Positions 1 to 64,000 of a stretch of 64,000 nt of DNA are shown here, piece by piece. The translations under genes were made by a program, and so were the position numbers. This stretch comes from Romanomermis culicivorax (taxonomy: Eukaryota; Nematoda; Enoplea; Mermithida; Mermithidae), in the NCBI GenBank assembly GCA_963922205.1, contig CAWUHX010000078.1, positions 186,001 to 250,000 of the forward strand. The letters run 5' to 3'. The first letter of the stretch is position 1; each line of letters opens with the position of its first letter. The notes beneath the pieces are model-generated. The model did not search any database. It had not been told where the DNA came from and saw only the letters and a program-made list of their open reading frames with translations.

Positions 1-62
1 CCGTTCGGAAGCTATAAAAGTCAGTACCGGTCGCTATTTTTTTTGGCTTACCCTGTATATAC
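1..62 (-). mobile_element. Truncated mariner-class element end at the window edge
   Basis: On the minus strand from 62 the sequence reads TATACAGGGTAAGCCA, with the ACAGGGT start common to Tc1/mariner-class terminal repeats. The element itself would lie outside the window. Confidence 0.3.
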
Positions 63-169
63 ACAATTATTCATTCAGATATGTGCTATATACAGGATCC
101 AGATCTGATCTGTGTCCAGTCGGACCTGCTGTTCAGAACCCAGATTCCATGTGGATCCATCCTTTTCCT

Positions 170-305
170 AGTATTCGGGAAATCGGGACGTTCAGGGAAT
201 AGGGACTAATGCATTTTTCGGGGAAATAGGAAATGTATTCATTATTCGGGGAATAGGGACCTACGGGGAATATGGACTTTCGGACAATCGGGATTTTTGC
301 TGAAA
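170..305 (+). repeat. Degenerate minisatellite, GGGGAATAGGGAC type
   Basis: Six or so imperfect units related to TTCGGGGAATAGGGAC are separated by short AT-rich pieces. The interrupted G-rich units resemble the subterminal arrays of the elements at 32132-33667 and 54529-55549. Confidence 0.5.
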
Positions 306-479
306 AGAGACGTTAGGGGACACAATCGAAATGTGCGAGTACACTTGCTGTAGAAACATGTTTACACCTACTTTGCATATTCATAATTTTTACACATTAG
401 TGTCTTCATTGCAAATTGAGTGACCCACTTCTTAGTAAATCTTCATTGAAAATTAAGTAATCAATTTGTTAAAATAATT

Positions 480-775
480 TGACAAGTGTCAGAATTCACC
501 ATTCAAGTGAAAAATATGATTCAACTACATGTATAGATGTCAGAGTATGCAACCATATGCTACAACAACAGTATGCTGCAACTTTAGAACACATAACTTG
601 TTCATTTCGGCTGAGTTGAAACTTGATGGCGGCGCCGCGCGGCGCCGCAAAAATTACAAAAACCTATTCATACTTCAAAGGTGGTACCGCGCGGCGCCGG
701 TTGTTCTATCCATACTAAAAAGCGGCGCCGCGCGGTGAAGTATGACAGGGCCTTATCAGTGACGGCCGGCGCCGG
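480..775 (+). repeat. Repeat with GGCGCC palindromes, copy 1
   Basis: The left part (about 490-635) aligns with 21905-22060. The right part has three clusters of GCGGCGCCGCGC palindromes separated by AT-rich spacers, then CGGCCGGCGCCGGCCG at about 764-779. A very GC-rich island in AT-rich DNA. Confidence 0.55.
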
Positions 776-1055
776 CCGTCGATGTATAGCAGGGCCTTTT
801 TACTCTTTTCCCTGTCGTAGCAGCGATGTGATTGGCGAATTTTGGGAAATGGGATGACGTATCATCGCCATACATGCAATAACCTCGGCCCGGCTTGATA
901 GGTGAAGTAGTAGCCGGCCTACTAGGAGCGGGGTCTTATGAGTTGGAAATTGATTCTCTATATATTTTCTCAACATTCAACCCATGTGGTGGTTTCGGGT
1001 GGATCCACCATCACCCTTATTACAGGAATTCCCATAGCACCTCCTTCCGATTCGT

Positions 1056-1442
1056 CATACATGTAACGGTGCACTGAGGTCTGGGGCGATTTTTGAGACC
1101 GGCGGTCACTGATTCCCCAAAATTTAAGGGGGGGGTCTCTAAAGAAAAAAATTAAATTTTTTACCAAAAAAGTCCGAAAAATGATTAAAAAAATAGTAAT
1201 TTTTGTTTTAAAAAATCTTTAAATAGGTATTCATGGCGCGAAGCGCCGAAAAAATTGGTGTTTTTGACCATTTTTGTTCAAAAATTGTTATTTTCCATCA
1301 AGAAATTCAGTATTTTTCGGATCATGACTACAATACAGCTAGCCATAGGATAGAAAAATCCCGGGGGGTCACTCAATGACTAGCCATATGGCCGACGATT
1401 TCTGGGGGATTCCTGTAGCACTTCCCCCCAATCACATGCATG
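1056..1442 (+). mobile_element. CATACATG-type MITE, subfamily A, copy 1
   Basis: Starts CATACATGTAACGG and ends CACATGCATG. It has the shared interior: CCCCAAAATTT, runs of AAAAA.AGTCCGAAAAA, the palindrome GGCGCGAAGCGCC, and gctagccatAtggcc near the end. The target duplication is weak (4 of 8). A fragment of another copy's 3' end precedes it at about 1028-1050. Confidence 0.75.
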
Positions 1443-1973
1443 AATTTTGTGAATTTTTCAAGCAAAATTTGCAGATTTTTATGTTTTTGTAATTACAACT
1501 TTTCCTTTACTCACCATACGTCAGTTGGACAATTTGGTATCGCCTTTCGATGAGTTTAATCTGCTGTTTCCCCTAATCTTTTTGATTTTATTATTAGTTC
1601 GGCGGGTTTCTCCTTTTTTATTGATTGTTCAGCGATTAGTCAATTATCTAGCTGCTTAATTTTTTTTTTATTCACTTGGTTCACTGTTTGATTGGCTGCT
1701 TTGCACACCATATGGTTTATATGATCCGATGCTGAACATCGGCCTTTCCATCTATTCTTGAAGTTGGGTCATGTGGAACAGATTTACATTTGCATACAGT
1801 GTCTAGTCTAGACCTGTTTGTTGTTGATTGTCATTTTTGATGAAATGATTCATTGTGATTTACTTCTAATCTAATTGGATTTGAATTAGATCACTGGAAG
1901 TCTAATCAGGCAGCTTGGTTTTCACTTGCGCAAAATTTTCATGTTTGGAAGTTTCACAACAACTTCGAAATGA

Positions 1974-2048
1974 GAATTTAGCAGCATTTGACCATTTTTC
2001 CATCAAAAACCGAATTTTGATGGAAAAACGATCAAATGCTGCTAATTC
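1974..2048. repeat. Near-perfect hairpin
   Basis: Arms 1974-2008 and 2015-2048 are inverted copies (left GAATTTAGCAGCATTTGACC, right GATCAAATGCTGCTAATTC) with a 6-base loop and only a few mismatches. Possibly a very small foldback element. Confidence 0.75.
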
Positions 2049-2290
2049 GTTTTTTTGTAAAATCATGGTTTTATCCGCATTTGATGTTGGCATTTTTGTA
2101 ACGCCGCAATAAGCAAATTATATTAAGTAATTAACTAAACCATTAACTAATTAGCTTCGCAATATATATCAAAGGGTGACCGTGCTTGTCAAGTTTCCAA
2201 GTTAGTTTGTAATTTTTTCTCAGTAAGTCCTCATTTGATTCTGTTTAACTTATGAAATTGACGATATCTCATTTTCGTAATCACTTTCAG

Positions 2291-2385
2291 ATAATGTCGA
2301 TCAGAATCGACGAAAAGTTAACAAGACGCAACTGGACAAAGTATCAGTGCTAACAGATATAAGCCGTGAAATGTGTTCTGTACAG
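2291..2385 (+). other. Possible upstream exon of the PHACTR transcript or of an upstream gene
   Basis: A segment bounded by ctttcag and a gtgtaa donor is open in one frame, starting NVDQNRRKVNKTQ. It ends in phase 0, which matches the frame that is open across the start of the next segment at 2757. It could be the last-but-one exon of an unidentified upstream gene, or 5' untranslated sequence. No homology is recognised. Confidence 0.3.
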
Positions 2386-2756
2386 GTGTAAGACTTGAAA
2401 ATGATGTATGGTTAATTAAGTAGGATTCTAGTTCATAATGCCTTCAAAATTCCATCGCCGAAAATCGCTGCTCATAATTGCATGTGAAGGTTCATTGAAA
2501 ATTCTTGAATCCCGTTCATATTATTATTAATGTTCATTAATTTTACTTTTCGCTCATACCTAATTAGTAATTATATATGCTTTAATTTCTTGTCGTCCTT
2601 CTACAAATTAATAACGTATTCATGTATCCTTTCCTATGAGCAATTTCTCGATGCAGTACATTGTTTGCTTCTCCTTCCTATATATTTACTTCTATAAATT
2701 TAATTGGCTGCGTTAATTTTTTACGTTCTTCTTTAAGCTTATTCCTTTTGTTTCAG

Positions 2757-2974
2757 GCATTGTTGGAAGACCCAATTATCAGAAAAAGGAGAAAACTGAA
2801 AAGAAACGTTGACTCCGTCATTTTTTTGTCTACGCTGCTCGAAACATCAATGCGTTTTAATAAATTTTTTTCGCCATTAGATATATCGGCCGCTTCAAAC
2901 GATAATTATCATGCAAATGTCTACTGTAGAGAATTTGAGCCCTATTGAACGTTGATACTACGAATTAGCTGGAC
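2757..2974 (+). other. 5' part of PHACTR exon 1: leader with a separate upstream ORF
   Basis: The sequence follows a strong acceptor (tttgtttcag). A frame different from PHACTR stays open from the acceptor to a TGA at 2946-2948 (start ALLEDPIIRKRRKLKR), and the PHACTR ATG lies 26 bases later at 2975. This looks either like the tail of an upstream protein sharing an exon with the PHACTR start, or an upstream ORF in the leader. Confidence 0.4.
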
Positions 2975-5900
2975 ATGGGAAAATCCGACGCGTCCAAGTC
3001 AGAAATTGTCGATATTGAACAGCAGGGTGTATCGTCTTCGAATATAGAAGACGATATAAAAAAATTGAAGTATCAACGACGGGAAAGCATTACGTATTTC
3101 CGGTGTCGAAGTAATAGTGATCCGAAAATTGTGCCAATTTCTATCGTAGAAATGCATTGTAAGTTCAGAGTGGTGATTTTTGAATTCTACCAGAAGAACG
3201 CCGATTTTGGTGTCTTTTGCCGCCTTGCCGCTTCCGATGCTTAGACTAATGCGGCGTAACTTGAATCTATAATTAAATAATGGTGATATTTTTTTAAATG
3301 CTTCTGTAAACGAAACAGACACGAATCAAAAATGATCAAATAATTATTTTTATCATACCATCATAAATGATCAAGACATAATGCGAGTTTAATGATAAGT
3401 AGTTTAATGTAAAAAACGACTCACATTATAGAGTAAATCATATCGTAATATTTTCCATTCAGTATTTGTTCTCATTTTTTCACTTGTTTTTTATAGTTTT
3501 TGTCGACTTCTGCATTCTACCTAATGAACTATATATATGTCGATGCCCAATCTTAAATTTTTGGAAAGTCAATTTACAGTTTGATTTCATAATAAGCTCG
3601 ATGTTGTCACGAGCTAGATTTTCTCGTCATTTGGGCGGCAAGCAAACCTAATTGGCTCATTAAACGTGTCGAATCGAATTTTTTCCCGCAACTTCGTTCT
3701 TCCCGTTTTGCTCGCCAAACCTCCTATCTCATTTCCGTCCTTTATATTAGCCGTGTCTTCGCCTTATTTTTGCGCGTTTACGTCAGTTAAGTTAAACTCG
3801 GCGATGTCATAAAATTTAAGGTATATTAGCCGGAAATTTACTTTCTTGCTTGCAGCAAAGACAAGCATTATTCCGCCGGGTGACTGCTGACTGATTCCTC
3901 TACTCGCACCACCTAAATTTTGTTAGCTAAACTTCGAAAAACGTTAGTTTTACTCTATAGATATTATACATGAGAATATGTTTCAGTTTTCTCCGGTTTC
4001 ATTTTTGTACGATTACTGTATCGCATCGCTCATATTTATACATTTTTCTTTTGGCGTGGTACCTGCCCGCATAGATTTGCGTCTGGTAAACAAACTTGAT
4101 TTGTGACCATAAACAATAACGTAGTGGTGGAGGAAATGTTTGACTCGGAAATTCCTAGGTTGGTACATTAGATTATTTCTCAGACCTTGTTTGCTGTACA
4201 ATGTCTGAAGCAAGTGAGTTTTCTTGTGGTAACGACGGTTGAAAATGCAAAATTGATTATATTTTCGTCGCAGTTATTTTCTTTTCAAATGGAAAGTGTT
4301 TTGACGGCTATAACATGACAAAATTGAAAGGATTCCGATTTTTCGATGTAGTAACTATTCAGTGGCGATGCCAAGATTTTTTTTGGGGATATGAAAAAAA
4401 TTTAGGTTACGGAAAATATACAGAACTACGTTCTTTCATCATTGGAATTGAGAAGTTTTCGCAGTTTTTAGCTATAGGTCAATTTCCCAGAGTGATACGA
4501 AGGCTGGTATGAGGTTGAGGTTTGAGTGATTGGTATCCCCTTCAAGGGAAAACATTTTTGAAATTAGGAGAATAGTGAGTTTTTGCATCAATTCCTGAAT
4601 AATTTAACTGCAAATCGCCTGAATCAAAACTTCTGAAATTTGGCAGTTCGTTTGTCGAATGGATGCGCTATATTATCTACACAAAAGAAAAACTAACCAT
4701 CTGATACTGAGTAGCAAACTACCAAAAAATAAATTAAATTGAGAATACATAGCACCGATGCAAAGCGCCGAAAAGTTTTGATGTTTCTATCTTTGATAGT
4801 TTGAAATTTCATTTCCCAGCATTGTCATTTCATTTCGGTGGGCACGTTCCCGCTGTACCTCCTGGCTGCTCCACTGTAATTATCGATGCGGTATCAATGA
4901 TGAACGTTTTTCTCAAAAATGACATAGTTTTTGTATTCCTGCCTACATTTCCAGCAGGATACAAAATCGATTAACTATTCCGTAGAATTGAATCAAGAAA
5001 ATGTGTTTCGGATTTGATTTTCAAGGAACTTGAGGTACCTGGACAGTATGGTCAACTAGCTGCAAGTATCAACTCCACCGAATTTGCATTGATGCGAGAA
5101 AGCGTTCTACAGTAAAATGTGTTCGGAATTGAAAGAATTTCGATAACCGTTCAAGTTTCGTTCCAGACAAAATGCAATAAGTGAAACCGAATAGTGGATG
5201 TTGTTAATAACGATAAGTTCTTAAGTTCAATTTTTCATTTTGTCGATTTTCAAATTCCATTTTTGAGCTTAATAATACATCTGATGGAGTCAGAAGTCAA
5301 GAATTTTCTCTCCAGTGAGTGAGGCTGAAGGGATGGTGGGATAAGCCTCGTCGTGGCAGTGTGCGCCTGCGCCTACCATTTTGATTCTGTACCATATTTG
5401 CCTTGATAAACACTGAAAAGACTCGTGAACCAGACTACCCCATGGGGAGGGGTATGAGGGGGGTATTACCCCCACCTAAAATCCTGAAAGTTGATCACTG
5501 GTCGAATAATTTTGAGACAAAATGAAGTGTTTGTAGACATCTAGCCCACACTATCCCGAAAATTGTCAAGTTTACCCCTACCTGGAACATCTGACCCTGG
5601 GGACCACTGTCGTAAACCAACTTACCACGCGGGTATATGGGGATCAGCAAGTATCATTTCCAGAACTACATGTTCTCATACCAGTAAGACCTCCAGTCAG
5701 TTGGGGAGAGTCTAAGGTCCAAATTTGTGGAATGGGGGTACTCATTTTCCCTAAAATGTTGTGGGTTCCAAAATGGTCGAAAAATGGCCAAAAATTCCAA
5801 AAAAATTGCGAAAGTTTTCCAAAAAAGATCGAAAATGCAATTAATTGCATAATTTTTCGAATTGGGCTTCCCAACATTCGGGTCTGAACGAGCACCCAAC

Positions 5901-8900
5901 CTCCCCGCCCCAATTACAGGTATGTATGTTCTATCGGCCGCTCTCAACTGTATCTCATCATCAGCAGACAAGGACCTATGTCAAAATCACTTACAAAATT
6001 TGGGAGTGTTCATGTGTTAATTTCAGCAAATATTGAATATTATAGTCAGCCATACTGCTCAAAAAATACTTTTTACGGGAAATCTCAGATTCTTCTAGAG
6101 CTATCTTTGTTTCCAATAAATTCACAGATCTATTGCACTCCAAACGCCGATTTTGAAAATTTCTGGACTCAGTAAAAGACTCACATCGACGCTTTCGGTA
6201 ATTAACACGGCATTTTTTAGCCTGTGCGATATCTGGCTGGACTGTATCCTAAAATTTTTTATGCGATTAGAAAGATGCTCCATTTTGACCGCACACAGTT
6301 TTGATTCATTGACAGTTATGCGTAAATTTTATGACGTGCGTGGAAGAATCTACTAGATCTCATTCATGGATAAAATCAAGCTATAGTCGTAACTATTTCG
6401 AAATGGCAATGCTGTGATGTGTGCAAATAAAGCTTTCCACCAACGCACGTAGGGTACTCCGCTGCTCTTTATTTTTTCAAAACATTCTTTCCACTCAATA
6501 TGGTTTTGCGCATTCTTCGTCTTCGATCAATAAGTGTATTTATAGAGGCAAAAGTTTGTTCTTGTGTTTTGAAATTTTCTGAACTTTTGTTCGCATTTTT
6601 TCGCGCCTTTTTATTTTTTTCCACAAATTGGTGAATTAGTCTTAGCTGTTGTTGTGATACCGGAACCATTCTTCTGCTGAATTTTCTCTGTTTTATTTCG
6701 TATTTCTCAATTTATGTCTTTCGGCTTAAATTAATTTTTTTGGTTGTCGTTATTTTCATTTAATAAGATTTTTGGCGTTTTCCCAATAAAAATAGCAGCA
6801 ACGAGATATCAATATCTCAGCTCTATTTCAGCTTACGAGAAAAATGTGTCAACACTGTATGGCAGTGATATTAGAAATTTAGCGCATTTCAGCTGTTTTT
6901 CACTCTTCACGAATGCTGTTCATGTAAAAATCAGCTTTTTATGCTAATGAGAATTCGTGTTTAAAGAGCAATTGACGTCAGAAATTCGAGCATGACGCCA
7001 GATCATCTTATTGTACCACGTTTCATCAAGTTTTTAGTAAATCGATGAACTTTGACTTACGAGTGGGGTACGTGATGATTTTCTCCAACACCAAAATCAC
7101 TAGGGATTCCGTTCCAAAATTTCGTTTGTGCTTAGAGTGCTTAGACTGAGAACGGTAAGCTTGTTGGCCGATTAAAATAATACACGATTACGTTTAATCC
7201 CCTATTATGCAGTCGCCGATTAAAATCATATAATCCAGTATTAAAAGTATAATCGCTGATTGAAAACTGTACGACGGATACTGTTTACAATGTAGGTGTA
7301 CAGCTTTTCCTTTAGTACGTCATATTTCGTCTTCAATTTATCGTTATCAATTTTTTCCGTGATATCCACATAAAAATCCACGTGTCGGTAGAAAAATTCT
7401 GAAGAAATTGAATTATTTTGGAAAAAATTTTTTTTTGAATTTCTATTTGAAAAAATTTCTTTTTTTTGTTTTTTTAAATTTTTATTAATTTTTTTATTCA
7501 ATTAGCTCTCTTGCACTGTTGTTAGTTTAAATCGGGACCGGAACTTCTCATTCGAATATGCTTCCGTCGAATTCGATCTATGCAGGAAATTACGATGTTA
7601 CTTGATTTTCTGCTTCATCGTTCTTTAAATCGTCCAAAAAAACAACATCGATTCGTCAACTACTAAACCGACCACGCAATCGCAAAAAAACAGATATAAT
7701 CGGCCTTTTAAACCTGGGACGGGGCAGAGTCGAAAACTCCGATTATAATAATCTAGCTTTAATCGGCTGACAAGCTTGCCGATTGTTTTAATCTCGGATT
7801 GAACTAATCGGTGTTTAATCAGCCGACGAGCTTACCAAAAAAATTCAATCCTGGATTATAAGTGACGTTCAATCCCCAATTACTATAATCGTCCAACGAA
7901 CTTACCTCCCTGATTGAAGAGACCTAACATGAAATCAAAGGATTCCTGAAAATTTCAACGAAATAAAAACTTCTGATGATTTTTATAACCGCCCGGTTTA
8001 AAGCGTCTGCAAGTTCAATGTCCACAATTTAAACAATTTTAAGAACCAAGAATTTTGTTGGAAATAATTTTATCTAATCATTCTAAACTTTACATACATG
8101 AAGCATGCATATGAAGTTTTTAACTTTAAGTTTTAATCCCTCGTAGTTTCATGTAGTGTTTTCACCTATCAGTAGGTGAGGTATTCTTCAAGTTACAAAA
8201 ATTATAAAGTTGCTCTAACATGTCGCTCTTCACAAAACTCGTTTTTTAATTTAAATTTCTACCGTAGAATTTTTATTTCTGGCTTCATCCAGTTTTGTGT
8301 TCGTGTTATATTCATTCGTTTCTATTTTTTCAGCAATGTGCTCGGGTATGAAAAATTCATCCAGTAGTGATAAAATTTTACTCAAATCTTCAATAACGGC
8401 GAATTTAACATCACCGAATACGACCGCTGTTGTAGGCGCCATCTCCGGTCATCATCACAACAGTCATCACCGTAGAAGAAGAGCTTTTTCGCAGAGTTTA
8501 AAAACTACGAAATTTTGGTTCCGTCTGTTGCAACCGTGGAAGTGGCGGCGGAAAAAATCTGCGAAAAATCATCACCACCAACGTACAACGGTGAATAATC
8601 GGTTTTTCGAACATATTTTAAAAAATAATACATTTCCGACAACAGGTAAGTTATTTTTTGGATTTCTGGCCGTTGGTCATTTTTCAGATTTATTATCATT
8701 ATTATTCAGGTTCTGATAAACATTCTAATGAATCTCTCAACATATCCGATGAGAACGACGTTTCGGGAGTTGGCGTTGTACCGGCTCGATCTTCAGAATG
8801 TTTAGGTAACAATAGTCAGTTTTCCTCCGGAAGCACCTTCGGCTTGTTTGGAACTTAGTGGAATATTCCAATTTTCACGATTTCTTATGTGGATAGTTGC

Positions 8901-11900
8901 TCCCAGTATACTCCTCGTCTTTCTTGCTTGTTATCTTTTCCATCGGAAAATATTGATTGCGAAATTGGAAACAGAATTTGGCGTCATTACCATTTTTCTG
9001 TATTTTTCATTTTTCTAGGTGTAAATCCAACATCATCTTCGGACCAAACTGCAACTAACGCTTCAGCAGAACAGTCTAAACTGAACAAAAACCCTGCGTC
9101 ACCATCTTTCCCGCCGATGTTAAGCGGCGGTGATGTTAATATTCAAGAACTATCCAGTAATTTATCAAAATTTCCTTCCGATCAATGTCACTGGAAAAAT
9201 ACCGGTGGAAGTTGCATCGATTCTTTGCCTTCATCATACAATAACCCATCGCCACTTTCTGCCGTCGATTCGCCGTCGCCTGAAAAGCAAACGGCAAAAA
9301 TTGTCCCAACAGCAACGCGGACGGTTTTCGCCGCTGCTTCGCCGAAAGATAATTGTAACAGTAGTAACTCAGGCTGGAATGTTTCGCCTAATCAGTCTTG
9401 CCAGGTAATGTTTACGAATACAGTAAAATGGTCGTTAAGGGCAGATGTACTCGTGTAGTATCAGTCGTTGGAAAATTGCTAGTCTTACAAAAACAATACT
9501 ATTTTTGTAGAAGTTCTTTCTTTCGAGGTATTTTTTCATCACAAAATGTTTATTGACGTCTTGATAATGAGTGTTTCTCTTGGAGCTCAAGAGAACCTAA
9601 TTGTTACTCCACTGCTTCACCTATATAGGACGAGTCCTGAGGTAGAATTAGGGCGCAACAGTTATTCCCGGAATCCGGGTTCTAACGTGCGTTACCTCCG
9701 TTGCAAGGTATAAATGTCAGATCAGCGGGGAACGTTGTATTTTGGGGTGATAAATCCACAGAGATTAATATTATATAAAAATGGCCCACTTTCACCATCA
9801 TAAAACCACGAATAACCAAAATCCGGAACAAACGGCCGGTTTATGCTGGTCTTCCAAGCAAATTGGCGTCGTCGCTCTTTGCGTCGACTTTTAGGCTAAT
9901 TTGCATAACCTTTGAGATACACTATGTCCATCCCCGATACCTGATTTGTAAATATTTATTTGGTCCCCACATAGCTAACCATATGGTCGAAGATATATGG
10001 GGGAGTTTATGACACTTATTGCCAAGATTCCAATCATTTTCATAATTTGAACTCATGAAATTTCAATTCGTTTTTCCGTCTATCTTCAGAAGTGATTATT
10101 TTTAAGACTAGCGCCTTAGTTAAAACGGTGGTCGCCGCGACGGAAGTGCCTCGTTTAAGGGCTTTCATACCTCCGACGCAAATGGAGAGAAACGAAGATT
10201 TTAGTAAATCAAAATCTGCTGCAGCATTGTTGCCCCCGTCTACCTCTAAAATGTTGCCGTCCGGTTCTTTACTCCAGGCGACTATCAACGTTCGACCTCT
10301 CTTTCCGCCTGATTATCAAACCGCGACAACATCAGGTAGCATAAATGTCTTTATTTTTCATCGATGTAAAAGACTGAAATGAGCTCTAAATTTTTTGGTT
10401 TGTAATAATAAAGTTTTTTGCCATAACTACCGGTAGGTTTTGTGGATTTTGCGATGTAAGCTTTTTTAAGGTTGCAACACGTCAGTGTCGCCGATGTTCG
10501 CTGGTAGACGAGGAACAATGCATCGATTCTCTAATGCAACGTACGCTAATCAGGACAGTCCTCAACATAATGGTGAGATTCTTTTAGAAAAACAATACGT
10601 TTTTTGATTGGCGTATTTAGTTTAAAACGTCTCCCATACAGACTGACCTCAAAACATGAGTTTCATTCATACATGTAATTGGGGGGAAGTGCTATGGGAA
10701 CCCCCCATCCCAGAAATTGTCTACCATATGGCTAGCCATTGGGCGACCCCCCCCCCCCCAGGATTTTCCAATCCTATGGCTAGCCATATGATAGCCCTAG
10801 AGACCCCCATAGTTTTAGTCGGAAAAATACTGAAAAATATCATTTTTTCATGAAAAATGTCAATTTTTGAACAAAAAATGGTCAAAAACGTCAATTTTCT
10901 CGTCGCGCCGTAAGTACATATTTCATTATTTTTTGACAAAAATTACTACTGTTTGAACCGGTTTTCGGACATTTTTCATGAAAAAATCGATTTTTTTCCT
11001 TCAGCGACCCCTCCCCCCAAAATTTTGGGAATTACTAACCCCCGGCCCGAAAAAGTGCTCCAACCCCCCTCCCCCCCCCCAGACCTCGGAGCTCCGTTAC
11101 ATGTGTGGTTTCATTTAATATTAGAGTTCCACACTGATCCACTATTTTCTTCTTGCTATTTATGTTTGCAACTACATGTAATGTTTGAAAAGCTTTCCGG
11201 CGCACTATATTTGGTATTGATTATTTTGCGAATTGCATCTATCACCAAATTTAACCTACTCGTACAGGTTCTGTAATGAAAATCCAACAACTTGCCTCCA
11301 ATTTGTACTGCATAACGTTGTTTTTGCTTCTTAAGTTTTGAAAAACAGTACTCGTACAAAAACAATCATTTTCTTCTTTTATTCTTGCAACAGTCGAATA
11401 CAGTACGTTTTCCAGGAACTGATTATTTGAAAGTACAAATGAAGAATAATTAATCAAATACATGAACTAAAGGAAAGAATCTTGAGATATTTAATCAGCA
11501 GGTCGAATTATAGTGAAGTTCCGTGAAAGGCTAAACACAGTCGAAATTCCAAGTTCAATAAATCGTATGAATGAATTCAAGAATAGGAAATTCTAGCAAA
11601 AAATTGATGTTTCTAACGTCTTACTATTACAAAGTTGAGTACATTTGATGACCACAAAGAATATATGTTAGCTCAACTTCAAGCTTGCACTGCCGAGCTA
11701 TTTTGTTCATCATATGAGAGCTTCTATGAACAGTACAAAAACATTTTTCTCGTTTAACAAATTCTACAGCTGAATAGGCTGATATTCCGTCATAAACTGA
11801 TAATTAGAAAGTACAAGTCAAAAGTTCCATTTACAAACAGTAATTGGAAGAGTCTAGATGTATTTGATAATGAGATAGTAATGTAAAAAACGAATGACTG

Positions 11901-14900
11901 AAGCAATAGATCACAGAATTTCCAATTTTATCATTGAGGTACAAAAAACAGTGTCCTGGGCCCGGTTTTTCGAAGTGCACTTTGGAAAAAATTACACTTT
12001 CGCGCATAATGTTCCTTGCAGCGAAAAATACATTTATTCTTAACGCGCGCTTCGAAATATCGTGTTCTGGTCCAGTGTTTTTTTTTTCTGCACTGGGCTT
12101 TCTGCTCAGTGCAGAAAATTCAAAAAAAAAGTTTCTGCACTGCGGTTTTCTCCTCTGACCACTGTTTTTCCCCCGGGCCTTTTCCCCAAATGGGGGAAAA
12201 TTTTCCCCAAAAACTTTGTTTCCCCATTTTCCTGACGTCGTTTTTCGCTTAAAATGCTCTTAGACGCTTTATTCATGTATTTTTGAGCTTTTTCAAACCT
12301 TTTGCTGTTTTTAGAGCCTTTAATTCATTAAAATTGAGGAAACGTTTGAAATTTTTGAGTTTGACCGAAGTCTATTCAGCATTGTAGAACAACTTTTCCA
12401 GCAAACTATTCAAAAGCATAATGACTTTGCATTGCGTGAGAAATCGACGTTCAAGTTCTCTATGATGACAAGTGAAAGCCCAAAAAGATACTGATTTTTC
12501 GGGCGCGAAGCGCCGGAAAATTTTTTTGGATATTAACATTTTGCGACGCTGGTAAATCAATTTTCCGAACATTTATTTCAAGAATTAGATTTGAATTTTG
12601 TGTTTAAAAGTCGTAATTTCTGGAATTTATATTTCAATTCGCAAACTCTCATGAACTTGGCTGAAAAGTGTGATTAAGGTGAGTAGAAATTTCCAAAAAC
12701 TATCCATGAAGCTTTTCGATTGATTTTATGTTAAGAAGGGAATAATCGTTTCAAAAAGTTCACAGACTTGACGTATTGATCTTTCTCAAAAAATGTGTCA
12801 GGGAAAAAATGTGAATCTTCATTGAATATCAAGATAAACTGTTGACGATTACCAATTAAAACATGAGATAAGACGTTTAAAATGATGAAAACCATTGAAG
12901 ATTAAATGATAAGTGAAGGCAGACATGCTAGAAGCTGCACCTGAGCTAGGAAATAAATAATGCTCATTGGAAAATTTTGGGATTATGACGTTATAAAATG
13001 CACCAAAATGCATCTTTTCTGTATCCGATGTGATTAAACACACGACTCAAAAAATTCTGGCTTATTGCAGAAAGCACCAAAAAAAATTCTGCTCGAAGCC
13101 TAAAAAGTCTGTACTGTGCAGAAAAAAACAGTGCCCTGGTCTCTAGTATACCATAATTTAATTTGTGTTTGATATTTGCTCAATTCATTTGCAATTTCGT
13201 TTTTAAATAAAAGCCTTGAGACGTAAAATGTATAATACCTCGGTCAGATTAGGTAAGGGTTAGAGTGAGGTAGAGGAATATTTGACGTTCTCTGACGTGT
13301 ATGACTATAGATTTCCGTTTTATTTGCCGCGTATTACACGGTCACCTGAAAGATATTTCGTAGTTGGGATATGTTGGATTGGATCTCATTCAGACATGCA
13401 CGACAAGAATTTTCCAGGGGAAGGTCCTTGGACTTTTTATCGAGGGCGTGGGTGAGCAAAAAAACAAAAATAAGCTCCACAAGCATGTTTTTTCCTGCAA
13501 AATATGCATAAAAATCATCAAAAAGACAGTATTCGAAAATTTTCAGATGTGTTTGACGATTTTCTCGGGCTCGGGGATGTCCAGTGTCTCAGGTAGGAGT
13601 GTTTACCCCTTACCCCCGATGTTCATGTATGATTTCATTATAATGCTGCTTCGTTAGTTCTCGTGAGTGCAGATCAAAATTTTTCGAGAATCTGGTCCTC
13701 GATTCGTTATTTTTTATCGCTACGCAAATTTCTATGATAAATATCTATAAAAACGAGCACAACTGTTTTCTGATTCTCTATTTTCCAGCTTTCATTTTCG
13801 ATCGTTTTTTCTGGCCAAATGGTTCAGCATAACATTTGTGTAGGCTATGATGAAGATGTAATGAATTTTGTTGCGATAAAAGAAAAATGAGTTCTGAAAA
13901 CTACGCAGTCTATAGATTTATATGATGATGGAGAAGTTGGCGGGGAAACTTTTTAAAATTTTGATTAATTCCTTACCGAATTACGAGACATAAAAGCGTA
14001 GAAACAAAAACCCGTAACTTGTATATTACATGCTAAAATCTCAGGACCCGATTTAGATTCCAGTTAAATCAAAATTTAGAATTTCAGGTTATGAACATTT
14101 TTAAATTTCTTATTGATCTAGCTTTTTCCAATCAAGGTTCGAGGTCAGCTGAAAACAGCTGCTGTCACTATACCGTCACGCTAAACGCCACGTCAGCCGA
14201 CGTTTCTAGTCCTCAACAATATATTTTCTACAATCCTTTATTAACCGGAGAGGGCGTCGTCTCGACGTCGTCGCAAGTCGATCAGCAGCGCCCGACGCCG
14301 CGCGTCGACGATCATAATCATAACAATTTCGTTTCGTTTTCGCCGCAAGTTTTAGAGCATAATAGACTATTCTACGAAGATTTAGTCACACAATTAAATA
14401 GAGCGATCGGTGACAATGAAGACGACGAGACAGGTGACGACAATTTCGATGATGTGAACGACGATGACGAAGAAGATATTGAAATTAGTTCGATAACTTT
14501 TGACACGTTACACAGTAAGTTTGGTCATAATAGGATTTCTTCAAAATGGGTTGATCTATCGTTAAAAGTTGCCCAATAATAACAAAAATTAGGATTTCCA
14601 ATTTTTTTTAAACCGATGTCAACATGACTGAGTTCCACACGTATACTCAGATCGTGAGTCGAATTGAATCATCAAGTTCAAAATTCAACATACATTGAGT
14701 GTGTTCTCAAAAACATATGTTATTGCAGAAACGAAGCTTCAGTGCTTTTCTAACTTTCTTTGGAATTGAGAGAATGTGGGAAAAAGAAATTTCACATCAA
14801 AAAGTGTGAAAGAACCAGTGCAAAGTAATTTTAAAATAAAATATTGGATATGAAAAAATTGGCTTACAAAGCTTCTGCCTAAGAATTGAAAAGTGAAAAA

Positions 14901-17900
14901 AGTTTGCCGGAAATAAATGTAAGAATTTAGCTTCCAACTATAAGCTGTGTATCTTGTTTCGCTCAGCCTTAAATGTCTATGGCCAAGTTGATTTCGTTTG
15001 TTTACCATTAACAAACAGATCATCAGTAACCATACGTGTAACGGAGCCCCGAGGTCTGGGGGGTCGGGGTCAGTAATTCCCAAAATTTTAGGGGGAGTGG
15101 TCTCTGAAGAAAAAAATACGATTTTTTCACGAAAAAGTCCGAAAAATAGTTCAAAAAATAGTAAATTTTTTCTAAAAATACCGAAAAAATTGACGTTTTG
15201 ACCATTTATTGTTCAAAAATCGACATTTTTCATCAAAAAGTTGATTTTTCAGTATTTTTCCGACCAAAAGTATGGGGGTCTCTACGGCTACCATATGGCT
15301 AGCCACAGGATTGGAAAATTCTGTGTGGAGGTCGCCCAATGGCTGGCCATATGGCCGATGATTTCGGGGGGCTTTCTATAGCTTTCCCCCCACCCAATTA
15401 CATGTATGTTAGTAACATATTGATCATCTGCCACAGCAGAGGTCCCCAAGGTGGAAAATTTAGGTAGGGGTAAAATCCTAAATTTTAAGGGTAGTACTTG
15501 AAATATGCCGTGACCTTTTTTTGTTTTTTTTTTGCTCCCAACTTTTTACTAAGGAGGGGGGAGTTGTGGTTTTTCGAACTTACAGTCAAAAACCATTTAC
15601 TATTTCAACCCCATTTTCCAGCTCTTAAGCATGCAACTTGAATGTACTAATTATATGCAGAGAATAGTCAGGTGTTGAAGATTGTCGTGTCAACTGATTC
15701 CTGCACATTTCAAGAATAGGGCTGCTTTCAATTGAAAGTGCTCATGCCGAATGTGGCTTTAGTATTATTAATCCTATTAGATTATGAACCACGAGGTTGA
15801 AACCAGGTACCACTCCTGATCCACGTCAACAGACCTCACATGTCTCAACTCATGAACAGACTTCACATGTCTCAATCTCATGAACAGACCTCACATGTCT
15901 CAACTCATGTACATACCTCACATGTCTCAACTCAGGAAAGTATGCCACAGCTTGGATAACCATATGCGCACAGAAGACCCAATGCAGAAGCGGGGAAAAG
16001 AAAAGGAGAGCATAAAGAGGCAGAATTTTAAGAACATAATGTTTTTCTTCCCAAGGGGCGATTTTTTGATTAATCACATATACATAAGTCATTATTTCAT
16101 CTCCCAATTATATTTATAATGATTTCCTGCAAGTAGTATATATTAATGTGCTGATATCCTTTCCTAAAAATTGCTATATGGCACAAGTTGCATACTTTCT
16201 CATTATCATTTGCTCAGTAAATGTGTCAAAAAGAGCAGTGAGTAATTCCTCAGAATCACACATTCTGCAATTTTTCTCGAATTAGTATAACCTACTGGGG
16301 AGAGGATGAAGTCTACCAAAATTTTTTGCTATAGTGAGCTGTTTTTATGGGGGTAGTAAATGAATTTCCAAATCTAAGACGGGGGTAATACCCCCCCATA
16401 CCCCCCTCCATGGGGTGCTCTGTGCCACAGTGATTCCCTAGACAAGAAGTCATCGATTTACTCATCTATTAGCAGATTTTCTTGTGCACTGAGCTCAGTT
16501 TTCGAAGCTCGTGCACAAATTTTTCAGGGTGCTTTGTGCACGGTGTAGAACTCGATTTTCATATCATGTAGGTTTTCAAGTTGAATGTTTTCAATAGGAT
16601 TTTTACATTTTGTTTTGTGTGGAAAACAATTTAATTGACTTCAGAATTAGACCGCTTATCCAGAAAATAAATGTTAACAAAATTTATTTTTCAGTATTCT
16701 AATATCAAAATCCATTAACAATTTTGGCCCTTTACGCCGAAACTTGTTTATCCTTCCTGCCTGAATTTATTAAACATTTTTGCCTCAATGTATTCAACAT
16801 CGTTGACTTCAAGCTGATATTCTAGTATAGGTTAGCTGATTGAAAACATGGCCATGATTCTATACGGAAAAATTTTACCTTGAGTCATGGAATAATTCTT
16901 AAAAACATCCATTTAACAGCATCCTAGAGTATAAAACTTCAAAAGCGCCGGAAAGAAGATGAATCTAATTCAGTCCAAAGTCTTTTACTTTGGCCTATCA
17001 CAGAGATGTCACCAGTAGATTTTTTAAACAATTTAGCATTTTTTCCTTTAGTTGTTAGTTGGTTTTCAATTTTTTTCTATATCAGCAACAGTGAGCATTG
17101 TTTGAATTCATGTTATAAAGGTGGAGATTTTTTTATCACAGTGCACAAACTTTTTGACCTAATTTGTGCATCGGATATACCACGCAGTGCAAAAAACCTG
17201 CCTATTAGGTTTCTTTATCTAGCGAAATTCAAATTATCGAAACGGCTTAATTCACCTACCGTTGGTCTGTAACGTATGTTACTGTGTCACCGATTATATT
17301 AGTTCTCTTGTTCTGTAAAACAATTTGTGCTCTTTTCTGTTTATGTATGCTTCTCAGAGGTATGCCATGCATTTTTTCTTTCGTGCTACTACTACAGCAC
17401 TTTGTCGTTTAGTTCCCGTAATAGAAGAAATACCGGCAAAAGAACCGAATTTATTCGCTCAACCTATTAAACCAGCGTTAAAACGAGCTCTCAGAGCGTC
17501 ACTTAAACGAGCACATTTGCGGAATATACGTTCGACGTAATTTCAATTCATATGTTTAAAATATGGACAACATAATTAGCAAGTCTCACTCAAATTGAAA
17601 CCATTTTTTATCGAGTTTTGCTCGAAAGAGAATTGCAAATTCAGTTAATTTTAAAGTCTTATTTTCCCGCGAACGCCATAAAAAATAAACACCGTTATAA
17701 TCGATAGGTATTCGAAAATTCTGTCAAAGGGCATTTATCAGTTCCCTTAACAAACTTATTTCACTTTTAAGATCGCCTTTTATACGGATTGAACCTCAAA
17801 ACGGGTACACCAATCAAATTGTGAACGAAACAGTGCACCAAACTCAGCAAGATTTTGACGAAGATGGTCCAATATTGTACAAAGATGAAGCGAAATGTTC

Positions 17901-19638
17901 TGCGGATTATGAAGACGAAGATACCAACGAACCAGCGTGTAAAAAACTGTTGAAATGAGAATATCCATAAATTTCGTGACTTTTACCTGCAGAAAAAAAT
18001 TGAATTCCCGTTTCCCGAGTTTTGCAGCTTTTTTTCTACAGCCGGGCTAGCCGCAAAAGTCATCAGAAAAGATACTTTATCGTTGAGGCATGTGTTAGAC
18101 GCGCCGCCTCCCGTCGACGACATTCCAGATCAGACGCCTGCTCAACGGCGGCAAAACATGGAAAAAGCTTCTGTAAAATTAGAAAGGTTAGTTATTCATA
18201 TCGTCTATGGTGGTTCGTCTTTCAAAGAACTGTCTTTTCTGTCTGTTCTTTATCTAAAAGTTTTTGGGTTCGATTTTATTAGTTCATCTTTACGTAATCG
18301 AGGTTGCACTCTAATTTTCGTACTTTATCTCAGAAAATTGAGCCAAAGGCCAACCGCCGAAGAGTTAGAACAGAGAAACATACTAAAAGGTATGTTTTAT
18401 TTTTTGTGATCGTACTTTGCTCTCAAATTTCTATCGTATTAGACGAAAAAATCGAAACTATCAATAAACAAGAGATGGAAAAACGAAAAATTATGCTGCT
18501 CAGGAAAGTAAGGTTTTTGAGTGGTACCGTGGTATGTTTTTTTTATTGATTTCTATTCTTTATTTTTCCTAAAGCTAAGTTTTCGGCCGACTATTGACGA
18601 ATTGAAAGAAAGGCAAATAATTAAATTTAATGATTACGTCGAGGTTACACAAGCCGAATTGTACGATAGGACGGCTGATAAACCATGGACGAGATTAACG
18701 CCTAAAGATAAGGTCTGTGCCTTTAAAATTTCTTTAAGAGTCGAGTTGTATCAACTCGAGAATAGTTAATCTAGAATTTTCGGATTCTGTTTCTCTGATA
18801 GCCTATCTGCAGTAGTTTTATTGTCCCACACTCGTCGAGCTACAGTAACCATCAAGTTGCACTCATTATTACTAGGAATTTTTGTTACACCAAAGTAAAT
18901 AATATTCAACATTGAGACCAATGAAAAGTTAACAGATCAAACATTAAATCTTTCATTCGCCGGCCGTGGTGTATTATTTTATTTATAATGGTCCAAATGA
19001 ATGTTGACCGCTAAATTTGCAATGATTAGCAGTGTTTGATTGAGCTTTGGATGCGTTTGTATGTGTTAATCGGAACTGAGTTTAAAAAAATCAGTGTGTA
19101 GACACTAATCTTAGTTTCATATCAAACTGAAATTTTTTATAAAATTTGTTGTTAAAAATGACAATTATAAAAAAGGCGAAATTGTTCGTTCTTTGCATCT
19201 CTAACAATTTAAATACGATATATACTTTGATTTACTTTTCCCTACCATGTTAAATAGAATAATTGCACAAACGGATTTCGTACCAAGTTTTCTATCTTTT
19301 GATATGATCACAAATATTTCCCAAAAGTTGATTGTTGACTCTGTAACATTGAAAATTTGCTGAAATTTTTCTGAGTGTGCAACAATGTTTGTGTTAAATT
19401 ATAATAAACACAATAAGTATCTTTCGGTTTTTGACACTTGACGTCGAGTATTTATTCATCCAGTTAAATTTTAACTGCATTTAGGCGCAAATCAGAAAAG
19501 AACTGAACGAATTTAAAAGCAACGAAATGGAAGTTCACGAAGAAAGCAGGCATTATACAAGGTATGCGTGCTTTTTACAAAACCAATCTCAATTTAATCA
19601 GTTAGTGAAGTCTTTTCCCCAGATTTCATCGACCATAA
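2975..19638 (+). CDS. PHACTR-family phosphatase and actin regulator, 15 coding exons, 824 aa
   Basis: Exons: 2975-3158, 8334-8645, 8710-8805, 9019-9404, 10107-10335, 10486-10572, 14137-14514, 17398-17536, 17772-17938, 18042-18186, 18334-18389, 18443-18507, 18575-18712, 19485-19561, 19623-19638. All have GT/AG borders and every junction keeps frame. Recognition rests on a basic PWKWRRKK stretch (about residues 129-136), RPEL motif [18 protein letters not shown] (709-726), a second RPEL starting [11 protein letters not shown] (748 on), then IIKF (763-766), DRTADKPW (779-786), the KELNEFKS region and the end TRFHRP. Known family role: RPEL motifs bind G-actin and the C-terminal tail docks on PP1; IIKF sits in the RVxF-like position and R780/W786 match contact residues of PHACTR1. 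Exon 10 may hold a degenerate extra RPEL; the N-terminal RPEL that normally follows PWKWRKKK is not recognisable. The middle is low-complexity with an acidic run near 540. The C-terminal half is very secure; exon 1 and the starts of exons 5 and 7 (aag acceptors) are less so. Confidence 0.9.
4360..4876 (+). mobile_element. hAT-type element with CAGTGG ends
   Basis: Starts CAGTGGCGATGCC and ends GGCTGCTCCACTG, imperfect inverted ends of the classical hAT form. Flanks TAACTATT and TAATTATC agree at 6 of 8 positions. At 517 bp with no transposase it is non-autonomous. It also contains the GCAAAGCGCCGAAAA motif of other local elements. Confidence 0.65.
5431..5609 (+). mobile_element. CAGACTAC-family MITE, copy 1
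   Basis: Starts CAGACTACCCCATGGGGAGG and ends near TGGGGACC. Flanks TCGTGAAC / TCGTAAAC match at 7 of 8. It is 179 bp and non-coding. Confidence 0.7.
5677..5924 (+). mobile_element. CATACATG-type MITE, subfamily D
   Basis: Starts CATACCAGTAAGACC and ends ATTACAGGTATG. Flanks CATGTTCT / TATGTTCT match at 7 of 8. The 248-bp interior is unlike subfamilies A-C except for runs of gtcgaaaaatggcc. Confidence 0.6.
7154..7906. mobile_element. Element with GATTA-rich subterminal repeats
   Basis: Inverted ends GGTAAGCTTGTTGGCCGATTA and (reverse complement of the right end) GGTAAGTTCGTTGGACGATTA. Each end carries many copies of CGATTA/TAATCGG/AATCC, over about 110 bases on the left and 220 on the right. 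The A/T-rich interior has no transposase. No target duplication seen. Confidence 0.6.
10668..11107 (-). mobile_element. CATACATG-type MITE, subfamily A, copy 2
   Basis: Reverse orientation; ends CATACATGTAATTGGGGGG and GCTCCGTTACATGTGTG. Exact 8-bp duplication GTTTCATT at 10660-10667 and 11108-11115. Lies in PHACTR intron 6. Confidence 0.85.
11950..13140. repeat. TGCAC-rich dispersed repeat
   Basis: Begins GTCCTGGGCCCGGTTTTTC; the reverse complement of its right end begins GACCAGGGCACTGTTTTTTT, suggesting inverted ends. The left part has several CTGCACTG / CAGTGCAG units. The section 12700-13040 matches 63608-63900 (shared tgataagtgaaggYaKacatgctaRaa), and a relative lies at 16470-17180. Confidence 0.5.
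13391..13631 (+). mobile_element. CATACATG-type MITE, subfamily C, copy 1
   Basis: Starts CAGACATGCACGACAAG and ends GTTCATGTATG. Flanks ATCTCATT / ATTTCATT match at 7 of 8. It is 241 bp, the same length as the copy at 41539. Confidence 0.7.
15031..15418 (+). mobile_element. CATACATG-type MITE, subfamily A, copy 3
   Basis: Ends CATACGTGTAACGGAGCCCC and CCCAATTACATGTATG; flanks TCAGTAAC / TTAGTAAC (7 of 8). Lies only 18 bases from the 986-bp CAGACTAC-family element. Confidence 0.85.
15437..16422 (-). mobile_element. CAGACTAC-family long element (986 bp)
   Basis: Exact 8-bp duplication TGCCACAG at 15429-15436 and 16423-16430. The ends (CAGAGGTCCCCAAGG ... CATGGGGTGCTCTG) match the 180-bp MITEs of this family in reverse, but the interior is about 800 bp longer. 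It carries a tandem repeat at 15833-15935. No transposase ORF is evident. Confidence 0.75.
15833..15935 (+). repeat. Minisatellite, about 27-bp unit
   Basis: Four imperfect copies of a unit containing CCTCACATGTCTCAACTCAT, inside the 986-bp element. Confidence 0.8.
16470..17180. repeat. TGCAC-rich repeat relative
   Basis: Contains CTTGTGCACTGAGCTC and CTCGTGCACAAA on the left and GTGCACAAACTTTTTGACC on the right, the same motifs as the repeats at 11950-13140 and 63430-64000. Confidence 0.35.
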
Positions 19639-20290
19639 TTTCGAACTGTGGTATAATTATATGCAAATTTCTATCGGATGTCTTTTACATATTTTCGGCA
19701 GTCGACTTTCGATAAGCGACGCTTTGATTAATCAATGAATTAAATGTGCTCTATACAAGTAATTATTTTAATCAACGAAGATTATAGCACTGTCGCTTTT
19801 TTGTGTCGTCGTTGGTGTTTTTCGCCACGCACGCTTGAACGAACCGCGAGTTTTTATTTTTCTCACCCTTTTCGCTCTCTAACCCCAGAACGGATTTTGT
19901 AGTGTTTTTTATTCAAAATCGCTAACTATTATAATACTGCTACTTTATTCTCGTTCGGTTCCGCGTTTATTGGTATTCGACGATGATGCTGATTTTTTTT
20001 TTTGTTTTGGAATCTAAAATTGCGAAATCATTTTCTCTTCGCGCTTACGGAACAATGAGTTTCTATTGTTTTTTCTTTGTCTGCAATGTTTTGTATGTAT
20101 ATTTGTGTATTTTTACCCGAAATTTCGCGCGTTCATGCTGATTTTTTTACTTTCTTTGCATACTTGAAAAATTGTCAATACCCTTTTTTGCGGCATTTAC
20201 TCTAAAAAATTGATGAAATGTGGTGCGATACGATTATAATTATAATTTTAAAAAAGAAAACAAATAAAATGCGTAAAATTCACTTGAAAT
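19639..20290 (+). other. PHACTR 3' flank / probable 3' UTR
   Basis: This follows the TAA after FHRP. The sequence is T-rich with no ORF of note. An AATAAA at 20263-20268 is a plausible polyadenylation signal, giving a 3' UTR of roughly 650 bases. Confidence 0.45.
20263..20268 (+). promoter_or_regulatory. Candidate polyadenylation signal for PHACTR
   Basis: AATAAA about 625 bases after the stop codon, in AT-rich sequence. It is placed by motif only. Confidence 0.3.
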
Positions 20291-20833
20291 TTTGGTGCTT
20301 GGGATCGGAATCGACTTTGTGCCGTCTGCGACCAACCTAGATGAAAAGACAATTAAGATAAAGTTGTATTTTATTCTACGTGACACTAGTTTCCTTCCTC
20401 TAATCTTTTCTCGAGCTTCTTATATGTCCGCGTTTTCATTTTTCTACCCGCTTTCCTTTACTTGTTTTTCCGTTTAATCTTTATCCTTTATTTTTGTTTT
20501 GCATTTTATATCCCTTACCCATATTTCCATTGTCAAGTGCTGTTTTTTCGGGAGTTCTCAATATTTTTTGTATACAGATTGGAGACACTCCTGCAGGCGT
20601 ACGGGTGCTACAAATAATTATCATATACTAGCGTGTAGAGAAATCAATTCTGCATTTCATGAACTATATTTTCTAATTTGAAATATCGAGCCTAACTCAA
20701 TTTTTGGGTTAAAAACAAAAGCTACCCTAAAATCAACAAAAAAACGTGAGTTTAAATAAATTAATAATAAGTTTTGCCGCTATTTGCCTCCCTAACCTGT
20801 CGAAAACGTTCTGGCATCGAACACAAAAAGGTT

Positions 20834-21097
20834 TTAAAAGAGCTCAATGACATACTCTAATTCGGTCAAAACGAGATGCAAATTTTTTTCAGGACGTCCA
20901 CAATTTAAAAAATCCGTCGAGCGGTTCTCTGGTTTCTTTTTCCAGTTCCGAAGCGCCCAGTTTGTCGATCTTCTAGGCTCCTTTGCTACCCAACGTACCG
21001 ATATAAAGCTTGCTCCAGCCAATTTAACCCGATAAAATGCTGAGACTTGAACTCTATCAATAAGGCGAGCAGTTTCCGAATCAAAACTCATTTTCAA
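20834..21097 (-). pseudogene. Tc1/mariner-type transposase N-terminal relic
   Basis: The frame contains VRWVAKEPRRSTNWALRNW followed by GRPEKN. This is the helix-turn-helix plus GRP(K/E)K pattern of the DNA-binding region of Tc1/mariner (IS630-type) transposases. The first ~85 residues are open, but no catalytic DDE/D domain follows on the minus strand, so this is a truncated copy. About 170 bases upstream (21268-21302) the sequence ends in caacaccctgta; ACAGGGT on the minus strand is typical of mariner-class ends. Confidence 0.55.
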
Positions 21098-21562
21098 GTT
21101 TGAAAATTAAAACACAAAGCAAATTTCTGACAGTTTTATTGTAACTTGTTTCTTTACACAAAAATTTTAATTATAAACGATGTAAAGTACAGCTTATTTG
21201 ATGCAGAATTGAATTCTTTACGAAGTGGTATATTGCACTTCATTCTAGCGCGCACCTATTTGGCTGCAGAGGTGTCCCCAATCATTGTGCAACACCCTGT
21301 ACTTTTCCCACTGATCGACCATTTGATTTCCCGCTTCTTCGTTGTTTACTGGTCTTACAATTTCACATAAGCACACAGATGACGAAAGAATAGACTTGTC
21401 GCCCAAGCAAAGTATTCTTCAACCTATAGATTAATGAAATAGTCTGAAAATCAGCACCTCTGTAAGCTCTAATATTACGTTTGTCAAAATACTTTCATTC
21501 TATATGACGACTTTTTCTCTTATCTCTTGAGCATTTTCATTCATCATCTTTCGATCATTTCA

Positions 21563-21890
21563 GGGGATCAAACCTGCTGGTTAGCAAGAATCTGTCGAAG
21601 GACGAATAACCAGATTCTTGCCAACCACCAGCAGATTTGACCCCCCCCCCCCCCCCCAGTAATGATTTTGGGAAGATGGCGAAACCTCATAAGGATGAAA
21701 ATGATACTGTAATTAAACCATCTCTATAGACGAAGCGATTCCAAGGAAATAACATTAAAACTTTAAAAAAATGCTGTCCAAAGCAAATAATTTCACATAT
21801 TTGAATAATCGAAGAATATGCAAAAGATAATTTTCTTTCCCACCCTTTGTACTGGCTTACCCAAGCATAATTTCTATGCTGCGCATGTAT
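21563..21890 (-). mobile_element. CATACATG-type MITE, subfamily B, truncated copy
   Basis: Reverse orientation. The right end reads GCGCATGTATA; the left end is missing its CATG terminus. The interior matches the copies at 35875, 51115 and 53265 (acttTTcTaaacaa-type segment, AGCAGATTTGACCCCC). Contains a 19-base C run at about 21641-21659. Confidence 0.6.
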
Positions 21891-21904
21891 AATCAAGAGG
21901 CGTG

Positions 21905-22140
21905 ATAAAATAATATCTGAAAAGAGTCATAATTCACAATTTATGTGAAAAATATGATTGAAGTGCATGTACGTATGTTATGCAACAATATATTATAACA
22001 ACAATACATTATAGCTTTATAATGGCTTGTTCGAAAATTTCGTTTGAGTTGAACTTTGAAAGCGGCGCCTCAAAAATTTTAGGCGATACTGCATTTTAGT
22101 ATGAATAGAACAAGCGGCGCCGCGCAACTATGACAAGGCC
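21905..22140 (+). repeat. Repeat with GGCGCC palindromes, copy 2
   Basis: Shares the tgaaaaatatgatt...catgta start, the internal ttgttc...gagttgaa segment and the GCGGCGCC clusters with 480-775, ending in tatgacaaggcc as copy 1 ends in tatgacagggcc. It ends about 35 bases from the TWK-A stop codon, so it forms part of that gene's 3' region. Confidence 0.55.
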
Positions 22141-22174
22141 TTTACCCTACTCACCATTTTGTAGCATAAAGTGC

Positions 22175-25100
22175 CTAATGTACCGGCAAAACTTCTTGCC
22201 TCGGAGAATTTTTCGCCGCTTCGATCATCTTAGCATCCGGGATGGTCGAAGCTGGACTCGGTTGTCTGCTCCTTTTTTCCACCAGAAAGAGTTTATCGTC
22301 GTCGACCGTAAATGCGCCGGCGCTTTTTTTGCCCGACCCGTTGCCGCCGGCCGTTGATTCTTGATCCTCGATGATACCCAAACGCCTGCCCAGCCAGGTG
22401 AATTTGGAAATCATTTCTTCCATCATCAAATTGAAACACATGGACAAAACGGCCAAACCGATGACGATGTACAAAATAGAGCAAGCGACCTTTATCTGAC
22501 CTCTAGTTTGACGGATGTCATCCCAACCGGGAACCAGGTCGCCGAAACCTGTCAAAGAAAAATCATGACATTGCAATATTTATTCAATTTTATGCCAAAA
22601 ATACGAGAAACTCCGAAGATAATTTTTTGTTAAAAGTCCTCACAAGAAGTTGGATAAAATTGGTTGATTTTCTAAAACTTGTTCATGTACAGCAATAATC
22701 AACAAATTAACTAGGTTACACCATTATGCAAGCTACAGTATGAACATTATTCTGGCACTTTACAAAATAAATTATCATAAATTGCAATCGGCCGGCATAC
22801 CATTTTTTGAGGCGTGGAAACCGTAAAAAATACAGTATTGAAACTTTGGCCGGAAACCGATATCTAAGGTGGATTTTTGGTTTAAAAATGTTAATCCTTG
22901 GTTTTCCACTGATTTTTGATCGAAAAGAATCTGTTTATCGTACAATTCGGTTGTAAGAAGCAATTTCTTTTGCGTAAGCGCATCCCGAAAGCTAATTTTC
23001 GATAGTCTGTTCTTGAAATGCTTCTAAATAATAAAAATGCAGAGAAAGTATTTTCAGTATCAGCCAAATGATTCCTCGAAGATGAAGTGATATTTTGGAA
23101 CTGCTTGAACATACAGAAAGCTATTCGATTTCAGCATGCACATCGTGGACATGTAAAATTTTCTAATTGAAGAAATATACTATCTACGGCTTAAGCTATA
23201 GTTCTGGTTGCTGCAGTCAGTGAGAAAATAATGCCCGTTTATCCTGCAAGTTTATTTTTTGCATAAATTACGTCCCAAAGCTCATTTCAAAAAACTGTAG
23301 AAAGTTCAGAATATCAAGTATTAGCAGATCAAATTAAGATCACTGAATAAAGTTGACAGATAGCATTGAAAACTGAAGCTCAACGCTGATTCACGACAAT
23401 TTTGGAAAGCTGTACCACTGTACTGGATCATAGTTCATTTGTCTGCATATTTTTGTGTTAATATGATCTTGATGTTGTAGCATGATGATCTTCTATTATT
23501 TTCATATTACTATAGATTACTGATATTTGAACTGAAACTAGTTTTTTGTACTATTAGATTTTGCATAATCGTCATCCAGTTGGCAAATGTAAAAAATTTC
23601 ATTTCTTACTTGTGTGATGTACTCTACGTCGTCACTCACTCCCACAGCCACACTTACCGATCGTAGCCAATGTAACGAAACTGAAATAAGCCCCCGTTAT
23701 CCACGACCAACCGTTCCAGGTCGAAAACAGTATGGCTCCGATAAAAAGGTAGGCCGCGATGACCACGACCGTCAACGAAATCGGCACGTTGATTACGCCG
23801 TCGTCGTCCGGATCTTCGATTACTTCGTAGATATCGTAGGCAGGCGTCTGGGCTGGATCGGGAGTGTCAGTCATGGTGTGCCTTAATTTTTTCCATTGTT
23901 TATATAATTTATTTGTCTTGAAATGCTTATAAATAATAAGTGCGGAAAGCAAATACTATTCCATATTTTTACCATTTATACTGAAAATCATAAAAGTCAT
24001 AAAGGAATAAAATATTGTGAGCCTACCCATAGTCTGTTTTTTATAAAATGCTTCATAATAGAAAAGTGACACAAATCAGTACTGTCATCAAAATGGTTTA
24101 CGTAGAACTCTTACTGTAAAATTTTTTGCTCAAAAAAATCCCTGAGGGTTGGGTCATTATGTTCACAAACTTCCAGTCCAATATGATATATTGTTTATCA
24201 GCAAAGCGTGAAAATCTGAAATACTACTTGCTTTCCTCTCATTATTTAGAAGCATTTCAAGAAAAACAGACTATAAGTGATCCTTACTATTTTTTGAGTA
24301 AAAATCCGACACTAAAAGCCTTGTGTAAACGACTTTTGAAGGCCGTATTTTTTTGTCATTTTTCAATTTACAAGCATTTTATAAAAAATAGACTATAGAT
24401 CAAATTGTACTATAGTTCATTTATATCAGATGCAGCAAAGCGATGAAAGTAAGATCAACACGAATTAAACAAGGCCTACTTCTGTGACAAAAAAATTTAG
24501 TCAACGACCGGTAGAAAAACAAACTAAAGATTTTTCTCCAATAACCTGGTCAAATCTTCAAAAATTTCTCGGACCTTTTGTGTCGATATAGTTCTATCCT
24601 ACATCAGCAGTGGATAAACAGTGGATAAGCATGTTGTTTTTTCCTGATTTTGACCTCACATAAAGGAAATCTACATTTTCGCTACAATAAAATGTTTTCC
24701 ACAATGTATTGTGTCTGAGAAAATTCAGCTTCTCACACAGAGAGTAGTGATAAGTAAAAAATTAACCCTACCTGAAAATCACACATTTGGTGTAATTTGA
24801 TGCGCTGGGAACGAAAGTGATATTCATTTTGCCTGAAAATCAAAACTCGCATAGCTACTGTAAGACAAAAGTTGAAAATTCTCGATTTTTTCGATTTTTG
24901 ACATGCACTTCTTTCAACTTTTGCAAGTTTAGATACGTCGAACATTGTGTTTTGAAAATGTACCCCATATTAGGCCAATAAATGGGCCACAATTTACTGT
25001 AGGATTTATTAGTGTAAATTATGTATTAAGAATACAGCGGTGCTCGAAACATCAAATTTTGAAAACAAAAATTGTCATTTTTTCCACAAGAATCACCATA

Positions 25101-28100
25101 TCTACCATTAAAGCTCAGAAGCATCAAAAAAGTTTCTATACGATAGATAGTTTACTATGTTTTTTACCTGCTGACAAAAAATTACGGAAATTCATGTACT
25201 GCTAAAGGGTCACAGGATTTGGAGTATGAATACCATCGTATAATTGCATTTTCTGATAATTGCGACCTGAGTTTTGGGAGTATCACTGCTTGATAAATGT
25301 CAAAAATGGGACATCAGATCAAGTTTTGTATACTGAATATCGAGGTAATGCTCATGTTGCATAAAAAATAAAATTGGCATAGCTACAATACCTCAAAGTT
25401 AGGAATTTTCACATTTTTTGGCACTTTTCAGTCTTTTTACCAGACTTAAGATGTATTGGCCTAGACATGACCAAGTTTTATTGTTAAATATTCATTAGAT
25501 GCTAAATAGAATGCTCTATAATGTGGTATAAAAATATTTTTCCTATTTCACATTTTAAACTTTTTAACAAGATTCAAAATGTTCAAACAGGAAGTTAAAA
25601 TGGTTAAAAAGCTGATTGTTTTCACAGAAATGACTGTTTCTACTGCTAAAGTTCAATAGAACCGAAAACTTCCTCATCCAGTGAATAGATCACGACGTCT
25701 CCTAGTTGCCGACGAAAAATGATAAAACTTCATGTACTGCGACGGAGTTAAATCTACAAAAAAACAGTTAAATATTTTAGTTCATAAATTTTGATTTTCA
25801 CTTGATCAACAAAAGTTGACTTTTCTAGAAATTTTATGTTTCAGATTAGATTATCTTAAAGCATTAGGAGTGGACATAAAGAAAAAAACAAAGCATCAGA
25901 CTTGAAGCAGTCAGTTTGGAATAAATCACATCCCATATTCAAATGTGAGTCATGGCTTGGGGTATTTCATAGCATCTGCTTCATCTTCCTCACATAGATC
26001 GTTTGCTTCAGCACGATAGTAGTAGGCTTGTTGGTCTTCACGAAGGTGACTTGATTCCAACGACCAGAAACCTGCAACTTGTTGCACTGTTAGTTCATCT
26101 TTGGAAACTACCCTTTTCTGTGCATCAGTCTGAATATCATTTCAGCGTCAAACTCTAGTTTGAAGCAAAGGTTTTCATCAAACTTTCTTGGCAGAAGCTT
26201 CTTTTGCTGTGGCATAAGCGTTTTACATGTTCTTGTACTTTTGAGCGCTCATCCCTATCCTACAATATTGGAACCCCCTGTAGTGTAGAATTCCTGCAAT
26301 GCTTCTTGAGGATGTGGGATTGATAGCGTCAAGTGGACTGCTTCATTATAAATGCACCAACCCAAAAGAATTTATCCAATGTGCAATGCAAAGGTACAAT
26401 CTTAATCCAAAGTTGACTCAAATATTCTGCATTTTAAAACAGGTATAGACACTCGAAAGTCAAATAACATGTGAAATGTTCAAACAAAGCAGAAGCAGTT
26501 TCTTCATAAAAAATTGATGAATTCATCTAAAACAAAAGTTTGATGCTGAAATGATTACTGGACTTATGTGCCAAAATTGAGTTTTCCAAAGAGGAGTTTC
26601 TAACAGTGCAACAAGTTGCAAGTTTCTGATCATGGAAAAAAGTTCGGTCGTTTTCCTGAACACAGAGAAACCTGCTACTATCTTACTGAAGCAGATGATT
26701 TAGGTAAGAAAAATCAAACGGAAGATATGAATGGCCCAACACTATATGACCTAGAGTAATTTCTTAGACGCCTATTTGCTTCAAAAGCTTGTAATGCATT
26801 TGCCTTCTATTTATGTTCATTCCAAATGCTTTACAATCCTTTAATCTGAAACACAAAATTTCAGGAAAAGCTAATTTTTGTTGATGAAGAATTACAAAAC
26901 AAACTTTATTGACTAAAATAGTAAACAGTTTTTTTGTAGATTTAATCCCCCCCCTAGCGGTACGTAAATTTTGGTCATTTTTTGTAGGCATTTAGGTGAC
27001 ATCATGAACTGTCCACTGCACACTTCGGTTATCGGTTATTTTGAGCTCGTGCAGTGGATATAGTCATTTTTATGGAAAAAGCCAGCCATTCATACATTTT
27101 TGTCGGCTGATTTTCAACACTTCACAACTTGCTGAAAAGTGTAAAATGCTAAATTGGAAAAAAATTTTACACTTATAGAGCATCGTATTCCGCATCTAAT
27201 GAATGTTCAACCATAAAGCTAGGTCACGTCTAGGCCAGTAAATCAAGTCTCGTAAATAGACAGAATAATGCCAAAAATGCAAAAATTCCTAAATTTTGAG
27301 TACTGTAGCTATGCGAATTTTATTTTTTATGCAACATGAGAATTACCTCGATATTCAGTATACAATATCATTTTTGAAATTTATCAAGCTGTGATTCTCC
27401 CACAATTGAGGCCGCAATCATCAGAAAATGCAATCATAAGATGGTATTCATACTCCAAGTCCTGCGACCCTCTAGCAGTACACGAATTTCCGTAATTTTT
27501 TGTCAGCAGCGTAAAATACATGCTAAACTATCTATTGTATAGGGAATTTTTTGGTGCTTCTGAGCTCTAACGGTAGATAAGGTGATTCTTGTGAAAAAAT
27601 AACAATTTTCACTCCCAAAATTTGATGTGAGCGCCACTGTACTCTTAATACGTACTTTACACTAATGAATCCTACAGTAAATATTGGCCCGTCGATTGGC
27701 CTAATGTTGGGTAAATTTTCAGAACACGATGTCTGACGTACCCATACCTGCACAAGTAGAAATTAGTGTATGTCAAAAATCGAAAAAATCGAAAATTGCA
27801 AATTTTTGTCTTAGTGTATAGCTATGCTAGTTTTGATTTTCAGACGGAATGAATATCATTTTCATTCCTAGCGCATCAAATTACACCAAATATGTGATTT
27901 TTAGACAGGCTTTTTAGGCATTTTTAGGTATTTTTACTTATTACAACTAAGTTGAATCCTCTAAGAAGTCGTGTCGCAAAAGTTCCGTGTCAAATTGAAC
28001 CTGCCTCTTTAGCTGTTGCTGTCTTCATTCCAAAACAAATGGGCTATAACTTCATCATACCATTTTTATTTTTGTTGGACTTTCAAGATCAGAAATTTTC

Positions 28101-31100
28101 CGAAAAATATCAGTTTTGTTCAAATATAAATCTCACCTAACCGAACTGGCGCTTAACGGACTACTTCTTACAGTACGGCGCCTGGCTGGCTCTTGATCGT
28201 CCGTTCGACCGCCTAAGGGGGCCGACAGAATTCTACTGTCTTTGTCCGCGTCCTCTGGAATGAACGCTTTGTTATCTGAAAGAAGTGACCCCGTAAACAC
28301 ATGGGGTATTTTAAAAATGTCTAAAACGAAAATAAAAAGTCACGGTTTTTTCTGTTGTGATTACTGTGTTTTTATGCAACAGAATTTCTTATGCCGAATG
28401 TTTCAGGCTGATTTTTCAACCACGTTTTGAGAACACATGTTTCGTGCACAAGAACTCAATGAAAAGTTAGATTAAATAAAAAGGTTATAAAATGATTTGA
28501 GTCTCTTCTTGATTCTGATCTTTAAAAAACGAGAAATCCATGCAATAAATCACAGAAGGCAAAGCAAAATAAGAGCAAAGCAGAAGTGGAGTAGGTGTTA
28601 ATCCAGGAGCAATCTTGGAATGTCCTCTTTTCTTTTGCTACGAGATTTCTCTGATTTTCTAGTTTTTTGCACAGACAACCACGTGCAGCAGCGACCACTC
28701 GATCAATCTATTGCTCCAGGATTACTTGTTCTATAGTTGCTCCACCATCTGTGGCACGACAGCGGAGTAAATTGGGATATAGACAATACTTCACGATCGC
28801 TCGCAGATTAATTTCTGCATATGATTTCTGCCGTGGCCTTTTTATATTTTGTTTTTTGTTGCACCGTGGATTCAATATCGACGCATTTTTCGTTGTTTTC
28901 GCTCCACAGTTGCCCTTTTTATTTTGAAAAAATGCTCCGAATTTACATTCTGCGCCTTCTGTTATTCTGTGATTTGGCCTTTGAAGTCAATTTTTAAAAT
29001 GATACTGGAGATGTGAAGATGCTTTCACGGATGAATAACTTCTTTTCCTCGTGTAAATGCCCTTTGCCCCAGTTGACTCAAGAAAAAAGATACCCACTTA
29101 CATTATGGGTCGGTTTCTCATTCGCGATGGTCAAATTAGCCGTAGTTGATTTAGCTAGCCCATTTAATTTAAAATGACAGATGTAACCAAAACCAAAAAT
29201 GTAAGTTCGATTTGATACACAATTTTCACTTAGCGGAAAACTTTGAGAATCTGTGAGAATAGGAAAGGCCAAAATCGTTGAAAAACATGTTTATCCACCG
29301 TCAATTAATTTGGACTGAACTGCACTAATACATGAGTGCAAGTCAAAAAATTTTAACCACTTAACCAGGTTATTCAAGGAAATTTATAGCTGTTCTATTT
29401 ACCATTCACTTACAAAAAATGTTCCTACTGATTACGGTAATAAGCTTACTATTTTTTCTGTATTGAACATGACTTTCGTCTAATGGCTGCATCGGTGATT
29501 TTAAAATGAATGGAGTATTGTAAACATCTTAATAGCGTTTCTCACCACATAGCCATGGTTAATTACAATCGTGTTTCTTATTTATGAATGTGGCTAACAG
29601 CCAATAAACATCGCAATCATCAAGTTAGCCCTCTCGGTTAAATTTTTTCATTGCGAGTATATAGAAAAAAATGATCTTAGTTTGTACCACGGTTTATTTT
29701 ATTTTTTTTTTAAAGATAAAAGAGCTGTGTAGATATGCAACAGTCGTGCGCATTTTTTCAATGGCACGCGTACACTTGCCAATTTCACGATGTCATTTTA
29801 TCGCGGAGAGACAAACAAGCAATGTTTTTCTGTTTCTCCAAGATAGTGATTTTCAAGTGAAATTCAGATTTCGAATGAATTCAAACGTAAACCAGTATTT
29901 TGTGTTACTAGTTTAGCAATTTTCAAGTAGTTTGTCGATCTTGTCTTTTCACTGCTGAGTTTGCATCACCTGGTTTCATGGTCTACATATATTTTATGTG
30001 ACTTCCAGGCTAGATATGTTTTCTCTTCGTGGAACGAGCTCGGAGGTATAACTGAAACTGAGCTCAACAGACTTTTTTAGTAACCCGTATAGGTTGAAGC
30101 CGAGCTCGAGTTGAACCTCAGGTTTGGCTATTACAACCGGCTTCTCTGATGAATATGAGCGCATGAAATGTAATTAATGGATAGAAAATGCTCATTTGCA
30201 GAACCGATTCTTCTTGGTCACTTCTATCCCGGTCTTTGCAATCACACATTCATTGTGTCATGTCAGGTTTCACAAGCAGTTCGTGGTTAACTAACACGGT
30301 ACCTTTAGACTTTCATTTGCCGAACAAATTTTTACGACAACGGTAACAAAATTATGACCATTAGAGGATTTTTCGAAACACCCGACAGCAACCAACAAAG
30401 TCAAAAGCACTTCTTACCCCGCCCGACATCGGACAAACCACCGGGCGTCGACGCCCAGGCTCTTTGCGCCAAGCGGCTTTGGCGCATGTCGGTTATGCGG
30501 CGCCGGTTGATTTCGTAATTTTCTTTGCGTTTCTTCCAGCAAATATAGCAGCAGCAACGGCCGTAGGCCAGACGGAAGACCCGGGCCATCAGGTCGCCGA
30601 TGTTTGCCAAAAACATGAGCATCAACGGCACGCCGGCCAACGCGTAAAAAATAGTGACTGTTTGACCGAGCGACGTTGTCGGGCACACATGACCATATCC
30701 TGCAGTAATATTCAGTATTGTTGAAACAATCATTACGGATAGTCAGGTCACTTGCGGTATAATGATGTCACATGATCAAGAAGCTGCGCAGCAAAGAAGG
30801 CACAATGCTAAAATGTTTTGCAAATGAAATGTGATCACGTGATCATGAAAGGCTTTGTGAAGAATTTCTGTGATAATCTTCTATCCAAAATACTTAAAAA
30901 CTTCGAATTGAGAGAAAAAACTTAAACGGAAAGTTTTTCAAATATGCCCATAAAAGGAGTAGGATGATCAAGAATGGTAAAAAATTATAAAGGCGGGTTG
31001 AAATCGGAAAAATATGGGAATCACCCATACTTTGAAAGCGAAAAGGTTCAATTTTAAGCGCAATACTCACAGAATGGCAACTTTTATACTGTATAAAAAA

Positions 31101-31934
31101 TATGAATTTCTTGGCGAGCCATCAGAAGAACATCATCATGCTTATTCATTTTTGACTTCGATAGAACTGTATCGACGTGCAAGGGCATTTTAGCAGATCA
31201 TTGGAGAAGACTTTCCGTCGCTACGAGAAAGTTTGTATCTTTGATTTCTGTAATAATCCGACAATTTTTTCCGCATTGAACTTACTTCTATCAACTCGCT
31301 GTATTTTGTTAGTTGTTTTAGAAGTGAGTCGGGTTCAGAAACGACTACGTTGAAAGAGCCAGATCAGTCCACATAGCAGAGTAAAGTCAGCCCATGATCA
31401 AAATTTTTCAGCAATGTTCAATCTGATGATGTACTTATGACCGTAATTCTCATTTTCTGTTAAGTTTATGTTATTTAAGTAACTGGTTCACCTGACCAGA
31501 AGCCGAAAATTCGATTGCTGACCACCATCCTCACCTATAGTTGTCACAACCGTTATGGTGAACAATATGGCGCTGGTGATGGTCCATCCATTGCGCATGT
31601 CGGTCACGTTCTTCTTACGGCCCGTGTAGTAGTCATCTTGCATGGCTTTGGCCACTTGACTGTGGTAGACCATCATCAACTCGCGGACGCTATCGCTAAA
31701 ATTCGCCTGGCGCCTGATGTCCCAGATATTTCGAGCCAGCGCCGACCGGTTCTCCTCCAACTGATAAGAAACGTTGGAATGGCGTTCCAAACTCTTTTGA
31801 AAACCATCATATTCGATGAGGCGGAATATGTAAGCTCCGCCTACGACGTAAACGGTGACCAACAGGAATAGGCCGCCGTTGGTCAACAAATACTTGGCCA
31901 CGGATTTGGTGATTTCCTTTTTTTCGAAAGTCAT
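22175..31934 (-). CDS. Two-pore-domain K+ channel, TWK family (TWK-A), 5 exons, 472 aa
   Basis: Exons in transcript order: 31934-31535, 30699-30418, 28275-28137, 23881-23658, 22548-22175; all phases join. Order: M1 (about residues 20-41), long extracellular cap, pore 1 ending TTIGYGH (filter G134-G136), M2 (about 148-172), basic cytoplasmic linker rich in Arg/Cys/Ser, M3 (about 305-326), pore 2 ATIGFGD (G349-D352), M4 (about 369-390) and a Ser/Lys-rich tail ending at TAG. This 4TM/2P layout gives a K+-selective background (leak) channel that assembles as a dimer in the plasma membrane; nematodes have very many TWK genes. WLGRRLG after M4 is shared in form with TWK-B. The ATG at 31934 directly follows a ccag acceptor, so an upstream exon exists, probably a 5' UTR. 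Both filters are canonical. The exact orthologue cannot be named. Confidence 0.92.
24029..24275. mobile_element. TATAGTCTG-type MITE, copy 1
   Basis: Left end ATAGTCTGTTTTTTATAAAA, right end CAAGAAAAACAGACTATA; inverted ends of about 25 bases that include the gene-independent motif aaatgctt/aagcattt. A half copy lies just upstream at about 23912-23950. TA at the ends suggests a Tc1/mariner-type insertion. Confidence 0.65.
24774..27912. repeat. 3.1 kb imperfect palindrome (giant inverted repeat)
   Basis: The left half (from about 24774, CTGAAAATCACACATTTGG) and the right half (to about 27912, ATATGTGATTTTTAG) are diverged inverted copies matching in order: gatatcaTt-rich end, tcgAAAAAatcgaaaatt, GGCCaatag, CGAGGTAAT, TAGGCC, CAACTTGTTGCACTGTTAG (26075-26093 against about 26598-26616). 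The centre is near 26340. The minus strand at 25960-26080 stays open (EDQQAYYYRAEANDLCEEDE), perhaps a degraded coding region. Lies inside TWK-A intron 3. Confidence 0.75.
28276..30417 (-). other. TWK-A intron 2
   Basis: About 2.1 kb between the P1-M2 exon and the linker exon. A segment at about 29145-29310 resembles one in an NSA2 intron (57640-57810), both starting near AAAATGA.AGATG, and is a small dispersed repeat. Nothing else is identified. Confidence 0.5.
30700..31534 (-). other. TWK-A intron 1, no other feature
   Basis: 835 bases between the two halves of pore 1 (gtgagg ... ctgcag). No repeat or alternative exon recognised. Confidence 0.5.
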
Positions 31935-32131
31935 CTGGAATTGCAGGAAATGTGCGTTACTGCATAAGATGTAATTACTTCGACCTCAACTTCAAATCAA
32001 TTCAAGTTCAATCTTGAAGTCACATGCCAGATCGATATCGATTAAGGAAGGCACATAAATTTGCTCTTTGTACATTCCTGAACTATCTCTCGAACTCCTG
32101 AACCAAAATATGGTTATGAAAAATGCTTCTA

Positions 32132-33667
32132 GGACAATTCGCCCCCAGTAATTTGCCCCCAGAAATTCGTCCCCCACAATTCGCCCCCACTGCAGTTCGC
32201 CCCCGGACAATTCGCCCCCAACACAATGCGCCCCTGAGCAATTCGCCCCTGGTACTATACTTACCTGGTTTTAGATTTAAAAGCAACTCCATGATATGTT
32301 ATGTAATATATCTCCAGATTTTCTTTTTCCAGCCTTATTTCTTGTAGCTTTTTATTGGGATCTATGGAGAGCAATTAAGATTATGAAAAAGTATCACAAT
32401 TATTCTACGTGGGACTCTATCGTGTTCTTCATTCTCTTTTTCGTGACAACTTTTCGGTGTACCAAAAACAAAAAAGAATAAAAATATAAAAAACAGAAGA
32501 AAAATATAAAGGAAAAAATCAGAAAAGGAGAATGAGTAAAAAGTAATCAAAAAAATATAGAAGAAACTAAACAAGAAAGATGGAAGACAAAAAAAAGGAA
32601 TACAAGAAAAAAATTAAACGAAAAAAGGAACAAAAAACATAAAAACAAATGCAGATCGAAGAACATAAATGACTCGCAATTCTGCCTATGATATCCGTGT
32701 TACAAATTACAGTTCTGCGTAAATTCTCCCAGGTATTCACGCCATTAGACTAAAATTTGGAATGGTTTCTGGGGATCATTATAAAATTGAAATCATTATA
32801 AAAAAATCATTATAAAATTGAAAAAAATATAAATTTGCAAATTGCCAGTGTTGAGATTTTTCACAAATTTTTGGTCGAAATTGATTATTTTCAGTCCGAT
32901 AAACTTTAGCTGCAAGCTTTCATTTTGAACTCGGCCACATATTTTGTTTCAAGTGGAAAAGCATCCGGCCACTGCAATTCTAGGGAACTACTGCTCAAAC
33001 GCTGTATTGCTGACTGTACGAGTAAAAAATGCTTATACTAACTTAGTACTAACCGCATCAGTAAAAAAAATCTTACATTCAAAGAAAATTAAAAAAATTA
33101 TTCGTGGACATTTAATTGGAACATTGCTGTAGATCAGACTACCCCATAGGGAGGGGTATGAGGGGGGTATTACCCTGCCTAATGTCCTAAAAATTGATCA
33201 CTAGTTGCCTAATTTTAAGACAAAATGACGTGTTTAGTGGACATTTAGCTACACTACCCCGCAAATTTTCAACTTTACCCCTACCTAAAAAATCTGACCT
33301 TGGGGACCTCTACTGTAGATCTTTTTCTTCTTGTACATAATACTTGCACTCAGCATGCAGAATTAATAAATAAACATACTATTTCGGCTGGGAAAAATCT
33401 ATAGGTATTGTGTATAGATGTGTAGAAATGCTATTACATAACTGCTAACAACCTAGTGTAATTATTTTTAAATCTGAATTTCTTAAATTAAAAAACAGTG
33501 AATTGGGGTCCAATTACTGGAGGAGAATTGTGGGTGGGAGCAATTTGCTCAGGGGCGAATTGTGTTGGGGGCGAATTGTCTGGGGCGAACTGCAGTGGGG
33601 TCGAATTACCAGGGGCGAATTGTGGGGGACGAATTGCTGGGGGCGAATTACTGCGGGCCAATTGTCC
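32132..33667. mobile_element. Element with inverted GGGGCGAATT minisatellite ends
   Basis: Left end GGACAATTCGCCCCCAGTAA; the reverse complement of the right end is GGACAATTGGCCCGCAGTAA. Each end carries 8-11 units of about 14-15 bases (GGGGGCGAATTGT), in opposite orientation at the two ends (32132-32260, 33500-33667). The interior holds a purine-rich tract (about 32460-32640) and an inserted CAGACTAC-family MITE. Confidence 0.7.
33135..33312 (+). mobile_element. CAGACTAC-family MITE, copy 2
   Basis: Exact 8-bp duplication CTGTAGAT at 33127-33134 and 33313-33320. Starts CAGACTACCCCATAGGGAGG and ends TTGGGGACCTCTA. 178 bp. Confidence 0.85.
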
Positions 33668-33699
33668 GTATCCCATGAAAAATGCGGTATCACGCGCAA

Positions 33700-34830
33700 G
33701 TCCCATGCATAATCGCCTGATCATTGTCAAACGATCTTCAGAAAGCAAAATCATCAGACAATAAATCTGCATCGTTAGGCCGAAATCTTTTTTCTCAATT
33801 TTTCGCCTGTTTCACTTAATCAACTGAAAGAAAAAGGTATCCGCATAAGCAAGTTGTTTGTTATATGCACGAACATCTTCCTGCGCGCTGGGTCCATTTG
33901 GCAAAAAATAAACTATACAAGATTCTTAGCAAGTTCAAAACCGTATACTAATTTTCTTACTGTAATCTTCAAAATCAAGCCTCAATACAGATGCAAATGT
34001 TGATACTCGCTATGTACAGTATAAAAGAATTTTGGAAAACGTGCTTCCAAAAATTTGTCCTTCAAAATATTTTCGATCATGGCGTCTCAAAAGTATATAA
34101 TTTATTTGTTAAAAATATCCTGAATAGATAAATCTACCGACAATTATTTTTAACAAAAGGGGGAGGGAGTTGAAGCTGTATTGAGGTTTGAACCGATGGA
34201 TTACTGTAAGCACACAGAGATCTTTGGTAAAATCAGTAATGGACTCGAATCCGCAACAGAAACGAAAGAATGACGTCCAGATCCAACAGATGTTCGGTTG
34301 TTCACACAAAAGTGCTATTGGAAAAGAAGACATTCGTAAAAGATTGTTTAGCATCAGACAACGCGACTACTGTAACGGATTCCGACTGTTTTTGTAAGGG
34401 CCTTCGAGGTAAAATCTCTCGCTGAATAGGGGAATAAGGGGGATATTTTTTCAGAAATTTTTTATTCTTCTGAAACATGTCAGATTGAGTAAATGTCGGG
34501 AATATCGGAAACGCTAGGCAACGCACTCCAACCGTATATTATAATAAAAGTGAGTACAAAAAAATCAGAGACGCCACTCAATGATCCATGGTAACTCGGC
34601 AACAAAAATATGGCCCATTTTATTTTTATGCGTCAATATTTAGGAAACCATGGTTTCGATGGTGTACGAAAATAATGTCAAATTAAGCTATGACAACGGC
34701 ACTTTGGATTTTGAATTTATGTATAAGTGTTGTGGTGTTTAAAACTATTTTTCATGGAGAATCGAGCATTCCCTTTCAAAAACTTATGAGGAAACATAAA
34801 TAAGAGAAATTTAAAATCAAACATTTCTGT
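33700..34830. other. Intergenic sequence between the two channels
   Basis: AT-rich, with short ORFs only and no identified repeat. Confidence 0.35.
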
Positions 34831-34834
34831 GAAA

Positions 34835-35094
34835 TACGAGTATTTCAATACATTGGCTCAGTTAGACTCCATTTATCTAAAAATGATCGATGCAGCGGTC
34901 GGATTTTCAGGAAACGCAGCCTTACTGAAGATCAGGAAATCGATCTCGATATCTTGAAATGGTTGGAAATATGTCTGTATCCTGAAGGAAATATAAATTA
35001 GATAGAGTCAACGAGTCCTCCATTATTCTGAATAAAAATTGGCTGTGACCTCGCCGAATCGATCACTTCAAAATGAATGGAGTATACAGTCTGT
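34835..35094. repeat. Repeat with GATCGATGCAG ends, copy 1
   Basis: Inverted ends around ATGATCGATGCAGCGGTCGG and CGAATCGATCACTTCAAAAT; the interior CAGCCTTACTGAAGATCAGG and GAGTCAACGAG is shared with 39846-40085 and 60062-60245. Runs directly into the TATAGTCTG element at 35095. Confidence 0.6.
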
Positions 35095-35316
35095 TTTTCT
35101 TGAAATGCTTCTGAATATTGAAAGTGGAAAGCGAGTAGTGTTTCAGATTTTCTGATAAATAATAGGACTGGAAATTTGGGAGCATACTGACCTAACCTTC
35201 AACAATTTTTCGAGCGAAAAATTTTACAGTAACTGCTCTTTGTAAACTATTTTGACGACAGCACTGATAATTGTGTCACTTTTTTATTTGGAAGCATTTT
35301 AGAAAAACAGATTATA
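35095..35316. mobile_element. TATAGTCTG-type MITE, copy 2
   Basis: Starts TACAGTCTGTTTTTCTTGAA and ends AGAAAAACAGATTATATA. The last bases are shared with the start of the next element. Confidence 0.6.
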
Positions 35317-35868
35317 TAGTCTGTTTTTTTCAAATGCTTGTAACGCAAAAATGCTGAAAGTAAGTACGCATGCTGAATTTCGTGCCGAGATAATATCGTT
35401 ATTGACATTATGTTAGGAATCGATTAACCAGCAGCTATAAACTGTGACTAAACTCTCAACTTAACTCGATAACTCTTTTAAAAATAATTTCCGTCCGACG
35501 CGATAAATGTCAAAAAGAAATTTCGCGCGGCTAAAAAAAATATTCGCTGGGCGCAGAAAAAGCTATGCAAATGACCAGCGCTGCGGTGAGATACGCTGGA
35601 TTTTGAGATTTCAACTATCCAAAGCACACCAATTGTATCACGATCTTAATTCCCGAACTATTTTCCTTAAAGGAGAACCATGTGCGAAATTTTTTTTCTA
35701 ATTTCCAACTTTTTTCCTAACAAATAGCCTTCAATTTCCTCAATAACTTCGATTACCGGGTTTTTTCCCGTAATACAGTATAGTATGCTCACGCGCGGCG
35801 ATTAAAAAAACAATGTATTCTTCATTCCATCTTTTTTCGGTTACAAGCATTTCAAAAAAATAGACTAT
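35315..35868. mobile_element. TATAGTCTG-type element, longer copy
   Basis: Inverted ends TATAGTCTGTTTTTTTCAAA...TGCTTGTAA and TTACAAGCATTTCAAAAAAA...TAGACTATA; about 550 bp. The interior differs from the short copies and has no recognisable transposase. A CATACATG element is inserted at its right tip. Confidence 0.6.
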
Positions 35869-35874
35869 AGTTAT

Positions 35875-36253
35875 CATACATGCACAGCATAGACATTTTG
35901 CTGGAGCTTAGCCAAGACAGGGTGTGGAATACAAAATTTTTTCTTGATGACGCAAAAAAGGTCTTAGATAGGTCTTCTAACATCCAAGCAGCATATTGTT
36001 CAACTTATGTTAGTCAGATATGTGAAATTATTTGCTTTGACTGTGCTTTTGAAAAGACTTTTTTGGAATCAAGTATGCTTTGTTTAGAAAAGTTGTTAAA
36101 CTACAGCATCCTTCCCATTTTTATGATGACTTTCTCTTCTCTCTTGCTCATTTTCCTTCGTCATCTTCTCTATCATTGCTGGGGTAGTCAAATCTGCGGG
36201 GGGTCAGCAAGAATCTGTTGAGGGTCAATCAAAGTCCCCCACGTGCATGTACG
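35875..36253 (+). mobile_element. CATACATG-type MITE, subfamily B, copy 1
   Basis: Exact 8-bp duplication ATAGTTAT at 35867-35874 and 36254-36261. Ends CATACATGCACAGCATAG and CCCACGTGCATGTACG. Confidence 0.85.
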
Positions 36254-37050
36254 ATAGTTATCTATATTATTTTTCGGTTTCGGTTTTAGCAGCAACAGTA
36301 TTTTATTGAAAATGATTGAACACGCCATCTCATGGCATAGTTCGCAAGCCTTTTGAAGTTCAGTCATTATCTTCGTGGATTGAGAAGCAGTTGCACAGTG
36401 AAGATGGAGGGCAACCGAATGTTTATGTCCACTTATTTGGTTCTACTTTTTGGATGCTATGTATTCCTATGCTCAATAAAAATTTAGAGGTTGGTCCAAT
36501 ATCACATTCAAAATTCTTTTGCATTTATTTGACAATGCACTAATCATCAATTGTAGTAGTGAAAATCCACCTAAGAAAATTCTTTTTTTTGAGTTAGACC
36601 ATGTTTCTCGGTAAAAAATCTTGAAAGTGAACCTCATTTTCGCAATTTTCATAAAACGAATACATGGAATATGAAAATGAGAGAATTGAACTGCGATTGA
36701 ATGATCAACCTTGCTCATGCATAACATTATCAAATAACTGTAGAACCTGTCGAGAGTTAAGTTAAATCAACCATATTTCAAAAATTTACATTGAGAAAAC
36801 AAGCATGTGGTATTCAAATGCCAGGAGATTGGGTTTCAAAGAGATTGTCAGCTTCATTGTTACATGAAATAATCAAAAAATTATGATTCCACATGTATCA
36901 AACTGTACAACAAATTCACATACATAAAGCTTTTACAAAAATTTTTGATCCATCATCACTTTTCATCTATGTATCAGGAGAATGTTATCACAATTTTTTG
37001 AGCTTCGCAAAAAGTTCGCATATTCCTTCACTCTCTTTTTCGTTTTTGTA

Positions 37051-40000
37051 TCAAGTCGGCGTCACGGCGTAATTTTCGCGCCAAAAATTCAACAATCGTT
37101 CGTCATCGATGAACAAAATATCTTCGGCCGAAACGTTGAAAGCGCCTTTCAAACGCCGGAACGGTTCGCTCAAACGTCGCAAAACTTTGTTGAAAAGACC
37201 GGTCTTTTCTGGCGACGGCGGGAAATTGTTATTTTTGTAGAAAACGTCGTTGTAAAATTCGCCGCCACAATGGCCGTTGCTGTGATGATTCTGCATTTTC
37301 GCCCGATCAATCACCATAACGGTCGCTTCGTCGGGAGTTATATCTTTGCCTTCAAAATTCACACTAACAGTTTTATCGACAAGCATTGTATTCTTGGATG
37401 CAGGGGAATACATCACGCGTCAGTTACAGTATCCTGCAGTTTCAACATTGAATTGACCTTTTGATCAAGTTGTCAGAATAAAATCCCGAACGTAAATAAT
37501 GGGATACACGCGTATTTCTGATCAGAATGACGTTTCATGTGTCAATCAACTACATAATCTGTTCTTCTCAAAATGCTTCCAAATAATCAATTCTAAAAGC
37601 AAATTACTATTTTACACAGTGGTCCAGAAACCGCCCAAAAGTGCGTTTAGAAGCTTGATCATGGATAGCATGAATTTTAAAATCGTACGGGGAAAAAACA
37701 ATTACTCTGCAAACCTTCGCAGATATGGCTAACGAAAACGGCAAAAATAAGGTTGCTTTTCAAGGCGTTTGCACGGAGCTTCCATATTGTAGAATTTTTA
37801 AATAAAATCGTTAAGGTTCGTTGAGAACTTGAAATAGCTCGCAAATTTGTAGCTTTTTATGCTGTCCATTTTCGCAATGAGGAAATAGATATGCTAATTA
37901 ACAGTTGGCATTGGCCAAGATCGGCGCGGGAAAATCTTTTTAGAATGGAGCATCAACAAAAAGGTGCTGTTAAACATTCTTTCCTGTTTTATCTTATATT
38001 TTGTGGTATTGCCGACACCATGATTTTATATTATTGTTGTGTTTCTTTAATAATATTGTTCAGTAATTTGCAGAAATTACCGTTTACTGCAGTGAGGAGC
38101 GAAAGCCCCAGCGTGCGTGGGTTGCTGACACCAGATCAGAGACTGAACATAAAACAACATGGGACGGGTTTCTGAACAAAACGTACGATGAGGGCATAGC
38201 CCCTACCTTAGGTCCTTAAAATTGACCACTCGGTATTATACATGTAATGGAGCCCCGAGGTCCGACCTCTTTGGGGCCGGAGTTTACTGATTCCCCAAAG
38301 TTTTAGGGGACGGGTTTCTGAACAAAAAAAAATCGATTTTTCCAACAAAAAATGTCCAAAAAACGCTTCAAAAAATAGTAATTTTTTCGTTAAAAACCGT
38401 AAAAAATGTATTCATGGCGCGGAGCGCCGAGAAAATTGATATTTTTGACCATTTTCTCAAAATTAATCATTTTTCATAAAAAAATTGACATTTTTCAGTA
38501 TTTTTCCGACTAGAAGTATGGGGTTTCCTGTGACTACCATATACCACTACTAGCCGTAGGATTGAAAAATCCTGGAAGGATCGCCCAATGGCTATGGCCA
38601 TATGGCCGACTATTTCTAGGGGGAGTTCCTGTAGTACTTCCCCTCCAATTACATGTATGCTGGGTATCAAATTTCGGAGAAAATGACTGTTTTTAACTGA
38701 ACATTTGGGAACCCCTACCCGGCAAACATTGAACTTTACCACTACCTGAAAACCTGACCTCAGGCCCACTAAGACAGACCGTAACAGGGTTTCTACTATT
38801 CCAGGCTAGTGGGGTGTAGACTTTCTTCCCAGGGTCTGTATGGACCGCTCTGTGAAGGTCCATTTTAGTTTACTGTATTTTGTTATCAGCTCTGGGCTAT
38901 GACTGTAGCACTCTATCCAAAGCATCCCCAAGGAGAAGTTTTAATTATGCAATTAGTCTTTTCTTCCTTGCTTTAAACCGGCAAGAAAGATTTGCGGAAA
39001 ATATATTAAGTCAGACGTGTGGTTTAGCAGAAAATTATGAAAAATAAGAAACTAGTATTAGCTTGCTAGTTTCGTTCAACTATAGAGATGACAAAATCAA
39101 CAGAAATCGGGAAGTTCGCAGAACTTGAAAATAACCGTACACATCTATAGAAATATTTTCGGCAAATACCTATCCAGTAGATTTTGGAAAGGACAAGTGA
39201 GATTTATCACTTTTGCTAGCATTAGGTCTCTTCTACACTACTAACACGATCAATAGCATCACGGTAAAAGTCCTACGCTAGAAATTTTTCGCTTTTTACC
39301 TTTTACGGCCGCTTGCATGACGAAATCCAAATCGTCGGCTATTTTTCGAACGTCCGGTCGCGCCATACTATACCGACGCCCTAGGACGCCCAAAAATTCC
39401 ACGACGCTCATCTCCGATCCGTTAAAACGGACGCGGGCGAATTTAGCTCCTTTGATCCGACGGCCGACGTAGTGCAATTTCCTCATGTAGCCGGATAGTA
39501 GACCGATGAATAACGTTGAAATGGCCACGCCGATGGCGGTATAAAATATCGTGAGCACTGTAAATAATACTATATACAGTAAACAAGAGTGGTATATACT
39601 GTAAAAACATTGACGGTTAATTGTACACTTTCGCAACAGTATATGCTTTGAAAGGGTACAAATTCAAAGGTATAGTATTTTTTACCAAATGCTTGTAAAA
39701 TGAAAACCGATTTGAAAATCACTTACAGAAAGCTTTTACTGTAAAATTGATTACTCAAAAATTTCTGATTGTTGTTTGGTTTGTTTCAAAAATTTTTAGT
39801 TCCATGTGGCGTATGGTTGATAGAAAATAAAAAAAATACAAACCATATTCTATTCATTTTAGAACGATCGGTGCAGCAGTCGGAGTTTCGGCAAACACAG
39901 CCTTGCTTGAGATCAGGAAATCAATTTGGATGATCATGAAATGATTGAAAGAAGTGATCATCAAAGAGTCTGTATCATGAATAAAAATTTATTGAATGCA

Positions 40001-43000
40001 GAGTCAACGAACCTTCCATTATTTCAAATATAAGTTCGGCTGCGACCTCGCTGCATCGATCACTTCAAAATGGAAGATGGAGTACAGTACTCACTTTTTC
40101 AGGTTTAGCATTTGAAAGCACTGAAAAACAGACTATAAAATCAGCCGCTTTCGTAGAACGCAAAAACTGTCGTTGGCTTGCGTTCAATGTTTCTCACACA
40201 TTAAAACCCCGATGACATTTGTCTACTCAAGGAAAAAATTCAACTTTTATAAAAATTGTAATATGCTTGTTAAGACATAGAGACAGTTGAAATGCAGTTG
40301 CTTTGTTGCTGCATTGGGAATAATTTATAAGAATTTGCATAATTTATGGATTAACCGCAAATCATATATATTGTGCAAACTGTTCCAGGATGTGGTGCAG
40401 TAACAATGCAGTTATAAGAGTAGAAAGACCCGTCATAATATGGAACAACCTAGCTTGCAAGAATTTACTTTCTGACATCGTTAATTATGCAGCTTTCTAA
40501 GGACTTCGTGTTTTATGTCAAGCCCAGTTTATACAAAAAATTTAAACTTGTTATACTGTAACTTGGCTGTTAGTTCCAAAATTGTCGAGTATGTCAAGAT
40601 TTCATCATTTGATAACTCAATTCGCTAATGTCGGAAGAGATGGAGGACGCTGGGCTGTACGAATAGAAAAAATTCTAAAATTAATAACTATAGCAAAGAA
40701 CGCAAGCAGATGGCAAAAAAGTGATGAATGGATATCAAGTAAAAGTATGTTTTGTTTTCAGAATTCAGACAAATGATAGATGAGCAGAATTGACGCACGC
40801 ATTTTGCTTATTTAGAAAATTATGCAACTGACGGAAATATACTCTAATAGTCAGAGCCAATTCCCTAATTTTTCGAATGCATGGAAATTTCAAGAATTAT
40901 GAAATGCGAGAATTGATTACAATCAACTAAGAATACGTGTAACGAAGCACGTAGGTCTAGTGGGTGAGGATTTAGGCGACTTGTTTTTGAGTGGGATTAC
41001 TGATTTCCCAAAATTTGTTGGTCAACAGAAAAAACTTGGTATTTTTCGAATAAAAACTTTGAAAAATTTTTCAAAAAATAGTAGTTGTCTAAAAAACCAA
41101 AATATTATGGCTCGAAGCGCCGAAAATGACACTCCTCAACCATTTTGCGGTTTTTTCGTGCATAAGGATGACGTTCCTATGGCTAGCTCCATGCTACCCA
41201 GAAATTTTCTTGGGCTCCCTTCCTAATTGCATGTACCAATGATAAGAATAGAAGTTGGTGAAAAACTGAAGTGAATTTTTTCAACCTGAAAAAGGATTGA
41301 TGAAATCTAGAATAAAACAAAAATATCCAAGAATACAAAAGTAAAATGTAAGAGAAGCGGCCACAAATAATGATATACCATTTAACTATTAGTTGATTTT
41401 GATCATATTTGACCTTGTTGAATATATTATCTTTCATAATCAAAATGATAATTGAAGAATTTATCGGTTTATTTACCGATTGTATTTGGTCAAAGAATAC
41501 TAATAAAGTAAATTTTTTCGTTTCATCCTGGTGACCACCATACATGCACATAGGGGGTAGAGTAGGGTAAAACCTTCCTACCTGAGACCCTGGACACCCC
41601 GCTGACCTGAAAAAATCTTCAAACACCCCCCCTGAACTTTTTTGAAGACGGTTTCTCGATTATGCATATTGTGTATGATAAACATGCTGATGGAGCTTTT
41701 TTTGTTCACTCATCCCTCAAACCACCTCGACGAAAAGTTCGAGGACCCTCCCCTGGAAAATTTTTGCCGTGCACGTTTGATGGCCACAGACAACAAAGAG
41801 CAGAAGGTTTAGGGAAAACTTTTGCATTTAAAGGCCAGGAACTACAGTAAACAAAGGTTGTCTGCAAAAGATACTTTCTTCCGCAAAATGGAAAAGTTAA
41901 AAAGCAAAAAAATATAGAATAAACCAAAATACAATGCGAAAAACTCCAAAAGTTAAAAATACCGTTACCTAGGAAAGTATCGTTTTTCGGCACAATATCG
42001 CCTAGTCCCGTCGTTGTTATGCTGATGAACGCGAAATAAAAAGCGGCGAAAAAGTCTAATTGCCGTTCCCACAACGGTAACAAAAATCCGCCGACCACCA
42101 AATACAAAATGACGAACACCAACATCCATTGTAGGGGCATGGGGCGGTCGATGGCCGCCGACGACGATGACGACGCCGAGCTGTTGGCGCTCGTGACGCT
42201 GACGAATGAAACGCGGCGCTCGGCTTCTAAAGAGGCGTTATCGGCGCCGCCGTCATTTTTCCCGCCTAATAAACGAATTTTGAAACATCGGCGCAAACGG
42301 CGGAAAATTTTCCGGCAACGGGGTTCGACGTAGTTGAAAGCTTCGTTGAAAAATTTACCCATATTGGCCACGACGACCATAGCGAATGGGATGCCCAAAA
42401 CGCCGTAGAATAAGCAAAATAGGCGCCCGGAAAACGTGACCGGACTCGCATTACCGTATCCTAAAAAATTCCAATAAATAATTAGTAATACGAAAGGAAA
42501 ATTTCAAAAATTGGTAGGGAATAAATCTGCCAATGTTCCATTTCTTCAATCAGTAATCCTGCCGATTCAATCACCATTCCCTTTCGGAGACGTTGAAAAT
42601 AGCGTATCGTCTCAGTAAGCTGTCTTACTGTAAAAGATAATGCTGAAAGAGAGCCAGCCTGAAAGTGCTACATGACAGTACAAGAACAGATCTGAGGTTT
42701 CGGTTTTTTAACGGTAAAATTTCATGTTTTCGAAGTTTGTTGTCAGATGAAGATAACTTGAGTGAAATCATTGAAATCTCCCTTCGTATATTTTATGGAT
42801 CCCTAAAGCATTAACAACTTTGAAGTCGTGCTTAAGGACATGATTAATTGTAATTATATTTTATTTTAATTATTTACAAACAGATTTATACTGCTATCCA
42901 TTGAAAGAAGTGTTGAAAATTTCAGAAAAGTTCAAATTTTAAGGAAAAGAGCAAAACAGAGTATGGGATAATGTTTTAATAATTATTCAATCTCTGAAAG

Positions 43001-45090
43001 CAAAAATATAAAAAAAATAAACGAAACCGAACATTCCAGTTTCGCCAGATGAGGTTCTACGTGATGGGTGGACTGATAATTGACATGAAAAAAGAATATG
43101 TGAAGGTAAATCAATCAAAACAAGAGAACAGGAAAAACTGTAAACAAAGGGAACAAGCCTAATTCAAACCATTGGCCGTGAACCCGGGACAGAAAAGGCG
43201 CATGAGAGTTTTCACTTTTCAGAACAAAACGTCACGCTAAAGTTAGTTTTGTCAGGAAATTAAAGCAACTAAAATGCAGCTGTTGCCGAAACGCGATAGT
43301 TCATGGAGACTCAGGATGTTTCACGTTGGAAGACAGATTTACATCGATTTGTAGTTCGATGAAGATTGATACGAATGACAAAATTTTTTGAATGACTACC
43401 ACGCAGAAAAAGATGCATAATAAAGCATAACACAACAAAAGCGGAATAAGCAAATTTATTTACTTCTCAAGAAAATTTTACTTTCTATGAATATTGAGTG
43501 CTTATATTGCGTCAGTGAGGAGAGAGTATGATGTAAATTCAGAAATAATTGGTTGTATTATAAGCAACTGATCAAGTGGCTTTAATTATGTAGTTTGTTC
43601 AAGTGAGACGATGAACAGAGAAATAAAATTTAAATCAATATTCACAAGCGACTTCCTACTATTGGAAGTAGAAACACAAACCTGGAACAGATGAAATATA
43701 TTATTAGTTCATACACAACAAGTGTTCGAGCACATAACAAACAACACCGAGAACTAGACCAAAATCGAAGCTTCAAACAATATACAAAGCAAAAAAGTGA
43801 GCAAAACTGCACAAAGAACCACTGATGTTTAATTATCTCGCGTAGATTAATCATTTTTTGCCCTTTCTATTTATTTTTAGCTATGAATTCCCTTTTAGAA
43901 AAAAAACTTCCTCCATCCCTCAGAAAGCAATTTTTCAGTCTAAAAATGTTTCTCGCATTGTTTATTATATTTTCCAAAAGTGTATTGTGGTTCCACCAAA
44001 GTTTGCAACCTGAAACTTCTTCTCACTTTCGTTCTTGAGTTTTTCGGCCAAGAAAAGGAGTATTTCTGTTGCAGCCATCGGTAAACAAGGGCGCGAGAGA
44101 GCCTTGTTGGAGGAGTAAAAAACGAGGAACAAGGTAGTATGCACAAAGCAAATGCGTATCTTTTGGAACTAATTTCGTAGATTTGTTGCTTAGAATAATA
44201 GAGAAGCTGGTAAACAAGGATATGAAAGGTTCAATGAATTTCAAATTTTTTACTGATATGTGACCATTGGCATTTGCGCTATTTGATTGTGATAAAAAGG
44301 AATGTGTAACGATTTTCTTGAGTTATTGCGAAAATGATTCACCTGAAAATCAAGTCGTAGCAGTTCAGCTGGAGCAGTAGTTGTACAGCATGACAGAAAA
44401 CAAGGTCAACCCAAAGATGTTAAAAAGCAAATCTTGAGTCAATTTTTCAGTACTCAGTGCCAAAATTACTAAGCTGTCATTTGTCAGAATTTCCTCTAGG
44501 TTGGAAGCCCACAGACAGCTATGCACAGTTCATGCACTGGTTTTGTACAATTCGTGAGTTTCACTGAAGAAAATTATTCAGAATTCAAACATGTATTTCA
44601 AAAACTAAGCTTTAGCTTATAGTTACGAGGAAAAATAGAAAATGGGCTTAATTCCAAAAATGTCACTGTTATAAATAAAAGCATGGCTAGACTAAAAAAT
44701 TTGATCAGTCAAAACCGCTTCCTCACCTATAGTGCTAATAATCGACCAAGCAAAAAGTACCGACGACGACAAAGTCCACAGATCTTTCGATTTTTCATCG
44801 AATTCCCTCGAATGATCCAAATAATGCGACCGGACAATTTTTACTACAGATTTTGTATAAATATTTAATAAATTTTCGAATTCGGTTTTCGCTATTATTT
44901 TCACGTCGTCTTTCGTATCGTTGTTGTCAAAAATTCGATCGATAAAATTAACGGCCAATTCATCAACAATCATTTTGCCTTTAACTTTCATGGCCGCTTC
45001 TTCAGGGAGTTCGATTTTGTAGAGGACTACGGCACCGAATAGCACGTAAAGACATAAAAGGACGATAAGAAGGACGTGAGGTAAGGTCAT
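37051..45090 (-). CDS. Two-pore-domain K+ channel, TWK family (TWK-B), 4 exons, 470 aa
   Basis: Exons in transcript order: 45090-44727, 42460-41969, 39557-39300, 37349-37051; phases agree. M1 is about residues 5-25, then a cap region; pore 1 ends STIGYGN (G122-G124). M2 is about 134-160, followed by a basic linker and a Ser run. M3 is about 231-252, pore 2 reads TTTGLGD (T270-D276), M4 is about 286-310 with YVGRRIKG after it. The C-terminal tail ends in an acidic/aromatic segment before TGA at 37051. The role is a K+ leak-type dimeric channel. The second filter (T-T-G-L-G rather than T-I/V-G-F-G) is unusual. The start ATG lies 9 bases after a tttcag acceptor, so a 5' exon lies upstream. The last junction uses a weak aag acceptor; reading through the donor instead gives a shorter protein ending SVGLLP at 39259. 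Confidence 0.9.
38170..38785. mobile_element. CAGACTAC-family copy split by another element
   Basis: The left part (about 38175-38236) has GCCCCTACCTTAGGTCCTTAA; the right part (38660-38785) has AACTTTACCACTACCTGAAA. Together they give the order of the 180-bp family, but both outer ends are eroded. Confidence 0.55.
38237..38659 (+). mobile_element. CATACATG-type MITE, subfamily A, copy 4 (nested)
   Basis: Ends TATACATGTAATGGAGCCCC and CCAATTACATGTATG; flanks CTCGGTAT / CTGGGTAT (7 of 8). Inserted in a CAGACTAC-family copy: removing it restores the normal order of that family (gaccactcggtat joined to caaattt). Confidence 0.85.
39846..40085. repeat. Repeat with GATCGATGCAG ends, copy 2
   Basis: Matches the copy at 34835: CGATCGGTGCAGCAGTCGGA, AGCCTTGCTTGAGATCAGG, and the end CTGCGACCTCGCTGCATCGA. 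Lies in TWK-B intron 2. Confidence 0.6.
40933..41237 (+). mobile_element. CATACATG-type MITE, subfamily A, degenerate copy 5
   Basis: Starts near AATACGTGTAACGAAGCACG and ends near CTAATTGCATGTACC. The interior has GGCTCGAAGCGCCGAAAA and an eroded gctagc segment. The flanking duplication is not convincing. Confidence 0.6.
41539..41779 (-). mobile_element. CATACATG-type MITE, subfamily C, copy 2
   Basis: Starts CATACATGCACATAGGGGG and ends CCGTGCACGTTTG; flanks GTGACCAC / ATGGCCAC (6 of 8). Reverse of the 13391 copy: shares CCCCTGGAAAATTTTTG and CTGAGACCCTGGACACCCC. Lies in TWK-B intron 2, 190 bases from exon 2. Confidence 0.65.
42461..44726 (-). other. TWK-B intron 1
   Basis: About 2.3 kb between the M1-P1 exon and the P1-M2-M3-P2 exon, from gtgagg to tttttag. 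I see no named repeat or exon in it. Confidence 0.5.
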
Positions 45091-45099
45091 ACGCAAAAT

Positions 45100-46800
45100 C
45101 TGAAAGTTTAGAACAGCAAAATTAAAATTCACAGGATAATTATACAACTTGCATTTCAACTAATGGCAATGCTGGAAACCAGTTCAAGTGATCATTTAAA
45201 ATGACTACGATCCGAGATTCCATTCTACTGATTATAAATTTTTGTGGAATAAACATTCATACAATGAGCAGTCATATCGGTAAATGATCATGTATAAGAA
45301 AATAATAATTCATAATCATGAATTTTCGAATGAAATTTTTTCCCTTGTATCGAATGACACATTTTGAAATGATGGATGCAGTCAAGTCACAGCCAAACTT
45401 TTATTTAAAATTATGGAAGACTCGTCGACTCTATTTAATAAATTTTTCCTTCTTGAAATAAAGTCCTTCACACGTTTTAGTCACTCCAAGATTATCGAAA
45501 TTGACTTCCTGATGTATTGTAAGGCTGCATTTGCCAAAACTCCGACCACTGCATCTATCATTTCAAAATAAATGGAGTATAGGAATCAAATGACAAAACT
45601 GTAGACTTTTCAAAAAAGATTAATAGGATACTATCAAAATATCAAACTATTTTCCTAACGGGAAACGATAATTTTTAATTCTTAGCAGTTGGAATCATAT
45701 GCTTATTTAGATCACGTCTTTTGACATCAAAAAAATTCATTTTAGACATGGCAAAATTCAGATACCATTCAACAATTTTCATGGCCCACACACTGAAAAC
45801 TAATTAGATTCCGAATTCCGATTTAAGTGTTCAAATATTTTTTGACGTTTCAACTCAATTTTTACCGTTTTCGCATAGTTTGTAGCGATTTCTTGCCTAG
45901 CAATTTTTTGTCAGTAACACATTACCAAAATGAGGCAAATTTCCTGATGATATTTCAAGATTGGGATTCATTTATCGCCTTCATTAAAAAAAGCAAATTG
46001 TAGTTTTTGCTGCGAGAGCGGGCAAACGTTCACAAAAAGTCTCGACTTAAATCTCATGATGACGAATTTTCGTCGAAATTAGTAATTAAGCCAGTCAGAT
46101 TGCGTTTTATGGGAGGCTAATAATAAGAGAATTTTCGTATGCTTTTTCATATATTAATCTACAGGGAAGAGACACGGAAAAAACCAAACACGAAGGATAA
46201 AATGATAGACAATGAAACAAATCAGAAAAATTGAGTGGAGATTAAAAATTAAAGATTAGAAAAGGAAAAACACTGGATATTTAGCGCAATTTACAATAAA
46301 CTTTGATATAATACATAATTGATCTTCTCCGCAAGTCTTATTCATGGAAATTTGTGGCTGTTCGAAGTATGGCAGCAAATTAAAAATACGTACAGTAATC
46401 AAAAAATCGCGATCATGGTAAAATATCAAAGCGGACAAGCATCTGTTGTTAACGAGCTTACTGATTTGATAATAGAAGTATTCAGTTGCCATAAAATTTA
46501 CAGAATAAAATAAGAAGCATTTATAGTATTGAGTTAAGATTGATGATATTAACTTTTCTTCCGCTAGCTATAATATCGAATAATTGCAGATTTGTGCCCA
46601 ATTACTGTATTAAAACTTTAAAATAAATTCAAATTTAATGAACACATTTTATTACAGAAAGATTTATAATAGATTTTTTTCAACAAAATTCTTTGGTTTC
46701 TGTGATTGAAAAACTTAGATCGTTGGAAATCGAGAAATAGGAGCTTACTATATAATGAATTTATCGTGGTTATTAGTGACTTAATTCAAAATATGATTGT
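45100..46800. other. Upstream flank of TWK-B, no gene seen
   Basis: AT-rich sequence. A degenerate copy of the repeat with ends near tgaaatgatggatgcag / gcatctatcatttcaaaat lies at about 45360-45585. No ORF with convincing coding character was found. Confidence 0.4.
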
Positions 46801-47358
46801 TCAGTTAAGGTTTCCTATAGCCTAGTGGAACGAAATATTCTCGGTCACGCAATCGCTATACCAAAAATTCAATGGCGTACCCAAAGTTCTTACCCTGTAT
46901 TTTTCGCGTTTCGAATCCACGTCCATGGTAAATCCAGCCATTCCGAATTTGCTCGACATTTTATAACTTTTGACTCTTCTCACCCATATGTCATAAGAAT
47001 CGAAAATTTGTCGAAAATCTCTCCTGCGAAAAAAACAGAAAATTTGACAAAATTCCAAAACTCTCAAGTTGGCATACTCGTTTGACAGACGTGTAACATC
47101 AAATTTTTTTGTTAGGGAAAAGTATATGAGAGAAAATTGGACAAAATTTTTTCCGAGCAAAAAATAATAAAATCTTTGTGTATAATAAATATCGGAACTT
47201 TCGACTTAGTTTCTATAGTAACTTTCATATTGGAGAAAAATGAGCAAAGACAATATGAGGAAGTATATTCGTCGTCTGGATAATGAAAAAAGTCAAATGA
47301 CACTTTCGAAAAAAGCAATTAAACTCATTAAACATAAAAGCTTAGCAGTAATAATTTT

Positions 47359-47640
47359 TTAGACGCCGAGTCTCGCTTCTCCGACCAGTAATTTGAGATC
47401 ATACGAGCAAAATCTTTTTTCTAGGAGAAAGCGGGAGGTATACTCGTAGAACAATGATCCATTTTTAGTCTTTAAAAACCTTTGGCCAGTTCGGGTCCAA
47501 CTCCACGTGAAAAAACTACACATTGGGTCGGAAAGTGAAAGGAGGTAAACCAAACACTTTCTGGAAATCGGCCAGACTATAACTTGATCGAACTTCAAAA
47601 ACTTGATCGAGAGGTGATACGGGCGATTCCAATTCTGAAA
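47359..47640 (-). pseudogene. Unidentified coding-like fragment
   Basis: After a gtttcag acceptor (exon start 47634) one frame reads ELESPVSPLDQVFEVRSSYS and stays open to a stop near 47518. A second frame continues from about 47479 with a sensible composition (ending LLVGEARLGV, stop at 47359-47361). No splice pair joins them in phase, so this is either a broken gene or a wrongly delimited intron. Product not recognised. Confidence 0.2.
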
Positions 47641-47833
47641 CTAACCCAAAATTTGAGAATCACAAAAAATTAATATGTGCAGTTTTTCACATGAATTTCG
47701 AAGACTAATTTCCGAGTTACAATAATCGCAAAACTTACGAAATGGAGTTTCGCCTAATTACGAAATCCCGAATTAGCATATCAAAAAATTAAGAATCTAC
47801 TAAAAAACTGACTAGGAAAATTTGTGGCTTTAG

Positions 47834-48095
47834 GCCCTCTTGCGATTTTCATCAAAATTTGGAAACAGTAAAAAACAACGTCACCAATTCAGAAGAGAGA
47901 CTCGATTATTTTAAAAAAATTCCAGCGGCAAATTATTGCAGCATTGTTAAATTCGCCGTTGACGGCTGTAACAGGAATCCCGAAAAAATGAAAATTATCG
48001 ACTCAAAACTTGCTTGGTCATCTGATCAGAAGAAATTAATAATTGAAAGCCTAAAAGTTTTAGCAAGATTAGATTCTATAGTCCATCTATTAAAA
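47834..48095 (+). CDS. Possible COMMD-like N-terminal (HN) domain exon
   Basis: An open segment after a gctttag acceptor encodes about 87 residues: an amphipathic helical series (EERLDYFKKIPAANYCSIVK ... AWSSDQKKLIIESLKVLARL) whose spacing resembles the HN domain of COMMD proteins, small subunits of the Commander endosomal sorting complex. A later segment at 48228-48356 (cttcag acceptor, gtaaaa donor) contains CIDVEFRLN, which could correspond to the LVDVDWRLD start of a COMM domain. The junction between them is not resolved: the frame meets TGA at 48096-48098 and only a poor donor (gtccat, 48079) precedes it. Identification is tentative. Confidence 0.3.
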
Positions 48096-48358
48096 TGAGA
48101 CAAGGAACGCAGAATGCCTCTGCAGAGGAAAAACCTGCAGTGCACGTGAACATATTTTTCTCTCAAGTTACAAGCCAATCTACTACAGTCAATTTGTGAA
48201 AAAAGGTGTCCGTGAAAAAACAATTTTCTTCAGCCTGAACATCTGTTTGCGTTCCAAGAAAAATGTGGACTGCAGTGTATCGACGTCGAATTTCGGCTGA
48301 ATCCCATCCCCCGGATCAGAAAGTATAACCGTTATTCCACAGTTCACTTGAATGCTGG

Positions 48359-48812
48359 TAAAAAAAACGTGAAAATACGCCATCAAAAACGGAAGAGATA
48401 CCGATACCTCGAAGACTATTCATTGGTCGGGGAAATTTCACAGACAAGTAAAAATTTTGCAGCGACAAGTTGTTTTTTGACATCAAAGCTCAACACGCTC
48501 TTAAATTTTATGATAAATTTTGCAAATGAGGGCTGCGGTGGTGGTTGGGCATCCAAAAAACCAACTCCCATAGTCTTTGTACTGGAAAAAACGGGTGCTG
48601 CAACCCTGCGCATTTACGTCATTTTCGGCGGAAAAAGCGCCAAAATTAATTGTTTCGTCGACTTTCGTTGGAATAATAGAGTTAAAAAAGACAAATTTTC
48701 TCCGTTTCAGTCCAAAAAAGTCGAGGAACATCATTATTCCATCACCTGCGAAGATTATAAATATGTTTATAGGCGCGTGAATGTTGAGAAACGACCAACT
48801 TATGCAAATTAG
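48359..48812 (+). CDS. Unrecognised ORF
   Basis: An uninterrupted frame continues from the COMM-like segment to a TAA at 48810-48812. Notable parts are a Gly/Cys-rich stretch (FANEGCGGGWASKKPTPIVF), LRIYVIFGGKSAKINCFVDF, and a basic tail ending KRPTYAN. No signal peptide or membrane segment stands out. Function unknown; it may simply be an intron of the preceding gene read through. Confidence 0.25.
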
Positions 48813-49237
48813 CCAAAATACTTGTTAGTATAAAATTAATTCTTCAGAAATAATAAATGAAAAGAGCAGCCCTAATTTACCCGTCCTTACTTAATTGTCT
48901 CCTCAAAAAAATGAGGAAACGGTAAAGCGTGCACGCAGCCGTTTAGAAAACGTGTCCAAAATGGAAGCATAATGAAACATTCTATTTTTGGCACCGAATT
49001 TTGAGTCAATGCTTCTTATGGAAGACGAAGTAGAAACAAACTTTTCTCAGTTTTAAGCACGTAAAACAAAACTTTTTGACAATAAGTTGTGGGCTCGAAC
49101 CATGAAAAACATGTATTTGAGGAATGAACCGATTCTCATCTATTCCATTCGACTGACACTTGAAAAAGGCTATTCACAAAATGTTGAGATAGTTTTCACG
49201 ACAAACCCTGAAATTAATAATCAGAGGCAAAGTGACT

Positions 49238-49440
49238 AAAGCTCCAGCTGAGCTGCAGCTTAAGCTGCAGCTTAACTCTATATGTTATACCATTGCCGTT
49301 AAGCTGCAGCTCAGCTGTAGCTCAACTCATGTGCACAAAACATATCGAGAAGGTTAAGCTGCAGCTGAGCTGCACCCGACAATGTTATAACATACAGAGT
49401 TAAGCTACAGCTTAAGCTGTAGCTCAGCTGGCGCTTAAGT
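49238..49440. repeat. Foldback repeat of GCAGCT motifs
   Basis: Multiple AGCTGCAGCTTAAGCTGCAG-type units lie in both arms (about 49240-49330 and 49355-49440), separated by ATATGTTATACCATT / GTTATAACATACAGAG, which are themselves inverted. It can form a long hairpin. Confidence 0.7.
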
Positions 49441-49753
49441 CTCTTTGATGAAACCGGCCACAGGTCCCAGAATAAAGTGAACTATTCCTAGTTAACTCCA
49501 CTAATTCTAGCCTCAATAACGTTGTCCAGAAAGAAAGTTTTGGGAAATAATTCAAATCGAATACAGGTTCATCAATGTTTAGTTTTCTAAAATCATCGAC
49601 TGTGCTCAAAAAATAAGTGTCTGACATGTGAAAATCAACTAACATGCAGACTAACCCAGGACCATCAATGGACAACATTAAGGCAGAGGCAACTTTTCGT
49701 TTTATACATTCTCTCAAATTATTCACTACTACAACTCTTGATTGATCAATCAT
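49424..49753 (-). CDS. Unrecognised ORF, 3' end within a foldback repeat
   Basis: From the ATG at 49753 the frame reads MIDQSRVVVVNNLRECIKRK, then a hydrophobic/acidic alternating sequence (ALMLSIDGPGLVCMLVDFHM; EPVFDLNYFPKLSFW), 110 residues in all. The stop lies inside the GCAGCT-rich palindrome at 49238-49440, so the natural C-terminus is probably lost. No family recognised. Confidence 0.25.
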   Translation of the reverse strand: MIDQSRVVVVNNLRECIKRKVASALMLSIDGPGLVCMLVDFHMSDTYFLSTVDDFRKLNIDEPVFDLNYFPKLSFWTTLLRLELVELTRNSSLYSGTCGRFHQRDLSAS

Positions 49754-50517
49754 TCGTCTTTTCAGGAGCAAAGAACAATGCGGCGAAAGAAATGAAAACT
49801 AAAAAATATCAAAAGTATCTCCAAATAAGTACGAGTAAAATTTAGAAGTACGACTCACTCGTTCGGAAATATTTATTTCATACCAGTAATCAAGCATGAA
49901 TAACCTGGATAAGAGAACTTTTGAACGATGATAAAAAGCCGGGTCTGGAACGCCTGTGGCCAACCGGAAAATTGTTCAACTATTGCAGGAATTAAAAGCA
50001 TTCCCTTTCGTGACAAGTTCACGTTTCAGTGGTCATAGTAAACTAGTCGACATGAGGAAATCCGATTTCAATCAAAAATTATTCGCGTCTCAAAATACTC
50101 AATGGAACTAGTAAAAAAACGTGTTTTGGATCAAAGGAATAAATCGTTGACAAGCAGAAATTTTTTTTCTCAAGAAAACACAGATTTTGATCTTCATCAC
50201 CTCCCCCTTCTCCCGATTCCCAGGAAAAATATTTATTAGGATATGCTAAAACAATCCGCACATTTTTCACCTCCTTATGAAGATGACTATAGCTAGGACA
50301 GATGAATCATAAAAAAGGGCGTGAATAAACAAAAAATACATCAATGCTTATTCTGACTTGCATTGGATATCTAAAATTTTTAATTATAATGCAACAAGCA
50401 TGCTTTGGGCAGGACATGAAATCCAAAAGAGCAGCAGTTTACAGCTAATTTGGAAATGTTTTATCAATTACAACAAGGGTCGTCGAATTCATATTGCCAT
50501 GTTTTATGAAATGAAGC

Positions 50518-51006
50518 TTGCGAAAATTCATAAGATATACTAATGAAATCGTTGAACGTCATTTACGAAAATTTATAGAATCCCCATTTGGCACGGAGGA
50601 AGATGAATATCATACATGGAATATTCGTGTTCCCCGCCCCTGTAATTATACTGAGAATTCACTGGTGCAGCATGGTTTCCAACCTGCAATTATCATCAAA
50701 AAAGATATTACAACAAAAGATTTTTTCAATATTTTCTCGCCAAATCAAATATGCAAATTGACATCCGACTTGGGGTTTCCCATATCGAGAGTTCAGCAGC
50801 TTCAATTCCATACGCTTTCGGGGACACCGAACAAAACTCGACGTGAAAAAAACAGGAAGGAAAAATTTACTCGCCCACAAAACCAAGCTAAATTTTCGCG
50901 TCTAATTATTCGGAAACATTCTCTCGTTCACCACGGCTGTCTTTTTGTGAAATATTTCCAGATTCAAGAATTTAGAGTGACTAAAGTTATGTTCAAAATG
51001 GCATAA
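50518..51006 (+). CDS. Unrecognised ORF of about 160 aa
   Basis: A single open frame (RKFIRYTNEIVERHLRKFIE ... FGTEEDEYHTWNIRVPRPCN ... SPNQICKLTSDLGFPIS) ends at TAA near 51006. The first ~110 residues look coding (mixed charge, no low complexity); the last part becomes Lys/Arg-rich. There is no ATG at the start of the open frame, so the 5' end may be an exon. Product not recognised. Confidence 0.3.
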   Translation: MRKFIRYTNEIVERHLRKFIESPFGTEEDEYHTWNIRVPRPCNYTENSLVQHGFQPAIIIKKDITTKDFFNIFSPNQICKLTSDLGFPISRVQQLQFHTLSGTPNKTRREKNRKEKFTRPQNQAKFSRLIIRKHSLVHHGCLFVKYFQIQEFRVTKVMFKMA

Positions 51007-51114
51007 TATACATACTAGATCTTTCAACAAGATGGGTCACGCGAAATTTGACCTGTAGTCCAAACTTGATTTAAGCCATGTTGATTACGTGCTTACAAAA
51101 ACATCAGTAAAAAC

Positions 51115-51487
51115 CATACATGCGCGTGGCGGGGGGGGGGGGGTTGGGGGGTTTTGACCCCCGGCAGATTTGACTCCCCAGCAATGATCAAGAAGATGAC
51201 GAAGGAAAATGAGCAAGAGAGAAGAGAAAGTCGTCATAAAAATGGGAATGATGCTGCAGTTTAACAACTTTTCTAAACAAAACATACTTGGTTCCAAAAA
51301 AGTAACATTAAAACTTTAAAAAGTGCAGTCTAAGCAAATAATTTCACATATCTGACTAATATAAGTTGAAGAATACGCTGCTTAGATGTTAGAAGACCTT
51401 TTTTTCTTAATCAGGAACGAAAAAAACTCGTATTCCACCACCTATCCTGGCTGACTCCCAGCAGAATTTCTATGCTGTGCATGTATG
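51115..51487 (-). mobile_element. CATACATG-type MITE, subfamily B, copy 2
   Basis: Exact 8-bp duplication GTAAAAAC at 51107-51114 and 51488-51495. Ends CATACATGCGCGTGGC and GCTGTGCATGTATG. Contains a 15-base G run. Confidence 0.85.
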
Positions 51488-51545
51488 GTAAAAACTGAGA
51501 TACTTTTGTTCACTCATTGTCCCTGAATCACTTAGAGCTGCTGTA

Positions 51546-51798
51546 TCAGTCTATTTTTTTGAAATGTTTCTAAATAATAATAATAAAAAGCAAGTAATCG
51601 CACGATTCCATAATTTTACTTTTTTCCGCTGAACCATATGTCACACATACACGGTACTGAAAATTTTTCAGCGTACTTATCTAATCTTTGTTTTCTGAGT
51701 GAAAAATCTTTCTGTAGAAGCGTTCTCTAAACGATTTTAGCATAACTGACTTTTCTCATTTTTCAGTTTTGAACCATTTTACTAAAAAACAGACTATA
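51546..51798. mobile_element. TATAGTCTG-type MITE, copy 4
   Basis: Left end TCAGTCTATTTTTTTGAAAT, right end ACTAAAAAACAGACTATA; the interior matches the copy at 24029. Confidence 0.55.
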
Positions 51799-51932
51799 GG
51801 TTAGTGATTTTTCAGTTAAGCATAAACTTGAACTAAAGTCCCTGTTTTTCCAAATGAGTTTCGGGAAGAAAAAAGTGTTAATGCAAATGATTAGGAGACA
51901 ACGGAGACAATGTCTCCTAATCACCTATATTT

Positions 51933-52176
51933 ATATCTGTTTTTTATAAAATGCTTCCAAATAGAAAAGTGACACAAATCAGTACTGTCGACAAAATCGT
52001 TTACTTAGAGCTTTGACCGTAAAATTTTTCACTCGAAAAATTGTTAAAGGTGAGCTCAGTATGCTCAGAAATTTCTATACCTATATGACATATCGTTCAT
52101 TAGAAAATCGTGAAAATCTGAAATACAACTTGCTTTCCACTTTTATTATTTAGAAGCATTTCAAGAAAAACATATA
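51933..52176. mobile_element. TATAGTCTG-type MITE, copy 5
   Basis: Left end ATATCTGTTTTTTATAAAAT, right end AAGCATTTCAAGAAAAACAT. The interior is very close to the 24029 copy (GTGACACAAATCAGTACTGT). Confidence 0.65.
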
Positions 52177-53264
52177 GAACAAAGTGGACAAGTCAAAAAT
52201 TTGGTTTTCGTAGTTTGGAGATTGGAGATATCTTTTACAACTTTTTATGCTGACCTCGAATGCGATAAGTGCACCAAACATTATTTTCATTGAACTCTTG
52301 CCCACAGCACCACTTATATTTTTCGCACTTTCAAAGATTTTTGAATGCGATTTTCTTTAATCGATAATAGATTGAACACGCGTTTGAAAAAATTTTAGCT
52401 ATCTACTATCCAGTTGTTAATTATAATACAGTGTACAACAAAAATAAAAAATTAATTTTTACACTTGACAAATTTTCATTTTAAAAATAATAACTCGGGA
52501 TTGGTCGTATAAAATCGAACCCAATTTCAACAAAATATGTACCATCCATATACCCCACTGCTTAAGAAAATTTAGAGCTACACGATGAAAACCCTTTGAC
52601 CATATTTTAGCTCATGTGAATCAAACCACAGTTTTACTTGCTATGAATAGCACGTTTTCAAATTTTCATTGGTGTCTTACATAATTTTCGACAATTTTTA
52701 ATGCAATTTTTTAAAGCGACAATATCTTAATGTGGATTTCATAAATTTTTAGTTCCACCGCAACATGTAATGAAATTTAAAAAAATTAAATTCTTACATT
52801 TGATGAATTTTTATGTTTGACACAACAAGAGTCAGCAGTTGGTAGTATCAAATCGAACCTTATATCCCTTAACATTTAATAGCCATGTATGCTTTGTACG
52901 AGAAAAATCACAGATAAACGATAAATATTGCTTGACCAATGTTAGTAGACATTAATCGAACTAAACATAAAAAATTACCATTTGCTTCAGATTTACTTTG
53001 TTATTCTTATTGTGTTTGTAGCTCTAAACATGAAATTCGAAAGGGGAAATTCAGCATAATCTTGGTTGAATTAAAAATACTGTGTTAAAAGAATATCATG
53101 AAGGATACAAAGCATATGAACCGATTTAGTTAAAATATTTCAATTGTCAAAACAGTCAGTGTAGATTCGAGCTTTTTTGCCAGTGATTTTCACGCATTGG
53201 GTAGTGGCTGCTATGCCAGTGACTTCACAGTTCTGCAATCCGTGGCAACTGCAGCAGTGACTGT

Positions 53265-53666
53265 CATACAAGCACAGCATAGAAATTCTGCTAGGGTCAG
53301 CCAGGACAGGGGGTGGAATACAAAACTTTTTTTCGTTATTGATAACGAAAAGAAAGGTCTCAGAAAGTCTTCTAACATTCAAGCGGCATATAATTCAACC
53401 TATATAGCTAGATATGTGAAAAAAGTGCTTAGACACCACTTTTTAAAGTTTTTTTTGAAATCAAGTATGATTTGTTTAGAAAAATTGTTAAACTACAGCA
53501 TCATTTCCATTTTTATGACGACTTTCTCTTCTCTCTTGCTCATTTTCCTTTGTCATCTTCTGAATCATTGCTGGGAAAGTCAAATCTGCTAAGGATCAGC
53601 AAGAATCTGCTAAGGGTCAATAAAAATCTGCCGGGGGTAAAGATCCACCATCCACGTGCATGTATG
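53265..53666 (+). mobile_element. CATACATG-type MITE, subfamily B, copy 3
   Basis: Exact 8-bp duplication GTGACTGT at 53257-53264 and 53667-53674. Ends CATACAAGCACAGCATAG and CCACGTGCATGTATG. Inserted between cysteine-rich coding-like segments on the minus strand. Confidence 0.85.
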
Positions 53667-53720
53667 GTGACTGTCACAAAAGATCCAGGTTTGGAACCAT
53701 GATTTGGATATGAAATTTAC

Positions 53721-53869
53721 AGGTTTCAGAGGAAATGCACGACTGCACCCTTGTTCCGTCACATGCTCCTCCTAAAGTAAGAGTGACGCACTCGTTCAAC
53801 AGATCATTTCTGAACTGAGGCAAGCAGGGTGACCTCCTAGTACAGTCACCAGGTACTGGTTTTTGCCCA
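53721..53869 (-). CDS. Candidate exon of a cysteine-rich (EB-module-like) secreted protein
   Basis: Bounded by a gatcacccag acceptor and a gtaaat donor, the frame reads GQKPVPGDCTRRSPCLPQFR then NECVTLTLGGACDGTRVQSC. The LGxxCxxxxxxxC pattern resembles EB modules of nematode extracellular proteins. A further Cys-rich open segment (NCEVTGIAATTQCVKITGKK, ending at about 53151) lies on the other side of a CATACATG-type element at 53265-53666, but the two do not join in phase with obvious splice sites. It may be a remnant of a disrupted gene. Confidence 0.3.
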
Positions 53870-54244
53870 CTGGGTGATCACAGCCCTGCCTTGATAGTGG
53901 AGCATGCCACCATCAAGTGTGTAAAAACTATTACACAGCATAAAAATTCATTCTGCTTGGATTTAGGCACCTTTTGCATTTCTTTTTTTCACTTCTCTTG
54001 GATCGTATTTTTGACAATCATATATTACATCACCAAATTCATATGGTGAATATTGATGGTGATTCTCTGTAAATACTTTACGTGAACGTCTTTGCTTCAA
54101 AGTTCAATCAATTAATAATCTGCCCAAAATTACTGTAGTCCTTCATTGATTTGGAAGTCAAGGCACCAGTTTTCGATTTTATATCTCCTATTTGTATTTT
54201 ACTCTGGCTGCATCACATAAAGTCGGTCGTTGAAGTTTATACTT

Positions 54245-54437
54245 ATAGTTTGTTTTTCATTAAATGCTTCTAAATTGAGAAAAGAACAAAAATTAGCTGT
54301 GTTGTCAAAATCGCGAACGCAAAGTTTCCACAGTCTTGCACGACGAATGGTTTAACATAAATTTGTAAAAATATAAAATAGTACTTGCTTTCTATTGTTA
54401 TAATTTGGAAGCATTTCAAGAAGAACAAACCACTGTA
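54245..54437. mobile_element. TATAGTCTG-type MITE, copy 6
   Basis: Left end TATAGTTTGTTTTTCATTAA, right end AAGCATTTCAAGAAGAACAA. Shortened interior. Confidence 0.55.
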
Positions 54438-54528
54438 GATTGCTTGACTCCATATGGCTTTCAAGAAATTGATGAGGTTAACACGATTTGTGCAACAGCA
54501 ACAAAACATCGAAATAGATTTAATAAAG

Positions 54529-55549
54529 GTTTCACCCCTTATTCACCGAAACACACAACAGTGATTCTCAAAACAGATTCTCAAAACAGCGAAACACAAT
54601 ACAGCGAATCTCAATTCAGCGAAGTCTCAAAACAGCGAATCTCAATTCAGCGAAGTCTCAATACAGCGATTCTCAAAACAGCGAAGTATCAACAGATTCT
54701 TAAAATAATAAATTTTTAAAACAGATATCTTTAGATTGGAAAAATTTAGATTGGGCGGGGTAGACGCTTTGGCACATGGCCCATTTGGTCCTTCTTTTGG
54801 ATCTGGTGGATGTCGGTTGTCACACATTTTGGCACCAATCGCCAGATTTCTGACATGGCTTTATAGCATCATGTGTTTTCACGACATTACAGCTTTTTAT
54901 TCTTGTTTGTTTATTATTAACATATTCATATTCATATGCATGTTTTTTGTTTTTTTTCCTTTATCGATTTATTTCTTTGAAGGTTGTGTACTTTTGTTCT
55001 ATTTTTTACCTACTTTTTACTATATTATTTTACTTCTCATGTCTTTATCATTCGTTTTTTGTTCTGCCTTTACGGCTTAATTATTTTATTCATTTCATTT
55101 TATTTGTTTATTTTATTTTATTTATTCTATAAATTTAATTTTTTTGCAATGCAATTAAGCTGCATACAAAACAACTTTGATGGAAAATCCTTATAATTTT
55201 TTGCTTTTGTTTTTTTTCAACGTTTCAGAAAAATGTTTTTCTCACAGAAATTTTTTCGTGATTTTGGAATGGTTCGTTCGTGCATACCTACCGCAACTGC
55301 AGCACAAAAGCATGTGAAATTTAGATGGCCAAATGCAACTAAAAATAGACTATCTCAACCATCAAAAACGATTTTAATTTACCTAATTTGCATATTGTGT
55401 GCGTTTATTCAAATGCATAGAAATTTTTAGTGTTCGCTGCATTGAGACTTCGCTGAAATGAAAGTCGCTGTATTGAGACTTCGCTGTAATGAGAATCACT
55501 GTTTTGAGTCTCGCTATTTCGAGTTTCGCTGTATTGGGGACACGCCTTA
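54529..55549. mobile_element. Element with inverted ACAGCGA minisatellite ends
   Basis: The left array (54540-54715) consists of CTCAAAACAGCGAAT-like units and the right array (55425-55549) of their reverse complements (TCGCTGTATTGAGACT). The right end reads CTGTATTGGGGACACGCC, the left GGTTTCACCCCTTATTCACC. The interior contains a T-rich tract (about 54890-55160). No transposase recognised. Confidence 0.6.
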
Positions 55550-56100
55550 ATAGATATAGTGAATGTGAACTATCTTTTTCTCGTCTTGCTGCCATTTTGC
55601 TTGATTAATGGTTTGCGGTCAATTTTCCCTAGTGATTTTCCTTGATGAACAATTCATTTAACACTAAAAAATGGTGTTCAATGCTGAACTTCTAATTTTG
55701 ATGTAACGTACCTGCTAAAGCAGTACTGTAAATATGTAGCATACTGTATGTGATATTCATTTATTAGATATATTTTCATTTATTAATCTATCGTCTCAAG
55801 GGTGTCTGAAATTCACACCCAAACATTCTTATAAATTTATGTGAAGCACTTTATTTTGATCTTCCCATACCCCATTGACCCAATTAAAGACGCACATAAT
55901 TATTTCCACATTGGCACCTGGCCCTCGTAATGCACATGAAGATACACATTCTGTAGGTACAATAATCCCCTCCAAAATGCGTAAACACACCTGCCCATGT
56001 AGAAAGTACAGAAATCCCGACCCAGACAGAAGATTTAGGAGGAATGCATAGAAAACCGTAAAATACATGAAAAACTAAAAAACATAGGCGGCAAAGCATA

Positions 56101-56521
56101 CTGTAAGTTAAAAGGCATGTGAGCGCGGAAATTAAGAATAAATTAAAGCAAGAGGCGTGGCGAAAGAAGCATACAGAAGGCGGAAACAGGTAAGCGAAGC
56201 AGCGATTGGTGGAAGAAGATCGACGGAAACACGACCTCCCGCGACGCCCAGGGAGTGGCCAAAACGTCGTATAAAAGAGAAGAAAAGCGTGATTTTTATT
56301 ATTATTATTCGTGGTTTTTTTAAATTCGTCGTTCGCGTTCGTATTTTCATTTGCAAGCAAACGTGCCGTCCATTTTTGTTATTCGACGTTCAAGCGACCG
56401 TCGATCATTCCTTGTATTCCCGTATTATCGTACCGCCCGCGCCCCGTCCCGTTATTCCGTCCCTGCCGTATCGACCGTTGGTCAGAAGTAAAGTACCTCA
56501 CAGAAATCTGGTCGTTACATT
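56101..56521 (+). mobile_element. LTR-like block (possible solo LTR) with TATA box
   Basis: A GC-richer, sharply different block of about 420 bases that starts TGTAAG and ends GTTACA (TG...CA ends). It contains TATAAAAG at 56270-56277 followed by a C/G-rich leader-like segment. This is the layout of an LTR promoter/R/U5 region. No flanking duplication is evident and no gag-pol lies nearby, so it may also be an ordinary promoter. Confidence 0.3.
56270..56277 (+). promoter_or_regulatory. TATA box in the LTR-like block
   Basis: TATAAAAG in a locally GC-rich context, 245 bases before the TTACA end of the block. Confidence 0.35.
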
Positions 56522-57221
56522 GAATATCATGTTTACACAGTAAGAATGACGAAATAAAACCAAAGCAAATTGATAATTTCTTGAGTTTAGTTTGATTACC
56601 GTCTGCCAACATTGGTCAAGCAATATTTGTCGTTTATTTCGGATTTTTCTCGTGCAAAGCTTATATGGATATTGGATTTTGCGAAATGAGGTTCGATTTT
56701 ATACTACCAACTGCTGACTTGTGGTGTCACACACAAAAATTAGTAAATTGTAAGAATTTAGTTTTTTTAAAGTTGCACTGGAAACTAAAAGTTCAGAAAA
56801 CCACTGGGCCAACCTTATGAAATCCACATTAAAATATAGTTCTTTGAAAAATTGTTCAAGACATCAAAGAAAATTTGCAGCAAGAACGTGCTACTCATAG
56901 CATGTAAAACTGTGGTTAGCTTCTAAAACATGATCAAAGAGTTTTTATCGTGTAGCTCTGAATTTTTTCACGCCGTTAGGTGTGTGGATTGCCGATTGAA
57001 GAATACGACATTCAAAAATTGCGAAAAATAATAGTACCAAGGAATTATTTGCATATGCAAGTTATCGACTGTCGGCTTATGATGCATAATGGTCATCACC
57101 TGTTTATGGATTTTTGGTATTCGGAGGACCGTTTCGCAATGGGGTAGTACATATTTCTGTTCTTGACAGGTATAGTTTTTGAGACCCACACAAATCCAGA
57201 TTGGCTTAAGCATATGTTTAG

Positions 57222-57227
57222 TTTATT
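57222..57227 (-). promoter_or_regulatory. Candidate polyadenylation signal for NSA2
   Basis: AATAAA on the minus strand, about 75 bases after the TGA stop, at a typical distance. Confidence 0.45.
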
Positions 57228-57301
57228 TTCCAATTTTTACAACTGTTCTTTCGTACCACGCGTAAAAAAGAACGAAATATAAAAACATAATTTTAAACTC
57301 G

Positions 57302-60300
57302 TCAAACCAACAAAACCGCGTTGATACACCCGTCGTTTTCGGGATTGTTGGTCACTTGGGCGTATTTACCCCAAACAATTTTACCGCCCTGCGTAACTAG
57401 ACCCAGTTCACTAATGTTCACTTCGACGATCGTACCTTTGGTTATAATGCCTAATTGCGTGTAAGTGGCGGAAGTGGGATTTTTCTTGACGCCGATAATT
57501 GGTAGGCAAAATGTGGTCTTTAGTTCGGGATGAGTGACGTGTGCTTTTTTAAAGCGAAGTGCCTGAAAACGGAATCGGATACAGTAAAAAAACTAAAATG
57601 AGGAGTGCTACTGTCAACTTTGAACTTTCGCAGATACTATAGTCCATTTAGATTAAAATGATAGATGAAGCGAAAACCAAGAAAGTGAGTTCAATTTGAT
57701 ACGCAATTTTCACTTGGTGGAAAACATTATATTGTAGAAAAATGCTAAATGTTTCCATAAGAATGACAAAGGCCAAAATTATTGAAAAACATCACTTTTA
57801 TTCACTGTCGATTTGGGCGGAACAGCGTCGACACCATAGATTTATGGCCACGATATCATGAAATTTTTTTTCGATACTGCAACAAAGTGCACTGTACCAC
57901 AGATTTAGGATACCATGAAAGGAGCAACATAAGCATACAAACCAGGCATTAAAATCAACTGGGTTTCTGAAAATTTATAAAAATATGTAAAAATAGGCAA
58001 AAACACAAACCATGGCATCTCAAAATCTAGATATTTTTTAGGTGTGCAAGAAGCCGTTTCATGGATAAGTTTATGTGGGAATATGAATCAGATTACTCGG
58101 AATGAGGCGATAGTAAGCCAAACGTCCAAACGTTAAGTTAAAATTTCTCCCTGTACCGCACTCGCGATTAGTTTCATTTAAAAATCGAGATATATAAGAT
58201 ATTCGCCATGAAAGAGCTACCTTTAAAAAAGAACGTGAATAATCCATGAGGCTGAAACAGGACCCTAAAACAGACGAAATTTTCTGCACCGCTCGAGTCC
58301 TGTCACTCAGGTTTTCCGAACCATACATGTAACGGAGCCCCGAGGTCTGGGGGGGGGGGGGGTCGGGCCACTTTTTTTTGGGCCGGGAGTCAGTAATTCC
58401 CAAAATTTTGGGGGGATGGGTCTCTGAAGGAAAAAAATTCGATTTTTTTTACGAAAAAAGTTCGAAAAACGGTTCAAAAAATAGTAATTTTTGTCTAAAA
58501 AATGATAAAAAAAGGTATTTACGGCGTGAAGAAAAGGTATTTACGGCGCGAAAAAAGGTATTTATGGCGCGAATTGACGTTTTAGACTATTTTTTGTTCA
58601 AAAATTGGCATTTTCCATCAAAAAATTGACATTTTTCAGCATTTTTCCGACCAAAAGTATGTGAATTCCTAGGGCTACCATATGGTCGACGATTTCTGGG
58701 GTTCTGGGGGGGGGTTCCCAGCACTTCCCCCCCAATTACATGTATGTTCCGAACCATATGTTATACGGCTCATAACTTGACGTTCTCAAATTTTTACATT
58801 AATATCAGCATATTTTCATTATGAAGACAATCGAGTGGCATGCGCGTGGTTTACAAAATCTCAAGGCGAAGATTTTACACATTGTCCCCCTAGAACGCGT
58901 TGAATGGTACCTCACATCACTGAATATTTACTGATGAAATTCGGAACCATGCACATCCTCAAAACATCTAGAATTTGGGCCAAACATTTTTTGAAATTCC
59001 AGGGGCATAATGATGCCTATTTTTACGTTTTTTTCAAATTTACAGAAATCAGGGTAACCTACATTTTTGGTACAGTGGTACATTTTTGACCATTTTTATT
59101 GATAAATAACTACTAAGTGCTAGAAAATTACTTTTCTGACCTTCTCGTTCAGAAACCATCATTTTCGACCAGAAATCTGACATTTTTGACCGCTTTATCT
59201 TCGTGAAAGGACCACTTTCCACTAAAGAGCTGACACTATAGATTTTTTTTTTATACAAAAATTTCTATTTTGCATAAAAACATCGACGTTTTCTATGGGT
59301 TTTTTTTTTGTTCAAAAAGGATCATTTTTTTACCGAAAACTAAAGTTTTCGACCATTTTTTGTTCTAAAAAAGAATTTTGTGCCGAAATTTCTTGACGTT
59401 TTTTCCAGAAATTACCAGTTCCAGTCAAAAAGTCCCTATTCCGCGAGAAATTTTCACTTTTAACCAAGTCTGAATATTTCCTAGCAAAGGTTGACAATTG
59501 TCACTATTTGCCGTCCGAAAGTCACTATTTTCTAGGAAAAGTTGATATTTTCAATTGTTTTTCCTTCAGAAATCATTATATTTTAGCGAAAAATTTTACA
59601 TTTTTGACCGTTTTCCGTTCAAAAATGAGACTTTTCTACTAAAAATCAAGATTTTTTCATCGTTTTTTTGTTAAGAACTTACTGTTTTCAACTAAAAGTT
59701 GAAATTTTTCACCATTTTCTGCTCAAAAATCAATATTTTCTACCGAAAAATTAAACTAGTTATTTTATAAATAGTCAGTCATATAGAAAATTATAGCAGA
59801 AACACCGAAACGCGCGCAAAAATTGCTTTAAACCATTGAAGAGATAAAAAATTGATCAGGGAAGCGCTAAAGTATCAAAAATGACGTAAATTTTTATCGC
59901 AGCGCCGTCTCTCTTCTTACTCTAATCGTGCTTTTTTTTCGGCTCTCGTGAGCAAGCTCGCGAGCACATTTGTGGAACGGATTTCCAGAGCCAGCTCCAG
60001 CCGAGCCAAAAAAATGGCTCTGTCTCTGCTCTATACTGGCTTTCGGAGAGCAATAGTCATGGAGCCGGCTGCAGGAAATCAATTCCGATAATCTTGAAGT
60101 GGTTGAAAAGAGTGATCATCGAAGAGTCTGTACCACGGAAGAACATTTTTTTGAATAGAGTCAACGAGCCTACCATTAGTCTTGAATAGATGTCTGACTG
60201 CGACCTCGCTGCATCGATCATTCCAAAATGAATAGAGTATAGAAATCTTAGGAATATAGTAGTACAATAATGATGGCATTTTGTGGCAACCCCTGAAATA

Positions 60301-61261
60301 CATATCCCAAATTTTAAGACGAGAGTTACCATAGGCCGGATAAATCTCTCGTATTTCGGAGGTTTTCGAGTGAATCCATCGCCGACGAAACAAACTTTTG
60401 TCACCATGCGTTTCCAGGCCTTTCCTAAAATTCTATCGAGACTGCTTTTTCAAAACAGAAAAAAAGAAAATCCTTACGTCTTGATTTGCCGGTTTTCACA
60501 ACTTTGAACGCCTCAGCTTCGCTTACGGCTTTAACTTTCGGTAGAGGGACAACCCATTTACCCTGGAAAAGATGCATATGCTAACATTTAACTCCACAAG
60601 TTTGTCGAGAAATTTTTTTCTCAATGACATGACAACTGCAAACGATGAACCCATGCGCTTTCTTTCGCAGCGTCTGAATATAAGATTAAGAAACAGAGGA
60701 TTATTGCTTTCAGTAAAGAGCTTGGATTTCTGTGAGATTTTCTACATGAAAATAAAGGATGTCGATTAAAAAAAAAGAACTACTGTTCTCTATTCATATT
60801 TCTCACCGCTTTTTCTTTCCTCTTTTGTTTAATCATATTGCTCAAAACTTTGCCGCTAGTTTCTTTTTCACGATCAAGCAAATAAGCAGGAATGGCTCCT
60901 TCTTCAGCGTCTTTTTCTTTGGTACTCTTTCTTTGCTTCTCTTCGTGAGATTTGATTCTAAATTTAACAAAAGATAACACGGCGAAGCGGTACGTGATTT
61001 TCATAAATTATGAAATCGTACAATTTGCGCATTTGAACCTTCTCCGAATAACGTTTCTTATTGAAGAGTTTAGCTTTCAATCCGCGCAATTTCTTAGCTT
61101 TGGCAGCCAATTCGTGGGCGGCACGTCCCTCTTTTTTCCGCCTAAAAATTTATCAAAGCTGACTAATTCGTCGTAGTAAGAAAAGAACCTTACGTCCTCT
61201 CCTCATGATCCAGACGGCGACCGTACCGTTTACGGTGCAAGTCCATATAATCATTTTGCGG
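57302..61261 (-). CDS. nsa2: Ribosome biogenesis protein NSA2 (TINP1), 6 exons found, 259 aa plus initiator Met
   Basis: Exons in transcript order: 61261-61194, 61141-61022, 60957-60807, 60562-60478, 60424-60330, 57562-57302; all join in frame. The protein starts [20 protein letters not shown] and continues through [77 protein letters not shown] and a C-terminal beta-rich domain ending [11 protein letters not shown]. This is near end-to-end identity in form to eukaryotic NSA2, a nucleolar factor of pre-60S maturation and 27S rRNA processing whose C-terminal domain is eS8-like. Length with one Met (260) equals the human protein. The first exon found begins exactly at codon 2, so ATG must lie on a tiny upstream exon that I could not fix. 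Intron 5 (57563-60329, 2.8 kb) carries repeats. Confidence 0.95.
58322..58746 (+). mobile_element. CATACATG-type MITE, subfamily A, copy 6
   Basis: Exact 8-bp duplication TTCCGAAC at 58314-58321 and 58747-58754. Ends CATACATGTAACGGAGCCCC and CCCAATTACATGTATG. Contains a local triplication of AAAGGTATTTACGGCGCG at about 58508-58570. Confidence 0.9.
60062..60245. repeat. Repeat with GATCGATGCAG ends, half copy
   Basis: Matches the right half of the 34835/39846 repeats: AAGAGTGATCATCGAAGAGT, GAGTCAACGAGCC, GCGACCTCGCTGCATCGATC, and the end AATGAATAGAGTATA. Lies in NSA2 intron 5, 85 bases from exon 5. Confidence 0.6.
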
Positions 61262-61679
61262 CTGAAAAGGAACAAGCGATATTTGAAAAACATTTGATAG
61301 TGAAACGATTTATTGCACTATTTTTCTTCCTCTCCGATAATTAAATTATTTTATAGGAAAGAAGGTATTCCCACAGCCGGTGCGACAGTTTTGATGGTTT
61401 TGCAAAAACTTTTTGTGTTGGTTTTTGCACGGTAGAGAGATTAGAAATCAACTTTCAGTTTTTAACGTTATGACAAGAAAATTACCGGGTATTTGCGAAT
61501 TTTTTAATTTTTATCCAAGTATTTTTTTGAGGATTTATGATCCTCTTATTTTGTAACAACATTGTGACATTCATTTCCTGTTCAAAAAACAAAATTTGAA
61601 TTCATGTCTTTTGTAGGGACTTCGTTTTATTACATTTTTCCGGAGCTTTTTATACACAATTATACGATATAATAGCTCC

Positions 61680-61861
61680 AGAGGTATCCAAGGTCAGATT
61701 TTTCAGGTAGCGGTAAAATTGATAATTTTTGGGGGTCGTGTGGCTAAGTGTCTACTAAACACGTTATTTTGTCACGAAATTAGGCAACCAGTGATCAATT
61801 TTAAGGACTTTAGGTAGGGGTAATACCCCCCCCCCATACCCTTCCCTATGAGGTAGTCTGA
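61680..61861 (-). mobile_element. CAGACTAC-family MITE, copy 3
   Basis: Exact 8-bp duplication ATAGCTCC at 61672-61679 and 61862-61869. Reverse orientation: AGAGGTATCCAAGG ... GAGGTAGTCTGA. 182 bp. Confidence 0.85.
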
Positions 61862-61912
61862 ATAGCTCCCTCCAAAAATCGCCTTACAGAATTACAATTA
61901 GTTTTCTGTAGA

Positions 61913-62293
61913 CATACATGTAACAGGCCCCTGAGGTTTGGGGAGGGGGGCTGTCGGTCACTGGTTCCCAAAATTTTAGGGGGGTCTCTATGGGAAAAAA
62001 TTTTGATTTCTTTCATTTAAAAAAGTTCGAAAAACGGTTCAAAAAATAGTAATTTTGTCTACATATCGTGAAAAATGTATTCATGGCGCGAAGCGCCAAG
62101 AAAATTGGAATTTTTTATCAAAAAATTTACATTTTTCAGTATTTTTCCAACCGTAAATATCGCGGTCCCTATGTAAACCATATGGCTAGCCATAGGACTG
62201 GAAAATCCTGGGTGGGGGGTCGCCCAATGGCTAGCCATATGGCTGACGATTTCTGGGGTGTTCTTATAGTACTTCCCTCCAATTACACGTATG
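61913..62293 (+). mobile_element. CATACATG-type MITE, subfamily A, copy 7
   Basis: Flanks TCTGTAGA / CCTGTAGA (7 of 8). Ends CATACATGTAACAGGCCCC and CCAATTACACGTATG. Starts 51 bases after the CAGACTAC element. Confidence 0.85.
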
Positions 62294-62439
62294 CCTGTAG
62301 ACCATTCAATTTGACGTCGGATAGTGGTGTAAACTAAAAATCATCTTAGAATAATCACATTACAACGCGACAACAAAGTTGATCGGTTAGAAAATTAAGT
62401 ATTTGTTCAGTTTTACTAATAAGACTGATAAAACTCAAG

Positions 62440-62572
62440 CTTTTCTCAAAAGTAAAGGAATGCATTGGTGGATCAACGATCTTTAGCCTGGCAATAATCC
62501 AGATTTGAACCCAAACGAAAATATCAGTGAAATTGTGAAAGGTATAGGTGAAAAGTTCGTGCACATGTAAGC
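62440..62572 (+). pseudogene. mariner-type transposase C-terminal relic
   Basis: The frame reads HWWINDL, a stop, then PGNNPDLNPNENISEIVKGI. This is the W(P)xxSPDLNPIEN catalytic-domain motif of Tc1/mariner transposases, holding the third acidic residue (D of PDLNP). One in-frame stop and lack of the N-terminal part show it is dead. The following 150 bases keep traces of the transposase C-terminus. Confidence 0.7.
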
Positions 62573-62799
62573 CGGAATCGGCCCCGGCCGCTATTCTTGG
62601 AGAACATTATCGGAAAATTTAACGGAATTATTTGGAAGCCTGCTGTGCTCAATTCTCGAACGTTCAAGACAGGTGCACGGAGCGGATGATGGTGATACAA
62701 ATTTTGAATTGATTAAAATTGAAAATTTGGACTATGTTTTATTTTTGATCAATGAAATTTTAAGCCGCGGAGATTAAATGATCAAAAAAAGCATCATTC

Positions 62800-63430
62800 G
62801 ACGCAGAATTAAATGCTCTACAGAGCATCGCTTTCAAATTTTCTCTATCGCATATGCAGTCAGCCGAATTTTGGGGGGATTATTATTTCGTGACACTTTG
62901 TATATATATGTATTATAAAAGTCTTTTTTGAAAGTCAAAATGGGAACAAAACATTAATACGGTATTTTACACGATCGACAGCATAATTTTTGATGTTTCG
63001 GAGATATTCGCACCATAGTTAATGCTAGATTGAATGTTATGGAGGAAAATACTTTTATATTACCGTGATATTTCGGATATTGGCTATTTTCATTTCATAA
63101 CATGGGTACAAAAAAACTTTCTTGGATCTTTTTTGAAATGCAAAAGACATCGTGAAAAAATATCAAAGGTTCTCAAGATAGGCAATTTAGATAGGGTATC
63201 TTTGATTTCAAGGGGTAACGTTTTGGAGAGTTCAATAAGGTCCGTTTCTGTGTTTAAGTACTTGGCGAGTGTTCTATTACTTTACTATGTTCTGTATTTT
63301 CTATCGATTCGAAGCATTGCAGGCCATATTCTATTTTTGGCTTTATCTGATTCTTAAACGATTTGGGGCCACTATGCGAGGCTACCTGAGATTACTAGAT
63401 TCCACGAATAAAAGTATACCAGAGCTTAGC
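62800..63430. other. No gene seen
   Basis: AT-rich sequence. TTCGTGACACTTTGTATATA at about 62907 may be the 3' end of the adjacent mariner relic. An open stretch at 63034-63357 on the plus strand lacks coding character. Confidence 0.35.
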
Positions 63431-64000
63431 AGGGTTTTTTAACACTGTGTGGTTTGCACAGTGCAGTTCGTGCACTGAGAAACAATTTTTAAAAATAGAT
63501 TGTAAAAATATTATTCATGGCCTTTAACGAATTGGATTGAAAAGCTGTCAGTAAGAAGAGTGGAAACCTCTGAAAACTTCTTCCACGAGTTTTTAGAATT
63601 AAATTTGCGTTGAAAAAGTTTCAAAAAGTTGACGTGTTCAACTTCCTCAAAAAATGTGTTAAAGAAAAAATGCGGATTTTAATCAAATATCAAGAAAAAA
63701 CATGGAAGATTAACAAATTAAAATATGAAATAGATGAAAACTATTTACAATTAGTTGATAAGTGAAGGTATACATGCTAAAAGCCGCGCATGAGCAATGA
63801 TTATTGAAGTTATATAACCGGCGAGAAGCGCGGAAAAATTTTGACCTTAGGACTTTCAAAAATGCACAAAAATGTGTCTTTTCTACAAATGCCCAACTTC
63901 TGGAATTTTTAAATTTCAAATAGAGAATTAAATTTTTCCTTTCACGAAACTTTTTTCCCAAAGAGCACCATTTGGGAAAAAAGTGTGGCTCTGGACTTAA
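63430..64000. repeat. TGCAC-rich dispersed repeat, partial copy
   Basis: Starts with CACAGTGCAGTTCGTGCACTG; the section 63608-63900 aligns with 12700-13040. It is cut by the window end. Confidence 0.5.

Follow-up and report, generated by a model that had tools for sequence, protein, structure and literature searches.

Short repeats that share a terminus recur along the 64-kb window analysed here (positions 186001-250000 of contig C78 in assembly G000, which comprises 359 Mb in 595 contigs; coordinates below count from the start of the window), and they raise the question of what kind of element they are and what moved them. The initial annotation described 14 copies of hAT-like MITEs in four groups, A to D, with a common palindromic terminus, 8-bp duplications and unrelated interiors, mobilised by one transposase. 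With a probability of about 0.85, we read the elements as high-copy, non-autonomous cut-and-paste transposons of hAT type (MITEs) that fall into four or more families whose interiors are unrelated. The 14 elements are listed below (TSD, target site duplication).

1056..1442, strand., A-family element, damaged; flanks match at 4/8, far/near G-run layout retained
5677..5924, strand., D-family element; tips CATACCAG / CATACCTG, TSD 7/8 (CATGTTCT/TATGTTCT)
10668..11107, strand., A-family element, 440 bp; TSD GTTTCATT, 8/8
13391..13631, strand., C-family element, 241 bp; tips CAGACATG / CATACATG, TSD 7/8
15031..15408, strand., A-family element, 378 bp; TSD 7/8
21563..21891, strand., B-family relic; left tip unrecognisable and left bound taken from the initial annotation, right tip CATGTATA
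35875..36253, strand., B-family element, 379 bp; TSD ATAGTTAT, 8/8
38237..38659, strand., A-family element, 423 bp; start tip TATACATG, TSD 7/8
40933..41234, strand., A-family relic, too degraded to delimit, so that its limits are uncertain; the tips show no convincing TSD
41539..41779, strand., C-family element; TSD 6/8
51115..51487, strand., B-family element, 373 bp; TSD GTAAAAAC, 8/8
53265..53666, strand., B-family element, 402 bp; TSD GTGACTGT, 8/8
58322..58746, strand., A-family element, 425 bp; TSD TTCCGAAC, 8/8
61913..62293, strand., A-family element, 381 bp; TSD 7/8

Ten of the 14, when the tip variants of C and D are counted, are real elements bounded by tips and flanked by an 8-bp target duplication, which is exact in five and matches at 7/8 in five. 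The exact duplications lie where they had been reported (10668, 35875, 51115, 53265 and 58322), and the six further ones put at 6-7 of 8 were recovered as five at 7/8 (5677, 13391, 15031, 38237 and 61913) and one at 6/8 (41539). The remaining four elements are the last of these and the three at 1056 (flanks 4/8), 40933 and 21563, which are too damaged to delimit; apart from these and a tip at 13391, the list of 14 was accurate. The left tip of the element at 13391 had been given as CATACATG and is in fact CAGACATG, the norm in family C. A full palindrome is found only in the TACATGTA of family A, and the shared tip is otherwise not fully palindromic. At its low end, an open frame that matches an ion-channel domain shares positions with the C-family element at 41539..41779.

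The tip is AT-rich, and we asked whether chance or simple ACATGTAT sequence bias might have produced it. Composition alone predicts 1.6 copies of CATACATG in the window; 17 were observed, a number reached by none of 100 shuffles of the window. Allowing at most one mismatch per tip and a spacing of 150-600 bp, CATACATG..CATGTATG pairs occur 18 times in the window, with flanks that match at 8/8 in five pairs and at 7/8 or better in nine. When 300 random 8-mers from the window were used as tips, one of them gave a single 8/8 pair and none gave two, while the maximum at 7/8 was three pairs and none yielded four; 60 dinucleotide shuffles of the window produced no pair at 7/8. Across the 359-Mb genome, exact end sequences number 2,066 for A, 968 for C and 3,926 for D, far above the backwards controls, which gave 0 each. 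The shuffle, random-tip and backwards-pattern controls rule out chance or composition as the origin of the tips, the duplications and the empty sites described below also contradict it, and we consider this explanation to have practically no likelihood.

The elements form a large clan. BLAST searches with one window copy per family as query returned 4,109 first-look candidates for A, 3,734 for B and 3,181 for C, of which the best 40 per family were scored; these amount to about 11,000 candidates (not verified singly), to which are added the 3,926 exact ends of D, the very large family of its own to which the element at 5677 belongs. For A, B and C alike, we fetched 20 copies with high scores (60 in all), which are the best matches to one window copy per family rather than a random sample. 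A duplication at 7/8 or 8/8 flanks 42 of these 60 (28 at 8/8 and 14 at 7/8): 15/20 in A (13 and 2), 17/20 in B (12 and 5) and 10/20 in C (only 3, and 7). The 8-bp duplication typical of hAT elements thus accompanies the copies genome-wide. Outside this count are the A copies L020 and L025, in which a small indel at the tip has shifted the duplication (seen by eye), and L009, whose duplication of at least 7/8 lies at a tip 492 bp on, past the scan range. One A copy without tips also appeared in the scan of the 60. The clan shows the MITE traits of small and uniform size (199-454 bp, with one copy of 492 bp), high copy number, terminal inverted repeats (TIRs) and TSDs, and its elements have no coding capacity, as judged from length and by eye only.

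Target preference was assessed in 61 distinct elements from the window and the fetched loci with duplications of at least 7/8, of which 59 could be assigned to a family (A 22, B 19, C 12 and D 6). The other two fit no script rule and look like B and A. Among the 59, target position 2 is T in 44 and position 7 is A in 36, and the two occur together in 27, compared with 10% in the window background (p about 2e-12); two of them carry TA at positions 4-5 (nnnTAnnn). The pattern nTnnnnAn is that of Ac-type hAT elements, the group to which Hermes belongs, and nnnTAnnn is that of Buster-type elements, so the clan displays the nTnnnnAn preference that is a hAT trait. A preference for nTnnnnAn targets is described for Hermes in the available part of its account (PMC10368747).

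For empty sites, flanks were rejoined minus one duplication and matched to sequence elsewhere across the junction. Matches spanning the junction were obtained for 17 of 71 entries, representing 11 distinct elements after repeats of one locus and a self-match (L033/L070) had been set aside, and six of them were viewed. The best is that of A copy L016 against L109 (136 bp, 95%, gapless), and a D-like copy, L056, matches L041 over 183 bp at 83%. L005 matches L147 at 85%, the target itself differing, and the B copy L082 sits within an A element. In the window, the elements at 53265 (112 bp, 75%, three gap openings) and 38237 (125 bp, 74%, six gap openings) have possible, weak empty sites. The good cases are insertions, not duplicated larger units.

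The short TIR of hAT elements begins YARNG (CAG or TAG), and the initial annotation had judged the tip of the clan to be unlike it. In copies from the window and the fetched loci, A, B and D have CATAC(A/C)TG at both ends, whereas C pairs CAGACATG, which starts with CAG and is exact in 14 of 20 fetched copies, with CATACATG at its other end. Among the matches listed (of 968), C ends read CAG at 98 and CAT at 2 of 100 places, and D ends read CAT in all among the matches listed (of 3,926). The CATACATG tip thus differs from a CAG start by a single base, and, given that C has CAG at one end and the CAT tip at the other, it is less foreign to hAT than had been stated. C's CAG end (CAGACATGCACGGCAAGAATTTTC) also resembles B's CAT end (CATACATGCACAGCATAGAAATTC). 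Set against YARNG, the TIR is short as in hAT elements; CAGAC is present at one end of C only (98/100 among the matches listed), CATAC at both ends of A, B and D has T where position 3 calls for a purine, and position 5 is C rather than G in all four families. The CAT at both ends of A, B and D and the lack of G at position 5 in every family speak against a hAT assignment.

The same CAG/CAT asymmetry as in family C is seen in a transposase-bearing hAT of this genome, which has CAGGCCC at its 5′ end (L111) and CATGGCC at its 3′ end (L107, L108, L134 and L137), CAT thus occupying the 3′ tip in 4/4 copies seen. The TSD of the L111 hAT, read by eye from its flanks, is TGCTTAAC. The clan also points to drift as a way from a CAG tip to CAT, and MITE searches keyed to CAG/TAG tips would miss such elements.

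That the MITEs belong to a different superfamily that makes 8-bp duplications, such as P, KDZ/Zisupton or Merlin, is improbable. Duplications of about 8 bp are also made by KDZ and Merlin elements, and the Drosophila P-element tip begins CATG; however, the nTnnnnAn preference and the CAG start of C fit hAT. The P-type domain PF12017 had no match in the genome, a weak indication since the control genomes were silent too. P elements likewise make 8-bp duplications, and in the available portion of the Anopheles account (PMC1562414) their TIRs measure 27-31 bp, against a similarity between the two ends of an element here that stops after about 8-13 bp. We retain hAT-type MITEs as the preferred reading, in which a hAT transposase acting in trans would cut at the tip CAKACATG or CATACCTG and the element would be joined to a staggered 8-bp nTnnnnAn target, leaving the duplication. 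The mobilising enzyme was probably a hAT transposase, and the same or sister transposases may have moved all four families.

The description of unrelated interiors behind a shared terminus was borne out. Eleven of 12 interior comparisons among A to D scored within the range of their own 100 shuffles, the exception being C against D reversed, which scored 31 where its shuffles, preserving nothing beyond two-base blocks, reached at most 30. Subterminal repeats, another hAT trait, are present in each family (GGCTAGCCA four times in A, CTGGGGGTC four times in B, ACACCCCCT three times in C and AGTTGGGGG twice in D), and G-runs recur in all four consensus sequences. Divergence from the consensus is 0.2-4.3% in A (15 copies), 1.7-5.3% in B (16/17, one misoriented row dropped) and 6.9-15.7% in C (13/15, two misoriented rows dropped), the misoriented rows making the consensus of B and that of C slightly less sharp. 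Among the sampled copies those of A are very young, which suggests that a transposase was recently active, and since the sampled divergences differ, activity may have fallen in different periods in the different families and come from different sources.

Candidate transposases were sought with domain profiles, and the hAT dimerisation domains present in the genome count in favour of the hAT reading. PF05699 (the hAT dimerisation domain) gave 1,837 first-look candidates in the genome, the best 150 of which were scored, and PF14291 matched at 44 places. A sample of 76 places was read: 72 of the 150 scored PF05699 places, comprising 70 whose 3′ flank was scanned for clan tips and two with an intact 864-codon frame read as 5-kb loci, and four PF14291 places read as 4-kb loci. 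No transposase between CATACATG or CAGACATG tips was found at these 76 hAT places, whose termini were resolved in part, and the long transposase-encoding copy with such tips that the initial annotation had proposed to look for was not among them, which counts against the hAT reading. The CATAC or CAGAC ends seen in these flanks are clan MITEs or lone tips (e.g., L097, L150 and L099). The A-like end behind the transposase at L097 was rejected as a partner, since that hAT copy has a TAG tip of its own and stops there, short of the A-like end. The hAT termini that could be resolved by comparing copies are of TAG, CAG or CAAGG types, with one CAG/CAT family, and include TAGGGATG, TAGAGATG, TAGTGATG and, less surely, CAAGGCTGG; CAGAGCC is paired with CAGGGCC and CAGGCCC with CATGGCC, and L153/L154 have CAGGCCC, seen at the 3′ end only. 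This comparison covers loci other than L144-L146/L152, L046/L051/L061, L155/L156 and single copies. A pattern search for tips that are followed by no known MITE sequence gave three matches of B/C type and two of A type, the latter being one A variant and one lone tip. Our literature search found nothing on non-autonomous hAT elements with CATAC terminal inverted repeats, which does not prove their absence from print.

The families are new and their kind is known; the interesting part is the asymmetric layout of their ends. All four carry an inward G-run at +14/15 from one tip and at +27 to +29 from the other. Counting runs of five or more, the near-end run lies at 14 in 18/22 A, 13/19 B and 3/6 D elements and at 15 in 6/12 C elements, and the far-end run lies at 28 in 17/22 A, at 28-29 in 12/19 B and at 27 in 4/12 C and 4/6 D elements; random window positions give 0.12-0.13% per G-run class. 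The rule defining family A contains letters of the near G-run start, so a label-free count (runs of four or more) is fairer, and in it 44 of 61 elements are near/far, one is near/near and none is far/far, a G-run in range being missing at one or both ends in the other 16. Copies within a family are related, so that the independent evidence amounts to four families. Compared by eye, the near ends seem to be homologous over some 13 bases; among the far ends A is like D and B like C, and the two pairs are unlike each other.

We regard the G-runs (about +14 and +28) as putative subterminal binding sites. It is conceivable, though we give the idea low odds, that one hAT-lineage transposase reads all four families through a two-part, spacing-coded end, consisting of the tip CAKACMTG and a G-run at about +14 at one end and about +28 at the other, and that only near/far pairs are synapsed; in function, such pairing would resemble the 12/23 rule known from RAG signals. 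A code of this kind would leave the interiors unconstrained and so account for families that share a terminus but not their inner sequence. More generally, the shared tip, the nTnnnnAn target and the G-run at about +14/+28 lead to a hypothesis on which features the transposase must recognise and on the reason for the asymmetry of hAT ends, with the clan offering four natural replicates of a hAT-like end, each with different sequence behind it.

A single transposase for several lineages was initially proposed from the different interiors behind one terminus and stays a conjecture: no transposase gene with these tips was seen at the 76 places sampled, and the differing divergences may point to separate sources. 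The competing view, that these are four independent families, each with its own transposase, whose tip and G-run layout were inherited from related hAT ends, is a serious contender that we place somewhat short of even odds. It draws on the same differences in sampled divergence and on the split at tip positions 9-10 between a TA class (A and D) and a CA class (B and C), whereas the near/far spacing common to all four families is easiest to explain if one enzyme lineage selected it. A common transposase lineage for the four families is plausible but unproven.

We compared the clan with known systems as far as the available portions of their published accounts describe them. The animal hAT MITEs mar (PMC3517528) and those derived from BuT2 (PMC3942097) have 8-bp TSDs and short TIRs, and the elements here are likewise short and non-coding, with the same two features, and their movement is presumed to depend on a hAT transposase acting in trans. 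They differ from these accounts in having CAT at both ends (A, B and D) or CAG/CAT (C), G-runs whose distance from the tip is fixed but unequal at the two ends, and several families per terminus, in a copy number far above the 24 BuT2 MITEs (PMC3942097), and in that no autonomous partner was identified at the hAT places sampled. With Hermes they share 8-bp nTnnnnAn targets and dissimilar left and right ends, the subterminal repeats of Hermes being read asymmetrically by BED domains; however, the tip and subterminal motif differ (Hermes repeats are AAGT/AAGC), and the elements here were linked to no transposase in the 76-place sample (PMC10368747). Anopheles P-element MITEs resemble the clan in their 8-bp TSD and in combining element ends with unrelated central sequence, but their TIRs are longer than the end similarity seen here (PMC1562414). 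The coral CMITE elements also comprise several MITE families, and cross-mobilisation among them could be possible through their terminal motif, but they are of piggyBac type with TTAA duplications, and in the accessible part of their description the interior is conserved while the TIRs vary, which is the reverse of the clan in this genome (PMC2872659).

On the reverse strand, the consensus of the B family of the CATACATG clan contains a short open stretch, MIEKMTKENEQERRESRHKNGNDA in a by-eye translation, followed by GTAGT, which might be the remnant of a transposase exon or might have arisen by chance. The window also carries the following features outside the clan:

12731-12861 and 63592-63722: dispersed repeat
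24033-24270, 51936-52172 and 54342-54427: dispersed repeat
41706-42398, minus strand: open frame matching Ion_trans_2 (38.2 bits, above cut-off)

An A-family MITE elsewhere in the assembly (L005/L012) is inserted into sequence resembling window 12827-12961, an interval partially overlapped by the repeat at 12731-12861. The low end of the Ion_trans_2 frame overlaps the C-family element at 41539-41779, and matches to the same domain below threshold were found at 31488-31934 and 44692-45159.

Transposase-bearing hAT loci were encountered elsewhere in the assembly. A 623-codon open frame is present in both copies of one family (L153 and L154; 98% identity), whose 3' tip is CAGGCCCG; L153 includes a stretch that translates to X. 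Others are:

L107/L111, L108/L112, L134 and L137: hAT family, four copies seen
L087, contig C126:714000-719000: hAT copy, 3.9 kb, 864-codon frame
L088, contig C77:1205400-1210400: hAT copy, 3.9 kb, 864-codon frame

The L107/L111 family, with a DUF4371 match in three of the four copies seen, has unequal tips, 5' CAG (seen whole in L111) and 3' CAT. The 864-codon frame of L087 and L088 is single and uninterrupted, the two copies share 99% identity, and their tips are CAGAGCC/CAGGGCC. This element is a classical hAT, recently active in the same genome as the CATACATG clan.
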